IMG/VR virus record: IMGVR_UViG_3300035698_016797
Location: 117,031 to 181,030 of that record
DNA length: 64,000 nt
Reading direction: 5' to 3' (one strand)
From: a virus
In this document: piece by piece, positions 1 through 64,000 of the stretch
How the letters are laid out: the number at the start of each line of letters is the position of its first letter
Position numbering within the stretch: the first letter of the stretch is position 1
Notes under the pieces: generated by a model
Told to the model about the DNA's origin: nothing
Database searches by the model: none
What the model saw: the letters and a program-made list of their open reading frames with translations, nothing else
Position numbers and translations under genes: made by a program

Positions 1-1615
1 CTGGATGTGTTGATGGTTCATATTCTTTGGCCGTAGTGTTCCATTCAAAGACATAATCAAATGGTGAAAGTTGTGAAACGCCGGAAGCTGCCGTTCCATC
101 ACTATCACGAGATTGTCCGAACCATTCGTCTTCTTTTCCTGCCCATCCAGAAGCAGATGCTACAGCACCAGTTCCTCCACAATGAGAACATGCTCCAGGC
201 CATGGCATCCAAGCCTCATATCTCAATCCTAAAATACTAGCATATTTTTTTTCTCTGGAATTCGCAAGAAACGGATCATATGGAAAGATGTCGTCCAGCT
301 TTGTGTATCCCTGTTTTTCAGATTCTCCTTTGTATGAATCTGTTGCTGTTGCTATCAGCTCTGCCATCCCTCCCCACTCTGTAGTGCTTGGATATGTCAT
401 TGTGTGTTTAATATTGACGGTTGCAGCATCGTAACCACTCGTAACGTCCCATCCTGGATACAGAGGGCAACCAACAATACAATATCTTCCACTAGCATTC
501 GCCAATGCATATGTAGGCATGGAGTATCTGTACCCATCCCAATTGTAGTTGTTTAAATAGTAAACACTACTGGCTGTTGGAGTCATTGTCATATCTTTAT
601 GGTCTGGATGTATGTATGAGTGTCCACTATACCATTCAATCGGAGATCCAAACAGGCGGAATACGGTTGCAAGCTCGCTTGTTTTTTTGACAGAGTTGTC
701 CTTAATTACATTGACTGACCCTGAATGTTCACCAGTAGTATCTAAGACCAAATCGTAAATGTAATCTTTGTTAGGATTGGCAGAGTCCGCCGTGGCATAG
801 TGTAAAGGTCTCAAATCTCCTTGATTAGAATTTGATAGTGAAACTTTTGTGATTACCAAACCGTCCATTCCTGGATCATACACAATTTTGTATGTTCCGG
901 CAGAAGATATTGTCTGATAAATAGCTTCGGCTACAGAGGTGTTTTCAAACCTTAGCATTTTTGGAACAAAGCTTGCCAAATCTGAGGTGTTAGAAAAGTC
1001 AATAGAGGAATATGTAAACCAAGTAAGAGGAGTATATTCGGCATCAAATTCGAAGATTTGCTTTGCTGCACTGGCAAAAATATCCTCAATAATTTCTGCA
1101 ACTGTCATGTTTTCCTCTTTTACGACCAAGTTCTTTTCGTCCCAGTTCATTTCTCTTGGATCATCATAAGATTCGTTATAAATTTTAGTTACAGTTTCAT
1201 CGTTAAGTCTTGATTTCATGCATTTACATGTAACTGTGTACTGAGAACCCTTCCCACCTTTTTGATGTGCAACATTAGATACAATCCCCTGAAAGATTAT
1301 GCTCATGTCAACATCTCCCCATGAGCTTGCGACGCCTCCGGCACTTGTGGCTTTTGCAACAACTTCTTGCCCAATACTTGGAACAGTAAGACTTCCTTTG
1401 GCTTCATACGTAGTAGTATTACTGTCTGTAATGGTAAATGTCATAGTTCCTGGGACTGCATCTGATGTGACCGTTATAGAACTAACGTTACAGTCTAATT
1501 CTTCTCCTCCAGCTGGGGAAGCTCCAAGAACAAGAGTTCCAGAGACAAAGCTTTGAACTCTAATCAAGTATGGTGTTAGCGGTGATTGTACTTCCGTATT
1601 TGCATCAACTGTCAT
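1..1615 (-). CDS. Baseplate hub / tail-associated protein, partial (C terminus outside window)
   Basis: Open from an ATG at 1615 to the left edge, 538 codons without a stop; AAGAGGAAAAGG lies just upstream. It is the last visible gene of the tail module. After a beta-rich start it has a segment (IIFQGIVSNV, then YTVTCKCMKSRL) of the type seen in phage hub proteins related to gpD/gp27, which bind the distal end of the tail tube. Around residue 490 a CSHCGGTG motif could hold a metal ion, but I see no second CxxC pair before the edge. Position after the tape measure and two distal tail proteins fits a hub or Tal protein. The family call is by motif style and gene order only; the C-terminal part that could carry a lysin or receptor-binding domain is not visible. 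Confidence 0.55.
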   Translation of the reverse strand, partial: MTVDANTEVQSPLTPYLIRVQSFVSGTLVLGASPAGGEELDCNVSSITVTSDAVPGTMTFTITDSNTTTYEAKGSLTVPSIGQEVVAKATSAGGVASSWGDVDMSIIFQGIVSNVAHQKGGKGSQYTVTCKCMKSRLNDETVTKIYNESYDDPREMNWDEKNLVVKEENMTVAEIIEDIFASAAKQIFEFDAEYTPLTWFTYSSIDFSNTSDLASFVPKMLRFENTSVAEAIYQTISSAGTYKIVYDPGMDGLVITKVSLSNSNQGDLRPLHYATADSANPNKDYIYDLVLDTTGEHSGSVNVIKDNSVKKTSELATVFRLFGSPIEWYSGHSYIHPDHKDMTMTPTASSVYYLNNYNWDGYRYSMPTYALANASGRYCIVGCPLYPGWDVTSGYDAATVNIKHTMTYPSTTEWGGMAELIATATDSYKGESEKQGYTKLDDIFPYDPFLANSREKKYASILGLRYEAWMPWPGACSHCGGTGAVASASGWAGKEDEWFGQSRDSDGTAASGVSQLSPFDYVFEWNTTAKEYEPSTHP

Positions 1616-1627
1616 AACCTTTTCCTC

Positions 1628-2527
1628 TTAATATTGGGCAGTAAACGATACTGCCGTTCCTTTTCCGTTTCTTCCGGGAGACACACCTACGCTCGATCCA
1701 TCAATGAACAGGTCTAAAAATAATTCATCCCCAGAATCTAAACTATCTACAACTTTTATATCAACCTTTCCGTCCGTAAATCCATTGGATATATCCACCA
1801 ATGCTGCGTTGCCCAAGCTCCCAGAGGGAGGAGATACACAACCCGCTCCTGGCCCAGCCGTTCCCTGTACGGCGAAACTTCTTCTGTTCCACCCTGAAAA
1901 GTAAAGCTCAGAACCATTTGCAAACGTATATGTTTGTTCTGCTATCCTTGGTATCTCTGCTGTGATTGTAACAACTCCTCCATCAAGAATGTAGTCATTT
2001 GCATTGCTGCTGATTTTAACCTTTTTAGATGGTACTTCTGCTTCTATTAAAGTTGCACTATACTTAATAAGATTAGGCCAAAGAGTCTCTTCTATTGTAA
2101 GAGATTGAGGTCTCGCATAAACTCTTCCGCCGCCATTATTCAATAAACCACTTGGAAGAGGAACACACCTGTTGTCCTCAAGGGTTCCCCAACTTGACAT
2201 TGCAGTGGGAGCTACACCTTCTGATGCTGTTGAAAGGGCACTATATAGGGCTTCATATGCAGATTTTAAAGAGTTGTATTTAGATTCATCTGTTCCAGTT
2301 CCTCCTGATGGAAGAATCTCAGCGTTGATTGTAAACGTTCCATTGATAGTATAGACAGCCTTAGATCTTCCAACATTGGCTTCGTTATAAACAAACCCAA
2401 CCTGCATACTTGCAAGATAATATCCCCACAATGGATCATAAACCTCGCTTCTCACATCTGGAGTAACAGGAGGCGTTGGGTTTATGTCCAGAGATCGTAT
2501 GTGTCCATAATGTATTGGTAAAGACAT
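1628..2527 (-). CDS. Distal tail / tail-tip structural protein
   Basis: A 299-residue protein with RBS AAGGATAAAAC before ATG. It is beta-rich, with few charged clusters and no signal peptide or membrane segment. It contains an internal tube-like segment (YTFANGSELYFSGWNRRSF) and three Pro-Ser-Gly tripeptides. It follows a 249-residue gene of similar style; both have a central block resembling the beta-sandwich of tail tube or Dit-like proteins, so the pair may be ancient paralogues, though I cannot align them with confidence. Location between the tape measure and the hub argues for a distal tail or tail-tip ring component. No enzymatic motif is visible. Confidence 0.5.
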   Translation of the reverse strand: MSLPIHYGHIRSLDINPTPPVTPDVRSEVYDPLWGYYLASMQVGFVYNEANVGRSKAVYTINGTFTINAEILPSGGTGTDESKYNSLKSAYEALYSALSTASEGVAPTAMSSWGTLEDNRCVPLPSGLLNNGGGRVYARPQSLTIEETLWPNLIKYSATLIEAEVPSKKVKISSNANDYILDGGVVTITAEIPRIAEQTYTFANGSELYFSGWNRRSFAVQGTAGPGAGCVSPPSGSLGNAALVDISNGFTDGKVDIKVVDSLDSGDELFLDLFIDGSSVGVSPGRNGKGTAVSFTAQY

Positions 2528-2536
2528 GTTTTATCC

Positions 2537-3286
2537 TTATAGTATCTGTGGAGGTGCAATCATTTCCGCTGTCATGTGTGCAATTTTATTTTCAACATCC
2601 CATCTCACAGAACCTTTGGTTATCATACACTCGTGAATATCAGTTTCTGTAGGCTCCAAGGCTTCTGGTATTGCCTCTGAAAGGTCAAACGTTAAAGGAT
2701 ACCCAGAAGGAGATGTGGCGCTATCAGAAGAAAGTCTTTGTTCCAACGTTGAAACCAATCCACTAGGATAAGCATCATTACTATTGACCACATAGTCTCC
2801 TGTAACAGTAACCTTAAGCATGTCGTGTCCCAGTTGTTGCCTTTGCCATCCGTCTACGGAGAATGCCGCGTCTTGTGCCCTTCTGATTTTAGATGGAGTT
2901 ATAGAAATCTTTGGGTTCCACAGGGTGTATCCCCACCATCCTATTGATGCAGCTGTACTTCCCGAGTTGTCGTTGTCAAATTCGAGAGTTACTTTTCCCC
3001 AATCTCTCCACACACCTCCGTCATAAGAGATTCCCTTCAGGATCATATTGTTTAAAACTGCGTGTGGAAGAGTTAGGGTTCCGACTCCAACGTTTGATCC
3101 CTTCATCGCATCAAGATCTGCGGCGGTCATTTCTGACGTTTGTAGGGTTCCTGTTACAGAAATTGACATAGTATTTCTGGCGGAGCCAGAGCCTTCCCAT
3201 GCAAACTTGTGCTGTATGTAATACATGATACGAGACAACGTGCACGTACCACTATCATTTGTAAAGGACATGTTGCTAAGTGCCAT
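2537..3286 (-). CDS. Distal tail structural protein
   Basis: A 249-residue protein, the first gene after the tape measure, separated from it by 10 bases, with RBS AAGGAACAGGTT before ATG. Sequence is beta-rich (repeated GTxxxTLxF and KxTVTGDY patterns) and contains two Pro-Ser-Gly tripeptides (YPSGLV, SPSGYP). In siphophages this slot usually holds the distal tail protein (Dit), which forms the hexameric ring joining tube and tip. I see no family-specific motif, so the role is inferred from synteny. No signal peptide, membrane segment or coiled coil is apparent. Confidence 0.5.
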   Translation of the reverse strand: MALSNMSFTNDSGTCTLSRIMYYIQHKFAWEGSGSARNTMSISVTGTLQTSEMTAADLDAMKGSNVGVGTLTLPHAVLNNMILKGISYDGGVWRDWGKVTLEFDNDNSGSTAASIGWWGYTLWNPKISITPSKIRRAQDAAFSVDGWQRQQLGHDMLKVTVTGDYVVNSNDAYPSGLVSTLEQRLSSDSATSPSGYPLTFDLSEAIPEALEPTETDIHECMITKGSVRWDVENKIAHMTAEMIAPPQIL

Positions 3287-3296
3287 AACCTGTTCC

Positions 3297-6200
3297 TTAT
3301 CCTATAGACTGATCTTGTACAATCTGACCAGTCTGCAACTGATCCCTGGTGTCCTGAGCCTGAATGATCAACGCTCTTAGTTCCGTTAGCATCTCAGTGA
3401 CGCTGTCATCAATAGAAACCTCAACGTTTCCTTCGTGTTCAACATGAGCACTACTTATATTACCCTCAGAACCGCTTATTGTTTTCATATTTTCTACGGC
3501 AAGCTTAAATTCTTCTGCAACTTGCCTGAATTGATTTACTACTGGAGCAAATTGAGCATCATTTGCGCGAGCAAAATCACTAGTACTGACATTTCTACCA
3601 GAACCATTTGCAAACCCTGGGACACCCATCTTTTCAAAGGTGTCTACGTCTCCAGCAGACAAAACTCTTTCTTGCCCATGAAGTAGTGCCAGTTGTGCCA
3701 TATTTCTACTACCAGGAAGTCTTCCGCGACTACCATTTTTGAATTGTCTGCCACCAGCCATTTTTTTAGCTTCATCAACAGTTAATTCTCCACTTCTAAA
3801 CTTGGCTAAAACTCCAAGTCCTTCATTGCTTGGTCTGCCATGTAGAACATTTGGTTTTTTAGGTACTTTTGCATATGGGTCTGATTTTATTCCCGGATCA
3901 CCAATTTTAGACTTTTTAATTACTATATGATAACCTCTATCTCTTAAATCTTGAATATATTTAGCCTGATCTTTCCAAGACATGGCATCAAGCATTGCCT
4001 TTTCGACATGAACCTTGCGTTTAGGACGTATAACTTTAGCTTTTGACCCACTCATAACTTGAGGGTTGGCTATGTTTATTTCTCTCTGCTTTGGCCTTGT
4101 AGAGATCGCCATTAAAGATTTGCTACTAGAGGTAGTTTTTGAAGTTTCAAGTTCTGACTTTTCTTGCTTCAACAATTCTAGCTGTTTCTGCTTTTGAAGC
4201 TCTTCTTTTAGCCAAACATCTCCCTGCTTTCTATTTTTAGGGTCGCCATAACGTGCACGACTCTGCATGGTTTGAACAAATTCACCAGTGGCAATATTAT
4301 ACTCTCTTCCCTCTCCATCAGTCTTCAGAAGAATACTTCTATTTAACGCTTTAATTCTTTGTTCAAGAGAGGAAATTTTCTCTCCCCTATTAAGGTCTGA
4401 ATAGCGAGATTTTTCATACGACAGAAAGCTATTTCCCCCTTTGTGAAAGTCTTCAAGGGTTGCATCTGGATATGTTTTTTGGAAAGACTCCAACGTTCTA
4501 AGAGCACCAGACTTTTTCAGAGAGTCTTTCATCTCTTTAAGCTCTTTGATGCGGTTTTCAGATTGTCTGGCTTGTTTTGTAGGTCTGCCTCCTGGGCCAA
4601 CCTCTTGCGATCTGTTTTGATGGAACGCAGATGCTTCTTTGAGCCATTTTGCGACTTGAGTGGGAGCTTCATTGTAGAGTTGATTGTTGTAGAACTTGGT
4701 AAATCCTGGATCGGCCTTCATAGCCTTGAAAAGTTCTTCATTCTTGAATTCCAAGTCGCTCATTAGTTTGACGGCACGAGTAGGCTCACGCCTTTTGACA
4801 TGTTCTGCAATTTTATCTTTGATAGCCTGAACGTGATGACGCCAGTCTCCATAGACTCTTTTATTTCTGTCGTCGTCTCCTTCTAAATTTCCAACTGTTG
4901 TTGCCCTTTTGAGAGATAGGGGTTCAAGCTCTTTAAGTTTTTCTACAAACCTTTTCTTCTCATCAGGAAGAGGCATACTTCCAGTAACAAGACGACTCAT
5001 CCAACTTTCGTACATTGCAAAACGATCACCATCTGTATACTTTTCCGTATCCATAAGTTTGGAAATAAGAGAGCCTGCTGTTCCTTTTCTGGAAATCTTA
5101 GAAAGATGTTGTCCAACATTGGGCCAGTCAAATTGTGGATATATATCAGTGGCGGCAAATGCACTCTTATAGTTCGTAGGAATGGCGTTATTCCCCAATT
5201 GATTAGAGAGAAACTTGCTCATTCCAGAGTCATATCTTGTTTTTCTATTACCGGCTCCAAGCTTTCGTAACTCCTCTAAAAATTCAAAGACGTTTCCAGC
5301 GTTGGCGCTTGTGTCTGTTCCACGTTTTGTAAGGGTTGAGCTTGTAAGATTAGCCTTCATAAGTTGGCCAAGACGATGTCCATAATTAGCCCTCATGGAA
5401 TCTTTTGAATCTCCACGAGCTAAGCCTTCCCCAATACCAAAGTCAACACCGGCAGATCCAAAGATCGTCATACCGCCCCTGTTGAGAAATGAGCTGTTTC
5501 CGTCTTCGGCAGTAGCGGCAATCATTCTGTCGGCAGTTGAAATAGTTCCAACGGAATCTTCCTTGTCACTCTTAAATAGATTTCCAACACCACGCCCACT
5601 TTCTTTTAAAGTTTTTAGAGCTAGGGGAAGACCAAGATTGGCTACCGTGGTTCCAACACCTCTCATCAACTGTCCTGTTCCATGGGTTGCACCACGGGCG
5701 CTTAGAAGACTTGCGTTTCCACCTTTGTCTCCACCAGCAAGAGCTTCCATTCCAACTCCACCAACGTTAATAAGAGATCCAATTGCAGATGTTGTAAACG
5801 CTGTGGTTGCAGCAGCAGATCCAAGAGCCTTGCCTGCAAGTTTTCCGGCAGATCCAAGAACCTTTCCAGCTCCACGTCCTACGTTACCAGCATGTCTGCC
5901 CATTGTTGGCATTGCAGCCTTCCCATTAACGAGGGCGTTTCCTATTTGACCCTTGGCAGCTGTTAATGCCTTTCCAATTCCTCCACGAGCAGATCCAAGA
6001 GCATCACCGATTCCTTTCGCCATAGGGCCGACCTTGCCGGTTGAAGCTCTTAGGGTAGAGCCTGCAAGTTCGGTAGCCTTTTTGAAAGAGCCAGGATTAA
6101 GTTTGTTGAGAATGGAAGAGTCTAGTCCAAACATTCCAGATTCCCAAGCAGTAGATCTAAGTTTTCCAAAAGTGGATTTGTCGTCATCCATCCATGCTGC

Positions 6201-9200
6201 ACCAATATTACTAGCATGGTTGACAGCGGACATTCCTATTCCAGCCGTCCCAAGTCCTACACTGGAATTTTTGCCAATAACCTTTTTAAGACCACTAATT
6301 CCCATTGCTCCAGTAGAACCAATTCCACTTAGATTCCCAACCATTTGTGCGTATAGATTATTTTTGTCAAAACTTTCACCTTCTCTAAGGTTTTTTAAGT
6401 CCATTGCTGTACTAATGTTTTCATGAAGTTCGTATGCGTGTTTTCCAGCCTCAAATGCTCCTCCAACAGCAACTACTCCTCCAAGCCCAAACTTATTAGC
6501 ACCAATAGATTCGGCCATTCCTTCTGACAATTTGAACTTTTCTCTCCAGCCCACTCCAAACGGTATTTTGCTTCCAGTTTCAAATCCTGGAACACCAAGT
6601 CTTTCATAAGAGTCAACTTCGTTTGCTGAAAGAACTCTTTCCTGTCCATGTAATACAGACAGTAATGGTTGAGATCTTCCCAGTGGAATTCTTCCGTTAG
6701 TAGATTTGTAAGATCTTCCTGTCCCTCTTGCTTCATGAGGAAGTCCCATGTTTCCAACGTTTTGCCCCGTGATAACATCTCTTACAGTTCCCCTGTCTCC
6801 CATTGATGCACGAAGCATCATTGACATCATTTTGACAAGTTCTACCATTCCGCTTTTTTCATCATTTCCCGCACCGGCTATCTGTTTTTTGGTAAGCGCA
6901 TCCCATTGACGAAAGGAGTCTGGACTCATTCCTCCAGAGCCTCCTATACCAGCCGCAAGCTTTTGACCCAGAGCTTCAATTTCTGAAATCTCTACAGGTG
7001 CAGCTTTTGCTCTCGCTGCAACCAACATTGTAGTTGCTGCTGCAAAGATGATTTCAGCGGCATTCATTTGTAGCTTACTTGCCTCTGCAAGAGCAATGCT
7101 TTCCTCATTTCTTGCCATTTTGTCTACGAGAGCACCTATCAGAGTACTTGTCTTGGCAAGTTGCTTTAGTCCTGGATCTGAAAAGATTCCCTCAAGAGAT
7201 TTTCCAGAAGACTTAAGTGCTTGAATGTAACCATATGCTGCCTTTTCTTGACCGGACGCCATTGCGAAATTCTTTCGCATTGCAGGATCACTTTCTCTAT
7301 TAACATTCTTAATTGCCTTTCCAGCCTGTGCTATTGCACCTCTCATGGTTGCAGTGACAGCTTCTGGCAGACGTCCTTCAAATTGATTCATCACCTGAGC
7401 TGCAACAACCGCGATTTCTTTCATTTCACCAGTCACAGTCTTAGTCATATTTACTTGTGCCTGAAAAACTCCTGAACCAAGCATTTTTGCTGCACTGTAT
7501 TCTGCACGAGAACGCTTCTGTAGCTGTACCTGTTTAGCCATTGCACTAAGCATTTTCAATTGAGCATTAGCTTTTTGCTCTGCGAGCTTGGCAAGTTCTG
7601 CTTCAAACTTTGCTCCCATTTGAGAAAGTTTGTTTACTTCAGCCTGTGCGGCTGAGATGTTTTCGTGAAGTTGATATCTGTCTCTTAAAGCCTTTAGGTC
7701 TCCCTCTTGCTTTCTAATACTTGCAAGTTGATTGGCAACTGTACTGATTGTGATGTTCAGCGCCCTCATATTTGAGATTTCGCTAGAGGCAACACCCTTG
7801 ATTATCTTTTGATAACTGTTTAGGTATTGGGTAAATTCCTTATAGTTTTTGAAGAAGTTATCAAGCTCAACTCTTGATGCAATGATGCTGTCCTTATATC
7901 TTTCTTGGGCATCTGCACTCTGTACAAGAACCTGTCTCATATTAGAGAATTCTTTGATGGATTTATTCAACGCATTAAGCTGAGTTCTTGCAGCCTTAAT
8001 CTTCTGTTCAAGATTTCCCATCTCATCTTTTGCACCATCAGACTTGTTGGCCATATTTCTATATTCTGTAATAGACTTTGTAAGACCTTGAATTTCTTCT
8101 TTCAGTTCTTGGGCATTTCTTTTCCTTCTCTGGATTTGTCTCAACAGAGATGTTGCAACGGCATCCATGGGTGCCTGAAGAGCATTGAGTTGCTGACGAG
8201 TATTACTGAACAGAGAGTTTACTTCAGAATTTATGCGACGAGCAGCATCTGTTGTTAACTGGAAATCTTTAACAAGAGCTTTTCCAACTTGGATACGAGA
8301 AAGCTTCCCAGCTTGACCATGAACCTTCTTAAGCCCTTCACTGGCCTTTACAGAGAGATCAGTTACTTCTTTAATGCTCGATCTAAGCTGTGTGTACGCC
8401 TGCTTCTCAAGTATTGATTGTGCAAGCAGTAATGCCTCTGTTAATTTGTTGCTACCAAGCCTTGCTCTTTCCTGTGCGTCTGATACGTCATTAAATTCGG
8501 CAACCAATTTCTCCGTAGAGTAGTCGAGGTTTGCCATTTGGAAAATCTGATTCATCCAGTCTGCATACGACTGGAATGTTTTTAGTGCGCCATCTGCACC
8601 CTCTCCCATGTCATAAAATCCCTTTGCTGTTTGTTTCGCGCTTTGAGATACTGCGCGAGCATACAGAGTGGGAAGTTCAAGGATCAATTGACGTTGCTTT
8701 TCGTTCATTGCCATACTGGCCATTCCAGCAGAGAACATGTCCGAAATGCTTCCTTCTGGTTTCTGTGCCATTTTTCCCATCATGGCAATTGTACTACCAA
8801 GGCTTTCAACGTTTAGTTTTGCATTTTCAATATTATTGATTGCAGTCTGAAACTCTGGACCAATAGCACCAATCAATTTTGGCAGACTTTCCATACTTTT
8901 TGATGTTAACTGAATCTGACGACGCAACTCTGGAAGCGTGTCTGTTTGAAAAAGTGTGAACTGTTGAAGTTTAAGAGGGTGCTCCATCTGCATCTTCATT
9001 ATGCTGTAATTGTCTATTATACTTTGGAACAAAGTCTTCGATGTTGTCCCGAATCTTTTCAGAGCTTTAAGAGGTGTTCTGAGAAGTCCAGAACCAAGCG
9101 TATCTAGGGATATAATCACATCTTCATACTTTTTGAGGTCAATATCTGGTGCTTGAACCGACAAGGCTTTCAACGCACCTTTTCTAACCGTAGTAGTATC

Positions 9201-12200
9201 GCTATCCTTGTTTACCTCGAAGTTAATATTGCTAGTATCTCCAGCACCTTCTCCTGTAAACTTTCCATTTTTACCAAGGAATTTTGTTCTCTGTACAGTA
9301 AATGCTCTCATTCCTTCAGAAGCTTTGCGAGTCATATCTTCAAACAGGATGAATTGTTCAGCTCTTTCCTCAAGAACCTTTTTCACACCAGGAGACATCC
9401 TAAAGGATAATCCCTTGAAAGATTGTGATATTTTCTTTCTAGCCAATTCGCTAACAACTTGCTGTTCACTAGAGTGTTTGGCAAGCGTGCTGAGGGCAAT
9501 CTTCTCTTCTTTAGTAAGGGTGTTCATCATGGTACTGGCAGATTTAATACCTCTCATTGCCATATAAACAGCAGTTCCCTGGTCTTCTATTGCCCTATAA
9601 ACGTGTTCTGATTGTTTGTCTACCTGGGTTCTAATTGTAGATTGAGCATCGCTCATCTTGATGATGCTTTGGTCTATGCGTGCACGCTTCTCTAACAAAC
9701 TTCTTCCCATACCAAGGGGTCCATCTTTAAGAGCTTTCTCGGGACCAACCTTCGCAATCTTTGCATCAATACTGCGTCTTTCCAATTCAAGCTTGTCAAG
9801 TCCCTTGTTGTATCCTTTCATTTGCCCAACAAGACTGTCGAATAGGGTTCCTCCAAACATTCCTGTGCTCTGGAAGAATGCAGACGTAGAGGCTTTTGAT
9901 CTCAATTGCTTGCGAGTTTTATCCCTTTTCTCACTGTTCCCAAATGCAGATTCTGCTGCATCTGCATTGATTCCATTATACAGTGCTGGGGCACCAATCT
10001 TTCTTGCACCGGGAAGAAGTCTACTTAGAGCATCTTCTGCATCCTTAAAATTTTGCATATCAATTGGAGTGATAGGCTGAGAATTTTTCATCAAATCGCT
10101 AATGCGCATATATACACTTAATGATGCATCAAGAGTTTTAAGACGTTCCTGTTCTAGTCCAATAATCCTACGGGTAAGAGCTTCGCTGCCAGTGATTCTT
10201 TTCCCAATATCACCAATAGCTCTTCTTGAAAGAGTTAACGTTGCCAAGATTGCCAAACCGGCGGCAACCCATCCTTGCTTGAACTGGAAGGCTGTTTTGG
10301 TTGATTTTACAAGCATCTTATTGATGCCACCAATTGCACTTCCAACTTTTTCGCTACTGCCCACCATGTTTCCTACCATGGTTCCAAAAATAGCTTGATT
10401 CATTACAATAGAACCTGTCGCGTTAGCAACATCTCCCATCATGGTTCTTCCACTTGGGCTAAACATATCCTTTTGCGTTTGAGCAAACGTTTTCATCGCT
10501 ATACCGGTCATCGTTAATTGTAAACGATACCTATTGAAAAACATGTGTGTCTGTTCTCCAACTTCTGCAATCTTGTTCTTTTGTTTGTCCCAGGCTTTGC
10601 CCATTCCAGAGAAGTAAATCTGTTCTTTTTCGAGTCTAGCTTTGGCTGTTTCTCCAGCACCTCTTTTAAGTTCTTGCTCTTGTTCTGGTGATGTACCTTC
10701 TCCTCTTGCAGATCTTGCGGCAAGTCTGGCTTGAAGAATATCATTGGTCATCGTTTCGCTAGTCTCGTTTTGGCCGAGAAACTTTCCAAACCCCGTACCT
10801 TTACCTCCAAAACCTGTTCTTGCAAAACCTGTAATTCCTTGCTCTTTTCTCCACTTAGACATTCGGCTATTCATAGCCTTATTTACACCCTGTCTTTCTC
10901 CTCCATGTGCAACAAATTGATCTAGGCCAGAAAATCTAAATGCTCTAGCTCCAACTGCTCCAATACCTCCAAGAACACCTGCTGTTGCGAATAATGACTT
11001 GCCAGGCATTTTTTCAAAAATACCAGTAACATCCTTAGTGAGAGATGCTATTGATTTCAAAATGCTTAAAGCGCCAGAGTCTCCAATCTGAGCATATAGA
11101 CTTTGAAACCCTGCTCTCATGGATGCTAACTGTTTCTCCGTAGTATCCATAACCTTCTGATTCTCTCGGAAGGTTGAACCTTGAGAATCAAGACTGAGTT
11201 TTGTAGATTTGATTACGTCGTCCCACTTATCCATAAGAACAAGGATACTGTTATAACGACGAGTTCCCGCAATCGTAATCGCAGCATTCTGTCTTTGGAC
11301 GTTGGTAAGAGTTTTCCATCTTCCGCCAAGTTGTTGTAGAATACTAAATGCATCCCTGAATTGACCGTCAGCGTTATATACTGCAATACCAAGGTTCTGT
11401 AGGGCTTCTACTGCCTCGTCCGTTCTTAAGTGGGATAGAATGTATCTAAAAGACCTACCTAGCTGATTACCAGTCTGTCTGGTTGAAGATCCTACGGCAG
11501 CTACAAAACCATTCAACTCATCAAAAGTGATACCGGCAATACGAGCTGCTGTACCAGACTGTTTTACAGCCTGAGCAAGGGTTGCAGATGTAACGGCTGT
11601 TCTGTTCTCAACTTCATTCCATGCATCAAGAATTCTAATCGAATCTTTGTCTTCGATATTAAACTGTCTAATTGCGGCAGTAAGAGATTCTGTTGCCTCT
11701 GCTGCCTTCAGTACGGTAGTGTTTGATGCTATCATAGCTGTCTCTGCAAGCTGGGTTGCTGCGGCAGCACTTTTGCCCTGTTGTGCAAAGATTGTCATGG
11801 CGTTTGCAGTTTCTACAATTGAAGTACCAAATTCTTTAGCCATTCTTTGGGAAGATTGTGAAACCTGTTCGATGTTTACGAACAAAGGGTTCATTACCTT
11901 AGTAACGTTGACAACGGCAGATTCAAATTGAGTCATCGTTTGAACTGCATTGCGAAGCCTGTGGATTACTCCGTATAGAGCAAAAGACATTCCTCCGTAT
12001 AGAACAACTCTATTGGCAACACCCTTTACCAGCTTGTTTACGGAATACTCTGCCGCGAGAGTTTCTCTAGCTGTTTTCCCAACCTGTTTTTCGTGTCTTG
12101 CAAGTGCAGATGGGTCCGCTGTCTGTAGGGTGCTGGCTTTTCCTTCTCCGGCACTTGCCATGTGAGACAGACGACTTCTCAATCCTTCTTGTAGACCTTG

Positions 12201-15200
12201 GGCAGTCTTTGGAGACATGTTGGCACGCATTTCAGAAAGAGTGACCTTCTTATTCTTGGCCAATCCTTCAAGTTTTCTATATTCCCTAAGTGTTTCTTGT
12301 ATTGCTTTTGTGCGAAGCTTTTCGAATGCTACTGATTCTTTTGTGACGTCCGAAACTTTTGTAGCGTTGTTAAGAAGGGTTAACATTCTGTGAGTATATG
12401 CTACTGGTTGTTCTCCGTCAAAAGCTTCTACTCCAGCTCCTGTAAGCTTAGAAACGGAAGCATCCGAACTCAGGCTTGAATAAGGAACATCTACTGTCGA
12501 GGCACCCTGCATTAGGTCTGCAATTTGAGCTTTTCCCTTTTTTGTATTCCCTTTTATGCCCTTTAAACGCTCTACCAACTCTCCTCCGGTTACAAGATCT
12601 CCAGGAACCCTTTCTCCCTTTGCTTCGGTATTTTCTTTGGTAAGTTGGATAAATCCTGCACTCATCATGCTCTTAGGAGTCATGTGAGACAGTCCTTTTG
12701 AGAGAAGTTGGAGTTTCTTCTGTGTTTCTGCAACTTCTTTTGCGGGTTCACCAGAAAGAATTTGCTGACGATATTTGGCTATGTCGCTTTCCAATACTCC
12801 CAAAATCTTCATGTTTACACCACGCAAGTGCTCAGTAAGAGAATCGTTAATGGTGCGTAGACCCTTAACCATATTCATTGCTTCTTTTTTGGTGGTGATT
12901 TCTTTAGCTTCTTGTTCGTCTACTTTTCCACCTATGGCAGCAATTGAGTCTACAACATGTCTCTCTTGTTTTATCTTAGCTTTTCCCTTTGCCTTCTTTT
13001 TGTCTTTTTTGACAGCTTCAGATGCTTCTTCTGCGGTAATTAGGTGATTTGGATCTATTCCCTGTTCCTTTTGAAGCTTTTTAGTTTGTGCTCTCAATCC
13101 TTCTGCCCCAGCAGCAGCAACCGGTATGGTTGAAGGCTTGGCAGCCAACATTGCGGCTGTCAGCTTAGAGAGTCCCTGAATAACAATAGACATTTCATCT
13201 TTAAGGGCACTAGTGGAAGTAATTCCAGAAAGAACTGTCCCATTAAGTATGTCTATCCCTTTTAATAAGAGAACAAATCCAAGAGGAACCCCTTTTCCTC
13301 CACCTGTGCCATCGCCTCCTGGCCCTTCTGGTGCAGCCGGTACGTCTGGAGGTGTTGTTGGTGGAACATTTCCGCCATCACCTGATCCAGCCTTTCCCCT
13401 AGATCCTCTGAGTTTTTTAGGTTTTTCAGAGTCTACAGATTTGGGAAGTTCCTCTGTTAAAACAGGCTTATCTTGTGTATCCTTTACAGACTTTGCCGCC
13501 TTAACACTGGGTTTTGTAAGAGGCTTGTATGTAGAATCTAATCCAGGAAGAATTGCACGATCTATTAATCCTGACAACATCCCCATTGGGGGCATTCCAA
13601 GAGATTCTTTCATTCGAGATTCTGTCATTCCCGGTATTTGAGCTTTAAATTCTGTTCCGCCAGGTCCAATCATGTGAGTTTGTTTTTCAGTTCTTGGAGT
13701 TGAAGAGACGTTGGTACTCACTTGTGAGTCTGTCATTCCGAAATATTTACCAAGACCCTCTACTTTGCCAATCCTCTTTTTGTCTATTTGATAGCCATGC
13801 TCTCCCATAGATCCTGAAGCTCTGATGTTGGACATCATTTCAGCAATAAGTCTATTAAACTCAACGAATGTTCCCCTTAATCTACCCATGTCTTCATCGG
13901 AACCTTTAACCTTGATTCCCTTTTTTCCAGAAGTATAAGAGGGTCCAGTCTTTGCATCTTCTTTAAACCCAGCTATACCAAGAGAGCGTTTATAGAAGTC
14001 TGCCAACTGACTTTCTGGCAAATCTTTTTCAAATGTTCTTCCAAGACCACTTGCAGCCCCACTTTTTACTGTTCTTCCAGCTTGATATGCAAGGTCGTAC
14101 GACCCATCTTTATTAGCTTTGACTGGAGTAATATTTTGCAATGCAGCAGCGTCCATTGAAACTTTTCCGCCACCGTGGAACTTTCTAGCAATTTCTACTC
14201 TTCCCTTAGATTGGAACTGTTCTGCTTCAAGAGATTTTGCGGAGGAAATTCTCTGTTTTTCAGAATCTATTTTGCTGATGGCCGTTTGAATGCCGGTAAA
14301 CAGTTTGTTTAGATTTTTTCTTGGAGCGTCTGAACTAATTCTATACTGTCCGTCTCTTCCCATTGCATATTCTGCACCTGAAAGTTTTCCTTTTCCCTTT
14401 GTAAATCCAGCACTTTCAAGCTGCTCTTTTGACATATCTTTAAAACCTGCAATACTATCTTTTAGATTTCTAGGTGCTCCACCCTTAAACAGTTCGATTG
14501 CATCTTTAAGACCTCTCATGGCAGAACTTATCTGGGCTGCAACTTTAGCCTGCTCTTCTGCCTGTAGGCGTGCGGAGTGTAAAAACCTTTTACTATCTTC
14601 TGAAATCTTAACCGACTCTGGATCACCTAATATTTTATCAACAGACTTGCTTTCTTTACCTGTCAACTCTTTTGATCTTAGCATTTTGATTCCGCCAAGA
14701 CGTGATCTTGCAACATCCAATAGACCACTATGATCTTCCCCACCCTTAGTACGAGTTTCAAGATCTGAAATCATTTCTTTCAGGAGTTTTGTAGATCCTC
14801 CAGCTGTGATTGGATCAAATACATTCACACGTTTACCACCTGATCTCATTTCTTGTAAACGTGCGATGCCTTCTTCTGTTGCTCTTCCAACAAGTTTTGC
14901 CTTTTCAGGATCTTCAGATTCAGAGATTCCTCTTTTGACTGCCAAATCTTTAACACCTGCAAACGTAAACATCTTAGACGCGGCTGCTAATGGCTTTTGA
15001 AGAGCCTCTGCAAGCTGTGGAGTCATTGCATCTCTTTCATGTGGTGCAGAATCGTATTGTTTGTCACTTGCAATTCCCATCATTCTTGATGCTTCGTCCA
15101 TTTTTTGAACACGAAAGTTCAAAGCCCTTGCCTCTTCAGAGTTTTGTTCCTTATTTGACATGCTTCCAAGTCTTGAAACCAGTCCACTTCTTGCCTCTCC

Positions 15201-18200
15201 AACATGTTTCATTGTACCGGCAAGACTATATCCCTTCTGACCCCCTGTCCTCTCTTGCAAAGAAAGTTTATTGTTAGCAACCTGAGTGTATGTTGCAATT
15301 GCAATTCTTCTCAAAGAGTCTTTGACTGCATTTGCAAATTCTCTCGAATCTGATGTGACGTTTTTACTTTCTTTATATGCAGCAACGGTTTCATCAACCT
15401 TTGAAACTCTTCTTCTGTCTTTAACTTCTTCTGGTGTCAGGTCTTTTTCTTGTAGTGCAAAACGCTCCATGCGAAGTTTCAACGATTGTCCATACTCAGA
15501 TTCTCGCCCTTCTGGTGAAGCCTGTATAAAACTATTAGTCTTACTTCTAAATGTAGTTGCGTCATAATCTCCAGCATTATAGGCCGATCTTGCAGCATTA
15601 AATCCCTGGGTCAGCTCTGGAGAGTTGATACTGGCAACTCCCTTACTCATTTCAAGAACATCCGGCTTAAAGGTTTTGTGCGCAGTCTGCAATCTTTTGC
15701 GTGCACCTCTTGATTTTCCAATCATTGCAGATTTTTCTTCTTGGATTTGAGCCTCTACTGCCATTGTCTGTTTAGATATCTGCCCTGTTTCAATTGGAGC
15801 CATGAGATTTGCAGTGCCAGAACTGCGCATGGCAGATTCCCAACGGTCTTTCAACATTTCTGAAAGTGCTTCTCCATCAGCCTTAACTCCACCAGGGTCC
15901 ATTGCTCCAAACATTGCACCAGCAAATTGACTAGTAGATCCAGCATGTGTTGCAGATATGCCGGTTTGATTTGCCCAAGTGTCAGACATCCCCTTAATTC
16001 TGGACGCTGTGCCGGAATACCCCACTGGCTTTCTCTTCAAAGTTTTTCCAGGCATGTCCTTGTAAAAATCTTCCTCTTTGGTAGAGAACGGAATATGTGA
16101 TAGTCTTGTGTCAAACAATCCAATTCTTGCAGCTTCTGCCGCCTGAGCCTCTCCCCTTCTGTCCTTTTTTACATCTCCATATTTTGACCAAGCTTGTTTA
16201 AGATTTACCCCTGTCTGAGCAGAAACATCAGCCATTGGAACGCGCCTTCCTTCATCATCCTTAGCTTCTCTGTATATCTTTAACGCGTCAACCACAGAGT
16301 CCATCTCTTTACCTGTGCGAATCAGTGCAGCCTTTTCTTCTGTCCTATTTGTTCCTTCGGCCTTAGAATAAGCCTTAGAACTTTCCCCAGAATAGTGCTG
16401 AATAACCTCGTCTGTGTCAAAATCTTTAATCCCCCTAGAGCCGGACCTTCCGATAATTTGTCCTTGCTCATAAATCTGTGATTTTGTTCCCCTTTGAGCT
16501 TTTCTTCCAGCCATCTTTTCAACTTCAGCGATATATCGAGATCCTTCAATAACAAAGTCTCTTATTTCTTTTGTTGCGGCAATTGCCATTGCAGCGTCTG
16601 GTCTTCCACTCAACTCTGGAATGCGTGCTTCAAGTTCTTTGGCAATAGATCCCTGACTCTGCTTCATTCCAACTCCAGCTTTACCACCAACCGTTCCTGT
16701 TAAAGCTCCCATATTATTGAGAATCATATCCTGAACTTCTCTCAATCCTGTTCCAGATCCTTCAAACTGAGAACCTTTCATTTTCCTAACATTTTTATAC
16801 GAACGAATTGTTCTAAAGAACGATTCGTGCATCCCCATTTGATCTTCGGGAACACCTGTTGCAGTCAGCTGTTTGTCTCTAAATTTTTCGGTTGCTTTAT
16901 CAAGAGACATGTTTGGATAAGCCCTTGAGTATGCGGTCTTGGCTGTTGATGTTGCAACATCTCCACCATACAGAGAGGACAGTGTAGCTGGATCTTTAGG
17001 GTTTCTAAGTAACGCTCCAAGACCGCCTTCGATTCCACCCATCTCTCTAAGCTGTCTTGTCTTGGAAGTTTCAAACCCTGGCATTCTGGCGTATCCCTTT
17101 TTGGCACCATTCTGCCTATAGTAGTCAAGAAAATGTCCGGCATCCTGAGTGGAAAGAGGAGCTTCTGTCGTGTCTCTTAATTGTTTTCCAGAATTTTTTA
17201 CTAAATTGCCTGCCAACGAAGCTCTGTCAACCTTTTGCCCTTTTGGAAGTTCTTCTAGCATATTACTAACGGACTGTAGTAAAATGTCTCTCCCAACTGG
17301 CCCACCAAGACGTTCTATTAAATTCCCTCTTTGTCCACCCCTATCGACAACATTTTGTTTAATTCTTTCTCCACCAGCTGCTGTTGCCTTTGCATATCCT
17401 CCGCTTCCAAGGCCAATTAGTTCACCTTGTGCAGCTTCAAGTAAATCTTTTCCATGACTGGATTTAGACTCAAAAACGCGACCTCTTACTGCGTCAGTAA
17501 GTTTGCCTTGCTTTTTAAGTTGATCTGCTGTTACACCTAGACTTCTGGTTGCACCGTTGGATGCAGTTTCAATAGTCTCAAGAGCCTTTGCAACCTCTAA
17601 CAGTTTAGCAGCTTTTCCAATTTGTCTTTGTTGACTTTCTGTTGGTTTTGGGAATGCTTCTTTAAGAGTATTTAAAGCACTGGTCATTTCCGAAATAGAA
17701 GCGGTTTCATACGCTCCAGTAGTTCTTTTTACAGAGCTTTCACCCTCCGAAAACTCGTCAAACATCGTTCCAATTTCACTACGGTTCCATTCATTAGAAG
17801 ATGTACTTTTTGACGTGTTGCCAGATGTAAGAGTGGATTCCACAATATTAGAGAATTCATTTCTAGTATTCATTCCAGCAAGACCCATCGCAGCCTTTCT
17901 ATAGTCAACAAGTTTTTCACTATCAATTGCTGGAGTTTTAGTTGCAACTTTTTCCGCACGTCTTTGTGAAGATGCCCCTCCAGTCTTTGCTAATACAGCA
18001 GAACTTGAGCTGGTAATAGCCGTAAACGTGTCTTTAAGTAAACTCTTAAACTCTTTGCCTGATGTGTCTGCCATTCCTTCTGGGAATGTTTTTTCTACTC
18101 TATCTCCTATTTCACTTCCAATCCCTCCACGACGATAAAGTCTTTTCTTTCCTTCCTCCACTCTTCCAAACTCTTGAGAAGCACTCATTACCGCATAACT

Positions 18201-19817
18201 CATGGCGCTGGAAGCGCCCTCTTTTTCGTTTATGCCATAGTGTTTTAGTTGACGACCGCCAAGACCCATGTTTGCTTGAACGGTTGCTTTGCGTAAAAGT
18301 TCATTTACAATGGAGACATGTCCTCCAGAAATAACTTCCCCTCTGCCTCTTTTTGCCTCTGCTGTTTGGGCTAAATTGGCACGTTCGTTTTGCATTCCTC
18401 CAATACGACTTCCAGATCTACCTATAATTTCATTTTTTAGGTTGCCCAAAGCTTGAGAAACTGACACATCTTTACCTTTTGAGGGTACAACTTTTCCTCC
18501 ATGTCCTCCATTCTCTGTGCTCGTAATATAATCGGTGAGAGCCTTTTCTTTGGCCCTGATCATTTTTTGAATGCCTTCTCCGAGTCCCTTTGTTTGGGTT
18601 GCAGACTGAAGACTATCAATCAAGCCGTCCATTCCACCTCCACCTTTTTTGACATGGGATATGAGCTTTTTGGCAAAGTTTTGAGACACGTTCATTTCAC
18701 TTTTGCCCACAGCGGAAGCTAGATCCTTTGGATTCATTCCACTTTGAGCGGCAACTCCAACTCCCATCATGTCTGCAAGAATTTCATTAGTGGCTGCTCT
18801 GCGAACTGTGTGTTTTTTTACACTACTTCCCTTTTTTCTGGTGGCAATTTCATAATCTCTGGTTCCGGCCTGAAGATTTCCAATACTGTTTTTCTTTGCA
18901 GCGGCTCCAACAGCATGAACCATTTCGTGAGCAGCTCTTGTTGCATCCATGACACCGCTTTGCTTACCGCGCATAGTTATATCGTATTTGCCTTTGCCTC
19001 CTTGGGCAATATAGGCTCCGGTGTCAGGATTGTTTGCGAAGGTTGGAGAGGTACTATTTGAACGTCTTTGGAATTTAACACCAAAGTTTCTGTCGAAGGA
19101 TTTGCCTAGAGCATCTATCTGTCTAAGCATGTTGGAGAAGGTGGAACGGGAAGATGAGTCAACGTCACGAAGGTCTTTTGCAACCCTAGAAAACGCATCA
19201 TCTTTATCTGCTCCCCCAGTACGTCTAGTTGAACTTTCTCTTTTGTGGGAACTTGCAGAAGCGGCAGTTGCCCCAGGAGACTGTTGAGCCTTTTTCTTAA
19301 CGGTGCTTACGGTGTTGCCAACAGCAGCTATTTGTTGCTGTGTTGATTGAACACTTGCATCCATCTTTTGTAAAATTGCTCTCATTGCGGCAGCGTTTTC
19401 TCCGCCACCACTTGAAGTTCCACCACTACTTGATCCTCCACTACTTGGAGAAGTTCCACCACCACCTGATTCGCTTACTCTCTTGACTGCTGCTGTTGCA
19501 GCTTGGTCGATTTTGGAAATTGCAGCATTTGCTATAGTCCCAAGCGTAGATCTATAGTCATCTTTCATTTTTTTCATTGTCCCACTTCTGCGTCTAGTGG
19601 TTGCAGTAATAGATGTATCTAGTTTTTTAAGATCTTTCACTATAGACTTAAGAGGTTCTATATTGTCCTTTACACCCTTCAGGCTTTCTGTTGCAGTATT
19701 CATTGCATTAACATACGACTGAAGATTCTCGGCATTTTTTCCAATTGCCGCAGTATCTTTATCATCAAGGTTGAAACGAACGTTGACGCCCCATTGTTCT
19801 GTCATACTCTCTGCCAT
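3297..19817 (-). CDS. Giant tail tape measure protein with embedded zincin motif
   Basis: A 5506-residue protein, start fixed by GGAGGAAGACACA before ATG. It is the length ruler of the tail: it spans the tube lumen during assembly and is ejected at infection. The conserved phage minor tail (TP901-type) core lies at about residues 2630-2800 (SSTRQTGNQLGRSFRYILSHL). Long Ala/Gln/Lys-rich helical stretches and several hydrophobic segments (near 2600, 2990 and 3150) fit the family. Unusual parts are a Gly/Ser linker near 115-140, a HEMVHAVG motif at 297-304 followed by NEILAD at 344-349, the three-ligand pattern of zinc metallopeptidases, and a repeated HGQERVLSA block near 4370 and 5370. If fully helical at 1.5 angstrom per residue it would measure about 0.8 micrometre. 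It lies directly after two chaperone-like genes, as expected. Confidence 0.93.
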   Translation of the reverse strand: MAESMTEQWGVNVRFNLDDKDTAAIGKNAENLQSYVNAMNTATESLKGVKDNIEPLKSIVKDLKKLDTSITATTRRRSGTMKKMKDDYRSTLGTIANAAISKIDQAATAAVKRVSESGGGGTSPSSGGSSSGGTSSGGGENAAAMRAILQKMDASVQSTQQQIAAVGNTVSTVKKKAQQSPGATAASASSHKRESSTRRTGGADKDDAFSRVAKDLRDVDSSSRSTFSNMLRQIDALGKSFDRNFGVKFQRRSNSTSPTFANNPDTGAYIAQGGKGKYDITMRGKQSGVMDATRAAHEMVHAVGAAAKKNSIGNLQAGTRDYEIATRKKGSSVKKHTVRRAATNEILADMMGVGVAAQSGMNPKDLASAVGKSEMNVSQNFAKKLISHVKKGGGGMDGLIDSLQSATQTKGLGEGIQKMIRAKEKALTDYITSTENGGHGGKVVPSKGKDVSVSQALGNLKNEIIGRSGSRIGGMQNERANLAQTAEAKRGRGEVISGGHVSIVNELLRKATVQANMGLGGRQLKHYGINEKEGASSAMSYAVMSASQEFGRVEEGKKRLYRRGGIGSEIGDRVEKTFPEGMADTSGKEFKSLLKDTFTAITSSSSAVLAKTGGASSQRRAEKVATKTPAIDSEKLVDYRKAAMGLAGMNTRNEFSNIVESTLTSGNTSKSTSSNEWNRSEIGTMFDEFSEGESSVKRTTGAYETASISEMTSALNTLKEAFPKPTESQQRQIGKAAKLLEVAKALETIETASNGATRSLGVTADQLKKQGKLTDAVRGRVFESKSSHGKDLLEAAQGELIGLGSGGYAKATAAGGERIKQNVVDRGGQRGNLIERLGGPVGRDILLQSVSNMLEELPKGQKVDRASLAGNLVKNSGKQLRDTTEAPLSTQDAGHFLDYYRQNGAKKGYARMPGFETSKTRQLREMGGIEGGLGALLRNPKDPATLSSLYGGDVATSTAKTAYSRAYPNMSLDKATEKFRDKQLTATGVPEDQMGMHESFFRTIRSYKNVRKMKGSQFEGSGTGLREVQDMILNNMGALTGTVGGKAGVGMKQSQGSIAKELEARIPELSGRPDAAMAIAATKEIRDFVIEGSRYIAEVEKMAGRKAQRGTKSQIYEQGQIIGRSGSRGIKDFDTDEVIQHYSGESSKAYSKAEGTNRTEEKAALIRTGKEMDSVVDALKIYREAKDDEGRRVPMADVSAQTGVNLKQAWSKYGDVKKDRRGEAQAAEAARIGLFDTRLSHIPFSTKEEDFYKDMPGKTLKRKPVGYSGTASRIKGMSDTWANQTGISATHAGSTSQFAGAMFGAMDPGGVKADGEALSEMLKDRWESAMRSSGTANLMAPIETGQISKQTMAVEAQIQEEKSAMIGKSRGARKRLQTAHKTFKPDVLEMSKGVASINSPELTQGFNAARSAYNAGDYDATTFRSKTNSFIQASPEGRESEYGQSLKLRMERFALQEKDLTPEEVKDRRRVSKVDETVAAYKESKNVTSDSREFANAVKDSLRRIAIATYTQVANNKLSLQERTGGQKGYSLAGTMKHVGEARSGLVSRLGSMSNKEQNSEEARALNFRVQKMDEASRMMGIASDKQYDSAPHERDAMTPQLAEALQKPLAAASKMFTFAGVKDLAVKRGISESEDPEKAKLVGRATEEGIARLQEMRSGGKRVNVFDPITAGGSTKLLKEMISDLETRTKGGEDHSGLLDVARSRLGGIKMLRSKELTGKESKSVDKILGDPESVKISEDSKRFLHSARLQAEEQAKVAAQISSAMRGLKDAIELFKGGAPRNLKDSIAGFKDMSKEQLESAGFTKGKGKLSGAEYAMGRDGQYRISSDAPRKNLNKLFTGIQTAISKIDSEKQRISSAKSLEAEQFQSKGRVEIARKFHGGGKVSMDAAALQNITPVKANKDGSYDLAYQAGRTVKSGAASGLGRTFEKDLPESQLADFYKRSLGIAGFKEDAKTGPSYTSGKKGIKVKGSDEDMGRLRGTFVEFNRLIAEMMSNIRASGSMGEHGYQIDKKRIGKVEGLGKYFGMTDSQVSTNVSSTPRTEKQTHMIGPGGTEFKAQIPGMTESRMKESLGMPPMGMLSGLIDRAILPGLDSTYKPLTKPSVKAAKSVKDTQDKPVLTEELPKSVDSEKPKKLRGSRGKAGSGDGGNVPPTTPPDVPAAPEGPGGDGTGGGKGVPLGFVLLLKGIDILNGTVLSGITSTSALKDEMSIVIQGLSKLTAAMLAAKPSTIPVAAAGAEGLRAQTKKLQKEQGIDPNHLITAEEASEAVKKDKKKAKGKAKIKQERHVVDSIAAIGGKVDEQEAKEITTKKEAMNMVKGLRTINDSLTEHLRGVNMKILGVLESDIAKYRQQILSGEPAKEVAETQKKLQLLSKGLSHMTPKSMMSAGFIQLTKENTEAKGERVPGDLVTGGELVERLKGIKGNTKKGKAQIADLMQGASTVDVPYSSLSSDASVSKLTGAGVEAFDGEQPVAYTHRMLTLLNNATKVSDVTKESVAFEKLRTKAIQETLREYRKLEGLAKNKKVTLSEMRANMSPKTAQGLQEGLRSRLSHMASAGEGKASTLQTADPSALARHEKQVGKTARETLAAEYSVNKLVKGVANRVVLYGGMSFALYGVIHRLRNAVQTMTQFESAVVNVTKVMNPLFVNIEQVSQSSQRMAKEFGTSIVETANAMTIFAQQGKSAAAATQLAETAMIASNTTVLKAAEATESLTAAIRQFNIEDKDSIRILDAWNEVENRTAVTSATLAQAVKQSGTAARIAGITFDELNGFVAAVGSSTRQTGNQLGRSFRYILSHLRTDEAVEALQNLGIAVYNADGQFRDAFSILQQLGGRWKTLTNVQRQNAAITIAGTRRYNSILVLMDKWDDVIKSTKLSLDSQGSTFRENQKVMDTTEKQLASMRAGFQSLYAQIGDSGALSILKSIASLTKDVTGIFEKMPGKSLFATAGVLGGIGAVGARAFRFSGLDQFVAHGGERQGVNKAMNSRMSKWRKEQGITGFARTGFGGKGTGFGKFLGQNETSETMTNDILQARLAARSARGEGTSPEQEQELKRGAGETAKARLEKEQIYFSGMGKAWDKQKNKIAEVGEQTHMFFNRYRLQLTMTGIAMKTFAQTQKDMFSPSGRTMMGDVANATGSIVMNQAIFGTMVGNMVGSSEKVGSAIGGINKMLVKSTKTAFQFKQGWVAAGLAILATLTLSRRAIGDIGKRITGSEALTRRIIGLEQERLKTLDASLSVYMRISDLMKNSQPITPIDMQNFKDAEDALSRLLPGARKIGAPALYNGINADAAESAFGNSEKRDKTRKQLRSKASTSAFFQSTGMFGGTLFDSLVGQMKGYNKGLDKLELERRSIDAKIAKVGPEKALKDGPLGMGRSLLEKRARIDQSIIKMSDAQSTIRTQVDKQSEHVYRAIEDQGTAVYMAMRGIKSASTMMNTLTKEEKIALSTLAKHSSEQQVVSELARKKISQSFKGLSFRMSPGVKKVLEERAEQFILFEDMTRKASEGMRAFTVQRTKFLGKNGKFTGEGAGDTSNINFEVNKDSDTTTVRKGALKALSVQAPDIDLKKYEDVIISLDTLGSGLLRTPLKALKRFGTTSKTLFQSIIDNYSIMKMQMEHPLKLQQFTLFQTDTLPELRRQIQLTSKSMESLPKLIGAIGPEFQTAINNIENAKLNVESLGSTIAMMGKMAQKPEGSISDMFSAGMASMAMNEKQRQLILELPTLYARAVSQSAKQTAKGFYDMGEGADGALKTFQSYADWMNQIFQMANLDYSTEKLVAEFNDVSDAQERARLGSNKLTEALLLAQSILEKQAYTQLRSSIKEVTDLSVKASEGLKKVHGQAGKLSRIQVGKALVKDFQLTTDAARRINSEVNSLFSNTRQQLNALQAPMDAVATSLLRQIQRRKRNAQELKEEIQGLTKSITEYRNMANKSDGAKDEMGNLEQKIKAARTQLNALNKSIKEFSNMRQVLVQSADAQERYKDSIIASRVELDNFFKNYKEFTQYLNSYQKIIKGVASSEISNMRALNITISTVANQLASIRKQEGDLKALRDRYQLHENISAAQAEVNKLSQMGAKFEAELAKLAEQKANAQLKMLSAMAKQVQLQKRSRAEYSAAKMLGSGVFQAQVNMTKTVTGEMKEIAVVAAQVMNQFEGRLPEAVTATMRGAIAQAGKAIKNVNRESDPAMRKNFAMASGQEKAAYGYIQALKSSGKSLEGIFSDPGLKQLAKTSTLIGALVDKMARNEESIALAEASKLQMNAAEIIFAAATTMLVAARAKAAPVEISEIEALGQKLAAGIGGSGGMSPDSFRQWDALTKKQIAGAGNDEKSGMVELVKMMSMMLRASMGDRGTVRDVITGQNVGNMGLPHEARGTGRSYKSTNGRIPLGRSQPLLSVLHGQERVLSANEVDSYERLGVPGFETGSKIPFGVGWREKFKLSEGMAESIGANKFGLGGVVAVGGAFEAGKHAYELHENISTAMDLKNLREGESFDKNNLYAQMVGNLSGIGSTGAMGISGLKKVIGKNSSVGLGTAGIGMSAVNHASNIGAAWMDDDKSTFGKLRSTAWESGMFGLDSSILNKLNPGSFKKATELAGSTLRASTGKVGPMAKGIGDALGSARGGIGKALTAAKGQIGNALVNGKAAMPTMGRHAGNVGRGAGKVLGSAGKLAGKALGSAAATTAFTTSAIGSLINVGGVGMEALAGGDKGGNASLLSARGATHGTGQLMRGVGTTVANLGLPLALKTLKESGRGVGNLFKSDKEDSVGTISTADRMIAATAEDGNSSFLNRGGMTIFGSAGVDFGIGEGLARGDSKDSMRANYGHRLGQLMKANLTSSTLTKRGTDTSANAGNVFEFLEELRKLGAGNRKTRYDSGMSKFLSNQLGNNAIPTNYKSAFAATDIYPQFDWPNVGQHLSKISRKGTAGSLISKLMDTEKYTDGDRFAMYESWMSRLVTGSMPLPDEKKRFVEKLKELEPLSLKRATTVGNLEGDDDRNKRVYGDWRHHVQAIKDKIAEHVKRREPTRAVKLMSDLEFKNEELFKAMKADPGFTKFYNNQLYNEAPTQVAKWLKEASAFHQNRSQEVGPGGRPTKQARQSENRIKELKEMKDSLKKSGALRTLESFQKTYPDATLEDFHKGGNSFLSYEKSRYSDLNRGEKISSLEQRIKALNRSILLKTDGEGREYNIATGEFVQTMQSRARYGDPKNRKQGDVWLKEELQKQKQLELLKQEKSELETSKTTSSSKSLMAISTRPKQREINIANPQVMSGSKAKVIRPKRKVHVEKAMLDAMSWKDQAKYIQDLRDRGYHIVIKKSKIGDPGIKSDPYAKVPKKPNVLHGRPSNEGLGVLAKFRSGELTVDEAKKMAGGRQFKNGSRGRLPGSRNMAQLALLHGQERVLSAGDVDTFEKMGVPGFANGSGRNVSTSDFARANDAQFAPVVNQFRQVAEEFKLAVENMKTISGSEGNISSAHVEHEGNVEVSIDDSVTEMLTELRALIIQAQDTRDQLQTGQIVQDQSIG

Positions 19818-19836
19818 TGTGTCTTCCTCCTAAAAC

Positions 19837-20751
19837 CTAAAGTGAATCAAACGATGTTCTAACTTTGTAAGGTTGATCAACCTTATAGCTTTTACCGTTT
19901 GCCGGTGTGTCACCACCTTTCTTGTTTCTCTTGTTCATTTGTTGAATCCAATCAAAAAGACTTTCATCATCTTCTATAATTTCTGCTGATGGAGCTTGTG
20001 GGTATGCATAGATGTCGTCATAAAAATCACTCCAATAACAAATAGCAACCTTATTTTTATCCCACGATGCACTTGCTCCTTCGAAAACTGACGCTCCAGT
20101 TTGTTTTGAAGCCTTCCATCTTTGTCTCCACTCTAACGTGCGTGCTAAGGCTCTTATTACAGAAGGGTCAATTCCAATCATCATTATGATGAAGTTTTGC
20201 TTTGCCATCATTACAAATCTCTTGTCGTGAGATTTCTCAAAGTCCTTATACGTTGTCCAGTATTGTGTATCAAGCTCTTCTCCGTGCATTGTGCAGCAGG
20301 ATAACAGATACATCATGCGTACCTCTTCTGCTTTTAATTCGATAGTGTTCTCTAAGATACTATCCTCTATAATCTCAAGTTGTCTCAACTCTCTTCTTAA
20401 ATCTTCAGACTTCTTTTGTAGCTCTCCAACCTGTATGTCTGAATTTGTTATTTCTTTTGCCCTATCAAATGATTCAAGCTGCTTTTTTATGCGTTCTGTT
20501 TTGTGATAAAAGTCTGTAGGTAAAAGACCATGCTTTTTGATTATTTGTTTCATATCTTCTATGGTAGGGAGTCCTGCCTGTTGTAATTTTTTACAGGTCT
20601 TTGCATAAGTTAGTCTAGCTCTGTCCCTGTTTGATATTGTTGGAAATTTTACAGCATAAATTTCTCCATCAAGGCCAATAAACATCTTTTTGCCGGTAAT
20701 GATTTCTACCAACAACTCTTCTATCTCTTGTTTGTTTAGATCAATTTTCAT
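19837..20751 (-). CDS. Putative tail assembly chaperone (second)
   Basis: A 304-residue protein if started at MKIDLNKQE; an in-frame ATG 42 bases upstream (20793) would add MMTREEYSLVIFFT. I prefer the shorter form because the added codons lie inside a perfect hairpin and T-run. It is mostly helical, with a charged coiled coil at about residues 90-150, and no catalytic motif. Position between the 236-residue chaperone candidate and the tape measure, and the low-complexity C-terminal tail, match the second chaperone of lambda-type G/GT pairs, which bind the tape measure before tube polymerisation. Neither start has a well-spaced ribosome binding site: the only AAGGGAGG is sequestered in the hairpin, 26 bases from the ATG. 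Expression therefore looks restrained. Confidence 0.55.
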   Translation of the reverse strand: MKIDLNKQEIEELLVEIITGKKMFIGLDGEIYAVKFPTISNRDRARLTYAKTCKKLQQAGLPTIEDMKQIIKKHGLLPTDFYHKTERIKKQLESFDRAKEITNSDIQVGELQKKSEDLRRELRQLEIIEDSILENTIELKAEEVRMMYLLSCCTMHGEELDTQYWTTYKDFEKSHDKRFVMMAKQNFIIMMIGIDPSVIRALARTLEWRQRWKASKQTGASVFEGASASWDKNKVAICYWSDFYDDIYAYPQAPSAEIIEDDESLFDWIQQMNKRNKKGGDTPANGKSYKVDQPYKVRTSFDSL

Positions 20752-20754
20752 GGT

Positions 20755-20790
20755 AAAAAAAATGACAAGGGAGTATTCCTCCCTTGTCAT
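20755..20790 (-). terminator. Intrinsic terminator between tail chaperone genes (minus strand)
   Basis: A perfect 12-bp inverted repeat (20762-20773 with 20779-20790, 5-base loop). On the minus strand it is followed by eight T residues (20762-20755), then four bases later by the ATG of the next gene. The 5' arm contains AAGGGAGG, so the same hairpin would also hide a ribosome binding site. It should cut transcription between the 236-residue gene and the second chaperone/tape measure, lowering their dose relative to the tail tube protein. Confidence 0.8.
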
Positions 20791-20813
20791 CATATCTTTT
20801 TGTGAGTTTTGAT

Positions 20814-21524
20814 TTATACCGCAGTGACATCGGGAGAAGCTTCTTCTGCAACAGGATCTTCCTCTATGACGACAGGAGCTTCTGTTACCAAAGCTTCCGT
20901 TTCCTCGTCTGTGATAATCTGTTCTGTTGCATCGGATGCAGTTTGGTTCTCTGGTAGCTGTTCAATGAAGTTGGCGTCAAGGCCGCTTTCAAATGTCATG
21001 TACTCATAAGTAGCCCTAAAGAGAAGGTTGTTATCCTGCTCTTTTCTGTACGTCTCGAATGTAAGCCAAACTGGCGCTCCACTCTTCTCATACTCGGTTA
21101 CCCTAGATACCACAAAATCTCTCTGTGCCTGCTCTGCCTTCGCTTCTGCGGAGTGAGCAAACAGTTCACTACGAGCCTGTCTCTGTCCAAAGAGTTCTTG
21201 TCTCGCAGCTCCAAGAGTTTCTGCAACGCTTACTTTTTCCGATCCCTCAGTTTCACTCAAAGCCTCTTCCAACCCTACAACTTTGACCCTCTGGTCTTCA
21301 ATGGCTTGGTCTTTTGTTTCGTCCCAAATACCATTCTTCATCAACTCTGCCAAAAGTCTGGCTTCTGGAAGAATTCCGTTAATGATTGCGTTGTTGAACG
21401 ACTTTGAGAATTCAAACTCACCATCTTGTAATTCCTCGTTGGTTGGGAATCGTGTAGTTAAATTAGTCTCTTCTCCAGAGACTAGTTCAACGGTAAATTT
21501 TCTTCTATTGGTTAGTTCTGCCAT
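20814..21524 (-). CDS. Putative tail assembly chaperone (first)
   Basis: A 236-residue protein with RBS AAGGAGAATAAT before ATG. Helical and very acidic, ending in a Glu/Ala/Val-rich tail (residues about 200-236). It has a central Gln/Glu/Ala-rich helical stretch (about 90-150) and a segment rich in aromatic residues (VWLTFETYRKEQDNNLLF). It sits two genes after the tail tube gene and just before a hairpin terminator and the second chaperone, the usual place for a gpG-like chaperone. The reading frame of the next gene is in the -1 register and open across the junction, but no canonical slippery heptamer is present. Function is inferred from synteny and composition only. Confidence 0.5.
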   Translation of the reverse strand: MAELTNRRKFTVELVSGEETNLTTRFPTNEELQDGEFEFSKSFNNAIINGILPEARLLAELMKNGIWDETKDQAIEDQRVKVVGLEEALSETEGSEKVSVAETLGAARQELFGQRQARSELFAHSAEAKAEQAQRDFVVSRVTEYEKSGAPVWLTFETYRKEQDNNLLFRATYEYMTFESGLDANFIEQLPENQTASDATEQIITDEETEALVTEAPVVIEEDPVAEEASPDVTAV

Positions 21525-21526
21525 TA

Positions 21527-21850
21527 TTATTCTCCTTGTCCAGTAGGCATAACGTATGGTGTTGCCACCAACGTGCGCTCTACTACGGTATCCATAATCC
21601 TTGTGACGTTAAACTCCGAAATTAGTTCTGGCAATTGACGAATTTTGTTATTGCCTGATCTCAACACCTTTGCTCTTAGACCTTGAAATTCCTTTTCGTT
21701 GTCACTTCCGTCACCCTTCAGGTGTGCAAAGCGAGAAGAAAGAGTGTCAAGAACTTCTGCAAAATGGGAGTTAAAAAGACGAATGATGATGTCGCAAAAA
21801 ACGACACCATCATCCGTAGGTTTTGCCGGTACTACTATTGAATTCTCCAT
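21527..21850 (-). CDS. Small tail-module protein of unknown function
   Basis: A 107-residue protein between the tail tube and chaperone genes, with RBS AAAGGATAAAGGAT before ATG. It is probably helical (FAEVLDTLSSRFAHLKG; FQGLRAKVLRSG) with no membrane segment, signal or Cys motif. I do not recognise the family. Position suggests an assembly factor or minor tail component made with the tube protein, since it lies upstream of the terminator at 20.76 kb. Spacing of 2 bases to the next gene suggests translational coupling. Confidence 0.5.
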   Translation of the reverse strand: MENSIVVPAKPTDDGVVFCDIIIRLFNSHFAEVLDTLSSRFAHLKGDGSDNEKEFQGLRAKVLRSGNNKIRQLPELISEFNVTRIMDTVVERTLVATPYVMPTGQGE

Positions 21851-21905
21851 ATCCTTTATCCTTTATGTTTCCGTTCGAACCTTTACCAGTAGCTTATAGA
21901 GTCTC

Positions 21906-22820
21906 TTACGACTCTAATGGAATGGCTATGTCTGCTGCAAGATAGTTAAACGTGTAAGTCAAGAATCCGCCAACATTGACAGTCTCTGACTCGTCTACTT
22001 TAACTAGCCCAGTTGCAAGCACATAATTTGAAGTTGAAGTTGCGAAATCTCCTCCACCCGCAGATGGGGAAGTGTAATTGGTTCTATCTGCATGATTAGA
22101 CAATCCTGCACCTATGACGCCCAATGAAGTCAACGAACCAGCACTTGCTGCACCCTCTTCTGTGTCGAGAACTTCGACATCAACAGTAAGGTCCAGCGGA
22201 TAAGTTGTAACAAACTTAATCGGCTGAGCAACACGCACATCTAATACGTTGTCTTTATTAATGGTACATCCAAAGGTTAGAGACTGACATCCAGAAGGTA
22301 CAACACCACCAGCGGTGGCTACCCAAGAACCAGTTCCATTTTCTACCAACTCAATTCCAGATCCATCGTCACCCATGACAACTGCATAATAAGACTCTTC
22401 TCCGTCTACCAAGACTGAAGGAGAAGCCATTGTTGTCAAAGAGCTGCCTGCCCCAGCTGTAATATAGCCGTACGAAACTGTCGCAGGTGCGCCAGCAGTA
22501 AAGGTCATATTACATGAGGTTAGGACGTACACTTCACTACCTAGGACGATATTCTGATCGGCATAGGTATAGATAGAGGAGTCACCTACTACCGCAGAGC
22601 TTGACTGTTCCGTAAGGATACAATCAAGCGTAACGTCAGTAGTTTGGACTCCCGTTGTGTAGTCAACAACTCCTCTCAAGCCAATTGCCTGTTGAGGGTC
22701 ACGAGGGTAGTGTTTTGCAACTGTTACGGTCTGCAAAGCGTTTCCACCCCACAGTACGCCAGAAGCGGCCATTACACCAGCAGCTGTATTGATGTTGTAA
22801 TGTGAATAAATATCTGCCAT
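21906..22820 (-). CDS. Major tail tube protein
   Basis: A 304-residue beta-rich protein with RBS AGAGGTAGTAATT before ATG. The N terminus (MADIYSHYNINTAAGVMAASGV) and alternating strands with TFTAGAPATVSYGYI and TYTSPSAGGG segments are typical of siphophage tube proteins, whose hexamers stack to form the tail. It lies after the terminator/connector genes and before the chaperone and tape measure genes, the canonical slot. A 122-base untranslated leader with a 9-bp hairpin precedes it, the largest gap in the tail module, consistent with separate control of an abundant product. No enzymatic motif is present. Confidence 0.75.
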   Translation of the reverse strand: MADIYSHYNINTAAGVMAASGVLWGGNALQTVTVAKHYPRDPQQAIGLRGVVDYTTGVQTTDVTLDCILTEQSSSAVVGDSSIYTYADQNIVLGSEVYVLTSCNMTFTAGAPATVSYGYITAGAGSSLTTMASPSVLVDGEESYYAVVMGDDGSGIELVENGTGSWVATAGGVVPSGCQSLTFGCTINKDNVLDVRVAQPIKFVTTYPLDLTVDVEVLDTEEGAASAGSLTSLGVIGAGLSNHADRTNYTSPSAGGGDFATSTSNYVLATGLVKVDESETVNVGGFLTYTFNYLAADIAIPLES

Positions 22821-22942
22821 AATTACTACCTCTTTTTTTTGTTTTCTTTTGCTTACGACTGAGAACTTGTATCATGCGGCTGGAACATTTAAAGTTCTCA
22901 ACTCACTATATAATATCCTAACTTACATTTCCTAATCACAAA
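22821..22942 (-). promoter_or_regulatory. Leader with stem-loop before the tail tube gene
   Basis: A 122-base gap. It contains a perfect 9-bp inverted repeat, TGAGAACTT (22860-22868) with AAGTTCTCA (22892-22900), with a 23-base loop. There is no T-run on either side, so it is not a terminator; it could stabilise the tail tube mRNA or bind a regulator. Just upstream on the minus strand is an AT-rich TATTATATAGTG block that could be a -10 element, but I see no matching -35 element. Confidence 0.4.
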
Positions 22943-23677
22943 TTATGAGATAAAAGTTAGAATTCCCGTAATTGAAGACCTATATTTCTCTTTTGGAGAT
23001 ATTTCACCAAGGTTAAGAAATTTAGCCCTTGTCTTTGTTGGGAGCTTTAGCGTTGCCTCTGTCTGATCAGCCAGATTAAAATCGGTATTCATGGTGCCGT
23101 CGTAATTGAGTGGCATCGCTAAACCAAAATCAACATATAGCATGGCATATCTCATTCCCTTCTGAATATAGTCAGTAAGGTCATATCTCATACCATCATT
23201 TGGGGCAAACACATCTATAAAAAAGCCAACACTCCAAAAGGATGATGAAACGCCAATTGCGTATGGACTGTCTTCTTGTGAATCCAAGTCTATCACCACC
23301 AACGGTAAGTCGGCATTCTCGAAATCTTCTCCTTCTGGAAACGCATCAAGAACGGTAACGGGCCAAAAATTATAGTCAGCAGTAACCGCCCCAGAAGGAG
23401 TTGTATCAAGGGTTACAATGTTTGTGACATAATTGACAGTAAAAACAGAATTACTCAGGGCCACACCGTCATCATAAATTGTAACTCCAGACGGGGCAAG
23501 ATACCCAGAGGCATCGGCATATGCAATATTGTTATTTGCAAAAGTGTACACCGTACCAGAAGACTCTGTCAAAATCTCTCCTGCAACAGCCTCAATATAT
23601 CCAAAATATGGCAAAATGTGAGTTTTGATTTCATGGAACATTGACAATTTTACGTTACGCATTTTTAGGAAAGACAT
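22943..23677 (-). CDS. Putative tail terminator / tail completion protein
   Basis: A 244-residue protein with RBS ATAGGAGTGTAAT before ATG. Residues about 30-105 form a beta-rich insertion with the pattern VYTFANNNIAYADASGYLAPSG, resembling the small beta domains scattered in this phage's structural proteins. The C-terminal half (FFIDVFAPNDGMRYDLTDYIQKGMRYAML) has the alternating strand-helix pattern of tail terminator proteins that cap the tube. Immediate neighbours (gp10-like upstream, tail tube downstream) fit that role. Two Pro-Ser-Gly motifs are present. Assignment is from gene order and fold style, not from a diagnostic motif. Confidence 0.5.
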   Translation of the reverse strand: MSFLKMRNVKLSMFHEIKTHILPYFGYIEAVAGEILTESSGTVYTFANNNIAYADASGYLAPSGVTIYDDGVALSNSVFTVNYVTNIVTLDTTPSGAVTADYNFWPVTVLDAFPEGEDFENADLPLVVIDLDSQEDSPYAIGVSSSFWSVGFFIDVFAPNDGMRYDLTDYIQKGMRYAMLYVDFGLAMPLNYDGTMNTDFNLADQTEATLKLPTKTRAKFLNLGEISPKEKYRSSITGILTFIS

Positions 23678-23686
23678 ATTACACTC

Positions 23687-24379
23687 CTATCTTAGCGAAG
23701 ATGCTACTTCGTCCATTACAGACTTGATATTCATCCTTGACTGTATGAAATATCCCATGCTGTTCTGTAAGCTTCCCAGAATCCTCAGCGGAGGGGCACC
23801 TGCCGAATCGTTTGTGTTCGGTTTCAGCTTCATTCTTTTTGCAAGTTCAGTGTTCATGGAAATGAGCATACCCTCTCCATGCCTTCCACTGTGATCTTCA
23901 TCTTCTCCAAAAATAGCATCCAATGTTTCCTTTTTTACAAACGCATAGTCTGAATGCTGTCCTATTCTTTTGCTTGGAGATCCAATCTCGTGATATCTCC
24001 ACCACCCTCCACCTACAGACTGTGCCCTATTGCTCAATGGCGTCACATTGTCCATAAATGCAATGTCAAAAATTTTAATACCAACACCGGTAGGGCTTTC
24101 TACGATCTGACTTCTACTCATGGCTTCAGAATAAGCATCTTCTAAATGCATTTGTTTTGCGGCAACTCCCCAGCCGCTATCAACTAGCTTTCTGCGACGA
24201 AGTTTTGTTCCGAACGATGTTCTAATGTCTTGATTGGCATTTTTAATTGCCCTGTTGGTTAAATCTTTAGCAGCTCTTGTGATAACTCTTTTTGCAATCA
24301 CCCCTATGTTTGCCAATTTCCTCGGGCTGATATTAGAGTATACTCTACCACCTCTTGTTAGGTCAAACGTTATATGCAT
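23687..24379 (-). CDS. HK97 gp10-like head-tail / tail completion protein
   Basis: A 230-residue protein if started at MHITFDLTRGG (RBS AGAGGGACGATTAGT); an upstream in-frame ATG overlaps the preceding gene and has no RBS. The N-terminal half is basic and helical (VIAKRVITRAAKDLTNRAI, then TKLRRRKLVDSGWG), the style of HK97 gp10-type proteins at the neck. The middle has GGGWWRYHEIGSPSKRIG, recalling the YHExGT pattern of that family. It sits between two connector candidates and the tail terminator. Moderate confidence in family, higher in neck location. Confidence 0.6.
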   Translation of the reverse strand: MHITFDLTRGGRVYSNISPRKLANIGVIAKRVITRAAKDLTNRAIKNANQDIRTSFGTKLRRRKLVDSGWGVAAKQMHLEDAYSEAMSRSQIVESPTGVGIKIFDIAFMDNVTPLSNRAQSVGGGWWRYHEIGSPSKRIGQHSDYAFVKKETLDAIFGEDEDHSGRHGEGMLISMNTELAKRMKLKPNTNDSAGAPPLRILGSLQNSMGYFIQSRMNIKSVMDEVASSLR

Positions 24380-24380
24380 A

Positions 24381-24872
24381 CTAATCGTCCCTCTTGCAAA
24401 TGGCAACACAAACAACGTTGTCCTTCAAACCTCTCTTGATAACATTTACCAGCATTGTTCTCACCCCTTGGATTTCTATCCATTCGGCATTTTTCAAATC
24501 ATCATAGTATCTGATATATGTTTTCATTTTGAAGAATCCACCCTCTACAGATCCTCCTGGAGATGACACGAAAGTATCATTCTCATTCATGCTTCCCCAG
24601 TTGACGGTACAGTCTATTGCTTTTGTTGAGGATGTTGACAACTCTCCATCTCCATTACAGACGGGACAAATGCCTCCGGTGAACGGAGTTGGACCAGTAT
24701 CGTTATACTTTCCAGAGCTACACTTGTGAACGATGTCGTATACACAATTTGTACATTGGACCTGGGAAGATTTGTTGTGCAAGACAACATCTCCACTTTC
24801 GCTCAAGTCTGCAATGAGCTGTTCCGTATATCTCTTATATAGAGCAAGATGTTTTGCTTTAACTAGTGCCAT
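24381..24872 (-). CDS. Zinc-binding head-tail connector protein
   Basis: A 163-residue protein whose ATG overlaps the stop of the upstream gene by one base, so it is translationally coupled. It carries a compact Cys cluster at about residues 38-75 (CTNC, then C, then CPVCNGDG), which probably binds zinc, followed by a beta-rich domain (FKMKTYIRYYDDLKNAEWIEI). The short N-terminal helix (KAKHLALYKRYTEQLIADL) resembles head-closure proteins. Position after the connector gene and before gp10-like suggests a neck or head-closure protein. The zinc site is seen in the sequence; the role is inferred. Confidence 0.5.
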   Translation of the reverse strand: MALVKAKHLALYKRYTEQLIADLSESGDVVLHNKSSQVQCTNCVYDIVHKCSSGKYNDTGPTPFTGGICPVCNGDGELSTSSTKAIDCTVNWGSMNENDTFVSSPGGSVEGGFFKMKTYIRYYDDLKNAEWIEIQGVRTMLVNVIKRGLKDNVVCVAICKRDD

Positions 24873-25516
24873 TATACTTGTATTACTCCATGAAATCTAT
24901 TGATTCTAACAATCTTCAGAAGGTCTTCATATCTCTGAGCGATCGGTCCATAGCCACGAGTTTTTTCTCGACTGGAAGCCGCCGTATCAATTGTAGTATC
25001 TCCATCCTTAATGAAAATTGCATCTCCTCCAGCTTCTACTACTTCTGCTCCTAAAATTTGGATAGCAGTACCATATACAAACAACGCTCTCAAATCTTTG
25101 TCCACGGTTTCATATGTGATTGTAGGATTGGCTGCATCAAGGTCTCCGTCTGCATTATATCCAAAAAGAAAGTCTGTATTAAAGATTGGACCAATAACAT
25201 TGTCTACGGAATCTCCAATATTGTCTGAGACATTATCATCCGTATAGGATACGTATGAGTACTCTACAACAATTGCTGAGCCTGCCGGGACTAACGTATC
25301 CATCTTGATAATGCTTCCAGTGACAGTGTAGGAGTCATCAGACTGTGCCACGTTATCAATTAACACTCCACTTGCAACGGGGGTTGCATAACCGTCCTGA
25401 GTCAGCTGAATATAATAGCTCGCACTATCCGTGGATGCTATAGTATCAATTGTGGACGATGAAGTGTCACTGATAAGACGTCTTACGTCCGGTATTAGTG
25501 TGGAATAGTCAAACAT
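24872..25516 (-). CDS. Putative head-tail adaptor (connector) protein
   Basis: A 214-residue protein with RBS GATGGAGATAAAAC before ATG. The start (MFDYSTLIPDVRRLISD) resembles the first helix of gp6/gp15-type adaptors that dock below the portal. This is interrupted by a beta-rich insertion (residues about 30-90, with YIQLTQDGYATPVASGVLIDN and AIVVEYSY) of the same style as in the 244-residue tail gene. A helical C terminus follows (DKDLRALFVYGTAIQILGAEVVEAG, then the QRYEDLLKIVRINRF tail). The order capsid, adaptor, closure, gp10-like, terminator is standard for siphophages. Confidence 0.55.
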   Translation of the reverse strand: MFDYSTLIPDVRRLISDTSSSTIDTIASTDSASYYIQLTQDGYATPVASGVLIDNVAQSDDSYTVTGSIIKMDTLVPAGSAIVVEYSYVSYTDDNVSDNIGDSVDNVIGPIFNTDFLFGYNADGDLDAANPTITYETVDKDLRALFVYGTAIQILGAEVVEAGGDAIFIKDGDTTIDTAASSREKTRGYGPIAQRYEDLLKIVRINRFHGVIQV

Positions 25517-25530
25517 GTTTTATCTCCATC

Positions 25531-26010
25531 TTACAGATTGTTAACGTTTAGACCTGTGGTTGACCCAAGAATATCGGGATTGTTATCAGTGTTGACGGTC
25601 AAATGAGCTTCTATAGTTTTTGTCATAATGCCGAGTCTTTCATCTGTTCTGTGTTGATTCATTTGAGTGAGACCGAGGCTACACATGGCTACAAGAACGG
25701 TGCAAACCGCAGACGCTATTGCAATTTTAACTTTCGTTCCTAATCTTTTACGTTCTTTTACATCTTCTTCAACCGTAGCTACAAATTTGTTAATTGCTTC
25801 TGTGCGTTGTACACAGGTTGTTTCCATGGTCGCCAATCTCACAGATACTGACTTCTCCCCATTTCCTTCTATTAAAATTTTACGTAGATGACAAACATCG
25901 TCTTTAACGTCTCCAATGGATGTTGTCAGGCCATTGACTGCTTGTGTCAACGAAGCTGTAGCTTTTATCATTTCCAAAAACTGTGCTTCTTCTGCTTGAT
26001 TTAGGGCCAT
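25531..26010 (-). CDS. Coiled-coil single-membrane-span protein
   Basis: A 159-residue protein if started at MALNQAEEAQ (RBS AAAGGAGTC, 10 bases before ATG); the 14 in-frame codons upstream have no RBS. It consists of an N-terminal coiled coil (about residues 8-80, heptad-like LTQAVNGLTTSIGDVKDDV), one hydrophobic span (VKIAIASAVCTVLVAMCSLG, about 99-118) and a short polar tail. The layout recalls XhlA-like or stator-type membrane proteins, but the position inside the head-connector cluster is unusual for a lysis gene. I do not assign a function. Confidence 0.5.
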   Translation of the reverse strand: MALNQAEEAQFLEMIKATASLTQAVNGLTTSIGDVKDDVCHLRKILIEGNGEKSVSVRLATMETTCVQRTEAINKFVATVEEDVKERKRLGTKVKIAIASAVCTVLVAMCSLGLTQMNQHRTDERLGIMTKTIEAHLTVNTDNNPDILGSTTGLNVNNL

Positions 26011-26039
26011 TTTTTTTTGACTCCTTTTTTTAAGAAAGA

Positions 26040-26067
26040 AGGGAACCGACATAAATGCCGATTCCCT
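26040..26067 (-). terminator. Weak terminator-like hairpin (minus strand)
   Basis: An inverted repeat AGGGAA...TTCCCT with two internal mismatches and a tiny AA loop, followed on the minus strand by TTCTTTCTT rather than a clean T-run. It lies between the zinc-finger-like gene and the coiled-coil membrane gene. It may be a weak terminator or an mRNA end-protecting stem. Confidence 0.4.
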
Positions 26068-26089
26068 ATCGTAAAAACCCAGAGAGTTA

Positions 26090-26728
26090 CTAAGAAATAG
26101 CTGTATTGATATTTCTCACTTGCAACTCTCGGATGGCCATAACCCTTTTGGGTGCTGTCATCCTATCGAACCTCATCTGAGTAAACTTTTGCAGTTCATC
26201 TGCATCTGTCTTTTTTAGAGCTTGTTCGAATCCACCAATAGGAAATCTCATAAGACGAGATGCGTCCATAACGCCCTCGTGTGATTTTTTAGTGTCGTTA
26301 TTTAACGAGTGGGCAACGCTTATTGCAGCCTCTCTGGCGGCAGCAAGCTTCTTTCCCATTTCTACGTTCTCAGGTGTCATCCTGTCTTCGACAGTGATCT
26401 GTACGTCTTTAATCAACTCAAAGCCGTTTTCTTCTGAACACTCTGTTTTACTAGATTTCCAATGTCGATCAAGATTGCCTCTTCGTTTGTATTCAGTCTT
26501 GCAACCTAGACAAACAAACTTGTTAGGTGCACTCTTTGTTTTTTCAGCAAATCTATTGCTAAGCATTTCGGAGTGAGCTACAGTTTTTTTGAAGCCTTCT
26601 TGCAACTGGGTTAAAGTGTCAGAAGAAGCGACGGCATCCTTTGACAGGATACCGCCACTTCCTGCTGACGGGTTCTCATCTTCTTTCGTCATACGGTCTA
26701 GTAGTTCTTTAACGCTACCGCTTTCCAT
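26090..26728 (-). CDS. Unknown protein with a CxxC zinc-finger-like motif
   Basis: A 212-residue protein directly after the major capsid gene, with RBS AAAAGGAGTTTTATC. Residues about 72-100 read FVCLGCKTEYKRRGNLDRHW, then a Cys-containing tail, giving a possible Cys2-His-Cys zinc finger. The rest is helical and charged, with a C terminus (RMTAPKRVMAIRELQVRNI) that may pack on capsid proteins. I do not recognise the family. A role in head assembly or as an internal head protein is possible by position. No signal or membrane segment is visible. Confidence 0.5.
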   Translation of the reverse strand: MESGSVKELLDRMTKEDENPSAGSGGILSKDAVASSDTLTQLQEGFKKTVAHSEMLSNRFAEKTKSAPNKFVCLGCKTEYKRRGNLDRHWKSSKTECSEENGFELIKDVQITVEDRMTPENVEMGKKLAAAREAAISVAHSLNNDTKKSHEGVMDASRLMRFPIGGFEQALKKTDADELQKFTQMRFDRMTAPKRVMAIRELQVRNINTAIS

Positions 26729-26749
26729 GATAAAACTCCTTTTCCTTTA

Positions 26750-26773
26750 CTTACCTTTTCCGATTGAGGTAAG
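26750..26773 (-). promoter_or_regulatory. Stem-loop after the major capsid gene
   Basis: A 7-bp inverted repeat (CTTACCT with AGGTAAG, 10-base loop) between the capsid stop codon and the next gene's ribosome binding site. There is no following T-run, so it is more likely an mRNA-stabilising or processing stem than a terminator. Confidence 0.35.
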
Positions 26774-26783
26774 GACGTCAGCC

Positions 26784-27665
26784 TTAGCTGAATGTCACTT
26801 TAATCAATCCCTTTTCATCAAGAATACCGAATCCGATCAACTCTCTTGCCATGATACCAATCTTCCATTCCATTAGGGCAATTGGATTGTCAAAAGTCTG
26901 AAGTTCTTTCCTAATCGGCATAACACCGTAGGTGAACCCCTGTCTGCGACCAAAGGCATACCCAGCACTGTCTGCGACGAGTTCTGAGTTATATACTTTG
27001 TGCATGTTGACTTCCCAGATGTTGTTAAGTCCACCGCTACTGAAGGAAGCATCTTTCATCTTCTCAGAATACGCGACGGTCTGAACCCATCCTCTCATGT
27101 CTGCAAAACGTGTTGGTGAGATGTACATATCAGTAATCTGTCTACGCAAAACATCACCAGCGGTAACGATATCGTTAAACGCTGTAACGTTAAGCCCAGA
27201 AGCAGAAACCTGCTGTCCAGCGGCCACCACGGCTGCATGAGCTTTAATCAGAGACCAGCCTGCCAACTCTTCCTGCTCAATAACTTTGTTCTTAAGCAGT
27301 TCTGTTGCAAGCTCGCCTACTCGGAAACGGCCTTGCTCTGCCACGTCCATTTGATACTGGACAGCGGCGTCAAGCCCGAATGTGGTTACGTAGATCTCTG
27401 TACCTTCAACCTGGATCTGTGGAATACCACCGATCTGCGGCATTGTCCATGCACAGGAGATGTCGTCAAACGGAATGTCATAACGAGCCTCTCCTCCTGG
27501 TGGAATCTGTTCTGGTACAAAAATTGCACGAATTGTTGACTGTTCATCAATCAACGGCAAAATTACCCTCGCCCTGGACTTCGCATACTCTGCACGAGCT
27601 TTAGGTGAGGATGCCGTAGCCTTGAACAGCTTGACTTTTTGGTTAAATTTCAATTCATTAGCCAT
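26784..27665 (-). CDS. Major capsid protein (HK97-like)
   Basis: A 293-residue protein with RBS GAGGAGATGAACA before ATG. Features of the HK97 fold are visible: a short N-terminal helix, an E-loop region (IFVPEQIPPGGEARYDIPF), and a helix-rich spine (FRVGELATELLKNKVIEQEELAGWSLIKAHA). A P-domain/A-domain boundary (ISPTRFADMRGWVQTVAYSEKM) and a C-terminal strand (WKIGIMARELIGFGILDE) follow. It follows protease, scaffold and decoration genes, the normal head order. The length is on the short side for HK97-type proteins, consistent with a separate scaffold gene rather than a long delta domain. Confidence 0.85.
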   Translation of the reverse strand: MANELKFNQKVKLFKATASSPKARAEYAKSRARVILPLIDEQSTIRAIFVPEQIPPGGEARYDIPFDDISCAWTMPQIGGIPQIQVEGTEIYVTTFGLDAAVQYQMDVAEQGRFRVGELATELLKNKVIEQEELAGWSLIKAHAAVVAAGQQVSASGLNVTAFNDIVTAGDVLRRQITDMYISPTRFADMRGWVQTVAYSEKMKDASFSSGGLNNIWEVNMHKVYNSELVADSAGYAFGRRQGFTYGVMPIRKELQTFDNPIALMEWKIGIMARELIGFGILDEKGLIKVTFS

Positions 27666-27679
27666 TGTTCATCTCCTCA

Positions 27680-28177
27680 TTATATGATGCGGAAGTCCAC
27701 ACGTACGCGAATTAGGGTAGCTCCGTCTGTTCCAGCTGTCTCAGCGATTGCAATAGCAGGGTCTGTGCCTGTCTGTGTAATCGAAAGTTTGCCAGAAGCA
27801 GCAGGATAAAGACTTGCACCAATAGTAGCTGCACCGACGTAGTTGTTTGTAAGCAACCAACCTTGTCCGGTAACAACACCAACGGTATCGTCAATCCTTG
27901 CCTTCGTGTTATTGTGGAATTCATAGTTTCTAAGTTCACCGAGCGCACTTGCGTCATAGACTTGTTGCGCCAGTAACCCGATAACTGTACCCGATGGAGC
28001 CGAACCTGCTGTAACAAGTTCTACTTCATCACCGGTTCCAGATACGAATTGTACCGGAGCGCCTTCTGGTGCCACTGCACCCATTTTGTAAAATGGGGCT
28101 ACTTGACAACCAAAATGAACGACAAGACCTTTGGCTTTACGCGCTGGTAGTACTAGAGGAATATTTGGTGATGCCAT
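27680..28177 (-). CDS. Head decoration protein
   Basis: A 165-residue protein just upstream of the capsid gene, with RBS AAGAGGAGAAAAGCATT. It is a beta-rich protein (TKARIDDTVGVVTGQGW, IAIAETAGTDGATLIRVRVDF) of the size and position of lambda D-like or other decoration proteins that bind capsid threefolds. A clear paralogue forms the first ~165 residues of the 842-residue protein at 41-43.5 kb (shared ARxxKGxVVHxGCQV and DTVGVxTGQGW), about 40 percent identical by eye. The duplication argues that this domain docks on the virion surface and can carry cargo. Confidence 0.72.
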   Translation of the reverse strand: MASPNIPLVLPARKAKGLVVHFGCQVAPFYKMGAVAPEGAPVQFVSGTGDEVELVTAGSAPSGTVIGLLAQQVYDASALGELRNYEFHNNTKARIDDTVGVVTGQGWLLTNNYVGAATIGASLYPAASGKLSITQTGTDPAIAIAETAGTDGATLIRVRVDFRII

Positions 28178-28197
28178 AATGCTTTTCTCCTCTTTGC

Positions 28198-29271
28198 TTA
28201 CATCTGTGAGTAGACAGCGACCTGATCATCGTCCGGTTTCACATCCTGCGTAAGGGCCGCAATGGACCTACGGAATGTATCACCTTCACTCAAATCAGCT
28301 TGTTCGATGTCGTCTTCTACGGATGATTGCGCTTTGTTTTTAGTTCCATCTTCACCTTCGCCAGTGTCTTCCTCGGATGCGTTTGCCTTATCGGCAGCGC
28401 CCTCTTCGGCGTCCTCTTCCTCGTCGGTTTTGGACTTTCCAGCTTGTGCTTTAATGGTCTCTGCGAATGCAGTCATTTCTGCCTTATAACTCTCAAAGTC
28501 TTCGTCAGACATAGCACTGGCCTTAGCGACCTGTGCGTCTCTTGCTTCGCCTTCCGGCAAAATTAGACTAGTTTCTGTGAGAGTCTTTGTACGGGCAGCA
28601 ATAGTCTGCGCTTCGCGCAACTTGTTCAGCTCAGTTTCTAGGCGAGTTGCGGTAGCTGATAGCTCCTCCTTCTCTTTCTCAAGATCTTGAACCTTCGTAT
28701 CCTTTTCCGAAGTTGCCGTAGCAGCCTCAGTCTTGGATTCTTCTAGTTCTTGAGAGAGCTTGGCTACACACACCCCTTTTTCATTGAGCTGCTCGGCAAG
28801 ATCACTCTTCTCCTGTTCCAAACCCGCAATTCTGGCTTCCACCTTCTGTTGCGCGTCCTTCTCAGCAAGAATAACTTCTACCTCTTGCTTAATGGCTTTT
28901 TTGTCAATTACATCTGCCATATCATTTGCTCCTTGTGTTGTGCCATTCTGCTCTGAGGAGGTTTCTGTACTATCAGTACCAGCCATACTGTGTCGTTCAG
29001 ACTCTCCATCTTCAGAGCCATGCTCACCTTGTTGTGACAATGCAGCAACTGCCAAGTTAGGCACGGATTGCTGCAATTCTTCAGGGAGTGTCTGATCTAA
29101 AGGATCAACACTTTCCCCACTCTTCTCGTCACGGTTCTTCCACATACTGTAACATGTAGCTGTAGCTTGCTTTTTGGCGTCGCCATCGCTAATGCCATCG
29201 GTCTTTAAGACCTCAGAAAGACACGCGTCAAGAAATTCTTGTTTTGTTTTATAGTCTTTAGGATTCAGCAT
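28198..29271 (-). CDS. Head scaffold protein
   Basis: A 357-residue protein if started at MLNPKDYKTKQEF, which has a perfect GGAGGAAG six bases upstream; an ATG seven codons earlier lacks this. Residues about 100-270 are a long, very acidic Glu/Lys/Ala-rich coiled coil (ARIAGLEQEKSDLAEQLNEK), flanked by disordered Ser/Glu/Asp segments. That composition is typical of scaffolds that template prohead assembly and are then removed. It sits between the protease and the decoration/capsid genes, as expected. The N-terminal ~50 residues (EFLDACLSEVLKTDGIS, then KQATATCYSMWKNRD) resemble small head-protein domains in other phages. Confidence 0.7.
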   Translation of the reverse strand: MLNPKDYKTKQEFLDACLSEVLKTDGISDGDAKKQATATCYSMWKNRDEKSGESVDPLDQTLPEELQQSVPNLAVAALSQQGEHGSEDGESERHSMAGTDSTETSSEQNGTTQGANDMADVIDKKAIKQEVEVILAEKDAQQKVEARIAGLEQEKSDLAEQLNEKGVCVAKLSQELEESKTEAATATSEKDTKVQDLEKEKEELSATATRLETELNKLREAQTIAARTKTLTETSLILPEGEARDAQVAKASAMSDEDFESYKAEMTAFAETIKAQAGKSKTDEEEDAEEGAADKANASEEDTGEGEDGTKNKAQSSVEDDIEQADLSEGDTFRRSIAALTQDVKPDDDQVAVYSQM

Positions 29272-29272
29272 C

Positions 29273-30178
29273 TTAAGCTTCCTCCATTTCATACTTCATA
29301 CATGCGATTGATAGTGTAACTTCACGATGTTCATCTTGGATATCGTCATTTGGTTCTGCCTCAAAAAGAACGTGAAGCTCATGATGTCGTTTCTCAAGTG
29401 TAGATAACTCTTTTTCCATACTGGCTGTGAGAAATACGGATGTTTTATTAGCTGGTTTTGCAGTTGCTGCAACCCCACCAAACAAAAGACCACGCAATAC
29501 GCGTGATACTCTTCTTCCTGCAACAACCTTTGAATGGTGCCAATCATCCATCAGATATGCCGTAGCTTCTGTTTTTTTAACAATCTCATCTCCAACTAAA
29601 AAGTCAAAGCCAGTAAACCACGTTTCCATGCTCACAAACATTTCTCCCTTTTCAGCTGACTCCTCAATGTCGGCAACTGTTTTGGGGAAGCACATCTTGT
29701 AAAGAACGGCAGATGCAACGATGTCTATTTTTTGATCTACAGGTCTTAAAGGATCGTCATTGTGATCCAAATCTGCAATCGCTTGTTCGTTCAAAATCTT
29801 CCCATCACACACAACTGCTGTCTCAACCATATGTCCTATGATTGTATTTTCATTGTGATTAAGGATTGGCTCTTCAATGTAGCTGGCGTTTTCTTCAAGC
29901 TGATGTTCTACATTAAAAGGTTTGTGTCTGGGTGTTTGCCAAGCTCTGGCCATTTCACTTCGTGCAAAATAGTCAGCATTACCGTTCTCATGCTCAGACA
30001 CAAGCAGGAACTTTACATATGTCAAATCAGCCATACATAAGTCACTTGGTGGCTCAAGAGCTGCTACAGCCTTCATGATTCCAGGTTCAACCCCCGTGGG
30101 TTTGTCTGGAAGAATCATTCTGGCCTTTACCAGTGTACGTTGATATTTGTCGAAAGGTGAATTTGATTTTTCTGCCAT
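29273..30178 (-). CDS. Prohead maturation protease
   Basis: A 301-residue protein with GGAG eight bases before ATG. The region NVEHQLEENASYIEE followed by IIGHMVETAVV, and then IDIVASAVLYKMCFPKTVADIEESAEKGEMFVSMETWF, has the layout of phage prohead proteases: a His in an N.eH motif, a later Ser in an SME motif. It lies between the portal and scaffold genes, where this enzyme is normally encoded. It would cleave the scaffold and capsid N termini in the prohead. Candidate catalytic residues are the His of VEH and the Ser of VSME; this needs structural confirmation. Confidence 0.65.
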   Translation of the reverse strand: MAEKSNSPFDKYQRTLVKARMILPDKPTGVEPGIMKAVAALEPPSDLCMADLTYVKFLLVSEHENGNADYFARSEMARAWQTPRHKPFNVEHQLEENASYIEEPILNHNENTIIGHMVETAVVCDGKILNEQAIADLDHNDDPLRPVDQKIDIVASAVLYKMCFPKTVADIEESAEKGEMFVSMETWFTGFDFLVGDEIVKKTEATAYLMDDWHHSKVVAGRRVSRVLRGLLFGGVAATAKPANKTSVFLTASMEKELSTLEKRHHELHVLFEAEPNDDIQDEHREVTLSIACMKYEMEEA

Positions 30179-30268
30179 ATCCGCAACTCCGAGGGTTAAC
30201 GTGATAACTCAATATCACTAATATTACACTAATGCATCGTAGGATAACACAAAATTGTAGAAAAAAAA
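30179..30268 (-). promoter_or_regulatory. Untranslated gap before the protease gene
   Basis: A 90-base AT-rich gap between the 90-residue gene and the protease. It contains several TATTA/TAATATTA blocks on both strands that could include a -10 element, but no convincing -35 partner. I see no strong hairpin. Confidence 0.25.
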
Positions 30269-30541
30269 TTACATTTGTTCGAACTGTGAAGGTTCTATAA
30301 CTTCATTTTCATCAACTTCAATATGACTTGCAGCCAAAGTAGCTAGACAAGGATCGTAAGTATAGGTTGTATAAATCCTAACACCCTGATCCTTCTTTTT
30401 TGCCTCCGTGCTGTAAGAAAATTCTACATGATCATTCCATTGAGATAGAAATAAAGCAGCACTTTTTGGCTTAACATCTTTGCCGTTTACAGTAAAGCTT
30501 GTGCCTTCTTTTGTTCCGTCAGATTTGATAACGATATCCAT
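30269..30541 (-). CDS. Small head-module protein of unknown function
   Basis: A 90-residue protein after the portal gene, with RBS CAGGGAGATTAAAA before ATG. Beta-rich N terminus (MDIVIKSDGTKEGTSFTVNG) and an acidic C terminus (EVDENEVIEPSQFEQM). No Cys, membrane or signal features. I do not recognise it. Its position between portal and protease suggests a head-assembly cofactor; it is spaced 2 bases from the portal stop and so is probably co-translated. Confidence 0.5.
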   Translation of the reverse strand: MDIVIKSDGTKEGTSFTVNGKDVKPKSAALFLSQWNDHVEFSYSTEAKKKDQGVRIYTTYTYDPCLATLAASHIEVDENEVIEPSQFEQM

Positions 30542-30543
30542 TT

Positions 30544-32652
30544 TTAATCTCCCTGATTTTCTTCTAATTCTGCTGCGATTTCACAGCCTAGGACAGTAGG
30601 AACTACCTCGTTGAGTTCTTGATCTTCCTGTCTAATTGTTGATGCTTTTGCAACTACGTAATAAAGGAATTCTTCTGGGTCATCATCTATATGATACTTT
30701 TCCAAAAGAGATTTTGAAACACTAAGCCAACACTTAGAATATGTCTCATCCTTTTTTCTCTTGGTCATTCTTTTACCTTCACTTCTCGCCACACCTTCTG
30801 CTTGTGCAAATGCAGCTTCAAACATTTCTGATGCCACACCTTTTATCTCTTCGTATTTAGGCAAGTTAGCAACTAGCTTCAATCCGTTTGGAGATCTAGG
30901 TTTACCCTGCCTCTTTGGCCTGCCAGGCTCCTTTTTACCAGGAGGTCTACCGGGAGTACCACTTTTAGGAGTCGAGCTTTCTCTGTCTTCCTTCTTCTCT
31001 GCAACCTGAGGAATCAAAATTTTGAACTTATCCCTAAGACTCTGTTCTGATTTAAGTCTCTTGACTTCTCGTGGGAATTGGTATCCAATTGTTTCCATTG
31101 CAGTCTCGTAAGAAATGATTTGCTTTTCAACCAATTGTGCAACAACTCTCATAAACTCATTTTCGTCTTTCATATTGAGTCTTGCAAATGAACCTTCTGG
31201 CATTTCTTCAATATCTAAAGCTTTGCAGATCTGCTTAACTTCTTTATTAAACCATTCTATGAACGAATCTTGTGCGTCACACAGGATCTCAACCAAACCT
31301 TTTAAGTTCAAAACATTGTTACCAATACTTTCTCCACTGCTACCTGTAAGAATCTTGGCGATACCAAAACATGTTCTAATGTCCTCATTTACAGGTTCGA
31401 ACTTATCGTTGTTGAGGGATTCAAGTTCTGGCTCAACAAATTCCATCTGTAGTGTGTGGTTCCAAAAAATGGTAAGTGTTCTACTGGGCTTGTTGAATTC
31501 TGCTGCAAGTTTAGCTATTTCGGTAGGGTCAAAAACTGGAAACTCATCATTACCAACGGTAACCTTAAGAATCCTATTACGAACACTTCTTACGGTTGCT
31601 CTGTCCATTTGAATAAGTTCGTATTTGTAATCAAGAGCCTCAAAACCGTGTGCCGTAATTGGATCTGCCCACTTTTCATAAGGCTGTTTACTTCTGGTGC
31701 ACATTGACGCCAACTCTTCCGGTAGAAGGATTTCGGTTTTACCATCAAGTATCTGAGAGAGTATCTCTCTTGGAATTGCGTCTATCAATGGTTTTGTTTC
31801 TGCATTTGGTCTTTCTACTAAATTCTTGAAGTCGTCTTGAACCTGAAGATACATCTGTCTTCCCCACGGAAAGGTTGATGGCCCCTTGATGGTTATGCTC
31901 AGAGGATTAAGTACGGTATATGCCCCAGGAATTGAACGCTTACTCCATCTGTACTTGCGTTCTGCATAAACCTTTTCCACCTCTTTCACGGTTTTCTTAT
32001 CTATGTCTCCGGCGGCAAACTTTTTCCTTGCCCCATGTAGAAATCTCCACGCTTCCATATATTCGTTCCGAGCCTTAATGCTTTCAGATGCAAGTCTTCC
32101 AGATTTTACACTGCCGGTTGTTTGTCCAAGTTTTCCATGAAGTTTAGGTCTGTACGGTACAAGGGTTTTGAAAATTGGAACATTACCAGATCTGAAGTAT
32201 TCTAAAAAATACCATCTTTGAAACTCTGTTCCTGCAACATCTTTCCACCAAGCCTTAAAGAAATCCTCAACCTTCTTGTTCTCTGCGTTGATTCTAAACG
32301 TATCGTTTGAAAGAGCTGACAAAAGATCTACAGACTTGCTTACCACTGGATCTTTGTTGTAGTACTTCATAGCCTTCTGTATTCGACTCTTTGGGTCTGT
32401 AGCATACGATGGGTCTCCCCAGTCTGATTCATTTTCCCACACAGGTGAAACGAAATCATTTCTACGAACGATTGCTCCTGTAGCAAGGTTTGGATAAAAC
32501 GTTTCACTACCATCCTTATTGTGCTTGGAATAGAATTCCCCGCCTTCTGTTGGTTCTACGGGAGCATCTGACGTGCCAGCTTGAGCCAAAATCATTTGCT
32601 CAGCTTCTTCCTTATTACCTGCTGCCATTTCTTTTGGTGTGCCAGTTTCCAT
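30544..32652 (-). CDS. Portal protein
   Basis: A 702-residue protein if started at METGTPKEM (GGAG seven bases upstream); a TTG two codons earlier is less likely. It follows the terminase and has the portal layout: an N-terminal region with VSKSVDLLSALSNDTF, a wing/stem with LVERPNAETKPLIDAIP, and a helical core (GLVEILCDAQDSFIEWFNKEVKQI). The segment YETAMETIGYQFPREVKRLKSEQ is the usual end of portal cores. A basic, Gly/Pro/Arg-rich linker (GTPGRPPGKKEPGRPKRQGK, about 575-595) leads to a ~100-residue C-terminal extension, which is unusual and might contact DNA or the terminase. Confidence 0.78.
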   Translation of the reverse strand: METGTPKEMAAGNKEEAEQMILAQAGTSDAPVEPTEGGEFYSKHNKDGSETFYPNLATGAIVRRNDFVSPVWENESDWGDPSYATDPKSRIQKAMKYYNKDPVVSKSVDLLSALSNDTFRINAENKKVEDFFKAWWKDVAGTEFQRWYFLEYFRSGNVPIFKTLVPYRPKLHGKLGQTTGSVKSGRLASESIKARNEYMEAWRFLHGARKKFAAGDIDKKTVKEVEKVYAERKYRWSKRSIPGAYTVLNPLSITIKGPSTFPWGRQMYLQVQDDFKNLVERPNAETKPLIDAIPREILSQILDGKTEILLPEELASMCTRSKQPYEKWADPITAHGFEALDYKYELIQMDRATVRSVRNRILKVTVGNDEFPVFDPTEIAKLAAEFNKPSRTLTIFWNHTLQMEFVEPELESLNNDKFEPVNEDIRTCFGIAKILTGSSGESIGNNVLNLKGLVEILCDAQDSFIEWFNKEVKQICKALDIEEMPEGSFARLNMKDENEFMRVVAQLVEKQIISYETAMETIGYQFPREVKRLKSEQSLRDKFKILIPQVAEKKEDRESSTPKSGTPGRPPGKKEPGRPKRQGKPRSPNGLKLVANLPKYEEIKGVASEMFEAAFAQAEGVARSEGKRMTKRKKDETYSKCWLSVSKSLLEKYHIDDDPEEFLYYVVAKASTIRQEDQELNEVVPTVLGCEIAAELEENQGD

Positions 32653-32664
32653 TGACAATCTCCT

Positions 32665-34389
32665 TTAGCTCCAAAAACCAGACGCTAATTGTGTCGGTTT
32701 TTCTGTTGCACGAATGTAATCTCTGCCCATTGCGTGTGCGATAAGGGCTGCACTGTATCTGTCTTTTCTTTGATGTTTCATTGGAGTGTCCCAGTGCATT
32801 CTTCCGTGCCCAGTAACGGACACCACGATATTTTGAACTTCTTCAAGTGTTTTAAGTACTTGTTCATCTGCGTCTTCTTTTGCCGGAGTACATGTTTCGC
32901 CGTCACAAGGTGGTGTAGATGCTATTTTAAATGTTCCGTGTTGTAATCCAGAAAGCATGTCGTGATTAGCATCGTGCAACCATTCGTATTTACTAAACTC
33001 TATCAGTTCTAGTATTCTACTCCCTTTCATGCCAACATGTTCATCAAAACCTCTTTGTAAAATTAATTGTTGTCCTTGTGGGCACAAATCTTTGTTTGCC
33101 AAAAGGTCTCTAATTGTTGTTCCACCACCACCACTATCCATTCCTATCTCTGCTATGTTGTATATTTCCATAAGCTTTCTGATTTCACTATGCATCAGTG
33201 GAAAGCTTTTCTTGTGATATGTCAACATTCTTACTAGCTGGACCTCTTTCGCACTTAAGTCAACTTTAACAATTGCTATTGCAAAATTGTCTCCACTACG
33301 AGCAGGGTCTACTCCTGCTATGTATATTGTATCTTCCTCCGCTTTCAAATGACACGAAAAGTTGCGATGTTCCCTCGCTTTGTCTAGTAAAGATCTTGGA
33401 TAAAAACCCTCAGAATCAGGAGGAAAGAAACAGCAGTATTCCATTTTGAACATATAGTCAGACATCTCTCTTCGGGCCTCATCAATACTGCTTTGATTCA
33501 TAAAGCCTTCTGGAGGGTCTTCATAGTTAAACAAAACAAGTGCGCGTTCGTTATCCATCATTATTCTATGTGGGACTTGTCCATGATTTGGACTTGGACC
33601 ACGACACTCAACCGCAACATCTTCTGGTATTGGTTTTCCAGCATCCTTTAGGAGTTGACACTTCTTTTTCTTTTCAAGAAGTATCTCTATAAATTTCGCA
33701 ACACGTTCCCATAGATGATTATATTGAAAGTATGAGGTTGATGCAAAAACAATCTTGTTTTGTGCAGCCTGTTGAATGCTATCAATTTCTCCAGCTTCCA
33801 ACAACTTCCTTTGCTCCTGAAGACGTCTTACATTCTCCATTGGATCTTTTGTAGTAGCCATCATACCGCGAATAACAATATCAAGAATGTCTCTTGGAAT
33901 CTGAGCAACCTCATCGCAAATGATAGTAAAGAAACGTGCTCCACGAATTTTTCCACCATCTCCAAGAGGAAGGGCTTCGATTGAAGATCCCATTCTGTTC
34001 TCAGATCCGCTCAATCTAAGATAGCAACTCTCTGGACCACGAACAGGAGGCTTAATGCACGCCTCTCTAAAGTCTGGTGAGATTTCATATATCTTTTCAA
34101 CCTCTGCAAATACAAACTTACTCTGCCTGTATGTCGGTGCCAAAATACCTACTTTCTCTCCGGGAAAAAGCAGTGCTCTTAGAACTGCAAATAGTGCAAG
34201 CATGAACGTTTTTCCACCACCACGAGTTAGGCAGATTATGGAATAGTTTGATTCCCACATCGCCTTCATTGTTAATCTTTGATGTGGTGCAAGATCAATG
34301 CCTAAAATATCGCTAGAAGCAATGCACGGATTTTCTCTGTAATACTGAATAAGCTCTAGTTTGTTTCTTGCTGTTTCTTTTTCTGCCAT
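32665..34389 (-). CDS. terL: Terminase large subunit (packaging ATPase-nuclease)
   Basis: A 574-residue protein. Walker A is TRGGGKT at 55-61, followed by an LAPTYRQS motif; Walker B is FFTIICDE ending at D159-E160. The C-terminal RNase H-like nuclease begins near residue 335 (YIAGVDPARSGDNFAIAIV), with a second acidic position in IAEIGMDSGGGG and a late Asp-containing segment (DRYSAALIAHAMG). It drives DNA into the prohead and cuts concatemers. It stands first in the head module. No small terminase gene is recognisable next to it. The ATG has only a weak AGG upstream. Confidence 0.95.
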   Translation of the reverse strand: MAEKETARNKLELIQYYRENPCIASSDILGIDLAPHQRLTMKAMWESNYSIICLTRGGGKTFMLALFAVLRALLFPGEKVGILAPTYRQSKFVFAEVEKIYEISPDFREACIKPPVRGPESCYLRLSGSENRMGSSIEALPLGDGGKIRGARFFTIICDEVAQIPRDILDIVIRGMMATTKDPMENVRRLQEQRKLLEAGEIDSIQQAAQNKIVFASTSYFQYNHLWERVAKFIEILLEKKKKCQLLKDAGKPIPEDVAVECRGPSPNHGQVPHRIMMDNERALVLFNYEDPPEGFMNQSSIDEARREMSDYMFKMEYCCFFPPDSEGFYPRSLLDKAREHRNFSCHLKAEEDTIYIAGVDPARSGDNFAIAIVKVDLSAKEVQLVRMLTYHKKSFPLMHSEIRKLMEIYNIAEIGMDSGGGGTTIRDLLANKDLCPQGQQLILQRGFDEHVGMKGSRILELIEFSKYEWLHDANHDMLSGLQHGTFKIASTPPCDGETCTPAKEDADEQVLKTLEEVQNIVVSVTGHGRMHWDTPMKHQRKDRYSAALIAHAMGRDYIRATEKPTQLASGFWS

Positions 34390-34390
34390 A

Positions 34391-37147
34391 TTAATACCTA
34401 TATACTGTTAAGTCCGATGGAACACCAGGAGGTGTGTTTACAACAAACTGACCAACCGGACTCCATCCGGCAGAATCCTGATGCCCATCATTCGCCTTTA
34501 TTCTCCAATAGTACTGATTGGAACTCAACACTTGTCCACCAAGCATTGTATAGTAGTAGGTTGGAATGTCCTCAATCGTTTGTACTATTGTCGGATTTCC
34601 CTGTTCGTCAGCGGAAAAATCATACTGAGTACCTACTTCCATAGTATACTCAATTACATCTAAAGTGTCACCATCTAATGATTGTCCCCATTCAAAGTTA
34701 ATGTTTGACAAAGATCCCACCATTGGGTTTGTAATCTGAGAATTCACACCATTGACATCCATTGGCCCAGTAGCATTTACAGGTATATGATTATATCTAA
34801 CTTCAAAATGAGTTGTTGGTCCAAAGTTGCCTATGGTATTTCTGGCCGCAATATGGAAGTAGTATGTTCCTGCTCCTTCATATATCTCAAGATCATATCC
34901 TGTTATAGTTTGGGTTGTTCTTTGGAAAGAGTCAGATGCTTCTGTTCCTGAATTTTGATCTAAAAATATAAAGTATCCGTCGGTTGGATAGTATCCAGGT
35001 GTTGGAGCATTCCATGTAAATTCGATATCGTTTTCCTCTTGCCACGTTGCCTCTGCTACGTTGCAGGATACAACAACCTCTCCTGGAGCATCCTCTATGA
35101 CTGTAATTTTACCGTATAGATTCTTTGCCCAATATCTCGTAACCGTAATTTTTGCAGAGAAATCGTCATTAAACTCATCTATCCATCCATAGCTTTCTGG
35201 AGTATAAACCGCCATTGTTGCCCCAAGATCTTCTATTGCAATGATATATATCATAGCACCAAGGTCTCGGTTTACTTTGTACCCTACATTAATAATACAC
35301 CCAAGCTCTGAATCGCCATATGTATTCAACTCAATCTTTGCTCCAACATCTGAGTATCCAAAAACATCAAATACATTTATGTATGCACGCAAATCTTCAT
35401 ATGGAGAAATAGAAATTCTTGCACCAATATCTGCCCTTGAAAAGATTGTAAGCTTTGCGCTTATTTCTACATCGTGTGGTTTTGAAACTGTTATTGTTCC
35501 GCCAAGTTCTGAGACTAATTCTTTGTATACATTTAGAGATGCCCACAGATCAGAGTATGGTTTTATTGTAACCTTACCGCCAAAGTTTGATAGAGAAGGC
35601 TTTACAACGCTCATTTTTGCAGAGAAGTCTACACTGATTGGAGTAACTTCCATTTCATTCCAAGACGACCATCCTCCATACTGTTTGGAATCCCAGGCTC
35701 TCACTCTCCATGCAAATGTGCCGGACAGTAAGTCTGAATCAATCTTATAACTTGTTGTCAGTCCAAGGTCTGCTCCAGGTATATCGTAAAAGTTCACCTC
35801 AGAAGAGTATACATTTGGACTTAGTCCAGACGGAACAACTTGTAGGTGATACAATAATACATCAAGTTGATCTTCGTCTTCCGCATTTCCCCATGTAAAT
35901 GTTGGACGACTTGTATATGCTAATCCAGATGGATTTGGTAGCGTCTCGATATAGAACGGAGTGGTAGGGTCTGACGGTAGCGTGTTTATCTTTACGTTGT
36001 ATGTTGAAGTTGAGCCTATCCATCCATATGAGTTCCTGGCCGCAACATGGAAAAACATACTTCCTGCATCGTACCATGTTTTGCCAATATAGTGAAATTG
36101 AGAATATTGATCAGATTGTGAAAGTGTATAGTCCTCGGTGTCATTCCATGCAACCATATACCCGTTGCCAGTTGCCAAATATCCCCAATCAGAAGGCTCA
36201 TCCCATGTGAAGATAAACTCTTCTTCTTGTTGCCATGTGCCGGATGGCACTATTGAAGTTCCAGACGGAGGTAAACAATATCCACTAGGATCTAACCATC
36301 CACTTGGCATTGGAGGATATCCACTTGGCATTGGATAGGCAATTAGATCATAAACACCACTTGGTCTATTTGCTATAGGAGAAATGGAACTGCCAAGATT
36401 GCTAACGTCTTTACCATTAACTGTGATTAAGCCAGACAGTTGCTGATGGTCTACTGTAACCGTACATTTACCACCAAGAGATGTGTACGAAGATTTGATA
36501 ACCTTGATTTTTCCACCAAGCAACTGGTCTGTGACATCAACGGTAATTTTTGCATCAAGAGGGCTTGATCCTGATATAGTAATCTTGGCACCAAGGTATT
36601 GGCCTCCAAGCGTAACTGTTATAGATGCTTCAAATTCCTTTATTCCCCTAAGGACATTTATTTGTGCACCAAGATCCTCGTTCGTTGGAATAGAAAGCTT
36701 TGCTCCGAGATTTTTAGTCTCGGTTTGCATAACGGTAATTTTTGCATCAAAATCATCTTTTGGATAGACAAAAATCTTACCTTTTATACCACGATAAACA
36801 GTACACCTTGCAAGAAGATTTTTCTTTGGCTTAATAGTAAGCTTTGCTGGCAAATTTTTGTATGGAATAACATAAATGCTTGCCAACATATTCGTATACA
36901 GATATTCAACAATTTTTATGCGTGAATCTAAGTCTGTGTTGCTGAATATAGAAATTTTTGCTGACAGATTTGCTCCACCAGCGCCGGAGATAATAATACG
37001 AGCATCAAGACCTGACTCTGGTTTCTCGACATCAATTCGAGCACCAAGAGTAGAGTGGTAAGAAGGAAGCAGCGTGTCAATACCATCCCATGTGGTATTA
37101 GTCTGATCCCATGTTTGATTTAGTAGATCCCAAGTCTGATTAGCCAT
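34391..37147 (-). CDS. Beta-repeat and Fn3-like fibre protein
   Basis: A 918-residue protein. The start has a triple NQTWD-like repeat. Two blocks (about residues 35-250 and 510-720) are built from about 30 copies of a short unit with consensus LGAKITV, spaced 10-14 residues, alternating with polar turns; this suggests a beta-solenoid or stacked-strand shaft. Each block is followed by a pair of Fn3/Ig-like domains (FTWDEPSDWGYLATGNGYMV; FTWNAPTPGYYPTDGYFIF). Between them is a Pro-Ser-Gly-rich segment (YPMPSGYPPMPSGWLDPSG). It has no chaperone-type C terminus. It lies between terminase and a radical SAM gene, so it is probably a virion surface fibre. It lacks a close ribosome binding site; AAAGGAG lies about 25 bases upstream between two 12-base direct repeats. 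Confidence 0.65.
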   Translation of the reverse strand: MANQTWDLLNQTWDQTNTTWDGIDTLLPSYHSTLGARIDVEKPESGLDARIIISGAGGANLSAKISIFSNTDLDSRIKIVEYLYTNMLASIYVIPYKNLPAKLTIKPKKNLLARCTVYRGIKGKIFVYPKDDFDAKITVMQTETKNLGAKLSIPTNEDLGAQINVLRGIKEFEASITVTLGGQYLGAKITISGSSPLDAKITVDVTDQLLGGKIKVIKSSYTSLGGKCTVTVDHQQLSGLITVNGKDVSNLGSSISPIANRPSGVYDLIAYPMPSGYPPMPSGWLDPSGYCLPPSGTSIVPSGTWQQEEEFIFTWDEPSDWGYLATGNGYMVAWNDTEDYTLSQSDQYSQFHYIGKTWYDAGSMFFHVAARNSYGWIGSTSTYNVKINTLPSDPTTPFYIETLPNPSGLAYTSRPTFTWGNAEDEDQLDVLLYHLQVVPSGLSPNVYSSEVNFYDIPGADLGLTTSYKIDSDLLSGTFAWRVRAWDSKQYGGWSSWNEMEVTPISVDFSAKMSVVKPSLSNFGGKVTIKPYSDLWASLNVYKELVSELGGTITVSKPHDVEISAKLTIFSRADIGARISISPYEDLRAYINVFDVFGYSDVGAKIELNTYGDSELGCIINVGYKVNRDLGAMIYIIAIEDLGATMAVYTPESYGWIDEFNDDFSAKITVTRYWAKNLYGKITVIEDAPGEVVVSCNVAEATWQEENDIEFTWNAPTPGYYPTDGYFIFLDQNSGTEASDSFQRTTQTITGYDLEIYEGAGTYYFHIAARNTIGNFGPTTHFEVRYNHIPVNATGPMDVNGVNSQITNPMVGSLSNINFEWGQSLDGDTLDVIEYTMEVGTQYDFSADEQGNPTIVQTIEDIPTYYYTMLGGQVLSSNQYYWRIKANDGHQDSAGWSPVGQFVVNTPPGVPSDLTVYRY

Positions 37148-37159
37148 TTTGCCACATCC

Positions 37160-37191
37160 ATTGTATTGGCTCCTTTACCATTGTATTGGTT
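37160..37191. repeat. Tandem 12-bp direct repeat before the fibre gene
   Basis: CCATTGTATTGG occurs at 37160-37171 and again at 37180-37191, a 20-base period. The AAAGGAG that might serve the fibre gene lies between the copies. A two-site operator or a replication slippage product are both possible. Confidence 0.6.
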
Positions 37192-37195
37192 GAGG

Positions 37196-38296
37196 CTATG
37201 ATCTTTTTGATTCTGCAATCGTGTTAAGCTTCTGTTCTATTTTAGTATGTTCTGCTAGTGATATATCAAAAGTTTCTGCAACTTTTTCAACATCTTTCAT
37301 TCTTTGAATGGTATGTTTTGCAAATTCTTCTGTATATCCTTCCCCAAAAATGTTATACTCTCCCACTCCATTAATTTCCATGTTTGAACCGAAAACTGGA
37401 GAAAAATGCACACTTGAAATGTTAACCTCTTTTGCAAAGTGCAACACTTTTTCAAGATGTGGTAATGTTTTTTTTGTAACCACACAGATAAGTGTTCTTA
37501 TTTTGTGATGTGGATGTGCGTTTGCTATTTGTCTAATATTTTCCACAACATTATCAACCTTTACTCCACGGTTGAATAGATATGATTCTGGGTCAACTGA
37601 ATCTATTGATATGTCAACCATAGAAATTGGACCCTCGTGAACCCACTTGTTATATCTCTCCAACGTTAATCTTTGTCCGTTAGTAGTAAGACAAAAGGGC
37701 TTGCTAGATTCAGAATTTTTGAGTGGCAAAAGCAGCTTTGATAACTCTTCGTCTGTCAGTACCAGACATTCTCCGCCAACTATTCTAAATGCCGAAGCGT
37801 CCTTGGCCCATTTTCCAATGTGAGAATATGCCTCACTAGAATTTGGAGGGTGCATTATCCTATCCTTAGTACTGAATTGAATACAAAACGTACATTTTGC
37901 ATCACAAACGAGAGTGATTATAACTTGAGCGTTCAACGGAGTGCATTCAACGACAACTTCGTTGTTGTCAACAAGGTTCAAAAAATATTCCAATTGTTCA
38001 TCGGGAATACACTTTTTCATTGGACCAAGCCTCTCTTCTGGGGTTTCTGACTTGAGAAGTTCTGGACACGAAGTGCCTTTGCAACATTTGTACATTCCGT
38101 CTTTAAGCATATCTCCTCTCATCTCTTTGAAAAAATCTCCATTCCACCATTCAAAATCTCCAACATACGGTCCCTTCCAATCTTCATACAGGGCACCGCA
38201 GCGTCCCATTTGACAGCAACATGTAGCTCCGTTGTAGCTTGCAATTGCAGAAATCCAAGGCTTCATACAAATATCTTTTCTATCTCTATTTTTCAT
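37196..38296 (-). CDS. Radical SAM protein with N-terminal Cys-rich (SPASM/twitch-like) domain
   Basis: A 366-residue protein if started at MKNRDRKD, whose ATG overlaps the glycosyltransferase stop (TAATG). The radical SAM site is CDAKCTFC (C131, C135, C138), which should hold a 4Fe-4S cluster and SAM. The first ~85 residues hold extra Cys (C10, CCC 26-28, C33, CC 71-72, C77) around an EDWKGPYVGD signature, an auxiliary-cluster or SPASM/twitch-like module placed before the barrel. A paralogue is encoded at 54433-55545 with the same signature. The substrate is unknown; coupling to the glycosyltransferase suggests a virion protein or glycan modification. A GGE motif (IVGGECLVL) for SAM binding is present. 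Confidence 0.85.
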   Translation of the reverse strand: MKNRDRKDICMKPWISAIASYNGATCCCQMGRCGALYEDWKGPYVGDFEWWNGDFFKEMRGDMLKDGMYKCCKGTSCPELLKSETPEERLGPMKKCIPDEQLEYFLNLVDNNEVVVECTPLNAQVIITLVCDAKCTFCIQFSTKDRIMHPPNSSEAYSHIGKWAKDASAFRIVGGECLVLTDEELSKLLLPLKNSESSKPFCLTTNGQRLTLERYNKWVHEGPISMVDISIDSVDPESYLFNRGVKVDNVVENIRQIANAHPHHKIRTLICVVTKKTLPHLEKVLHFAKEVNISSVHFSPVFGSNMEINGVGEYNIFGEGYTEEFAKHTIQRMKDVEKVAETFDISLAEHTKIEQKLNTIAESKRS

Positions 38297-40995
38297 TATC
38301 TTTTCCCACATAAATGTTCACACCTAACTCCGCCATGCAATAGAATTTTAAGGTTGCTGTCTCTAATGTCTCTACACATATTTGAATCCCAACCGTCAAG
38401 CCTGCCTTCTCTAAGCTTGGCTTTGAATGGCATACACTTTTTCAGTGCAAAGTTTTCCCATACGGTTAAACCTCCTCCAACAAACCCAACTTCAATAATT
38501 TCTTCTTTCAAATCTTCAAAGAGAATAGTTTTGTGCCAATAGTCATACGCAGCTGCTGCTGTAACTGCCTTAGGATTGCCAGCGGAGGGGTATACTGCTG
38601 CACATGCACCTATTCTGCCCCAAGGCTTGAATGGCTTCATTAGATCCCATATAGCACCCTTATATGGTATTACATCATCCTCACACGTAACTATTAAATC
38701 GTCAGTCAAACTCATAATTGCATGATTGTACAATTTGGCAACATGCAGATGTCTTATAAGCTCCATTTCGTGTGTTCCGGGAACAACCGTACATGGTTTA
38801 GATATTCTTGAAATTGTAAGCCTTTCAAACCTGTCTGCAACCTTGTTTTTGCGACACCAATCTGAAATCATATTGTGATACTCTTCTGAGTTTGAGTTGT
38901 CAACTAGCATCAATGAACATTTTGGAGGAATGTTTTCAGTCATTAGCCAATTTGACCATCGTTCGAAAGGTTCCATTCTTCCAGCCAGAAGTGTAACAAT
39001 ACAAAAGGTTTTAGCGTTCCACATTGCAATTCTTTCTTTGTCTCCAATTTTTCCAGAAAGACATCTGCCTTCCTCGTGTCTGCGATATAGATATGCTGGA
39101 CCGTGAAGCTTTTGACCCTTCCATCCAGCCCTGGTAAGTCTTAGAACAAGATTGTAGTCATCAAGAGTTGGGGATTCGTCGTCCCATCCGTCTATTTCTT
39201 CAAGGGCAGATTTTCTAAAAATGGCAAACGTATCAACATAATTTCCCTTTCTCAATTTCCAAAAGTCATACTCTGGAACCTTCCAAAGTTGAGTATGTTT
39301 CATTTGAGAATCACAATATTGTATGTTGGAATATAGAAACGAAACATTTCCTTCAACGTGAAATAGCATACTCTTTACGTGTGCACAATATCCTTCTGGC
39401 ATCAAGTTGTCAGCATCCATGTATAAAATCCATGGTGTTTGAGCCTTCTTTATAGCAAGATTTCTTTGTGGATTAGGCTTTCCCCACTTGCCACCAATTA
39501 CGGTCCAGTCGGCACGCCTACATAGCCAGTCTGGAACTTCGCAATCATCGAGTGTAATTATTTTTTGCTCAAACTCATAATCTTGTGAGTCTACACTATC
39601 AATAGCATCTTCAAGATAACATAAGTATTTTTCATGACATGTCATCATTAGTGTAATTGGGAGATATTTGCTATTTGCAAATTGTTCTGCCGGAGAAAGG
39701 TATTCATCCCTAAGTTTACCAGCTCTTTTGAAACTGAGAGAACGTATCAATCCTTTGACCTGAACCCTAATTTCATCTACCACTCCATCTCCACTCTTCA
39801 GGTTTTTAAGCAGAGCGACAGCAGCCTTTCTATCATATATTACTTCAGCATCATCAGATTCTGATATTGACGATTCAAGATCTTGGATAAGACGATGTTT
39901 CAGAACGTCTTTTAGTTTCAAGTGTGGATGGATGGAAGAACACCATTTAGACAGCTGTATGTTGTCAGATATTGCCGATATGTTTTCACTGTATGACAAG
40001 TGATGTCTTTGAACGGCACATAATAAACCAATAACTCTACCTTGGTCCATTTTGTGATTAATCAACGTGTCTAATGGAATCCTTTGTTCAATTACAGTGT
40101 TAGAATCTGAAAAGATTCCTCTTTTAGTAGAGAGTATTGGAGTTCCAGTATATAGACCGAACATTACTCCATCTGCACCGTTGGTTAAAATTGCAGAGCT
40201 GTTAATAGTTAATTCTGCAAGGTCTGCATCCTCGTATTTCACAAATTGCCATCCCAAAGAATCAAATTGTGCCTTGTATTTTTTGCCGGTTTTATTCCAC
40301 CACAATTCGCTGTTAAAATCTGGAACAACAACGACTGGAACGTTGTTGGAATTAATGTCAATTGCTGTATTTATAAGAGGCTGAATATTATCTTTGGTCA
40401 CAACCATTAATATATGACCATCTGGATCATAAGAGTTGAAACTCAGACCATGCTTTTTCATATCAGAATGTAGGTTTTCAATCTCATCTTTAGATGGTTT
40501 GATTGAATATTCTGAATTTACAACAACGGATGATTCTTCGCGAAATCCACACACATCGACAGAAAACGAAAAACGATTGCCGAGAAATCCGTCTCTAATA
40601 AAAAGAATGTTGCTTCCAAGCTTATTATACTCTTTTGCAGAACGTCCAACATCGTACACAATTAAATTATCTGTGCCTTTTGCGAGCTTTGGTAAAGCTC
40701 TCACGTTGCGTCCAATAACTCCATATTTGGACATGTTAACATTTAACGTATCTAGTGCGTTTTCTATTGTTTCCCATGTTTTGGATTCAAAAATTCCAGA
40801 AGTTAACATAGCAAACGCATACTGTGGTTTGTCTGGAGCTAGTAGATATATTCCTCTGTCTGTTACCATAAAGCGCGAGTCGCTTCTTAGCAGTTCAACT
40901 AGAGAGTCAATATCTTGATTTTCTCCAATACAATTCCTTATACCTTTGTCGTTGAGTTGAAAAACTCTATGATCTACAAAAAAATCCTTTTGCAT
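38296..40995 (-). CDS. Multidomain glycosyltransferase with two GT2-like domains
   Basis: An 899-residue protein with RBS AGAAAGGTTTAAGG before ATG. The first ~430 residues are of uncertain family, possibly a GT-B-like region (LTNGADGVMFGLYTGTPILS). A GT-A/GT2 domain starts near 443 (LPITLMMTCHEKYLCYLEDA), with its acidic motif in LYMDADNLMPEGY near 525 and acceptor-side WDDESPTLDDYNL. A second GT-A-like domain starts near 660 (CIVTLLAGRMEPF) with TCEDDVIPY near 771. It should transfer sugars from nucleotide donors; no membrane span is seen. It overlaps the downstream radical SAM gene by one base and lies beside three large surface proteins, so glycosylation of the virion is the likely role. 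Confidence 0.8.
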   Translation of the reverse strand: MQKDFFVDHRVFQLNDKGIRNCIGENQDIDSLVELLRSDSRFMVTDRGIYLLAPDKPQYAFAMLTSGIFESKTWETIENALDTLNVNMSKYGVIGRNVRALPKLAKGTDNLIVYDVGRSAKEYNKLGSNILFIRDGFLGNRFSFSVDVCGFREESSVVVNSEYSIKPSKDEIENLHSDMKKHGLSFNSYDPDGHILMVVTKDNIQPLINTAIDINSNNVPVVVVPDFNSELWWNKTGKKYKAQFDSLGWQFVKYEDADLAELTINSSAILTNGADGVMFGLYTGTPILSTKRGIFSDSNTVIEQRIPLDTLINHKMDQGRVIGLLCAVQRHHLSYSENISAISDNIQLSKWCSSIHPHLKLKDVLKHRLIQDLESSISESDDAEVIYDRKAAVALLKNLKSGDGVVDEIRVQVKGLIRSLSFKRAGKLRDEYLSPAEQFANSKYLPITLMMTCHEKYLCYLEDAIDSVDSQDYEFEQKIITLDDCEVPDWLCRRADWTVIGGKWGKPNPQRNLAIKKAQTPWILYMDADNLMPEGYCAHVKSMLFHVEGNVSFLYSNIQYCDSQMKHTQLWKVPEYDFWKLRKGNYVDTFAIFRKSALEEIDGWDDESPTLDDYNLVLRLTRAGWKGQKLHGPAYLYRRHEEGRCLSGKIGDKERIAMWNAKTFCIVTLLAGRMEPFERWSNWLMTENIPPKCSLMLVDNSNSEEYHNMISDWCRKNKVADRFERLTISRISKPCTVVPGTHEMELIRHLHVAKLYNHAIMSLTDDLIVTCEDDVIPYKGAIWDLMKPFKPWGRIGACAAVYPSAGNPKAVTAAAAYDYWHKTILFEDLKEEIIEVGFVGGGLTVWENFALKKCMPFKAKLREGRLDGWDSNMCRDIRDSNLKILLHGGVRCEHLCGKR

Positions 40996-41010
40996 CCTTA
41001 AACCTTTCTT

Positions 41011-43539
41011 TTATATCGCAACTGTTCCGCTAAAGCTCCCCGTTGTTCCCGATATGTACGTTCTTGTAGAGCTTGAGTGCCATTGACTTGGCAATTGTCG
41101 TCCATCTTCATATGAACAAGGGATGTTATTTAATATATACAATCCTGGTTTTCCTCCCCACGTAATGAGTGTAAATGTATTACTATGTCTACGCATACCA
41201 CAAATTCCATGATCATTTACTCCTTCAAGATTTCTCCATTGAGAAGAAAAGAAATGAGTAAAAGATATTCCAAGATCGGTCTTTCTAAGAATTTCTATAT
41301 CCCAATTGAATGTTGACACCCCTGCCTCTGGCGTTCCAGAAATGAAAACGTAGTCTCCTGGTGGGGCATATACACATCTAGGAACCCAAGTTCCCAATGT
41401 TACCTCTTTTAAAATGGTCATGTCGGATAGTCTGACTTTAAACAGTTTAGCAGGACTTCCTTTGCAGACAAAGTATGCGTGTTCGTTTTCAGAATCAATA
41501 GAAAGGCTTGTGATTGGCAAGTTTAACAACTCTCCTTGAAGTGCTGCTGAGGTTATAAAGTTGTGAGCATCGTAATATAAAGAGTTTTGATATAAGCGCC
41601 CTTCATTAACAAAGAAGTATCCCACAGAGCTGCTGCCACACAATCCTAAATTGAATTCTGAATCATTTCCAACCGGCACACTGTAGGATAGACCACCAAA
41701 ACTTGTTCCCAAGGTGTCGGTCATTCTCAAACCGTTTTGATCATAAGACTTGAAAAGCCAAAAGGATGGAGTAAAACTGTGAGACAGTGCCTCATATTCT
41801 AAATTTTTCCAGTCAGTGGTTATTGCAGGAGGAGGCGGTGGAGGAAGAATTGCAACATTACCACCTCCATATATACAACCAGAAGCTAATGCACGAATAC
41901 CGCTTGGTGAAACCTTGTCTTTGAAAATATAAAGCTCGTCCAAATCTCCTTCAAGTGGATGAGAATACGTTGCAAGAAAAAGATCTACGTCATATGGTGC
42001 AGCTACTCCAACCCCAAAATTATCACCATTCAAAACTAGAAGGCTGCCTTTATCTTGCCAATTTACTAAGGACTCTCCAAATTTTTGACCATTAATGTAG
42101 AATTCGACAGGTTGGCCATCTTGCCATCCAACATAGTAATGAGTCCACCCACTTGGAACGGCTATCTCGGGAGATGAACATATCACGTCCACATCGAGGT
42201 AAGATCTATTAAACAAATTTATAACTCCATCTTTAAATGCCAGTCCATATATTGCTATTTCTCCAGCACTCGATCCTGCAAACCACTCTTGATGTCCACC
42301 AAAAATACCCTCATCTGGACTTCTTGCCCAAAATGAACAAGATCCTATATCCATGGGAAACGAACCATAAGTTCCTGCATATCCCACAATGCTATCGGCA
42401 AGTATGGACCATGAAGGAGTTCCAACATAATATCCGTCAGCATTTCCGGTAAAACATGAATCTCTAAAACTAACCGTAGACTCTCTAATTCCAGAAGCTG
42501 CAACCGCAATACTGCCACGAGGTGAAAAATCTTGATGAGTAACCCACTCGTGTTCTGGACCATACTCATCTGTTCCGTCATCAGAAGCTGCAAAGAAAAA
42601 AGCTGTCCACATATTTTCAAAGTCAAATGTTGGTACAATTGGAATTGGCCATTCGTTTTCGTTTCCGCTTGCAGGTGGTGGAGTATATGGTTTTAAGTCA
42701 ATCGTTGCACTATTTGTCCCAAGCTTACCATCAATTTCATCTACTACGACTGCACCTTCTGAGTTTAGTACAAAATGTTGAGATCCAAATCCTGTCCACG
42801 TAATGGTAAACTCCACTTCTCCAACCTGAACTGCTAACTGCTCTCCGTAGGTGGTGAATGTGTGTTCGCTATCCCCTCCTACATCAAAAACAAAATATCC
42901 CCCAACCGTTCCTACTGTAAAGGATTCTCCAGCAATAACCACGGTTGCGGTCTCACCTTCTTCTCCAATAAACTTTAATAGAGCTGGATCTTCAGTCCCA
43001 GACAAATATAGGGTGCTGTTTTCGTCAAATGCATATTCAGAATAAACAGTGTCAAAATGAATCCTCATGCGAATCATAGTGTCTCCGTCTGTTCCAGATT
43101 CTTCCGCAACAGCAACTGGTTGATCTATTCCCGTTTGTACGGTTGTGTAGTACCCACTAGGCCCAGGAAATAACTCATCTCCAGGAGAAACTGTTCCAAT
43201 ATAGTTGTCTGAAAGAATCCACCCCTGTCCAGTTATAACACCAACCGTGTCTTCTGCACGAGCCTTCGTATCGTTGTGCATTTCATATCCAGCTATACCT
43301 CCAAATGGAATTGTGCTATACGTGTCCTGTGCTAAGATTCCGAAAATCATCTTGTATGGACCTGTTCCAGGCTCAACAGTCTCAACCCTATCTCCGCTAT
43401 ATTGCAAAAGTTTTACTGGAGTTCCACATCTTGCAGCTTCCATCATTTTATACAAATGAACTACCTGACACCCACTGTGGACAACCGCTCCTTTTCTGTT
43501 CCTTGCCGGTATTTCTGTAGATACGTTTGGATCTGCCAT
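41011..43539 (-). CDS. Decoration-domain / LamG-like fusion protein
   Basis: An 842-residue protein with RBS AAGGAGAATTAGAA. Residues 1-165 are a paralogue of the head decoration protein at 27.7-28.2 kb (shared KGxVVHxGCQV and DTVGVxTGQGW). Residues about 400-560 are a LamG/concanavalin-like jelly-roll (SCSFWARSP, WTHYYVGWQDGQPVEFYING, LEGDLDELYIFKD). A PPPPPP linker (~565) leads to a ~270-residue beta-propeller-like C terminus. I infer that the first domain docks on the capsid and presents a carbohydrate-binding module, like the outer proteins that help phages stick to mucus or cell glycans. It lies between the glycosyltransferase and the four-LamG adhesin. Confidence 0.78.
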   Translation of the reverse strand: MADPNVSTEIPARNRKGAVVHSGCQVVHLYKMMEAARCGTPVKLLQYSGDRVETVEPGTGPYKMIFGILAQDTYSTIPFGGIAGYEMHNDTKARAEDTVGVITGQGWILSDNYIGTVSPGDELFPGPSGYYTTVQTGIDQPVAVAEESGTDGDTMIRMRIHFDTVYSEYAFDENSTLYLSGTEDPALLKFIGEEGETATVVIAGESFTVGTVGGYFVFDVGGDSEHTFTTYGEQLAVQVGEVEFTITWTGFGSQHFVLNSEGAVVVDEIDGKLGTNSATIDLKPYTPPPASGNENEWPIPIVPTFDFENMWTAFFFAASDDGTDEYGPEHEWVTHQDFSPRGSIAVAASGIRESTVSFRDSCFTGNADGYYVGTPSWSILADSIVGYAGTYGSFPMDIGSCSFWARSPDEGIFGGHQEWFAGSSAGEIAIYGLAFKDGVINLFNRSYLDVDVICSSPEIAVPSGWTHYYVGWQDGQPVEFYINGQKFGESLVNWQDKGSLLVLNGDNFGVGVAAPYDVDLFLATYSHPLEGDLDELYIFKDKVSPSGIRALASGCIYGGGNVAILPPPPPPAITTDWKNLEYEALSHSFTPSFWLFKSYDQNGLRMTDTLGTSFGGLSYSVPVGNDSEFNLGLCGSSSVGYFFVNEGRLYQNSLYYDAHNFITSAALQGELLNLPITSLSIDSENEHAYFVCKGSPAKLFKVRLSDMTILKEVTLGTWVPRCVYAPPGDYVFISGTPEAGVSTFNWDIEILRKTDLGISFTHFFSSQWRNLEGVNDHGICGMRRHSNTFTLITWGGKPGLYILNNIPCSYEDGRQLPSQWHSSSTRTYISGTTGSFSGTVAI

Positions 43540-43551
43540 TTCTAATTCTCC

Positions 43552-46500
43552 TTAGTACGGTGTTCCTGTAGTGTCAAGCAGCCAAATCACATACCAATAT
43601 TGGTCTGTAGAGCTTGCTTGCCACGCAGCGCCTTCGTCGTCGTTCAAAACTGCATATGTGCCAAACGCACTGAGTGCAGTGTTTTCAACCAAATCGGAGG
43701 CATCAACAGTGTCTCTGTAAACATATACATCATTTCCATTATCTCCAACGTTCCTAATGAACAATATCCTGTTTGGATTATTGGTTATTGATGGAAGATA
43801 GATGTTTTTATCTCCGTCTGATGTATTTACCAAAACAGTGTAGTCATCATCTGCTACAACATAGTTACTAGATACTATACGCAAACTTCTATTCTGTAAA
43901 TCACTAATCTTTACTGTGGATGGTACATATTTTTGAGTACCCGGTTGATACAGTAGAGAAATGGGAGCTGTTGTGGGAGTTACAAAGTCGTGATAGGTGC
44001 TTTCTGCGATCACCTGTGAACCATAACGCGCTCTTCCTTTGTGGATGCGAATCTCATCGACATACATTGCAGTTTGGTTTGGAGTCCCATCTCCCTTCGC
44101 ACCTATGTTCAAATTGTATGACCCATATGACAAATCTACAGTTCTATCTTGAGTGTGTACATCTACTGCATTGTCACCATCTACTGCCACAAAACAGTCC
44201 GCAATGGTTGATCCTCCATCTCCACTGGAATCATAAACGTAAGAAGATCTTTCAAACGCAATGTGTGACCATTCGTCGCTAGAGATTTGACTATCACTCA
44301 TTGTTAAAATTTTACTTCCACCACCATTCCAAAATTCCAATGATGGAATTGCTGAAACTGATCCTGTTGCCAGTGACCATCCTGGATAGTTTCCACTGTC
44401 TAACGTTCCTCCATGAGAAATTAGTGTCAAATCCTTCGCATCTCCAACGGGCTTTACCATCATTTCAATAGTGAAAGCTCCAGTTCCAAAATCCCAATCT
44501 GGACTGTCTGGAATTGAAAGATAGCATCCACTAGGAATTAGTATTGCACCTGTATTGTTGACTTTTTCAGCACTTGTTAAGTACGCTCCGCTTGGAGTTA
44601 TTGTGTGGACGTTAAGATCGTCAACAAATGTTTGAGATCCACCCTCTCCATTAGTGTTAATAATCAGTTTTGAAGTTGAATCTATCATTTGATACTTTTC
44701 GGCAAAGAACGTTTCCATTGCACGAATTTCTGAATATTCCATGTCTCCTTCTATAATTACAAGCTCTGACAAGTCTCCATCGAAAGGGTTTGTACCGTTC
44801 CATAAGGCTCCAATTCTAAGAGGATTGTCTGGTGCTCCAGAATCAAAAGTCGTATCTTGAACTTCACATCTGGCTTGACATTGTCCATCTACATATGTAT
44901 TGCAATGTAGTCCGTCAAAATTCACCGTAACCATGTGCCACTCTCCAACTGGACAGCCGCTAGGGGGAGTTTCGGAATCAATATGTGCAGAATTCTGTTT
45001 GTAGAACTTCGTACTAATTGCCTCGTTGTTTGTATAAGACATAACAAAGCCGCTTTCGGGTTGTGATGCGTCAGCGTATGAGACAGTAGATAAAAGAACA
45101 CCACTTGCGTCTGGAACGTCATCTGGATTGAACAGTGTCATAATTGTCCATGGACTACCGTCGTGTAAAAAACTCCAATCGTTTGGAGTTGTGCTATCAA
45201 ATGTTGTCCCAGTGTGATGTATCTCTACTGAGTTAAGGCCACCGAAATCAGACTTTTTATATGGGGCATTATGCAGTACTCCAGATGGTTGAGCGAATAT
45301 ATGCCCAGGTGTTATCCCGGCAGATGTTGGAATAATACTTCTCCAATGTCCAACACCATTTACGCTTGCAAGAGGGCCATTCTTAAAAGATATTTCACCC
45401 TGGGAAGACAGGTGTGCGGTTCCTACGCTGTCGAGTCTGTCTCCAACAGTTTCTGTTGAGGCACCGCCACTTTCTCCAATCCAAACTCCTCTATAAAATT
45501 CTCCATTACCATCATTCCATAAAAGTTCGTAGAATAATTCTTCAAGTGTTTCTGGAATGTTATTAGTTGTGGACCAAAATCCAATTTCATCTATTTCTCC
45601 GATCCAGTAGTCATCATTTCCACCAACTTCAAGAGCGTTGGCGGTGACATCAATTGTTCCATCATACGAATCTCCTTCTGCTTCAACTCCATCAACAGAA
45701 ATGGAAATGTTCACTCCGTCTGCTGTCGTAACAACATGATGCCAAGCTCCAGTAGAGGATGTTGACCCCATATATGCAGACTTTACAGTCGTATCGCTTT
45801 GAGTAATATCTAACGTGAATCCGTTGACAGGGTCATGGTACAGCTCATAAGAACCAACCTTCAGAAAGATGCTGCTTTTAGCAGAAAGATCTGAAGACTT
45901 TACCCAACACGAAAGTGCTATAGTATGGGTAGGAGAAATGCTTGAATTACTAGGCATTGATAAACACCTATTAGGCAAGCCCAATAGGCTTATTGCACTA
46001 TCATAGATTCCGGTTGTATAACTAGCACCGCCGTTTGTAAGATGATTTGAACCCTTAATATCATGCCCTAGATCTGAAATATTTGACATAGGCCAATAGC
46101 CAACCATATAGTCATCAAACGAGGAAATGTCCCTCTCTTCATATCCTGACTCTCCACCGTGTTCTTCAAGATTCACATAGGCTACCAGTTGATCTACAAG
46201 ATCTGTTGGCAAAAACTCGTAACTGTAACCTTTTCCACTATTATACCAAGATATAAGTTCAGAATCTAGTAATTTGTGATTCCACACTCCTATCCTGCAA
46301 ACAGATCCTTCTAAAAGGCCAGAAGGAGATGAGCGAACAGCTCCAACTCTAAAATTTGCACTCGTTGCAGCTGGAACACCAGTCAATGCCGCCGTTACAG
46401 AGGTTGAATTGTTCACTTGAATACCAATTTCAGAGAGTTCAGGACTATACCATGATTTAATACAATACCATTCTCCTAAGGATACTCCAGACGCAGCAAT

Positions 46501-47043
46501 AACCTCTGAAACTCCATTTGTAATGTCACCATTGGTAACAACTCCAAAAACAAAAGCGTCATCACTGTTTGAGTACTTCAAATAGTATTCTGCACTTGCG
46601 TCAGTGTCATATTTGGACAATATGTATTCATCTTCAGTCGGATTGATGACCTGTGCCCAACAGCCAATGGTAAAATCTTGATTACCAGACTGATAAGATG
46701 TACTATCTGAGTAGAAATAGTGTCCACTTGCTTTAATCATATATGGAACGTGAACAAAGTGATAAGGTTTTGTCATAGGCATAGAAGCTTCTACAAAAAC
46801 ATCATCAGAGGCAGTGAGCCAAAGGGCTGCACCAGTAACACCACTAGGAGATAGTTGATCAGTATCAACGGCCACAATCTTTCCATCATCAGACGTTGTT
46901 AGAGAATTTACATTTGGAGTTATTCTTCTTCCTTCAGTATCGTTTGCAAACTCTGCCAATAAACCAAAGTTGGCATTTATATCCTGCCTACTTGTTGTCT
47001 TTAGATTATGAGTTCCATGTACATGTGTTGGTGTTACTGCCAT
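43552..47043 (-). CDS. Multi-LamG adhesin / tail fibre-like protein
   Basis: A 1163-residue protein with RBS AGAGGGAAAGAT. It has about four LamG/concanavalin A-like domains, recognised by repeated signatures near residues 126 (FTIGCWAQV), 371 (IALSCWVKS), 631 (WTIMTLFNPDD) and 857 (FTIEMMVKPVG). Each is followed by GEW(H/Y)-type strands and ending DELxI or DEIxI segments. Such domains bind sugars or peptides at cell surfaces. The ~100-residue C terminus (NPNRILFIRNVGDNGNDVYVYRD) is a small beta domain typical of fibre ends. Six Pro-Ser-Gly motifs occur. No transmembrane or signal sequence is seen. Likely a receptor- or glycan-binding virion protein. Confidence 0.72.
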   Translation of the reverse strand: MAVTPTHVHGTHNLKTTSRQDINANFGLLAEFANDTEGRRITPNVNSLTTSDDGKIVAVDTDQLSPSGVTGAALWLTASDDVFVEASMPMTKPYHFVHVPYMIKASGHYFYSDSTSYQSGNQDFTIGCWAQVINPTEDEYILSKYDTDASAEYYLKYSNSDDAFVFGVVTNGDITNGVSEVIAASGVSLGEWYCIKSWYSPELSEIGIQVNNSTSVTAALTGVPAATSANFRVGAVRSSPSGLLEGSVCRIGVWNHKLLDSELISWYNSGKGYSYEFLPTDLVDQLVAYVNLEEHGGESGYEERDISSFDDYMVGYWPMSNISDLGHDIKGSNHLTNGGASYTTGIYDSAISLLGLPNRCLSMPSNSSISPTHTIALSCWVKSSDLSAKSSIFLKVGSYELYHDPVNGFTLDITQSDTTVKSAYMGSTSSTGAWHHVVTTADGVNISISVDGVEAEGDSYDGTIDVTANALEVGGNDDYWIGEIDEIGFWSTTNNIPETLEELFYELLWNDGNGEFYRGVWIGESGGASTETVGDRLDSVGTAHLSSQGEISFKNGPLASVNGVGHWRSIIPTSAGITPGHIFAQPSGVLHNAPYKKSDFGGLNSVEIHHTGTTFDSTTPNDWSFLHDGSPWTIMTLFNPDDVPDASGVLLSTVSYADASQPESGFVMSYTNNEAISTKFYKQNSAHIDSETPPSGCPVGEWHMVTVNFDGLHCNTYVDGQCQARCEVQDTTFDSGAPDNPLRIGALWNGTNPFDGDLSELVIIEGDMEYSEIRAMETFFAEKYQMIDSTSKLIINTNGEGGSQTFVDDLNVHTITPSGAYLTSAEKVNNTGAILIPSGCYLSIPDSPDWDFGTGAFTIEMMVKPVGDAKDLTLISHGGTLDSGNYPGWSLATGSVSAIPSLEFWNGGGSKILTMSDSQISSDEWSHIAFERSSYVYDSSGDGGSTIADCFVAVDGDNAVDVHTQDRTVDLSYGSYNLNIGAKGDGTPNQTAMYVDEIRIHKGRARYGSQVIAESTYHDFVTPTTAPISLLYQPGTQKYVPSTVKISDLQNRSLRIVSSNYVVADDDYTVLVNTSDGDKNIYLPSITNNPNRILFIRNVGDNGNDVYVYRDTVDASDLVENTALSAFGTYAVLNDDEGAAWQASSTDQYWYVIWLLDTTGTPY

Positions 47044-47053
47044 ATCTTTCCCT

Positions 47054-47593
47054 CTAAGCCTTTATCTGTTTAGTCTTCCCATCTGGATATGTATACTTAA
47101 TAGTACATCCAGTTGTAAAAACAGGTTTCAGAGTATCTGCATTGATCGACAAAATGCATTCAATGTTGCAAACCTCCATAACGTAATCTGATCCAGGAAT
47201 AACAATAGTGTTCTTTGGGATCGCAGCTTTGTATCCAGCATTAAATGTGGAAGGGACAACCTGCTGTCCAGAATTTCCTACAGTCAAAGGTTTTGAACAT
47301 TTGAACTGAATAATGCCATCGCCATACTCTATTGGCAGATTACAAAAAGAATAAGTTCTGCCGTTAAACTGTTTTCCGGGTTCAACTGCCAACTTATTAA
47401 GGATAAATTCTCCCGTTTTCATATCAATAGAATACGTTATATTGTTAGCTCTATCAATAAGGGCAAAGAATGTTATACGATCCTTTCTTCCAAGAACTCG
47501 TTCGTCTGTAAATATGGTTTCATTGTTATCACCATCAAATTCAAAAATCTTACTGCCGTCATCAAATTGTGCGGCCCAAATAATTGGTTGCAT
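47054..47593 (-). CDS. Putative minor structural protein
   Basis: A 179-residue protein with RBS ATAGGAGCAATACA before ATG. It is beta-rich (IIWAAQFDDGSKIFEFDGDN, TIKYTYPDGKTKQIKA) and shows no catalytic motif. It lies directly before the four-LamG adhesin and after another beta-rich gene, all with tight spacing, so it is probably a virion accessory such as a fibre base or attachment protein. I do not recognise the family. Confidence 0.5.
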   Translation of the reverse strand: MQPIIWAAQFDDGSKIFEFDGDNNETIFTDERVLGRKDRITFFALIDRANNITYSIDMKTGEFILNKLAVEPGKQFNGRTYSFCNLPIEYGDGIIQFKCSKPLTVGNSGQQVVPSTFNAGYKAAIPKNTIVIPGSDYVMEVCNIECILSINADTLKPVFTTGCTIKYTYPDGKTKQIKA

Positions 47594-47614
47594 TGTATTG
47601 CTCCTATAGATTGT

Positions 47615-48115
47615 TTACGGATATAAAAAGCTAAGACGATAACCCCAGTTTTCTGTGACTCCATCTCCAGCGTCAGACGGAGGCTGAACCGCAAGGAAAA
47701 TATAGTCTGTGTCGTCTGGGTCGGTAACCGTTGTAGTATTATCTGTAAAGTTACTGCTACCCGGCTCTGCTTCTGGAAGTGTTGCCGTACTGCGACCTGT
47801 ACGATACTCTGCCGTACCGGCCTTGTTTGCGTCTGTGAATGTTGTTGGATCTGTCCATGTTGAATCACATGCATATTTGTGAACCCAACCGGCAGATGCG
47901 GCTATATTAGTATTTCCACCAGTTGAGGCCATGTCGTTAAGCCAATATTTGAGAGTGTTGCATGTATTACCAGAAAACGTGGCAACAACACACTTACAGT
48001 CAGACCAATAACCGGCCTGTACATTCCCAAAATCTAATACAGTAATAAGGCTGCCTTTTGAAGGGCTTCCTGTACTGTCTGTAACCGGATACCACGTTAC
48101 TGAAGGTGCTGCCAT
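47615..48115 (-). CDS. Putative minor structural protein
   Basis: A 166-residue protein with RBS ATAGGAGAAATTAAC. Rich in Thr, Ser, Asp and aromatic residues, beta-strand pattern (SLITVLDFGNVQAGYWSD; YIFLAVQPPSDAGDGVTENW). It resembles small phage appendage or decoration proteins in composition, but there is no diagnostic motif. It starts the virion display block that follows the regulatory genes. Confidence 0.45.
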   Translation of the reverse strand: MAAPSVTWYPVTDSTGSPSKGSLITVLDFGNVQAGYWSDCKCVVATFSGNTCNTLKYWLNDMASTGGNTNIAASAGWVHKYACDSTWTDPTTFTDANKAGTAEYRTGRSTATLPEAEPGSSNFTDNTTTVTDPDDTDYIFLAVQPPSDAGDGVTENWGYRLSFLYP

Positions 48116-48126
48116 GTTAATTTCTC

Positions 48127-48771
48127 CTATTCTGAAATCTTGAACAGTTGATCTTCTTCTTCTATTAACAACTGATCTTTTGCTATCAATGGTTTCAGGC
48201 CATCCTCGTCCAAACGAGCCGCGATAACGGCAATATTTGTCTGATTAACAACCGTTCCTTTGCCAGAAATTCTATCAGCTCTCCTTGCAGCCAAGTTTTG
48301 TCTGAAGGCTTGCTGGCGATATATACTTGAGTTGTAATCCTTTTCAATGTCAGCTCTGGGCTGACGTCTCTTCTTTAACAATAGTCTGAATTGGATCACT
48401 TTTTCAATTGCAATACTGTGCACGTCATCAAGGTCTTCTTTCATTGTCCAATCGGGATGTGATATAATCCAAGACTGTACTTCGGCTGAATATATCTTCA
48501 ATTCATCTCCGTCTAGTACCGCCTTAATAGTTGGAGAGATAGCTCCGCTTGCACCAATACATGACGCAGGAACCATAGCTTTGGTCCCATCTGGCAAATC
48601 TATCTCAATCATTCCATCCTTAACCTCTCCATCAGGAAGAAGAGAATCTTCCTTTTTGACAGGCTTTTTCTTGTCAGAATACTGAACAAGATTCTGCATT
48701 CTTTTCTGCACACCATCAGAATGCTTTTCATCAATTTTTACTTTTTTACTCTTAGTTGCTGTTGGACTCAT
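48127..48771 (-). CDS. Unknown charged protein following the sigma factor gene
   Basis: A 214-residue protein if started at MSPTATKSKK, which has AGAGAGGTG five bases upstream; a GTG 15 codons earlier lacks an RBS. It has a Lys-rich N terminus, a central acidic region (IEIDLPDGTKAMVPA), and a basic helical segment (VIQFRLLLKKRRQPRADIEKD), then an acidic end. The layout vaguely recalls small terminase or DNA-binding accessory proteins, but I cannot support that. It is encoded between a sigma factor and virion genes and could be a late regulator. Confidence 0.45.
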   Translation of the reverse strand: MSPTATKSKKVKIDEKHSDGVQKRMQNLVQYSDKKKPVKKEDSLLPDGEVKDGMIEIDLPDGTKAMVPASCIGASGAISPTIKAVLDGDELKIYSAEVQSWIISHPDWTMKEDLDDVHSIAIEKVIQFRLLLKKRRQPRADIEKDYNSSIYRQQAFRQNLAARRADRISGKGTVVNQTNIAVIAARLDEDGLKPLIAKDQLLIEEEDQLFKISE

Positions 48772-48815
48772 AAATACACCTCTCTTATCATAACCATGTT
48801 CACAAAATTTAGTCA

Positions 48816-49355
48816 CTAATTATCGAAAAGATTCATCCTACGAATTTTGATCCTCAACCTTTTGAGAAGCATACTTACAGATGATGGATGTCTGTACCCA
48901 ATCTTGGCAGCAATATCCCTCTGCGTCATAGAGGGATTCTCCCTAAGAATCGTAAGAACTTCTATCTCTCTGGGTTTGAGCTGACTGGCTTTGTCACCAA
49001 TCAATGCATCAACATGCGCAAGCTGTTGGCCTAAGGCTCCGTCGTTGCTAATGTACTCCTGAAAGGAAAAGGTTGAGTGCATTTCGTCGGTAAGATGATT
49101 TTTACGCGCATTTGTATACAACTTCTTATTAATGAAGTTGACTACGCATCTATATGCAAAGCTTGAAAACTTAACTCCTCGATCTTCGTCAAACCGTGGA
49201 ATTACCTTTTGCCATAAATGAATCATGGCTTCAGATTTCAGATCGCTTTTATCTTGTGCGGGGATGTTATATCCAGTAAGAATAGACCAAATCATTGGCT
49301 CTATACTACGTAACATCTCCTCCGGGTCTTTTATCTTCTTCTGCTGTTCGCTCAT
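48816..49355 (-). CDS. Sigma-70-family RNA polymerase sigma factor
   Basis: A 179-residue protein if started at MSEQQKKIKD, which has GGAG nine bases upstream; a GTG six codons earlier lacks an RBS. Region 2 is visible (DLKSEAMIHLWQKVIPRF, GVKFSSFAYRCVVNFINKKL), followed by a linker and a region 4 helix-turn-helix (LKPREIEVLTILRE, MTQRDIAAKIGYRHPSSVSM). It is a compact ECF/SigH-like factor that would redirect host RNA polymerase. Its place upstream of the structural genes makes a late-gene role likely. I see no conserved promoter series upstream of the structural genes to confirm this. Confidence 0.85.
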   Translation of the reverse strand: MSEQQKKIKDPEEMLRSIEPMIWSILTGYNIPAQDKSDLKSEAMIHLWQKVIPRFDEDRGVKFSSFAYRCVVNFINKKLYTNARKNHLTDEMHSTFSFQEYISNDGALGQQLAHVDALIGDKASQLKPREIEVLTILRENPSMTQRDIAAKIGYRHPSSVSMLLKRLRIKIRRMNLFDN

Positions 49356-49521
49356 GTGTGGGTTCTCCGTCACTTAGTGTTACTTTAAGTTCAATGACAG
49401 AAAGTGTACCGGTAGGGGTTTCTCGTGAACAAACAGCGCCATCATATTCAAAAGGAAGTCCACTTTCTTTAATTTTACTGAGGATTAGAAGGATTTGATC
49501 GTAGGACATTAGAGGTTTCAT
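49306..49521 (-). CDS. Small protein overlapping the sigma factor start
   Basis: A 71-residue protein, ATG at 49521 with GGTGA nine bases upstream. It starts with a helix (SYDQILLILSKIKESG) and has a beta middle (TLSVIELKVTLSDG). Its 3' end overlaps the sigma factor start by 50 bases, suggesting coupled translation. No known motif; could be an anti-sigma or unrelated small protein. Confidence 0.45.
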   Translation of the reverse strand: MKPLMSYDQILLILSKIKESGLPFEYDGAVCSRETPTGTLSVIELKVTLSDGEPTHERTAEEDKRPGGDVT

Positions 49522-49522
49522 G

Positions 49523-49855
49523 TTATTTCACCATGCAACATTGTTTATATTTGAGACTACTGCCACAAGAACATTTGGTGTTGCGACCAATCTTTGGATT
49601 CTTTCTGCGAATTGGAATAAACTTGCCATCGCTATCTTTCTCCTGCTCCTGCCTTCTGACAAGTGCTCCACTATTCATTCTAACCCCATCTACAGATGCG
49701 GCATTTTTCAACAAACATTCGGCACAAATCTTTTTGATCGTTCTTGGGTTTAATGTACAGGTTGGCTTGATCTTTCTGTCAAGCATACAGGAAACACCAC
49801 TTTCGCTCTTAAACCTATACGTCACCTTAATTGCAGTCTTGTCTTTTTTTATCAT
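49523..49855 (-). CDS. SEC-C motif protein
   Basis: A 110-residue protein with RBS AGGAAGGAAATAGTT. The C terminus has the SEC-C zinc-binding motif (GRNTKCSCGSSLKYKQCC), as at the end of SecA, where it binds zinc and SecB. It also has an internal pair of Cys (ICAECL) that may form a second metal site. The N-terminal part is short and beta-rich. SEC-C domains act as adaptors for protein contacts; a host SecB or SecA contact is possible but unproven. Confidence 0.6.
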   Translation of the reverse strand: MIKKDKTAIKVTYRFKSESGVSCMLDRKIKPTCTLNPRTIKKICAECLLKNAASVDGVRMNSGALVRRQEQEKDSDGKFIPIRRKNPKIGRNTKCSCGSSLKYKQCCMVK

Positions 49856-49857
49856 AA

Positions 49858-50526
49858 CTATTTCCTTCCTGATCCAATAACTTCTTTTACCAACTGTGCA
49901 ATATGTGGAGGTACTTGCCTTGAAGAGAAGTAGTCTGCCAAATGCACTATCGTCGCTACCTTACGCAATACGTCATCTTCCTTGTTTTCTGGAATGTGTT
50001 CCACATATCCAGCATCTTTACACGTCCATCTACCCATGTGTCCAGCTATTCCAGCTAGAATACATTTGTATTGATATGTTAACGGATGTTCTTTGCTACC
50101 CTTGAAGAGATCGTTGTACAGCTTCATTGCAAAATCAACGCCGTGCTTTTCGGTGTTGTTAGGAATTATACTTTGCCTTGAACCGTTAAACTTTGTTCCG
50201 TGTTTGTACCCATCGTGCAACATACATGCAGATCTTATTACGTCTTCAAAGGTTGCGTCTCCAAATCCACACAGACGTCTGTCGGACTCGGTTAATGGCA
50301 TAGCTCTAGTAAGCTCTACTCCAAGCCAGCTTGTAACCTTGATGTGTCTTACAATTCCACCATTGCCCTGATTCCATGGGGGATGATATTTTCCAGTCGT
50401 TGAACAAGCTGCTCTCCAGAAGTATTCTGGAACCTCGTTGTCAAGGACATGTATTGTAAACGTTTTAATATCGTCATTTGTAAACTGACTTAACTCCTCA
50501 TTAAAATAATGTTCTGATTTAGACAT
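49858..50526 (-). CDS. HD-domain phosphohydrolase
   Basis: A 222-residue protein if started at MSKSEHYFNEE; the ATG overlaps the previous gene's 3' end by 8 bases. HD motif: H61 in VRHIKV, H104-D105 in CMLHDGYKHG, and later H and D residues in ILAGIAGHMGRW and TIVHLADYFSSR. This is the metal-binding set of HD phosphohydrolases acting on nucleotides or cyclic nucleotides. An N-terminal 60-residue extension precedes the domain. In phages such enzymes adjust nucleotide pools or degrade signalling molecules; the substrate cannot be told from sequence. Confidence 0.7.
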   Translation of the reverse strand: MSKSEHYFNEELSQFTNDDIKTFTIHVLDNEVPEYFWRAACSTTGKYHPPWNQGNGGIVRHIKVTSWLGVELTRAMPLTESDRRLCGFGDATFEDVIRSACMLHDGYKHGTKFNGSRQSIIPNNTEKHGVDFAMKLYNDLFKGSKEHPLTYQYKCILAGIAGHMGRWTCKDAGYVEHIPENKEDDVLRKVATIVHLADYFSSRQVPPHIAQLVKEVIGSGRK

Positions 50527-50914
50527 TCGTAATCCTTTCTGTTGTTCCAATCTCCCATCTTCCTCCACCATGATATTGAAAACTAACCATATTTGCTGCT
50601 GTCTCCGGTGTTGATGGTCCTGTAGTTGTTGTTGTTGTTGTTGTTGTTGTGTTTGTAGTGATGTTTGCAAATTCTCCTGCATCATAATATGTAGGATCAA
50701 GATTAGGAGTGATAGCCTCAATAGTATAATCCGCTGGATCAAGAAGAGTTGGTGGCCTAAAGCCACTTGCTGGTATAAGCCCTCCTGGAAAAGTTTGATC
50801 TTGAGCACTACTTAAAATGCGTTGCCAATACTCAGCTTGAGATTCTTCACATTCTACTGCTGGCATTTCACACTCTTCATCAGAAAACATATGTGGATCA
50901 AAAATGACAAACAT
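50519..50914 (-). CDS. Unknown Thr-tract protein
   Basis: A 131-residue protein starting at MFVIFDPHMFSDEEC; upstream codons belong to the preceding gene in another frame. It has an acidic N terminus and a central run of about ten Thr encoded by an (ACA)n microsatellite (50625-50650), followed by a Pro/Ser-rich hinge and a basic, aromatic C terminus (MVSFQYHGGGRWEIGTTE). I do not recognise it. The tract may vary in length between isolates. Confidence 0.45.
   Translation of the reverse strand: MFVIFDPHMFSDEECEMPAVECEESQAEYWQRILSSAQDQTFPGGLIPASGFRPPTLLDPADYTIEAITPNLDPTYYDAGEFANITTNTTTTTTTTTTGPSTPETAANMVSFQYHGGGRWEIGTTERITNV
50625..50650. repeat. Trinucleotide microsatellite (GTT)n inside a gene
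   Basis: About 8.7 copies of GTT on the plus strand (ACA codons on the coding strand) within the 131-residue gene. Slippage here would change the number of Thr residues in frame without breaking the gene. Confidence 0.8.
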
Positions 50915-50915
50915 A

Positions 50916-51092
50916 TTAATCCCTTTCTGGCAACTTCGCGGTTGTTTGTTTGTATGGTCCAGCGGAAGCTTTGCAAGCTGGACATTTAACAGAATCAGAA
51001 GCTGCCTGTGCAGGTGTAACGCTAAACACTCTACCGCAAGATTTGCACTTTGCATTTGTCGTGTCGTATACCTTACCAGTGGTTTTTTGCAT
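50916..51092 (-). CDS. Small zinc-ribbon protein
   Basis: A 58-residue protein with RBS TAAGGAAAATTACA before ATG. Two CxxC pairs, KCKSCGRVF and KCPACKAS, form a zinc ribbon. Such small ribbons often accompany phage regulators or bind nucleic acids. It lies one base before the Thr-tract gene in a tight operon. Confidence 0.6.
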   Translation of the reverse strand: MQKTTGKVYDTTNAKCKSCGRVFSVTPAQAASDSVKCPACKASAGPYKQTTAKLPERD

Positions 51093-51103
51093 TGTAATTT
51101 TCC

Positions 51104-51346
51104 TTATAGTTCAAATTCGTCATTCAAGAAGCGTAATACCTTTTGCATCTCTTCTATTTTGACTCTTAAAATAATTGATTGATCCCTACTGGGCGTGGGC
51201 ATGGCTATATCAACCATTCCTTTGTCTTCTGGATTTTCTGTAATATCTTCTGATTTAGCCAGTGTGATATTGACATTTTCTCCAGTTGAACCTCCTGTGG
51301 CGGAGTCAATATGAATCACATGAGCTTTGGTTACTAAGCGTGCCAT
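51104..51346 (-). CDS. Small protein of unknown function
   Basis: An 80-residue protein with RBS AGAGGAGAGTAAATAA. The N terminus is beta-rich (ARLVTKAHVIHIDSATGG), followed by a C-terminal helix (ILRVKIEEMQKVLRFLNDEFEL). No known motif. It lies directly after the nucleotide-hydrolase gene in the regulatory operon. Confidence 0.5.
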   Translation of the reverse strand: MARLVTKAHVIHIDSATGGSTGENVNITLAKSEDITENPEDKGMVDIAMPTPSRDQSIILRVKIEEMQKVLRFLNDEFEL

Positions 51347-51802
51347 TTATTTACTCTCCTCTGCGCTTGCGGTTTCTTGTGACAATTTTTCCATTGATTC
51401 AATTAAAACCTCGTATTCTTTTTTGATGGTTTCTAGGGCTTTTCCGAAATCTGGCCTGTCGTCATCTCCAACACCACGCTTTGCGTATGCTTGAAGCATT
51501 TTCAAATTACAGTCTGCATGATCCAAATGATGAAGGCCACTTTCGCTATCAAAATCTTCTCCCATGAACCAATATAGCATATGTCTAAGCATGGCTGCAA
51601 ACGGCCTTGTCCAACGCATTCCTTTTTCCCAGTTGCGAGCACTATATTTTACGGCTCCATATGTGAAAACCATTGCAGTTCCAATTAGAGCGTCCCACGG
51701 CATCAAATCTAACCTTGGCTTGCCATTGTCAAATTTGGCGGCAGTTTTACCTCCAATTTTATATGAGTCTCCGTCAACTTTTATTGCTTTTTCTTTTACC
51801 AT
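51347..51802 (-). CDS. dATP/dGTP diphosphohydrolase (MazZ-like N-terminal family) protein
   Basis: A 151-residue protein if started at MVKEKAIKVDGD, with AAAGGAAGTGACG upstream; 28 further in-frame codons upstream have no RBS. The block KFDNGKPRLDLMPWDALIGTAMVFTYGAVKY, then NWEKGMRWTRPFAAMLRH, HLDHADCNLKML matches the phage dATP/dGTP diphosphohydrolase N-terminal family (DUF5664), helical enzymes with conserved Asp/His/Glu metal ligands. They act on purine dNTPs; relatives serve diaminopurine phages, but no PurZ is visible here. It is the first gene after the divergent promoters, so it is probably expressed early. Confidence 0.65.
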   Translation of the reverse strand: MVKEKAIKVDGDSYKIGGKTAAKFDNGKPRLDLMPWDALIGTAMVFTYGAVKYSARNWEKGMRWTRPFAAMLRHMLYWFMGEDFDSESGLHHLDHADCNLKMLQAYAKRGVGDDDRPDFGKALETIKKEYEVLIESMEKLSQETASAEESK

Positions 51803-51823
51803 CGTCACTTCCTTTCTAATCAT

Positions 51824-51851
51824 ATAATAGCACCTATTTATATAAATGCAA
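51824..51851 (-). promoter_or_regulatory. Minus-strand sigma-70-type promoter candidate
   Basis: Minus-strand TTGCAT (51851-51846), 16-base spacer, TATTAT (51829-51824), pointing to the 51.8 kb gene and the leftward genes. It is divergent from the plus-strand promoter at 51870. The -35 element matches 4 of 6 consensus bases. Confidence 0.5.
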
Positions 51852-51869
51852 CTTTTTTCTGAACAAAAT

Positions 51870-51898
51870 TTGACTTTTCTCAACATATGCAGTATACT
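51870..51898 (+). promoter_or_regulatory. Promoter P1 of the tRNA array
   Basis: TTGACT (51870-51875), a 17-base spacer, then TATACT (51893-51898), close to the vegetative sigma consensus. The expected start near 51905 lies 15 bases before leader ORF 1, so the transcript would begin with the leader RNA. Confidence 0.78.
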
Positions 51899-51919
51899 AT
51901 GCGTAAAGGAGATCGTCAG

Positions 51920-52000
51920 ATGAAAAACTTATATATCAACTTATCCTCACTCAGTTTGTACTGCCTGTATTTTTCGGGCAGTCGTAAGGAGGACTTGTAG
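51920..52000 (+). CDS. Leader peptide 1 (Leu/Ser/Tyr-rich)
   Basis: A 26-codon ORF with AAAGGAG eight bases before ATG, ending in TAG at 51998. The peptide has six Leu, five Ser, three Tyr and one Phe: 15 of 26 residues. The first tRNA genes downstream are Ser, Tyr, Leu, Phe, Leu, Leu, Ser and Leu. Every Leu, Ser, Tyr and Phe codon used can be read by a tRNA in this window. This is the pattern of an attenuator leader, such as those of the trp, his and leu operons, whose translation rate reports charged tRNA. The peptide itself is unlikely to have a function. Confidence 0.7.
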   Translation: MKNLYINLSSLSLYCLYFSGSRKEDL

Positions 52001-52061
52001 GCATATAATAATGTCGATCAGAAGAAAGTCAAACCCCTCCTTAACTGGATGGGGTTTTTTT
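51944..52061 (+). promoter_or_regulatory. Attenuator 1: alternative hairpins ending in a terminator
   Basis: TAAGGAGG (51985-51992) is perfectly complementary to CCTCCTTA (52036-52043), which overlaps the 5' arm of the terminator at 52033-52061. TCCTC in the leader (51944-51948) can pair with GAGGA (51989-51993) as a protector. A further stem ACTGCC/GGCAGT (51960-51965, 51977-51982) lies between. A ribosome stalled on mid-leader codons would block the protector and leave TAAGGAGG free to disrupt the terminator. A ribosome reaching the stop codon would cover TAAGGAGG and let the terminator form. Confidence 0.65.
52033..52061 (+). terminator. Intrinsic terminator of attenuator 1
   Basis: Stem ACCCC-TCC / GGA-(T)-GGGGT with a six-base loop and one bulged T, followed by seven T residues (52055-52061). 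It ends just 8 bases before tRNA-Ser(UGA), so it would shut off the whole array unless antitermination occurs. Confidence 0.75.
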
Positions 52062-52068
52062 ATGTATT

Positions 52069-52163
52069 GGAAAGGTGGCTGAGTCTGGATTAAGGCGGTG
52101 CTCTTGAAAAGCATTGAGCGGCGGTAACGTCCTCCGTGGGTTCAAATCCCACCCTTTCCGCCA
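52069..52163 (+). tRNA. tRNA-Ser(UGA)
   Basis: 7-bp acceptor GGAAAGG/CCTTTCC, long class II variable arm, anticodon loop CTTGAAA (UGA), T-arm GGTTCAAAT, CCA encoded. Reads UCA and, by wobble, UCG. It is the first gene after attenuator 1. Confidence 0.9.
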
Positions 52164-52168
52164 ACAAT

Positions 52169-52304
52169 GGATTGGTAAGTAATTGGCAGCTGTCCTGTGG
52201 GTAGTACTGAAAGCTGAAGGCTAATGGGTGATTGAAGGCCGCACCCCAGCAGAAGAACAATACAAGCCTTAGACGTTCGGGTTCGAATCCCGACCAATCC
52301 TACA
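52169..52304 (+). ncRNA. Aberrant tRNA-like element with extended anticodon domain
   Basis: A perfect 7-bp acceptor (GGATTGG/CCAATCC) and a standard T-arm (TCGGG TTCGAAT CCCGA) enclose an abnormal middle of about 100 bases. There is an 11-base linker, a CAGCT/AGCTG stem with a 20-base loop, and a 6-bp stem AAGGCT/AGCCTT. That stem encloses a further hairpin GGGTG/CACCC and a 42-base loop in total. No canonical 7-base anticodon loop is found and the 3' end reads ACA, not CCA. It may be a tRNA with a small insertion, a decayed tRNA or a distinct tRNA-like RNA. It sits between intact tRNA-Ser and tRNA-Tyr. Confidence 0.6.
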
Positions 52305-52308
52305 ATGA

Positions 52309-52393
52309 GGGTGTGTTGGACAGGTGGTGAGTCCAGTAGACTGTAAATCTACCGCAATAAGCTTTGGAGGTTCGATTCCTTCCATGCCCACCA
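52309..52393 (+). tRNA. tRNA-Tyr(GUA)
   Basis: Acceptor GGGTGTG/CATGCCC (two G-U pairs), class II variable arm, anticodon loop CTGTAAA (GUA), T-loop TTCGATT, CCA encoded. Reads UAU and UAC, the Tyr codons of leader 1. Confidence 0.88.
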
Positions 52394-52411
52394 AAAAAAA
52401 TGTTTAGCTCA

Positions 52412-52439
52412 TTGAAAATTGAAAAGTGTCTGATATAGT
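52412..52439 (+). promoter_or_regulatory. Promoter P2 candidate before tRNA-Leu(CAA)
   Basis: TTGAAA (52412-52417), 16-base spacer, TATAGT (52434-52439). The expected start is just before the tRNA at 52450. It would make an unattenuated transcript of the downstream genes. Confidence 0.5.
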
Positions 52440-52449
52440 TAGAACAGAT

Positions 52450-52536
52450 GGCCGTGTGGCGGAATTGGCAGACGCGCTAGACTCAAAATCTGGTGTTCGC
52501 AAGGGCGTGTGGGTTCGAGTCCCACCATGGCTACCA
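52450..52536 (+). tRNA. tRNA-Leu(CAA)
   Basis: Acceptor GGCCGTG/CATGGCT (G1-U72 and G5-U68 wobbles), D-arm TGGCGGAATTGGCAGACGC, class II variable arm, anticodon loop CTCAAAA (CAA), CCA encoded. Reads UUG. Confidence 0.9.
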
Positions 52537-52583
52537 ATCAACGTAATAATTCTGTGATAAATAGTAAAAAGGAGGATTTTATA

Positions 52584-52820
52584 ATGTTAAAGGCCACACA
52601 TTATTCTGGCGACGGAAAAGTGATAAGTGTATATAAAAATGTATTCACATATCTTACAGGGGTTGCGAGTGAAATCACTCTTCTTATAGACAATGATAAG
52701 ACAAGAAGAATGAGAAAAAAATATGAGTCTGGTAAAGGTATGATTGTACCAGAAGTTGAGTATTCAAAATATACTTCTATAACGATTTTTGGTAATGTGG
52801 TGGTTGAAAAAGATAATTAG
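52584..52820 (+). CDS. Small unknown protein
   Basis: A 78-residue protein starting at MLKATHYSGDG, with AAGGAGG eight bases upstream. It has a beta-rich N terminus and a basic middle (DNDKTRRMRKKYESG). No known motif. It lies between tRNA-Leu(CAA) and tRNA-Phe, eight bases from the latter. Confidence 0.5.
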   Translation: MLKATHYSGDGKVISVYKNVFTYLTGVASEITLLIDNDKTRRMRKKYESGKGMIVPEVEYSKYTSITIFGNVVVEKDN

Positions 52821-52827
52821 AAGAGGA

Positions 52828-52903
52828 TGAGCAATAGCCAACGTGGTCAAGGCGCTGGTCTGAAAAACCAGAGACCTCAGTTCGATTCTGAGTTGCTCAA
52901 CCA
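52828..52903 (+). tRNA. tRNA-Phe(GAA)
   Basis: Perfect 7-bp acceptor TGAGCAA/TTGCTCA, anticodon stem CTGGT/ACCAG, loop CTGAAAA (GAA), T-arm CTCAG TTCGATT CTGAG, CCA encoded. Confidence 0.92.
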
Positions 52904-52904
52904 T

Positions 52905-52934
52905 TTGACAATAGAAGAAATTGTACGATATTAT
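52905..52934 (+). promoter_or_regulatory. Promoter P3 candidate before tRNA-Leu(GAG)
   Basis: TTGACA (52905-52910), 18-base spacer, TATTAT (52929-52934). The expected start near 52941 is 22 bases before the tRNA. The -35 element is a perfect consensus. Confidence 0.6.
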
Positions 52935-52962
52935 TACTAGTGCGTATAAAGAACTAAATGAT

Positions 52963-53050
52963 GGTCGAGTGGCGGAATTGGCATACGCACTTGGTTGAGG
53001 GCCAAGGACACAGTAGTGTATTGAGAGTTCGAGTCTCTCCTCGACTACCA
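52963..53050 (+). tRNA. tRNA-Leu(GAG)
   Basis: Acceptor GGTCGAG/CTCGACT, class II variable arm, anticodon stem CTTGG/CCAAG, loop TTGAGGG (GAG), CCA encoded. Reads CUC and CUU; CTC occurs in leader 1. Confidence 0.9.
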
Positions 53051-53070
53051 AATTTGAGAATGTAAGTAAT

Positions 53071-53155
53071 GCCCCGGTGGCGGAATTGGCAGACGCGCCA
53101 GATTTAGGATCTGGTGTCGAAAGGCGTGCAGGTTCGAGACCTGTCTGGGGCACCA
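53071..53155 (+). tRNA. tRNA-Leu(UAG)
   Basis: Acceptor GCCCCGG/CTGGGGC, anticodon stem CCAGA/TCTGG, loop TTTAGGA (UAG), class II variable arm, CCA encoded. Reads CUA and CUG. Confidence 0.92.
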
Positions 53156-53175
53156 ACAATAGAAAGGGACAGATT

Positions 53176-53457
53176 ATGGCTAGAGTAAAAATCAACATGC
53201 CTGGTAACGACCCTGGTGCAAGAAGCATCATCGTTAATGACACTGATCTCACTGGATGTGTAGTGAGTATGGATCTTTCGATTGATCCAACTCAACATCC
53301 AGAAGTTGGACTGAAACTATTTGCAACAGACGTAAAGTTTGAAGGAGATGCAAATATCGTTATCAATGGAATAGAAATACCACAAGAATTGTGTGAAAAA
53401 ATCGCAGATGCTTTGCGCTATGCTTCTGCAAGTGAGCAGCAGAAAGATTCAACATAA
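53176..53457 (+). CDS. Small unknown protein
   Basis: A 93-residue protein starting at MARVKINMPGND, with AAAGGGACAGATT upstream; in-frame codons further upstream belong to the tRNA. Beta-rich (SIIVNDTDLTGCVVSMDLSI) with a helical acidic end (ELCEKIADALRYASASEQQ). Small phage proteins of this type (DxTGxVxSV) are common, function unknown. Confidence 0.5.
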   Translation: MARVKINMPGNDPGARSIIVNDTDLTGCVVSMDLSIDPTQHPEVGLKLFATDVKFEGDANIVINGIEIPQELCEKIADALRYASASEQQKDST

Positions 53458-53466
53458 GGAAAGTGC

Positions 53467-53557
53467 GGAGGGTTGCCAGAGCGGCCTATTGGTCCTGCTT
53501 GGAAAGCAGTGAGTCCCTCTGTGGGACACGAGAGTTCGAATCTCTCACCCTCCGCCA
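53467..53557 (+). tRNA. tRNA-Ser(GGA)
   Basis: Acceptor GGAGGGT/ACCCTCC, anticodon loop TTGGAAA (GGA), class II variable arm, CCA encoded. Reads UCC and UCU; TCC occurs in leader 1. It is 10 bases after the preceding stop codon and 6 bases before the Smr start. Confidence 0.9.
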
Positions 53558-53563
53558 CTACAC

Positions 53564-53884
53564 ATGTCAACACCAACATTTGACGCCCATGGACTGAAAC
53601 ATATGGAAGTAGCTCCGAAGCTTGAAGATTTTTTTCTTAAGCACGGAGCACCAATCAGAGTTATCACTGGAAAATCTCACATGATGAGGTTGATTTTAAT
53701 AGAACTGATGGCAAATTATGACCTAGAAGGATATCATCCAAACTTCAATAATACTGGAGAGGTTGTTGTAATTGAAAGGAATCGTAATGGTAATAAAAGT
53801 ACAAAAGCTAACGGACGTCCACTTGGCACAAAGAGCTTGCGCAATGACAACTTCAGGACGAAGGTCAGGAATAGACCTAGATAA
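53564..53884 (+). CDS. Smr-domain protein
   Basis: A 106-residue protein. The region TFDAHGLKHMEVAPKLEDFF then APIRVITGKSHMM and VVVIER has the Smr (small MutS-related) pattern: a DxHG motif and a TGK(G/S) motif. Smr domains nick or cut RNA or DNA; stand-alone ones have been linked to ribosome-collision mRNA cleavage. The ATG is 6 bases after the tRNA-Ser CCA end and has no ribosome binding site. Its 3' end overlaps the next gene by 98 bases. The Arg/Lys-rich C terminus is probably nucleic-acid binding. Confidence 0.65.
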   Translation: MSTPTFDAHGLKHMEVAPKLEDFFLKHGAPIRVITGKSHMMRLILIELMANYDLEGYHPNFNNTGEVVVIERNRNGNKSTKANGRPLGTKSLRNDNFRTKVRNRPR

Positions 53885-54302
53885 ACTATACCAGTGTGAA
53901 CACTCTCCTGTTAGAACTCAAATATTTTGGATAGAGATGTTAAACATTCCAACGTTTGTTTCCGTCCACTTTGTAAGACACAAGATAGGCGTTGAACACT
54001 TCGCAACAAGTAATAGGCCAGATAGGGGAACTGGAGAAGCCGACAGAATGACGCCAATTAACCACGGTATGCTCATTAATGCACAAGCACTAATAAACAT
54101 GGCAAAGAAGAGGTTGTGTTATCATGCGTCAAAAGAAACAAGGGAAACTATGATTGCAATCCTTAAGCAAATCAAAGTCGTTGATTCAGGTCTTTCTAAA
54201 CGAATGGTTCCAGAGTGTGTATATAGAGGAAAGATTTGTCACGAATTGAAACAGTGTGATTTTATGAAGGGAGCAATAGATCACTGTACGGATAGACGTT
54301 GA
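53787..54302 (+). CDS. ThyX-like protein (FAD-dependent thymidylate synthase family)
   Basis: A 171-residue protein if started at MVIKVQKLTDVH (AAAGGA six bases upstream). It contains EHSPVRTQIFWIEML, then VSVHFVRHKIGVEHFATSNR, then NAQALINMAKKRLCYHAS and MVPECVYRG, the pattern of phage ThyX relatives that make dTMP from dUMP. The standard ThyX motif is RHRxxSxNxxSxR; here it is RHKIGVEHFATSNR, altered at several places, so activity is uncertain. It overlaps the Smr gene by 98 bases and ends 8 bases before tRNA-Leu(UAA). Confidence 0.7.
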   Translation: MVIKVQKLTDVHLAQRACAMTTSGRRSGIDLDKLYQCEHSPVRTQIFWIEMLNIPTFVSVHFVRHKIGVEHFATSNRPDRGTGEADRMTPINHGMLINAQALINMAKKRLCYHASKETRETMIAILKQIKVVDSGLSKRMVPECVYRGKICHELKQCDFMKGAIDHCTDRR

Positions 54303-54310
54303 CGACTAAT

Positions 54311-54397
54311 GGCCGGATGGCGGAATTGGCAGACGCAACGGACTTAAAATCCGTTATCCAAAAGGGTGTGGGGGTTCGATTCCCCCTTCGGCCACCA
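54311..54397 (+). tRNA. tRNA-Leu(UAA)
   Basis: Acceptor GGCCGGA/TTCGGCC, anticodon stem ACGGA/TCCGT, loop CTTAAAA (UAA), class II variable arm, CCA encoded. Reads UUA and UUG, the commonest Leu codons of leader 1. Confidence 0.92.
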
Positions 54398-54432
54398 ATA
54401 ATAAATATAGAATACAGACCGTAGGAGAAAAC

Positions 54433-55545
54433 ATGAATTTATCAGAACCAAGCAATATATGTATTAAACCATGGTATGATCAAACCATAGATATGTCTGG
54501 GTGCTGGAGTTGTTGTGGAAACGTCAAAGACAGTGGAGCTATATTTTACGATGAGGATTGGAAAGGTCCATATGTTGGAGATGTTGATCACTGGAATAGT
54601 CCAGAAATGCAGAAATTTAGGAAGGATATGCTAGAAGGAGGAGCCAGCATTGCCTGCGGTATGGCAAAGTGTCCACAAAGATATCGTTCTGCATCAATAG
54701 GAGATAGAATTTTAGAGTTGAAACAAGGTTATAACATCAAAGATGAAAAGTCAAAATCTCAAATAGCAGAAGCCATAGAGAACAATAGACTTATTCTCGA
54801 TTACTCTGCTAAAAAAATTACATACATAGTTACAATGGCTTGTAATTCAAAATGTGCATATTGTTTTCAGATAAGCAAAAGAAAAGATGGTAGTCTAAAT
54901 CCTCCAGAAGGGTATGAAGATCATATTATACCAATTTTGACGAGTGCTAAAGCGGTAAGACTTGCTGGAGGAGAGGTGTTCGTACTTTCAGATAAAAAGT
55001 TGGATAAGTTTTTTGGACACAAAGATTGGGAAAATGTAGAACATGTGTGTGTTGTTACAAATGGAACACTATTGACGCCTGAAAGATATGAAAAATATGC
55101 AGCTAATGGCCCACTTAGCAACATTGAAATTAGTCTAAACACAATGAGCGCAGAAGAGATGTTGAATGAAACAGAAGATATGCTGTTCAAATGCGAAGAT
55201 AACATGAGGGGAATATATGAAAAATATCCAGACCACTGTGTTACAACGTTGAACGTTGCCATGTCTATAAATATCATAGACAGAATTGACGAAGTATTAG
55301 AGTTTGTAAAAAAGTATGGAATAAAAGAGATATTGATTCATCATATAAATGGAACAGTAATGGAATTGAGCGGTGTTGGACATCTTAATCCATACTGTAA
55401 AGAAGGCTATTCAGAAGAAGTTCACGAAAGACTTTTAAAGGTGGTTGATGTTGCGAAACAATTTACAAAAGAGAATGGAATCGGCCTAAGATATAGTACC
55501 ATTCCAATGTCCCTGGGAGAAATGAAGAAAGAGATGGCACAGTAG
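54433..55545 (+). CDS. Radical SAM protein, paralogue of the 37-38 kb enzyme
   Basis: A 370-residue protein with GTAGGAGAAAAC before ATG. Radical SAM motif CNSKCAYC (C137, C141, C144); GGE motif (RLAGGEVFVL). The N-terminal module has C10, C24, CC 27-28, C75 and C80 around EDWKGPYVGD, the same signature as its paralogue. Its last three codons and TAG stop are supplied by the first ten bases of tRNA-Cys. Its substrate is unknown. It lies between tRNA-Leu and tRNA-Cys, so a tRNA- or translation-linked role can be considered, but the paralogue's virion context suggests a shared protein-type substrate. Confidence 0.85.
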   Translation: MNLSEPSNICIKPWYDQTIDMSGCWSCCGNVKDSGAIFYDEDWKGPYVGDVDHWNSPEMQKFRKDMLEGGASIACGMAKCPQRYRSASIGDRILELKQGYNIKDEKSKSQIAEAIENNRLILDYSAKKITYIVTMACNSKCAYCFQISKRKDGSLNPPEGYEDHIIPILTSAKAVRLAGGEVFVLSDKKLDKFFGHKDWENVEHVCVVTNGTLLTPERYEKYAANGPLSNIEISLNTMSAEEMLNETEDMLFKCEDNMRGIYEKYPDHCVTTLNVAMSINIIDRIDEVLEFVKKYGIKEILIHHINGTVMELSGVGHLNPYCKEGYSEEVHERLLKVVDVAKQFTKENGIGLRYSTIPMSLGEMKKEMAQ

Positions 55546-55609
55546 TCAAGTGGTAAGACGCTGGTCTGCAAAACCAGTTACGTGGGTTCGATTCCCACCT
55601 GTGTCTCCA
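55536..55609 (+). tRNA. tRNA-Cys(GCA)
   Basis: Acceptor GGCACAG/CTGTGTC, anticodon stem CTGGT/ACCAG, loop CTGCAAA (GCA), U73, CCA encoded. Its U8-A9-G10 forms the stop codon of the radical SAM gene. Confidence 0.92.
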
Positions 55610-55623
55610 CAGAAAGGCTTACA

Positions 55624-56058
55624 ATGAAAATTAAGAACTTTTCAGGGCACTACGGATTCCTAAGCAATTTCTATGTTGAAAAAAATGGAAAGACGGCAGA
55701 GCATTATTTTCAAGCTTCCAAAACTCATGATAGAAAGTGGCAAGATCTCGTTAAGCTTCAGCATTCTCCAGAGGCTGCAAAAAAGTTTGGTAGATCGTTG
55801 CCTCTAAGAAAAGATTGGCAAAGTGTAAAAGTTGAGATAATGAGAATCGTTTTGGAACGTAAGTTTTCAGATCCAGAACTAAAACAAAAGCTTTTGGAAA
55901 CTGGAAATAGAGAATTAGTAGAAGGAAATACATGGCATGATAATTTCTGGGGAGATTGCAAATGTCACAAGTGCAGACATATTAAGGGTCGAAACGTATT
56001 AGGTATCTTGCTCATGAAAGTAAGGGATATGTTGAGATCTTTCGAAGAAGCAGAGTAG
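55624..56058 (+). CDS. NADAR (YbiA-like) family protein
   Basis: A 144-residue protein starting at MKIKNFSGHYG (GAAAGGCTTACA upstream). NADAR signatures are visible: FSGHYGFLSNFY, EHYFQASK, AKKFGRSLPLR, DW, KF..L...LL.TG..ELVEGN, D.FWG, N.LGILLMKVRDML. NADAR enzymes act on ADP-ribose derivatives; family members have been shown to remove ADP-ribose from guanine in DNA and oppose DarT-type toxins. A phage copy is therefore a likely defence counter-measure or NAD salvage enzyme. A CHKC insertion between the conserved blocks is unusual. The TAG stop shares one base with tRNA-Ser(GCU). Confidence 0.85.
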   Translation: MKIKNFSGHYGFLSNFYVEKNGKTAEHYFQASKTHDRKWQDLVKLQHSPEAAKKFGRSLPLRKDWQSVKVEIMRIVLERKFSDPELKQKLLETGNRELVEGNTWHDNFWGDCKCHKCRHIKGRNVLGILLMKVRDMLRSFEEAE

Positions 56059-56150
56059 GAGAGGTGCCAGAGTGGTTTATCGGGACAGTTTGCTAAACTG
56101 TTGGATCATGAGATGTGGTTCCCAGGGTTCGAATCCCTGTCTCTCCGCCA
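56058..56150 (+). tRNA. tRNA-Ser(GCU)
   Basis: Acceptor GGAGAGG/TCTCTCC, anticodon stem ACAGT/ACTGT, loop TTGCTAA (GCU), class II variable arm, CCA encoded. Reads AGU and AGC. Its G1 is the last base of the NADAR stop codon. Confidence 0.9.
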
Positions 56151-56177
56151 ACAAACGTAAAAAAAGTTTCAAAAAGC

Positions 56178-56205
56178 TTGACATAGTTCTTAATACAGGT
56201 ATAGT
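56178..56205 (+). promoter_or_regulatory. Promoter P4
   Basis: TTGACA (56178-56183), 16-base spacer, TATAGT (56200-56205). The expected start is near 56212, ten bases before the CAU tRNA. The transcript would run through leader ORF 2 and attenuator 2. Confidence 0.7.
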
Positions 56206-56221
56206 ATAGGTAGATTTAGAT

Positions 56222-56300
56222 TGCGGAATGGAGAAGTCCGGCTTAACTCGCTTCGCTCATAACGAAGAGACCGTGGGTTCAAATCCCACTTCCGCTACCA
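56222..56300 (+). tRNA. tRNA with CAU anticodon (Met or Ile2)
   Basis: Anticodon stem CTTCG/CGAAG, loop CTCATAA (CAU), T-arm GTGGG TTCAAAT CCCAC, CCA encoded. Acceptor is GCGGAA/TTCCGC with U1-U72 unpaired; D-stem has A11-U24. It lacks the GGG/CCC anticodon stem of initiators. It may be elongator Met or a lysidine-type Ile; sequence alone does not decide. Confidence 0.85.
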
Positions 56301-56316
56301 TTAAGGAAAACAGCAA

Positions 56317-56391
56317 ATGATTAGTTCAATTAGAAAATGGCGCAATAACGGTACAGGAAAAACGGGGGACTACTGCGCCTTGACCCCCTAG
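56317..56391 (+). CDS. Leader peptide 2 (Arg/Lys/Trp/Asn/Gly/Thr-rich)
   Basis: A 24-codon ORF with AAGGA nine bases before ATG, ending in TAG at 56389. Codons 6-17 read RKWRNNGTGKTG. The next tRNAs downstream are Gly(UCC), Trp, Gly(GCC), Thr, Asn, Lys, Arg(ACG), Arg(UCU), Ile. Each of these twelve codons can be read by one of them (AGA, AAA, TGG, CGC, AAT, AAC, GGT, ACA, GGA, AAA, ACG, GGG). The composition differs sharply from leader 1, which matches a different tRNA set. The peptide is probably only a sensor. Confidence 0.7.
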   Translation: MISSIRKWRNNGTGKTGDYCALTP

Positions 56392-56449
56392 TTGATCATT
56401 CATTTGATTATATACAAGACGAGGCGCTTAGGTGCCTCGTCTTTTTTTA
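56339..56449 (+). promoter_or_regulatory. Attenuator 2: mutually exclusive hairpins 1:2, 2:3, 3:4
   Basis: Segment 1 GGCGCA (56339-56344, codons Trp8-Arg9) pairs with TGCGCC (56374-56379). Segment 2 GCGCCTTG (56375-56382) pairs with segment 3 CGAGGCGC (56420-56427; 7 Watson-Crick pairs plus one G-U), which is the terminator 5' arm. A ribosome stalled over codons 8-16 blocks segment 1 and permits 2:3, so transcription continues. A ribosome at the stop codon covers segment 2 and the terminator forms. A GGGGG/CCCCC helix (56364-56368, 56384-56388) could add a pseudoknot. Confidence 0.7.
56417..56449 (+). terminator. Intrinsic terminator of attenuator 2
   Basis: Stem AGACGAGGCGC / GTGCCTCGTCT (one G-U) with a four-base TTAG loop, followed by a run of T. 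It ends directly at the next gene, tRNA-Gly(UCC). Confidence 0.88.
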
Positions 56450-56450
56450 T

Positions 56451-56524
56451 GCGACTGTAGCATAGTGGTAATGCGCTGGACTTCCACTCCAGTCAGGAGG
56501 GTTCGATTCCCTCTAGTCGCTCCA
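56451..56524 (+). tRNA. tRNA-Gly(UCC)
   Basis: Acceptor GCGACTG/TAGTCGC, anticodon stem CTGGA/TCCAG, loop CTTCCAC (UCC), U73, CCA encoded. Reads GGA and GGG. It follows the terminator of attenuator 2 by a base or two. Confidence 0.92.
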
Positions 56525-56563
56525 GAAAAAGCTCCTTGACAATTGAATAAGATGGTGTAGAGT

Positions 56564-56641
56564 AGGTGAGTAGCTCAATTAGGCTAGAGCAGCGGTCTCC
56601 AAAACCGCAGGTTGCAGGTTCGATTCCTGTCTCACCTGCCA
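56564..56641 (+). tRNA. tRNA-Trp(CCA)
   Basis: Acceptor AGGTGAG/CTCACCT, anticodon stem GCGGT/ACCGC, loop CTCCAAA (CCA), G73, CCA encoded. The Trp codon of leader 2 is its cognate. Confidence 0.92.
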
Positions 56642-56656
56642 AACAAGGGTAACAAA

Positions 56657-56908
56657 ATGAATAAAGCAGCAATATTAGCAGCATACGACGATGATCAAGC
56701 AGAAATTTTAGCAGCATATGTCAACGTAGCATTAAGAGCAGATGAAGTGATAGAGTTCATAAAAAGAAAATATGGCGTTACTAGCGAAGATGGTTTTACA
56801 TGTATGTATATACTGAGACTGTCACAGGCACTAGATAGGCTGAAGGCAACAACAGGAGGACTTAACGATGGACAAGCCGATGAAGATGTATATTCTAGTG
56901 AAGAATGA
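56657..56908 (+). CDS. Small unknown helical protein
   Basis: An 83-residue protein starting at MNKAAILAAYDDD (AAGGGTAACAAA upstream). Mostly helical and acidic with a repeated AEILAAY motif near the start. No known domain. Its end overlaps the next gene by 41 bases, implying translational coupling. Confidence 0.5.
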   Translation: MNKAAILAAYDDDQAEILAAYVNVALRADEVIEFIKRKYGVTSEDGFTCMYILRLSQALDRLKATTGGLNDGQADEDVYSSEE

Positions 56909-57197
56909 TGTTGACTTAGGACATGCAATGTTGGCAGTTGCACATGGTGTGGCAGCTTGTATGAGACAATACAAGGATGATGAAGATTTGAATGAATGGC
57001 TTCTCGACTCCTTTAGGAAGGTTGTTTGCAAGGTTAACCAAAAAGAGTTTGATGCCGCAAAAACCCTTCTTGAAAAAAGAGTTATCATGACAGAGTGTGC
57101 GTTAGACAATCAGGAAACTGCCATTGTCTTTTGTCCGCGCAAAGAGTGGCCAAAACCGTTTAGTTGGTATAAGCTATATAGAACACAGAAAGATTAA
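56868..57197 (+). CDS. PTH2-like peptidyl-tRNA hydrolase family protein
   Basis: A 109-residue protein with AGGAGG eight bases before ATG. The region KMYILVKNDVDLGHAMLAVAHG, then FRKVVCKVNQKEF and ETAIVFCPRKE resembles the PTH2 fold, in which GHAMLAVAHG aligns with the conserved GK.aaQ.aHa helix. PTH2 enzymes release peptides from stalled peptidyl-tRNA. The conserved Lys and Gln of standard PTH2 are replaced here, so catalysis is uncertain. Its location in a tRNA array makes a translation-recycling role attractive. Confidence 0.6.
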   Translation: MDKPMKMYILVKNDVDLGHAMLAVAHGVAACMRQYKDDEDLNEWLLDSFRKVVCKVNQKEFDAAKTLLEKRVIMTECALDNQETAIVFCPRKEWPKPFSWYKLYRTQKD

Positions 57198-57200
57198 ACA

Positions 57201-57488
57201 ATGAAAAAACTAAAATTGCCAGATATTATTGAATATTTAAACGACAAAATTGACGCATTGTGTGAGAGGAAAAATGCTAGAAAACCAGCAAAGGCTGGAA
57301 AGATTTTTGGAGATTCTGTTGTTAAAGAATCTGAAAGACAAGAATTAGAACAGCAAATATCTACAATCTATTCTGTAATAGATATTTTAGATCCAAACGG
57401 TAAATACCTTGAAAAGTACACAGATATTCATCTTGGATGTCAAAATTGGCCAAATTGTGATTCTGTCGGGTGTGGAAATGGAAAATGA
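57201..57488 (+). CDS. Small unknown protein
   Basis: A 95-residue protein, ATG three bases after the preceding stop. Helical, Lys/Glu-rich (YLNDKIDALCERKNARKPAKAG) with a C-terminal Cys segment (GCQNWPNCDSVGCGNGK) that might bind a metal. It ends 6 bases before tRNA-Gly(GCC). Not recognised. Confidence 0.5.
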   Translation: MKKLKLPDIIEYLNDKIDALCERKNARKPAKAGKIFGDSVVKESERQELEQQISTIYSVIDILDPNGKYLEKYTDIHLGCQNWPNCDSVGCGNGK

Positions 57489-57494
57489 AAATGT

Positions 57495-57568
57495 GCGGGT
57501 GTAGCATAGTGGTAATGCACCAGCTTGCCAAGTTGGCTAGGAGAGTTCGATTCTCTCTATCCGCTCCA
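57495..57568 (+). tRNA. tRNA-Gly(GCC)
   Basis: Acceptor GCGGGTG/TATCCGC, anticodon stem CCAGC/GTTGG, loop TTGCCAA (GCC), U73, CCA encoded. Reads GGC and GGU. Confidence 0.9.
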
Positions 57569-57582
57569 AAAGGAGAAACAAA

Positions 57583-57900
57583 ATGGTACAAACTATACCG
57601 TGTGAATGTGGTGAGACATTGATAGGACTTGATGGAATGTGTGTCGGGTGTTCAAAAGACAGACGCCCTCCGGTTTGTCCAAGCTGTCACTTTAGACATT
57701 TTGAAACGGAAAGATGTAACTTTGAAATGTTAAATGCAGAAGATACACGAACGATGATGCTGTTGGAACTTGCAGAGCATAAGCTAAATGAGGCACATGA
57801 AATAACCTCAGATGGTGAAGTTCACAAGTCGATTGATGAAGCTATGATCATAATGACGATGATCAAAGGTACTTTGTCCGACAGAATAAACGAAAGGTAG
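57583..57900 (+). CDS. Small zinc-ribbon protein
   Basis: A 105-residue protein with AAAAGGAGAAACAAA before ATG. The first half has CECG, CVGC and CPSC pairs, which could form one or two zinc ribbons, and a further lone Cys. The second half is a helix-rich segment (TRTMMLLELAEHKLNEAHEI) repeated in style. Function unknown. Confidence 0.55.
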   Translation: MVQTIPCECGETLIGLDGMCVGCSKDRRPPVCPSCHFRHFETERCNFEMLNAEDTRTMMLLELAEHKLNEAHEITSDGEVHKSIDEAMIIMTMIKGTLSDRINER

Positions 57901-57904
57901 TGGA

Positions 57905-58135
57905 ATGACAATTGAAGATGCAATAGATCACTGTTATGAGGTTGCAGAAGAGGCTGAGAAGTTTCAATGCTCACCATGCACTAATGATCATTTGCAATTG
58001 GCAAAATGGTTGATAGAGTTAAAGAAGAGACGTGAAGAATGTATGTGCCAGCTTAGCTCAGCGGTAGAGCCGCTGTTTTGTAAACAGCAGGTCGTCGGTT
58101 CGATTCCGACAGCTGGCTCCAAACTAAGAAAGTAA
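57905..58135 (+). CDS. Small protein whose frame reads through tRNA-Thr
   Basis: A 76-residue frame. Residues 1-46 (AIDHCYEVAEEAEKFQCSPC, then LQLAKWLIELKKRREEC) match a common phage small-protein pattern (CxxEHxQLAxWLxELKxxR), so the gene is real. No stop codon follows the expected end. Instead the frame enters tRNA-Thr(UGU) at 58047 and stops at 58135 after it, so the last ~29 residues are tRNA-encoded. RNase P cleavage at the tRNA 5' end would leave a message with no stop codon. Initiation is probably coupled: ATG is four bases after the previous TAG. Confidence 0.55.
   Translation: MTIEDAIDHCYEVAEEAEKFQCSPCTNDHLQLAKWLIELKKRREECMCQLSSAVEPLFCKQQVVGSIPTAGSKLRK
58047..58121 (+). tRNA. tRNA-Thr(UGU)
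   Basis: Acceptor GCCAGCT/AGCTGGC, anticodon stem GCTGT/ACAGC, loop TTTGTAA (UGU), U73, CCA encoded. Lies wholly inside the 76-codon frame. Reads ACA and ACG. Confidence 0.93.
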
Positions 58136-58139
58136 AAAC

Positions 58140-58559
58140 ATGGATAATGATACAACCACAAACGAAGAGTTTGAGATTTTCAAGAAAGAATGTCTGTATT
58201 GGATAAATGAGTTCTGCCTTCATGATTGGGACGTAGAATTTTGGCACGAAGATATGTCTGAGGCGAAAGCCAGAACAGACTGGACTTGTGAAGGTAAGCT
58301 TGCCAGAATTACTTTTTCAAAAGACTGGAGTCATGTACACAAGACTGATGTTGCAATAAAAGCTTCCGCATTTCACGAGGCTACTGAACTATTACTTGCA
58401 GAGCTGAGCGCAATTTCAAACTGTGTTGTTGTTGATCACAAAAGAACTGACAGGGCAGTACATAGCGTTATACACAGACTTCAGCACATGTTGATTGATA
58501 GAGAGCGTGATGAAATCCAAATTGATATTGTTCAAAGTTTAAAAACAGAAGAGGTTTAA
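58140..58559 (+). CDS. Zincin-like phage protein (HExxE)
   Basis: A 139-residue protein. ASAFHEATELLLAELSAI resembles the HExxH helix of small phage metallopeptidase-like proteins, with the second His replaced by Glu, and VHSVIHRLQHML further on. The conserved context (a beta pair, then the helix, then a C-terminal helix) fits a SprT/zincin-like fold, but a complete zinc-ligand set is not visible. It starts 5 bases after the read-through frame and ends 2 bases before the next gene. Confidence 0.4.
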   Translation: MDNDTTTNEEFEIFKKECLYWINEFCLHDWDVEFWHEDMSEAKARTDWTCEGKLARITFSKDWSHVHKTDVAIKASAFHEATELLLAELSAISNCVVVDHKRTDRAVHSVIHRLQHMLIDRERDEIQIDIVQSLKTEEV

Positions 58560-58560
58560 T

Positions 58561-59286
58561 ATGCCTAGTGCAATGGTCCCATTTAGCAAGCTTCCAAAAC
58601 CAGAGTCTATAACGGTGGCAAAGGACAGGGGTACAGCATATGGGTACGACGTAATCCTTACAGAAGAATGTATGGAATTTTGTCATAGATACGCTACTAA
58701 GATGCACGAGGTATCAGGTTGTGTAAATATCAATCATGCCATGAGTGGAAAAAAGGGCGAATTTGTAACGTGTGCAGTCTTTATGCATTTAGCAGAAAAG
58801 CTCAAAAGTATGAAGATGAAAGTTATTCATCATGGATTCAGAAGCGAATATTCGTACGACGAAGAACATTTCAAGGATGATATGATGATGGTAATGGGGA
58901 AAAGAGAACATGTACAGTTTGAAATAAAAACATCTGCATGTAATGATCTGGAAAATAGAAGGCCGGGCGGCTTAAGCTGTTCTTTTGATTCTATTCTGAT
59001 AAAGATGGTATACATTTTTTGTCTAGCACCAAAAGAAAATCCTAACCATGTAAGAATTATAGGATGTGCAACACCAAATCATTTAAGAAGGCATTGCATT
59101 ATAAGACACAGGGGAGATATAATGAGCAATAAGGGTGGAGTCATAAAGGAAAGACGTCTGACGGATTGGTCTATCAGATGTAGAAATATGATACCTTTAA
59201 CAGAGGGAACAGTAGAAGATTTGAAATTTCGAAGATATAAGAAAATGGACATTAAATACAACGATATCGGTGGTAAAGTTAGATAG
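58561..59286 (+). CDS. Putative PD-(D/E)XK nuclease-like protein
   Basis: A 241-residue protein. EFVTCAVFMHLAEKLKSM, then FKDDMMMVMGKREHVQFEIKTS gives a helix, an Asp and an (E)xK motif (D...EIKTS) as in PD-(D/E)XK nucleases and related type II restriction enzymes. The C-terminal half is basic. Might cut host or competitor DNA or act in recombination. The motif is seen by eye and the spacing fits, but no partner methyltransferase adjoins it. Confidence 0.45.
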   Translation: MPSAMVPFSKLPKPESITVAKDRGTAYGYDVILTEECMEFCHRYATKMHEVSGCVNINHAMSGKKGEFVTCAVFMHLAEKLKSMKMKVIHHGFRSEYSYDEEHFKDDMMMVMGKREHVQFEIKTSACNDLENRRPGGLSCSFDSILIKMVYIFCLAPKENPNHVRIIGCATPNHLRRHCIIRHRGDIMSNKGGVIKERRLTDWSIRCRNMIPLTEGTVEDLKFRRYKKMDIKYNDIGGKVR

Positions 59287-59292
59287 ATATGA

Positions 59293-59367
59293 TCGCCAGT
59301 AGCTCAATGGTAGAGTATCCGGCTGTTAACCGGAAGGTTGAAGGTTCGAACCCTTCTTGGCGAGCCA
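59293..59367 (+). tRNA. tRNA-Asn(GUU)
   Basis: Acceptor TCGCCAG/TTGGCGA, anticodon stem TCCGG/CCGGA, loop CTGTTAA (GUU), G73, CCA encoded. Confidence 0.93.
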
Positions 59368-59386
59368 AATTAAGAAAGGTACAACA

Positions 59387-59686
59387 ATGTCATCAGGTCA
59401 ATATGGATTCTATGGGAAAACAGGCGTATTTAACAATGATGGATTCTTTAACGAAGGACAAAGGGTTCCTATTAAACCGTGTTCGTGCGGTGGCAATGTA
59501 CAAATATATTGTGAGTACGAAGAAATGATAGGGTGGAAAGGAACAGATTTTCAAATTGTTTGCCGCAACTGTAAGAGGCAGACTAAAATTGGAATAGATT
59601 TTGCACTGTTAATAGACAATTGGAACGACGACGATGTTTTGCCAAAAGAAAAACATCACGCATGGTCCTTACCTAATAGCCCTTGA
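59387..59686 (+). CDS. Lar-like (restriction alleviation family) zinc-ribbon protein
   Basis: A 99-residue protein starting at MSSGQYGFYGK (AGAAAGGTACAACA upstream). The layout KPCSCGGNVQIYC, then FQIVCRNCKRQTKI, then IDNWND matches the Lar/phage zinc-ribbon family, whose E. coli Rac member alleviates type I restriction. Many phage homologues are uncharacterised. It overlaps promoter P5 at its 3' end. Confidence 0.55.
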   Translation: MSSGQYGFYGKTGVFNNDGFFNEGQRVPIKPCSCGGNVQIYCEYEEMIGWKGTDFQIVCRNCKRQTKIGIDFALLIDNWNDDDVLPKEKHHAWSLPNSP

Positions 59687-59710
59687 CAAAGTGAACACAC
59701 GGTATATATT
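59683..59710 (+). promoter_or_regulatory. Promoter P5
   Basis: TTGACA (59683-59688), 16-base spacer, TATATT (59705-59710). The start near 59717 is 20 bases upstream of the membrane protein gene. It could let the last block be expressed without passing attenuator 2. Confidence 0.65.
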
Positions 59711-59736
59711 GTAAGAAGTTAAAAGAAAGGAATACA

Positions 59737-60024
59737 ATGATAGCAGATATTATAAACGCATCCTTTGAATTACTTGCAGGATTGTTCATAGCTAACAATT
59801 GCAGGTGTATTGTGAGGGATAAGGAAATCAAAGGTGTAAGTGCAATTTCAATATTGTTCTTTACGTTCTGGGGCTACTGGAACCTCTACTACTATCCAAG
59901 CTTAGGACAGATATGGAGTTTCATAGGTGGTATCGTTGTGGTAAGCGCAAATACGGCCTGGATAGGATTAATTGCATACTATAGGATTAAAACAAGGAGT
60001 TTGGAAAATGGACAAACCAGCTAG
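59737..60024 (+). CDS. Small membrane protein
   Basis: A 95-residue protein with GAAAGGAATACA before ATG. Three hydrophobic segments (about residues 3-20, 38-55 and 60-82), with the aromatic run FWGYWNLYYYPSLGQ between the second and third. It resembles a small phage inner-membrane protein family of unknown function. Its end overlaps the HD gene by 17 bases. Confidence 0.6.
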   Translation: MIADIINASFELLAGLFIANNCRCIVRDKEIKGVSAISILFFTFWGYWNLYYYPSLGQIWSFIGGIVVVSANTAWIGLIAYYRIKTRSLENGQTS

Positions 60025-60544
60025 AGACGATGTTAACTGGATAGAAACCACAAACGGAAGATTGGCATATCCACTCAATCCAAAACCTGAAGACATGTTC
60101 ATTGACGATATTGCACACTCTTTGTCGTTGCAATGCAGGTTTACGGGTCACTGTTCTAAGTTCTACAGCGTAGCAGAGCACTGTGTGCTTGGTTCGAGAC
60201 TCTGCGACAGTCCAAGGTGGATGTTACTACACGACGCATCGGAGGCATATCTTACAGACATAGCAAGGCCAGTAAAGAGACTGTTACCAAAAGTTAAGGA
60301 AATTGAAAACGATTTACTGTGGTGTGTGGCCGCAAGGTTTAACCTTATATGGCCAATGCCGGAATGTGTCAAAATAACAGATGATAGAATGCTCATTACT
60401 GAAAGAAATCAAATTATGCCAAAAAGTCAACACGTTTGGGGAATAGATAAGATTGGTTTGGAACCGTACGATATTAAGATTGAATATTGGACTCCAGAGG
60501 TTGCAGAGGCAGAATTCTTCAAAAGATTTTACGAACTGAGTTAG
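60008..60544 (+). CDS. HD-domain phosphohydrolase (YfbR-like)
   Basis: A 178-residue protein starting at MDKPARDDVNW, with AAGGAG nine bases upstream. HD ligands are visible: FTG..SKFYSVAEHC (H58), LLHDASEAYLTDIARPVK (H75, D76, E79, D84) and VKITDDRML. This is the pattern of YfbR-type 5'-nucleotidases acting on deoxynucleoside monophosphates, found in many phages. It probably shapes nucleotide pools with the ThyX-like and MazZ-like enzymes. Confidence 0.78.
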   Translation: MDKPARDDVNWIETTNGRLAYPLNPKPEDMFIDDIAHSLSLQCRFTGHCSKFYSVAEHCVLGSRLCDSPRWMLLHDASEAYLTDIARPVKRLLPKVKEIENDLLWCVAARFNLIWPMPECVKITDDRMLITERNQIMPKSQHVWGIDKIGLEPYDIKIEYWTPEVAEAEFFKRFYELS

Positions 60545-60554
60545 GAGTAAAACA

Positions 60555-60776
60555 ATGCTTACTGTTGAATGTAAAATTAACGGTTATCCGATTACAACTA
60601 CGCTTATACGCAATGTTACAAAGGAGCAGAATTGGGACAAAGCAATACACACGTATGAAGTTAAACACTCAAGCAATAACGGTAAGCTTATAGAGTTCTT
60701 GATAGAACACATTAGAAACCAGGGGTCAGAAAAGCTTGTAGAAATAGTAATGAAGGAAATTTACGGGCGCTTGTAG
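60555..60776 (+). CDS. Small unknown protein ending inside tRNA-Lys
   Basis: A 73-residue protein with TTAGGAGTAAAACA before ATG. Beta-alpha pattern (MLTVECKINGYPITTTLIRN, then IEFLIEHIRNQGSEKLVEIV). No motif known. Its last two codons and TAG stop are the first ten bases of tRNA-Lys; U8-A9-G10 of the tRNA is the stop codon, as in the radical SAM/tRNA-Cys junction. Confidence 0.5.
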   Translation: MLTVECKINGYPITTTLIRNVTKEQNWDKAIHTYEVKHSSNNGKLIEFLIEHIRNQGSEKLVEIVMKEIYGRL

Positions 60777-60845
60777 CTCAGCCAGGTTTAGAGCATCGGA
60801 CTTTTAATCCGAGGGTCCAGGGTTCGAATCCCTGCGGGCGCACCA
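60767..60845 (+). tRNA. tRNA-Lys(UUU)
   Basis: Acceptor GCGCTTG/CGGGCGC, anticodon stem TCGGA/TCCGA, loop CTTTTAA (UUU), A73, CCA encoded. Reads AAA, a leader 2 codon. Confidence 0.93.
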
Positions 60846-60861
60846 AAATCAGGAGATAACA

Positions 60862-61065
60862 ATGGATAGTAAAGATGGAACACTTTGTCCCAGGTGGGAA
60901 GATCCTGTCCAAAGAAATATCATTCCAGGACAGGATATGCAAAGAGCGGGACATGTTGACATCATTTTCGTTGGCGAAGAAGAGGAGACTGCTCATTCGT
61001 CATATCTCGAAGAAGATTTTTCAAACGACGAATTAATAGGAGCGAGTGGGCGATTAGCTCAATAG
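60862..61065 (+). CDS. Small acidic unknown protein ending inside tRNA-Arg
   Basis: A 67-residue protein with CAGGAGATAACA before ATG. Acidic, with no motif known (DIIFVGEEEETAHSSYLEED). Its last codons (GRLAQ and stop) are read from tRNA-Arg(ACG): the stop is a UAG in the D-loop. The overlap is 18 bases. Confidence 0.5.
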   Translation: MDSKDGTLCPRWEDPVQRNIIPGQDMQRAGHVDIIFVGEEEETAHSSYLEEDFSNDELIGASGRLAQ

Positions 61066-61124
61066 AATAGAGCACCTGGCTACGAACCAGGAGGTTGGGG
61101 GTTTGAATCCCTCATCGCTCGCCA
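61048..61124 (+). tRNA. tRNA-Arg(ACG)
   Basis: Acceptor GGGCGAT/ATCGCTC, anticodon stem CCTGG/CCAGG, loop CTACGAA (ACG; inosine expected at position 34), G73, CCA encoded. Reads CGU, CGC and CGA; CGC occurs in leader 2. Confidence 0.92.
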
Positions 61125-61131
61125 CATTTTT

Positions 61132-61668
61132 ATGGAATATCTAAGATCGGAAAAAGAATACATCTATTTGAATTACGTATGTGAAAGAGTAGAGTCCTAT
61201 TTTCCAGAAGCACAAACAATGCTTGATGTAGGTAGTAATACCGGCCTTTATCTGAAAAGGTTCGAATGGATTCCAAGTGTGACAGCTATAGATATCTTAA
61301 CAGTACCAAGCTTTGATTTTGTCAACGGAATCAAGGCAAACTTTCTTGAGCATGACTTTGAAGGTCAGTCTTTTGAAGTAGTAACGTGTCTGCAAATGCT
61401 TGAACACGTAAAAAATCCAAGAGACTTTTTTGTTAAGATGGTTGAGTTGACAAAAGGAGTTTTGATAGTATCTTTACCATACAAGTGGAGTGCAGACAGT
61501 ATTGCAGACCACATTCACGATCCAATTGACGACAAGAAGATGATGGATTGGTTTGGAGCTTTCCCCACACACTGTTGTACCATTACGGAGCCGGAAAATA
61601 GAGGTATTAGAGTGATATGCCTATTCAGATTCTACGACGAAAAGCAGAAAGAGAGATATTATGGCTAA
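61132..61668 (+). CDS. SAM-dependent methyltransferase (class I)
   Basis: A 178-residue protein. Motif I MLDVGSNTGLYLKRF (residues 30-44), an acidic AIDI, motif FEVVTCLQMLEHVKNP, and a later VLIVSLPYKW follow the class I Rossmann methyltransferase order. No target domain is visible, so a small-molecule or other substrate is likely. The ATG is seven bases after the tRNA-Arg CCA end and no ribosome binding site is seen. It overlaps the next gene by 8 bases. Confidence 0.72.
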   Translation: MEYLRSEKEYIYLNYVCERVESYFPEAQTMLDVGSNTGLYLKRFEWIPSVTAIDILTVPSFDFVNGIKANFLEHDFEGQSFEVVTCLQMLEHVKNPRDFFVKMVELTKGVLIVSLPYKWSADSIADHIHDPIDDKKMMDWFGAFPTHCCTITEPENRGIRVICLFRFYDEKQKERYYG

Positions 61669-61960
61669 TGCAATTGTGATCAGCAGGTTTGGAAAACTTC
61701 TGGGAGTTTTTACTCAAAAACAAAAGGCATGGCAATCTATACAGGAATGTGAAGAGGAAGAAGACTTGGAGAAGATTCTTGTGATGGTTGATTCCAGACC
61801 AACAGCAAGAGAGGAAGTTGTTCCATTAACATATGCAAAGCTATGCAAGCAGTTGTCTGAAATGGGTCGTGCAGACATAAGGTCTGTTACAAAGCTTGAA
61901 CCGGCTCAAATTAGATATGGACTATGGCAAGTTGAAATTAATGTCCCAGTAGCTCAGTAG
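61661..61960 (+). CDS. Small unknown protein ending inside split tRNA-Arg
   Basis: A 99-residue protein with AGAGAGATATT before ATG. Helical and acidic (AWQSIQECEEEEDLEKILVM), no known motif. The last codons (NVPVAQ and stop) are read from the 5' exon of tRNA-Arg(UCU); the UAG stop is in the D-loop, as at the ACG tRNA. Confidence 0.5.
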   Translation: MANAIVISRFGKLLGVFTQKQKAWQSIQECEEEEDLEKILVMVDSRPTAREEVVPLTYAKLCKQLSEMGRADIRSVTKLEPAQIRYGLWQVEINVPVAQ

Positions 61961-61976
61961 ATAGAGCAACTGACTT

Positions 61977-62582
61977 TAACTAAAAAGGAGCGTTCTATGT
62001 GGAAGATTGAGAAGATTGTTAGCAAGGGCGATTACGATTACGCTGTTGTTTTCAAACATCCCACAGCAACCAAACACGGGTATGTATTGGAACATCGGAT
62101 AGTAATAGAGAATAGTCTGGGTAGGCTTCTCAATCCAAATGAAGTTGTTCATCATAAAAACGGTGATCGAAAAGACAATCGCTTAGAAAATCTTAAAGTA
62201 ATGAAACGTAAAGAACATTGTTCTAAACATGGATTGAAACAAGGCAGGTTATGGGTAGTATTAAAATGCCCTGAATGCGCTAAGATTTTCGAGAAACCAA
62301 AGAATAAATCCTTTCTTCAACAGGGCACGAGTTACACAACTTGTTCACCACAATGTAGAGGAAGATTTTCTAGAAAGATGCAACTTCAAGGAATAACCAT
62401 AGAACTGGAGAGGGCTATATCGGGGAATCTCGTAAGTAAGTATAGGAAATACTCCACGACAATCCCGAGCAAACCATTAACAATGGGATGCGTAGAGGCC
62501 ATACGCCCTCAGTCTGGAATGGCTAAGAGATGGTCCAGCCAGCAAGCTTGAAAAAGTGGTTATGGAAACATGATGCTGGAAG
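61977..62582 (+). mobile_element. Group I intron in the tRNA-Arg anticodon
   Basis: 606 bases, between anticodon positions 34 and 35. The core has a P-like ATATCGGGGAA (62416-62426), Q-like GACAATCCCGAGC (62458-62470), an R-like GCGTAGAGGCCATACGC (62490-62506) and S-like AAGAGATGGTCC (62524-62535). P4 can form between CGGG and CCCG. An HNH endonuclease frame occupies 61997-62551 and overlaps the core. Confidence 0.75.
61997..62551 (+). CDS. HNH homing endonuclease inside the group I intron
   Basis: A 184-residue protein with GGAG eight bases before ATG. HNH core: HGYVLEHRIVIENSLGRLL, then NEVVHHKNGDRKDNRLENL (HH 52-53, N61, N64), the zinc-stabilised beta-beta-alpha-metal nuclease. A CPEC...CSPQC pair of motifs follows and may bind a structural zinc. 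The C-terminal ~45 residues coincide with the intron core (P, Q, R and S), so this part serves both protein and ribozyme and may be tolerated rather than selected. It would cut intronless alleles to spread the intron. Confidence 0.85.
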   Translation: MWKIEKIVSKGDYDYAVVFKHPTATKHGYVLEHRIVIENSLGRLLNPNEVVHHKNGDRKDNRLENLKVMKRKEHCSKHGLKQGRLWVVLKCPECAKIFEKPKNKSFLQQGTSYTTCSPQCRGRFSRKMQLQGITIELERAISGNLVSKYRKYSTTIPSKPLTMGCVEAIRPQSGMAKRWSSQQA

Positions 62583-62639
62583 CTAATCAGTAGGTCGTAG
62601 GTGCAAATCCTACCTGGGACACCAACTAGAAAGAACAAT

Positions 62640-63230
62640 ATGACACATTCAGATTTTGGACAAGACGTATATATCAGAGACAGATTCTTCCGTGGATCAA
62701 AGTCTGGGTGCTGTTTGGAGGCTGGTGCTCAAGATGGAGAATCCCACAGCAACACTCTTTTGTTTGAAGAGGAGCATGAGTGGGATAGAATTTTGATAGA
62801 GCCAGATCCAAAACACATGCAAGTTTTGAAGACAAGAAAGAATGGTAGAAAGTATTGTGCACCCCTGTGGGATGTAACCGGCGATACTGTGGTAATGAAC
62901 GACATCAATAAGAACGGATGGACCCACATAGATAAATATGGTCCTAAGAATGTAGAGATTGTCCACCAGTGGAATGCTGTCACAATCGGGATTAACGATG
63001 TGTTGCCACAATATACAGACTTGGTATCGCTGGACACAGAAGGATCAGAGCATGTAATTGTTGGAGCAATAGACTTTAGTAGATTCAAAATTGCAGTGTT
63101 CCTCATTGAAGCAAAGGAGTCAAGAGAATATATTGGTAAAATCCTCAAAAGAGAAGGGTATATATTCTACAATACAATCAAGCATGACGTAATCTATTAT
63201 GATCCAAAACTGATACAGCCGAAAGGATAG
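62640..63230 (+). CDS. FkbM-family methyltransferase
   Basis: A 196-residue protein starting at MTHSDFGQDVYI (AGAAAGAACAAT upstream). CCLEAGAQDGESHSNTLLFE, IEPDPKHM, and TDLVSLDTEGSEH are the SAM-binding and acidic motifs of FkbM-type enzymes, which often methylate sugar or natural-product hydroxyls. With the glycosyltransferase it could modify virion or cell glycans. It is separated from the tRNA-Arg 3' exon by 15 bases. Confidence 0.75.
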   Translation: MTHSDFGQDVYIRDRFFRGSKSGCCLEAGAQDGESHSNTLLFEEEHEWDRILIEPDPKHMQVLKTRKNGRKYCAPLWDVTGDTVVMNDINKNGWTHIDKYGPKNVEIVHQWNAVTIGINDVLPQYTDLVSLDTEGSEHVIVGAIDFSRFKIAVFLIEAKESREYIGKILKREGYIFYNTIKHDVIYYDPKLIQPKG

Positions 63231-63234
63231 TTAA

Positions 63235-63612
63235 ATGCTATTAGCAGTGCCAGAAGAAGAGAGAAAGCGTAAAAAAACGCTTCCAAAATATGTAGACGCC
63301 AACAACGTTGAACACATGAAGGCTATGCAAATCTTCTTTGAAACAGGAGGATTTCCAAGAGAGTTCGTAGAAGGTGTTCCAAAGGATATGGAATTTACAC
63401 AATTTTGGTTTGTACAACTTCTTGAAAAGTTGGCAAAGAAATGGGTACAATATAAATTGTCAGAGATTAAACCGGAGTCTACCGAGCCAGCAGATGCTGC
63501 TCCACCTCCAACTGTTGCAAAGGATGACTCCGGTCCTTCAGTGAAAAAGAGAGTTCGTAAACGTAAGCCAAAGACTAAAGAGGATACTAAAAGTGAAAAA
63601 ACGCAAAAGTAA
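63235..63612 (+). CDS. Small protein with basic disordered C terminus
   Basis: A 125-residue protein with AAAGGATAGTTAA before ATG. N-terminal helical region (MKAMQIFFETGGFP, then MEFTQFWFVQLLEKLAKKW) and a long Lys/Arg/Pro-rich tail (KKRVRKRKPKTKEDTKSEK). Probably nucleic-acid binding. No known family. Confidence 0.5.
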   Translation: MLLAVPEEERKRKKTLPKYVDANNVEHMKAMQIFFETGGFPREFVEGVPKDMEFTQFWFVQLLEKLAKKWVQYKLSEIKPESTEPADAAPPPTVAKDDSGPSVKKRVRKRKPKTKEDTKSEKTQK

Positions 63613-63632
63613 ATCTCGAATATGTCCCATGT

Positions 63633-63710
63633 TGGGGCATAGCTTAGTCTGGTTAAAGCATCCGTCTTATAAACGGAAGACCATGAGTTCAAATCTCATT
63701 GTCCCTACCA
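63633..63710 (+). tRNA. tRNA-Ile(UAU)
   Basis: Anticodon stem TCCGT/ACGGA, loop CTTATAA (UAU), T-arm ATGAG TTCAAAT CTCAT, CCA encoded. Acceptor GGGGCA/TGTCCC with U1-U72 unpaired. Bacteria usually read AUA with a lysidine CAU tRNA; this UAU species avoids lysidine. Confidence 0.88.
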
Positions 63711-63714
63711 CATC

Positions 63715-64000
63715 ATGAACATGGTGAAAGAATACGTCGATGGCATCTCGCTTGTGGTCCCAGAGCAGTTCCCTACACTGCTTAAGGATCAGTACGACGA
63801 CATATGTAATGGTATAGGCGCAGCATGGATGCCGTTCAAGCTAAATCGAATCTGGGGCTTGAACTGCAAGGTGATAGGAGATATTCACGATTGTGGATAT
63901 GAATACGCAGAACCCACATGGTCTGCTAAACAGATTCAAGATTGGTTTTTTAAGGACAATTTGACAACATGGATCATTGCCAAGTCAAAATATAAGTGGC
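63715..64000 (+). CDS. Unknown protein with HDxxY motif, partial (3' end outside window)
   Basis: An open frame of 95 codons starting four bases after the tRNA-Ile CCA end, with no ribosome binding site. The segment CNGIGAAWMPFKLNRIWGLN, then IGDIHDCGYEYAEPT and WFFKDNL resembles a phage family with a CNG...C..HD..Y pattern of phospholipase-like or related small proteins. The family is uncertain. It is cut by the window edge. Confidence 0.5.
   Translation, partial: MNMVKEYVDGISLVVPEQFPTLLKDQYDDICNGIGAAWMPFKLNRIWGLNCKVIGDIHDCGYEYAEPTWSAKQIQDWFFKDNLTTWIIAKSKYKW

Follow-up and report, generated by a model that had tools for sequence, protein, structure and literature searches.

Leader ORFs matched to their own tRNA blocks suggest ribosome-mediated attenuation of phage tRNA arrays

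Introduction

What phage tRNA arrays are for has been in dispute for decades, with codon compensation, the late decay of host tRNAs and the evasion of anticodon nucleases all put forward. The regulatory systems closest to the one proposed here are the trp, his, ilvGMEDA, leu and thr attenuators of enterobacteria, in which a short promoter-near open reading frame (ORF) carries regulatory codons, the antiterminator is blocked once a ribosome reaches the stop codon, and an intrinsic terminator precedes the genes. A first-pass annotation of the DNA analysed here had limited attenuators of amino-acid operons to the sensing of a single amino acid; this is too strong, since the ilvL and thrL leaders sense several. 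Two further systems are related. The pheST attenuator of E. coli, with PheM, is a homeostat of the translation apparatus in which Phe codons regulate phenylalanyl-tRNA synthetase, and T-box riboswitches let tRNA status steer translation-related operons through the choice between terminator and antiterminator.

The phage leaders described below have in common with the enterobacterial attenuators the features given for these above, the antiterminator switch being a modelled one. They differ in that the genes under their putative control are tRNA genes, in that each leader would sample as many as roughly a dozen amino acids by codons spread along it and not clustered, and in that the product is the sensed molecule itself. 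The pheST system, in contrast, answers to a single amino acid, regulates a synthetase and not tRNAs, and is bacterial, whereas T-boxes bind tRNA directly, without translation. Phage arrays of the same kind have been discussed as counter-defence, replacing tRNAs cut by the host (PMC10264068, PMC11555353, PMC7824862); the terms leader peptide and attenuation are absent from these sources, and we found no description of leader-attenuated phage tRNA arrays.

Results

Three leaders precede three tRNA blocks

The window analysed (64,000 nucleotides, positions 117,031 to 181,030 of IMG/VR record IMGVR_UViG_3300035698_016797) forms the final part of a circular phage genome of 181 kb, whose 33 tRNA genes are grouped into three blocks. 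Before each block stand, in order, a promoter, an ORF of 24-30 codons and an intrinsic terminator (Table 1). The first-pass annotation had described a pair of leaders; there are three, the third lying across the record junction (L026:6545-6637, minus strand). The annotated positions of leaders 1 and 2, their terminators and the tRNA runs were all checked and are correct, and the genes listed for block 1 are present; the block also contains Cys-GCA and Ser-GCU, missing from that list, and leader 1 has codons for both. Nineteen amino acids are split among the three leaders with almost no overlap; Met is the only one sensed by no leader, and tRNA-Met (56222) is transcribed ahead of attenuator 2.

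Thy1-like, radical SAM and NADAR ORFs are interspersed among the block 1 tRNAs, and block 2 extends past the circular junction, where it adds Lys-CUU and Arg-CCU (L026:262-426). A search for RtcB in this phage found none. Queries with its terminase and radical-SAM proteins recovered no close relatives, the capsid protein recovered one 2.2-kb fragment, and the 179-aa upstream neighbour recovered only unrelated loci, all without tRNAs.

Table 1. Features of the first two attenuator regions and their tRNA blocks (positions in the window).
Feature	Position	Strand	Details
Promoter 1	51870..51898	+	TTGACT-17-TATACT; TSS inferred ~51905
Leader 1 ORF	51920..52000	+	MKNLYINLSSLSLYCLYFSGSRKEDL; SD AAGGAG directly upstream
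Leader 1 putative sensing window	51929..51976	+	codons 4-19: TTA TAT .. TTA TCC TCA CTC AGT TTG TAC TGC CTG TAT TTT TCG
Hairpin inside leader 1	51960..51982	+	ACTGCCTG/CGGGCAGT; sequence and fold
Antiterminator 5' element, leader 1	51985..51992	+	TAAGGAGG, partner 52036-52043; modelled; duplex alone not significant, p 0.12
Terminator 1	52034..52061	+	CCCCTCC-TTAACT-GGATGGGG-T7; sequence and fold
tRNA block 1	52069..56150	+	Ser-UGA, Tyr-GUA, Leu-CAA, Phe-GAA, Leu-GAG, Leu-UAG, Ser-GGA, Leu-UAA, Cys-GCA, Ser-GCU
Promoter 2	56178..56205	+	TTGACA-16-TATAGT
tRNA-Met-CAU	56222..56300	+	upstream of attenuator 2, outside its sensing
Leader 2 ORF	56317..56391	+	MISSIRKWRNNGTGKTGDYCALTP
Leader 2 putative sensing core	56332..56367	+	codons 6-17: AGA AAA TGG CGC AAT AAC GGT ACA GGA AAA ACG GGG
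Antiterminator 5' element, leader 2	56375..56382	+	GCGCCTTG, partner CGAGGCGC 56420-56427; duplex p 0.010
Terminator 2	56416..56448	+	AAGACGAGGCGC-TTAG-GTGCCTCGTCTT-T5
tRNA block 2	56451..63710	+	Gly-UCC, Trp-CCA, Gly-GCC, Thr-UGU, Asn-GUU, Lys-UUU, Arg-ACG, Arg-UCU (split), Ile-UAU
Peptidyl-tRNA hydrolase PTH2 gene, within block 2	56868..57197	+	PF01981 E 2.8e-7
tRNA-Arg-UCU, intron-interrupted	61946..62623	+	intron 61977-62582 (606 bases), spliced and checked
HNH endonuclease ORF inside tRNA-Arg-UCU intron	61997-62551		

Leader codons match the downstream anticodons

The claim that each leader fits its own tRNA block and not the other's was borne out both by windows of the phage's own genes and by permutation across pairs. 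Leader 1 holds codons for 10/10 regulated anticodons of block 1, which reads 16 of its 25 codons, and none of 37,616 in-frame windows drawn from the genes of the phage equals it on both measures. Leader 2, with 12 consecutive cognate codons in its core, covers 8 of the 11 block 2 anticodons, the three missed being those of the most distal genes; here 690 of 37,782 windows do as well, and taken singly leaders 2 and 3 depart only modestly from expectation (about 0.018 and 0.010). For leader 3, the amino acids were predicted from the tRNAs of the block ahead of reading the leader sequence, and all eight were present (8/8).

The enrichment of leader codons for downstream anticodons over shuffled controls, which had been proposed as a check, holds in 11 hand-collected pairs (0/200,000 permutations) and again in 11 candidates selected by structure alone, with codons left out of account (p 2.3e-5 to 9.3e-4, the anticodon measure giving p=2.3e-5). 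Four of these survey candidates (L261, L268, L355, L363) appear false or doubtful by eye and were nevertheless retained in the permutation test. Enrichment in codons of the regulated set, as expected of an attenuator of the trp/his type, is present.

The design recurs in unrelated phages

In the structure-only survey, the promoter-leader-terminator-tRNA design recurs in unrelated viral contigs, with leaders fitting their own tRNA sets better than one another's. Among named phages it is found in Vibrio phage D69, in a 595-kb huge phage, and in Erythrobacter phages vB_EliS-L02 and XM05, which have three leaders apiece. Bacterial loci with tRNA arrays gave 0 candidates in 47, against 11 distinct candidates in 125 viral loci (p 0.026, a small sample), and such a leader is absent from ten other phage tRNA-array regions. 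Loss of the leaders from relatives that keep the array would have refuted the idea; the leader is in fact kept in all distinct loci of the freshwater family with the array start in view and in both Erythrobacter phages.

It could be argued that the peptides have a function of their own, as arrest peptides or small proteins, with the codon match a by-product, and the D69 ORF is indeed annotated within a hypothetical protein. We regard this as very improbable: peptides of different lineages have no common sequence, only the match to their own arrays, and between the two Erythrobacter phages the codon set of leader 3 is preserved in scrambled order (CWQCQY / YCQWQY), while a 10-bp hairpin covaries.

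A second possibility is that the leaders answer to a shortage of charged tRNA in amino-acid starvation, like the trp and his attenuators, the tRNAs being merely the regulated genes. In the focal phage the match can be demonstrated only at the amino-acid level, isoacceptor-level sensing not being significant and codon choice within an amino acid being no better than the phage's codon usage. Within the freshwater family, in contrast, a CTA codon in the leader window coincides exactly with a Leu-UAG gene in the array (9/9), although Val, Ile and Pro in these leaders do not track array content. The operons carry tRNA genes, PTH2 and release-factor-like genes and no biosynthesis genes, and extra uncharged tRNA would be no cure for starvation. 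We therefore consider starvation sensing unlikely.

Modelling predicts a switch set by ribosome position

RNA modelling places an antiterminator where the leader ORF ends; it would be freed if a ribosome stalled upstream. The modelled probability that the 5' arm of the terminator is captured stays at ~1.0 up to codons 19, 17 and 20 of focal leaders 1, 2 and 3, and then falls, to 0.11 at codon 20, 0.01 by codon 21 and 0.06 at codon 21, respectively; in leader 3 capture partly returns past codon 21. Cognate residues make up 146 of 212 (69%) within the modelled switch windows and 21 of 87 (24%) beyond them (p=1e-12), and the end of the cognate run correlates with the end of the switch window (r=0.88). 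The matching codons thus end close to the point where stalling is predicted to lose its effect.

In the freshwater family, 4/8 antiterminator pairs show double compensatory changes, despite overlapping the final codons and the stop. All leaders together have stronger antiterminator duplexes than shuffles (Fisher p 1.3e-6); singly, the duplex is not significant for focal leaders 1 and 3, D69, LR756511, EliS1, L266 and L371, and the model lacks a clean switch or canonical U-run for EliS2, EliS3, XM05_2, XM05_3 and LR756511. An intrinsic terminator separates leader from genes at all three focal leaders and at most of the others; EliS2, EliS3 and their XM05 counterparts have no canonical U-run. 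That antiterminator and terminator exclude each other according to where the ribosome stands rests on modelling and covariation only, and does not hold for every leader. The short ORF directly follows the promoter, and its translation is inferred from an SD or -10 box adjoining the ATG in focal and related leaders. As possible pause (1:2) hairpins there are one inside leader 1 and another, which covaries, in EliS3/XM05_3, without a systematic pattern.

Coincidence, with short ORFs and terminators merely happening to lie by tRNA genes, has in its favour that short ORFs are common and that leader 2 or 3 alone is a 1-2% event. Set against the permutation tests, the window-edge statistics, the fulfilled leader 3 prediction and conservation with covariation, chance is barely credible.

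Discussion

We consider it very probable that the tRNA blocks are operons, each controlled by a ribosome-mediated transcription attenuator with a leader that samples nearly every tRNA of its block through one or a few codons each. With all sensed tRNAs plentiful, the ribosome would keep up with RNA polymerase as far as the stop codon, covering the antiterminator strand, so that the terminator hairpin forms and transcription ends before the tRNAs. Were any sensed tRNA, or its charged form, to become scarce, the ribosome would stall in the sensing stretch, the exposed antiterminator strand would bind the 5' arm of the terminator, and polymerase would read into the tRNA genes. The tRNA product would then remove its own induction signal, making the device a multi-input homeostat of the tRNA pool. 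The sensing stretch is only some 13-33 codons long, which may explain the presence of three operons in a 33-tRNA phage.

The anatomy, the codon match, the recurrence in unrelated phages and, for one family, the antiterminator covariation are demonstrated from sequence, while the ribosome-position switch is a modelled one. It is inferred that stalling is the signal, in which direction the response goes, and that tRNA depletion by host defence or decay is the natural trigger; the triggers named in the first-pass annotation, anticodon nucleases and late translation load, are likewise inference only. The anatomy implies that scarce tRNAs are sensed by the ribosome, an inference without any experiment or expression data behind it. 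The company kept by the operons fits this reading, with PTH2, an RF-1/GGQ protein and, after the EliS-L02 array, a tmRNA.

The leaders might instead report translation speed in general, any slow-down (host shut-off, low energy, drugs) giving read-through and the codons reflecting only phage style. The ribosome-free leader is also modelled as antiterminator, and blocked translation may, by inference, turn the tRNAs on. In contrast to trp superattenuation, an untranslated leader 1 should, again by inference, give read-through, since its antiterminator strand is not sequestered by a leader hairpin. Still, leaders fit their own block and not the other blocks of the same phage, and cognate codons end near the predicted window edge; we rate a general speed sensor as unlikely, marginally more so than starvation sensing.

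Returning to the tRNA-sensing attenuator, the rule of trp- and his-type systems that the downstream genes make the sensed amino acid does not hold: the genes are tRNAs, PTH2, an RF-1-domain protein and others. The phage leaders would thus work like the trp/his family and form a separate branch by target. They are not T-boxes as far as an Rfam search can tell, which, T-box (RF00230; stem I specifier loop) included, returned only tRNA, tmRNA and sub-threshold look-alikes. With rather less assurance than for the attenuator itself, we favour the view that this is an undescribed and widespread phage device, a leader acting as an OR-gate over many tRNAs that would turn on the genes of those same tRNAs, with ribosome-rescue factors, when any one runs out. 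It would deliver arrays on demand against tRNA-cleaving host defence, and would have arisen many times independently or spread.

If it is indeed a lack of their own products that turns the arrays on, the phages would by themselves reveal when their tRNAs are needed, and the question of what the arrays are for would become testable by measuring terminator read-through under each suspected trigger. The leaders would also be multi-input tRNA sensors of natural origin that could serve as reporters, and would provide a simple rule for spotting regulated arrays across thousands of genomes.

Leaders and tRNA blocks of the focal phage

The window covers bases 117,031-181,030 of an IMG/VR virus record of 181,030 bases, whose ends overlap by 127 bases, which indicates a complete, circular focal genome of about 180.9 kb. 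ARAGORN reports 19 tRNA genes in the window, and a twentieth, Arg-UCU, is seen once a 606-base intron containing an HNH ORF (61977-62582) is removed. Elsewhere in the record, Lys-CUU and Arg-CCU extend block 2 over the circular junction, and the opposite strand of the remainder carries eleven tRNAs, bringing the phage to 33. No relatives with a usable tRNA region were found among GenBank phages or in IMG/VR. A 5,506-residue ORF amid structural genes (3297-19817) is probably the tape measure protein.

The first-pass annotation had proposed that two leaders in the window each match their own tRNA set and differ from the other's, and the codons bear this out. Leader 1 (.. TTA TAT .. TTA TCC TCA CTC AGT TTG TAC TGC CTG TAT TTT TCG) has a codon for every one of Ser-UGA, Ser-GGA, Ser-GCU, Leu-UAA, Leu-CAA, Leu-GAG, Leu-UAG, Tyr, Phe and Cys, while leader 2 (AGA AAA TGG CGC AAT AAC GGT ACA GGA AAA ACG GGG) has one for every one of Arg-UCU, Lys-UUU, Trp, Arg-ACG, Asn, Gly-GCC, Thr-UGU and Gly-UCC; matches to a block not the leader's own are far weaker. 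On the two measures taken together, leader 1 is unmatched by any in-frame window drawn from genes of the phage itself. Leader 1 is followed by CCCCTCC-TTAACT-GGATGGGG-TTTTTTT, adjoining tRNA-Ser. Single-isoacceptor sensing was not demonstrated.

The notion of a pair holds for the window but not for the genome, which has a third leader, preceded by TTGACA..TAGTAT and a ribosome site and followed by a strong terminator just before tRNA-Ala. From the third block's tRNAs, with the upstream sequence unseen, its leader was predicted to be rich in Ala, Pro, Gln, Ile, Glu, His, Val and Asp, and all eight are present; the prediction was put in writing only after that sequence had been read. Nineteen amino acids are thus divided among the three leaders. 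Met is sensed by none, and tRNA-Met lies upstream of attenuator 2; Ile alone has tRNAs in two blocks.

Features of the leaders and of genes near tRNA blocks (window positions unless prefixed; L026, focal record outside the window; L181, Erythrobacter phage vB_EliS-L02)
Feature	Position	Strand	Context
Promoter 1	51870-51898		ahead of leader 1
Leader 1	51920-52000		good ribosome site upstream
Leader 2	56317-56391		then 12-pair terminator adjoining tRNA-Gly
Leader 3, MRLYKTQRQHLDVQEAIPVAPCGRGCLVCV	L026:6545-6637	minus	before Ala..Gln tRNA block
Radical-SAM protein	54433-55545		between block 1 tRNA genes
NADAR-domain protein	55627-56058		between block 1 tRNA genes
PTH2 peptidyl-tRNA hydrolase	56868-57197		inside block 2
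RF-1-domain protein, GGQ motif	L026:1992-2327	minus	inside block 3
Permuted alphaproteobacterial-type tmRNA	L181:7572-7980		3' of tRNA array; score above Rfam gathering

Stalled ribosomes and dropped peptidyl-tRNA are the targets of PTH2, RF-1/GGQ-type proteins and tmRNA, gene company that fits an operon switched on by stalling. Besides the radical-SAM gene of block 1, the window has another radical-SAM-like ORF of comparable length at 37196-38311. At 52165-52304, a 130-base stretch has matching acceptor-like ends, a perfect T-arm and weak tmRNA matches, with no recognised tRNA; it is a candidate for a tRNA-like gene carrying a large insertion, or for a degenerate tmRNA or tRNA.

Codon match and modelled switch

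Across 11 leader-array pairs, leaders match their own arrays better than the others in residues (0.66 vs 0.34), amino acids covered (0.98 vs 0.64) and anticodons covered (0.89 vs 0.48), and none of 200,000 permutations reaches the observed match. These pairs were partly chosen by their match, so a fairer test takes 11 candidates chosen on structure, false ones kept; here permutation gives p=1.7e-4 (residues), 9.3e-4 (amino acids) and 2.3e-5 (anticodons). The enrichment of leader codons for downstream anticodons over controls, implied by the first-pass annotation, is upheld on both sets.

The RNA downstream of the ribosome was also folded with the ribosome placed at each leader codon in turn. 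In this model UAAGGAGG of leader 1 captures the terminator 5' arm with P ~1.0 while the A site is at codons 2-19, and P drops to 0.11 once it reaches codon 20. Leader 2 keeps capture at no less than 0.99 as far as codon 17 and is down to 0.01 at codon 21. Leader 3 stays at 1.0 up to and including codon 20, falls to 0.06 at codon 21, and partly recovers further along. The cognate codon runs, read by tRNAs of the leader's own block, end at codons 19, 17 and 21, respectively. Over 11 leaders, the share of cognate residues is 69% within the modelled window and 24% beyond it (p=1.1e-12). The ends of run and window correlate (r=0.88; the window end of one leader, L266, was placed at codon 16 by inspection). 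This coincidence of boundaries connects the codons with the RNA folding, which were read independently of each other. Taken over all leaders, the antiterminator duplex outdoes dinucleotide shuffles (Fisher p=1.3e-6), though not in every leader singly, and several leaders gave no clean switch in the folding model.

Recurrence in other phages

An IMG/VR scan for T-runs immediately before a tRNA, screened for an ORF and terminator, returned unrelated cases of the same design. One freshwater family, reached through L060/L101/L150, comprises 22 loci, with 12 distinct leaders read before tRNA-Gly; the L055 record has two leaders, one (MTKLIFKQYKQQPKQKSTQ..) preceding only Gln and Lys. Among GenBank phages, LR756511, uncultured and 595 kb long, has VHTFSASLRLSSYSLSSLLYSNVRRGT ahead of Ser, Leu and Tyr tRNAs, and the leader of Vibrio phage D69 holds 11 of the 11 amino acids of its block (the annotation starts its ORF, L179:7409-7552, further upstream and calls it hypothetical protein VPHD69_0165). 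Erythrobacter phage vB_EliS-L02 has three leaders: MFNVIAMNNPAPAIMVP.. corresponds to Pro, Val, Ile, Ala and Asn; MTFGRTKRDRREGDERGFTS to Lys, Gly, Asp, Glu, Arg and Phe, Ile not being covered; and MFTQTALHLLTQTTLCWQCQYSSLSPF to Ser, Tyr, Leu, Thr, His, Gln, Cys and Trp. Two more scans and a structural rule ignoring codon content added the clear cases L266 (Leu Ser Tyr Trp), L321 (Ser Arg Trp), L334 (Trp Pro Tyr Cys) and L371 (Ser Cys His). No leader was detectable in the tRNA-rich phages GMA2, BcepSaruman, Aeromonas TSW001, Phabba, XacN1, CcrRogue, S-H25, Bitten, SH9 and RB11-B, and 47 array-bearing bacterial loci yielded no candidate under the structural rule.

In all 12 freshwater members the antiterminator pairs the last codons and stop codon with the terminator arm, with two-sided changes in four of eight core pairs. 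CTA among the sensing codons accompanies Leu-UAG in 9/9 freshwater arrays seen at length; for Val, Pro and Ile, codon and array tRNA show no concordance in this family. The third leader of the Erythrobacter phages keeps its codon set in a changed order, and its 10-bp hairpin covaries; codon content and RNA shape, rather than the peptide, therefore appear to be under selection.

In the freshwater family (L152-L172) and the Erythrobacter third leaders (EliS3/XM05_3), the leader ATG lies ~6-10 bases past the -10 box, and the leader mRNAs look leaderless. In L160-L164, a leaderless mini-ORF of 13-14 codons (MMTHFSIAGSISIR or MMKHFSIAGSISIR) that contains three ATA codons lies directly upstream of tRNA-Ile-UAU, which reads ATA, and ends in a ATACGTTGA/TCAACGTAT hairpin without a T-run; this type was seen only where tRNA-Ile-UAU is present.

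We found no prior description of such leaders in open-access papers (subscription journals and preprints were outside our scope), nor any mention in papers dealing with phage tRNAs or with EliS-L02. On sequence and modelling alone, we conclude that the leaders are a regulatory device that is real and recurs. In kind it is ribosome-mediated attenuation, which is already known; its target, phage tRNA operons, is new. The device differs from known ribosome-mediated attenuation in having many inputs per leader and in that the tRNA product of the operon would itself serve as the signal that the leader senses.
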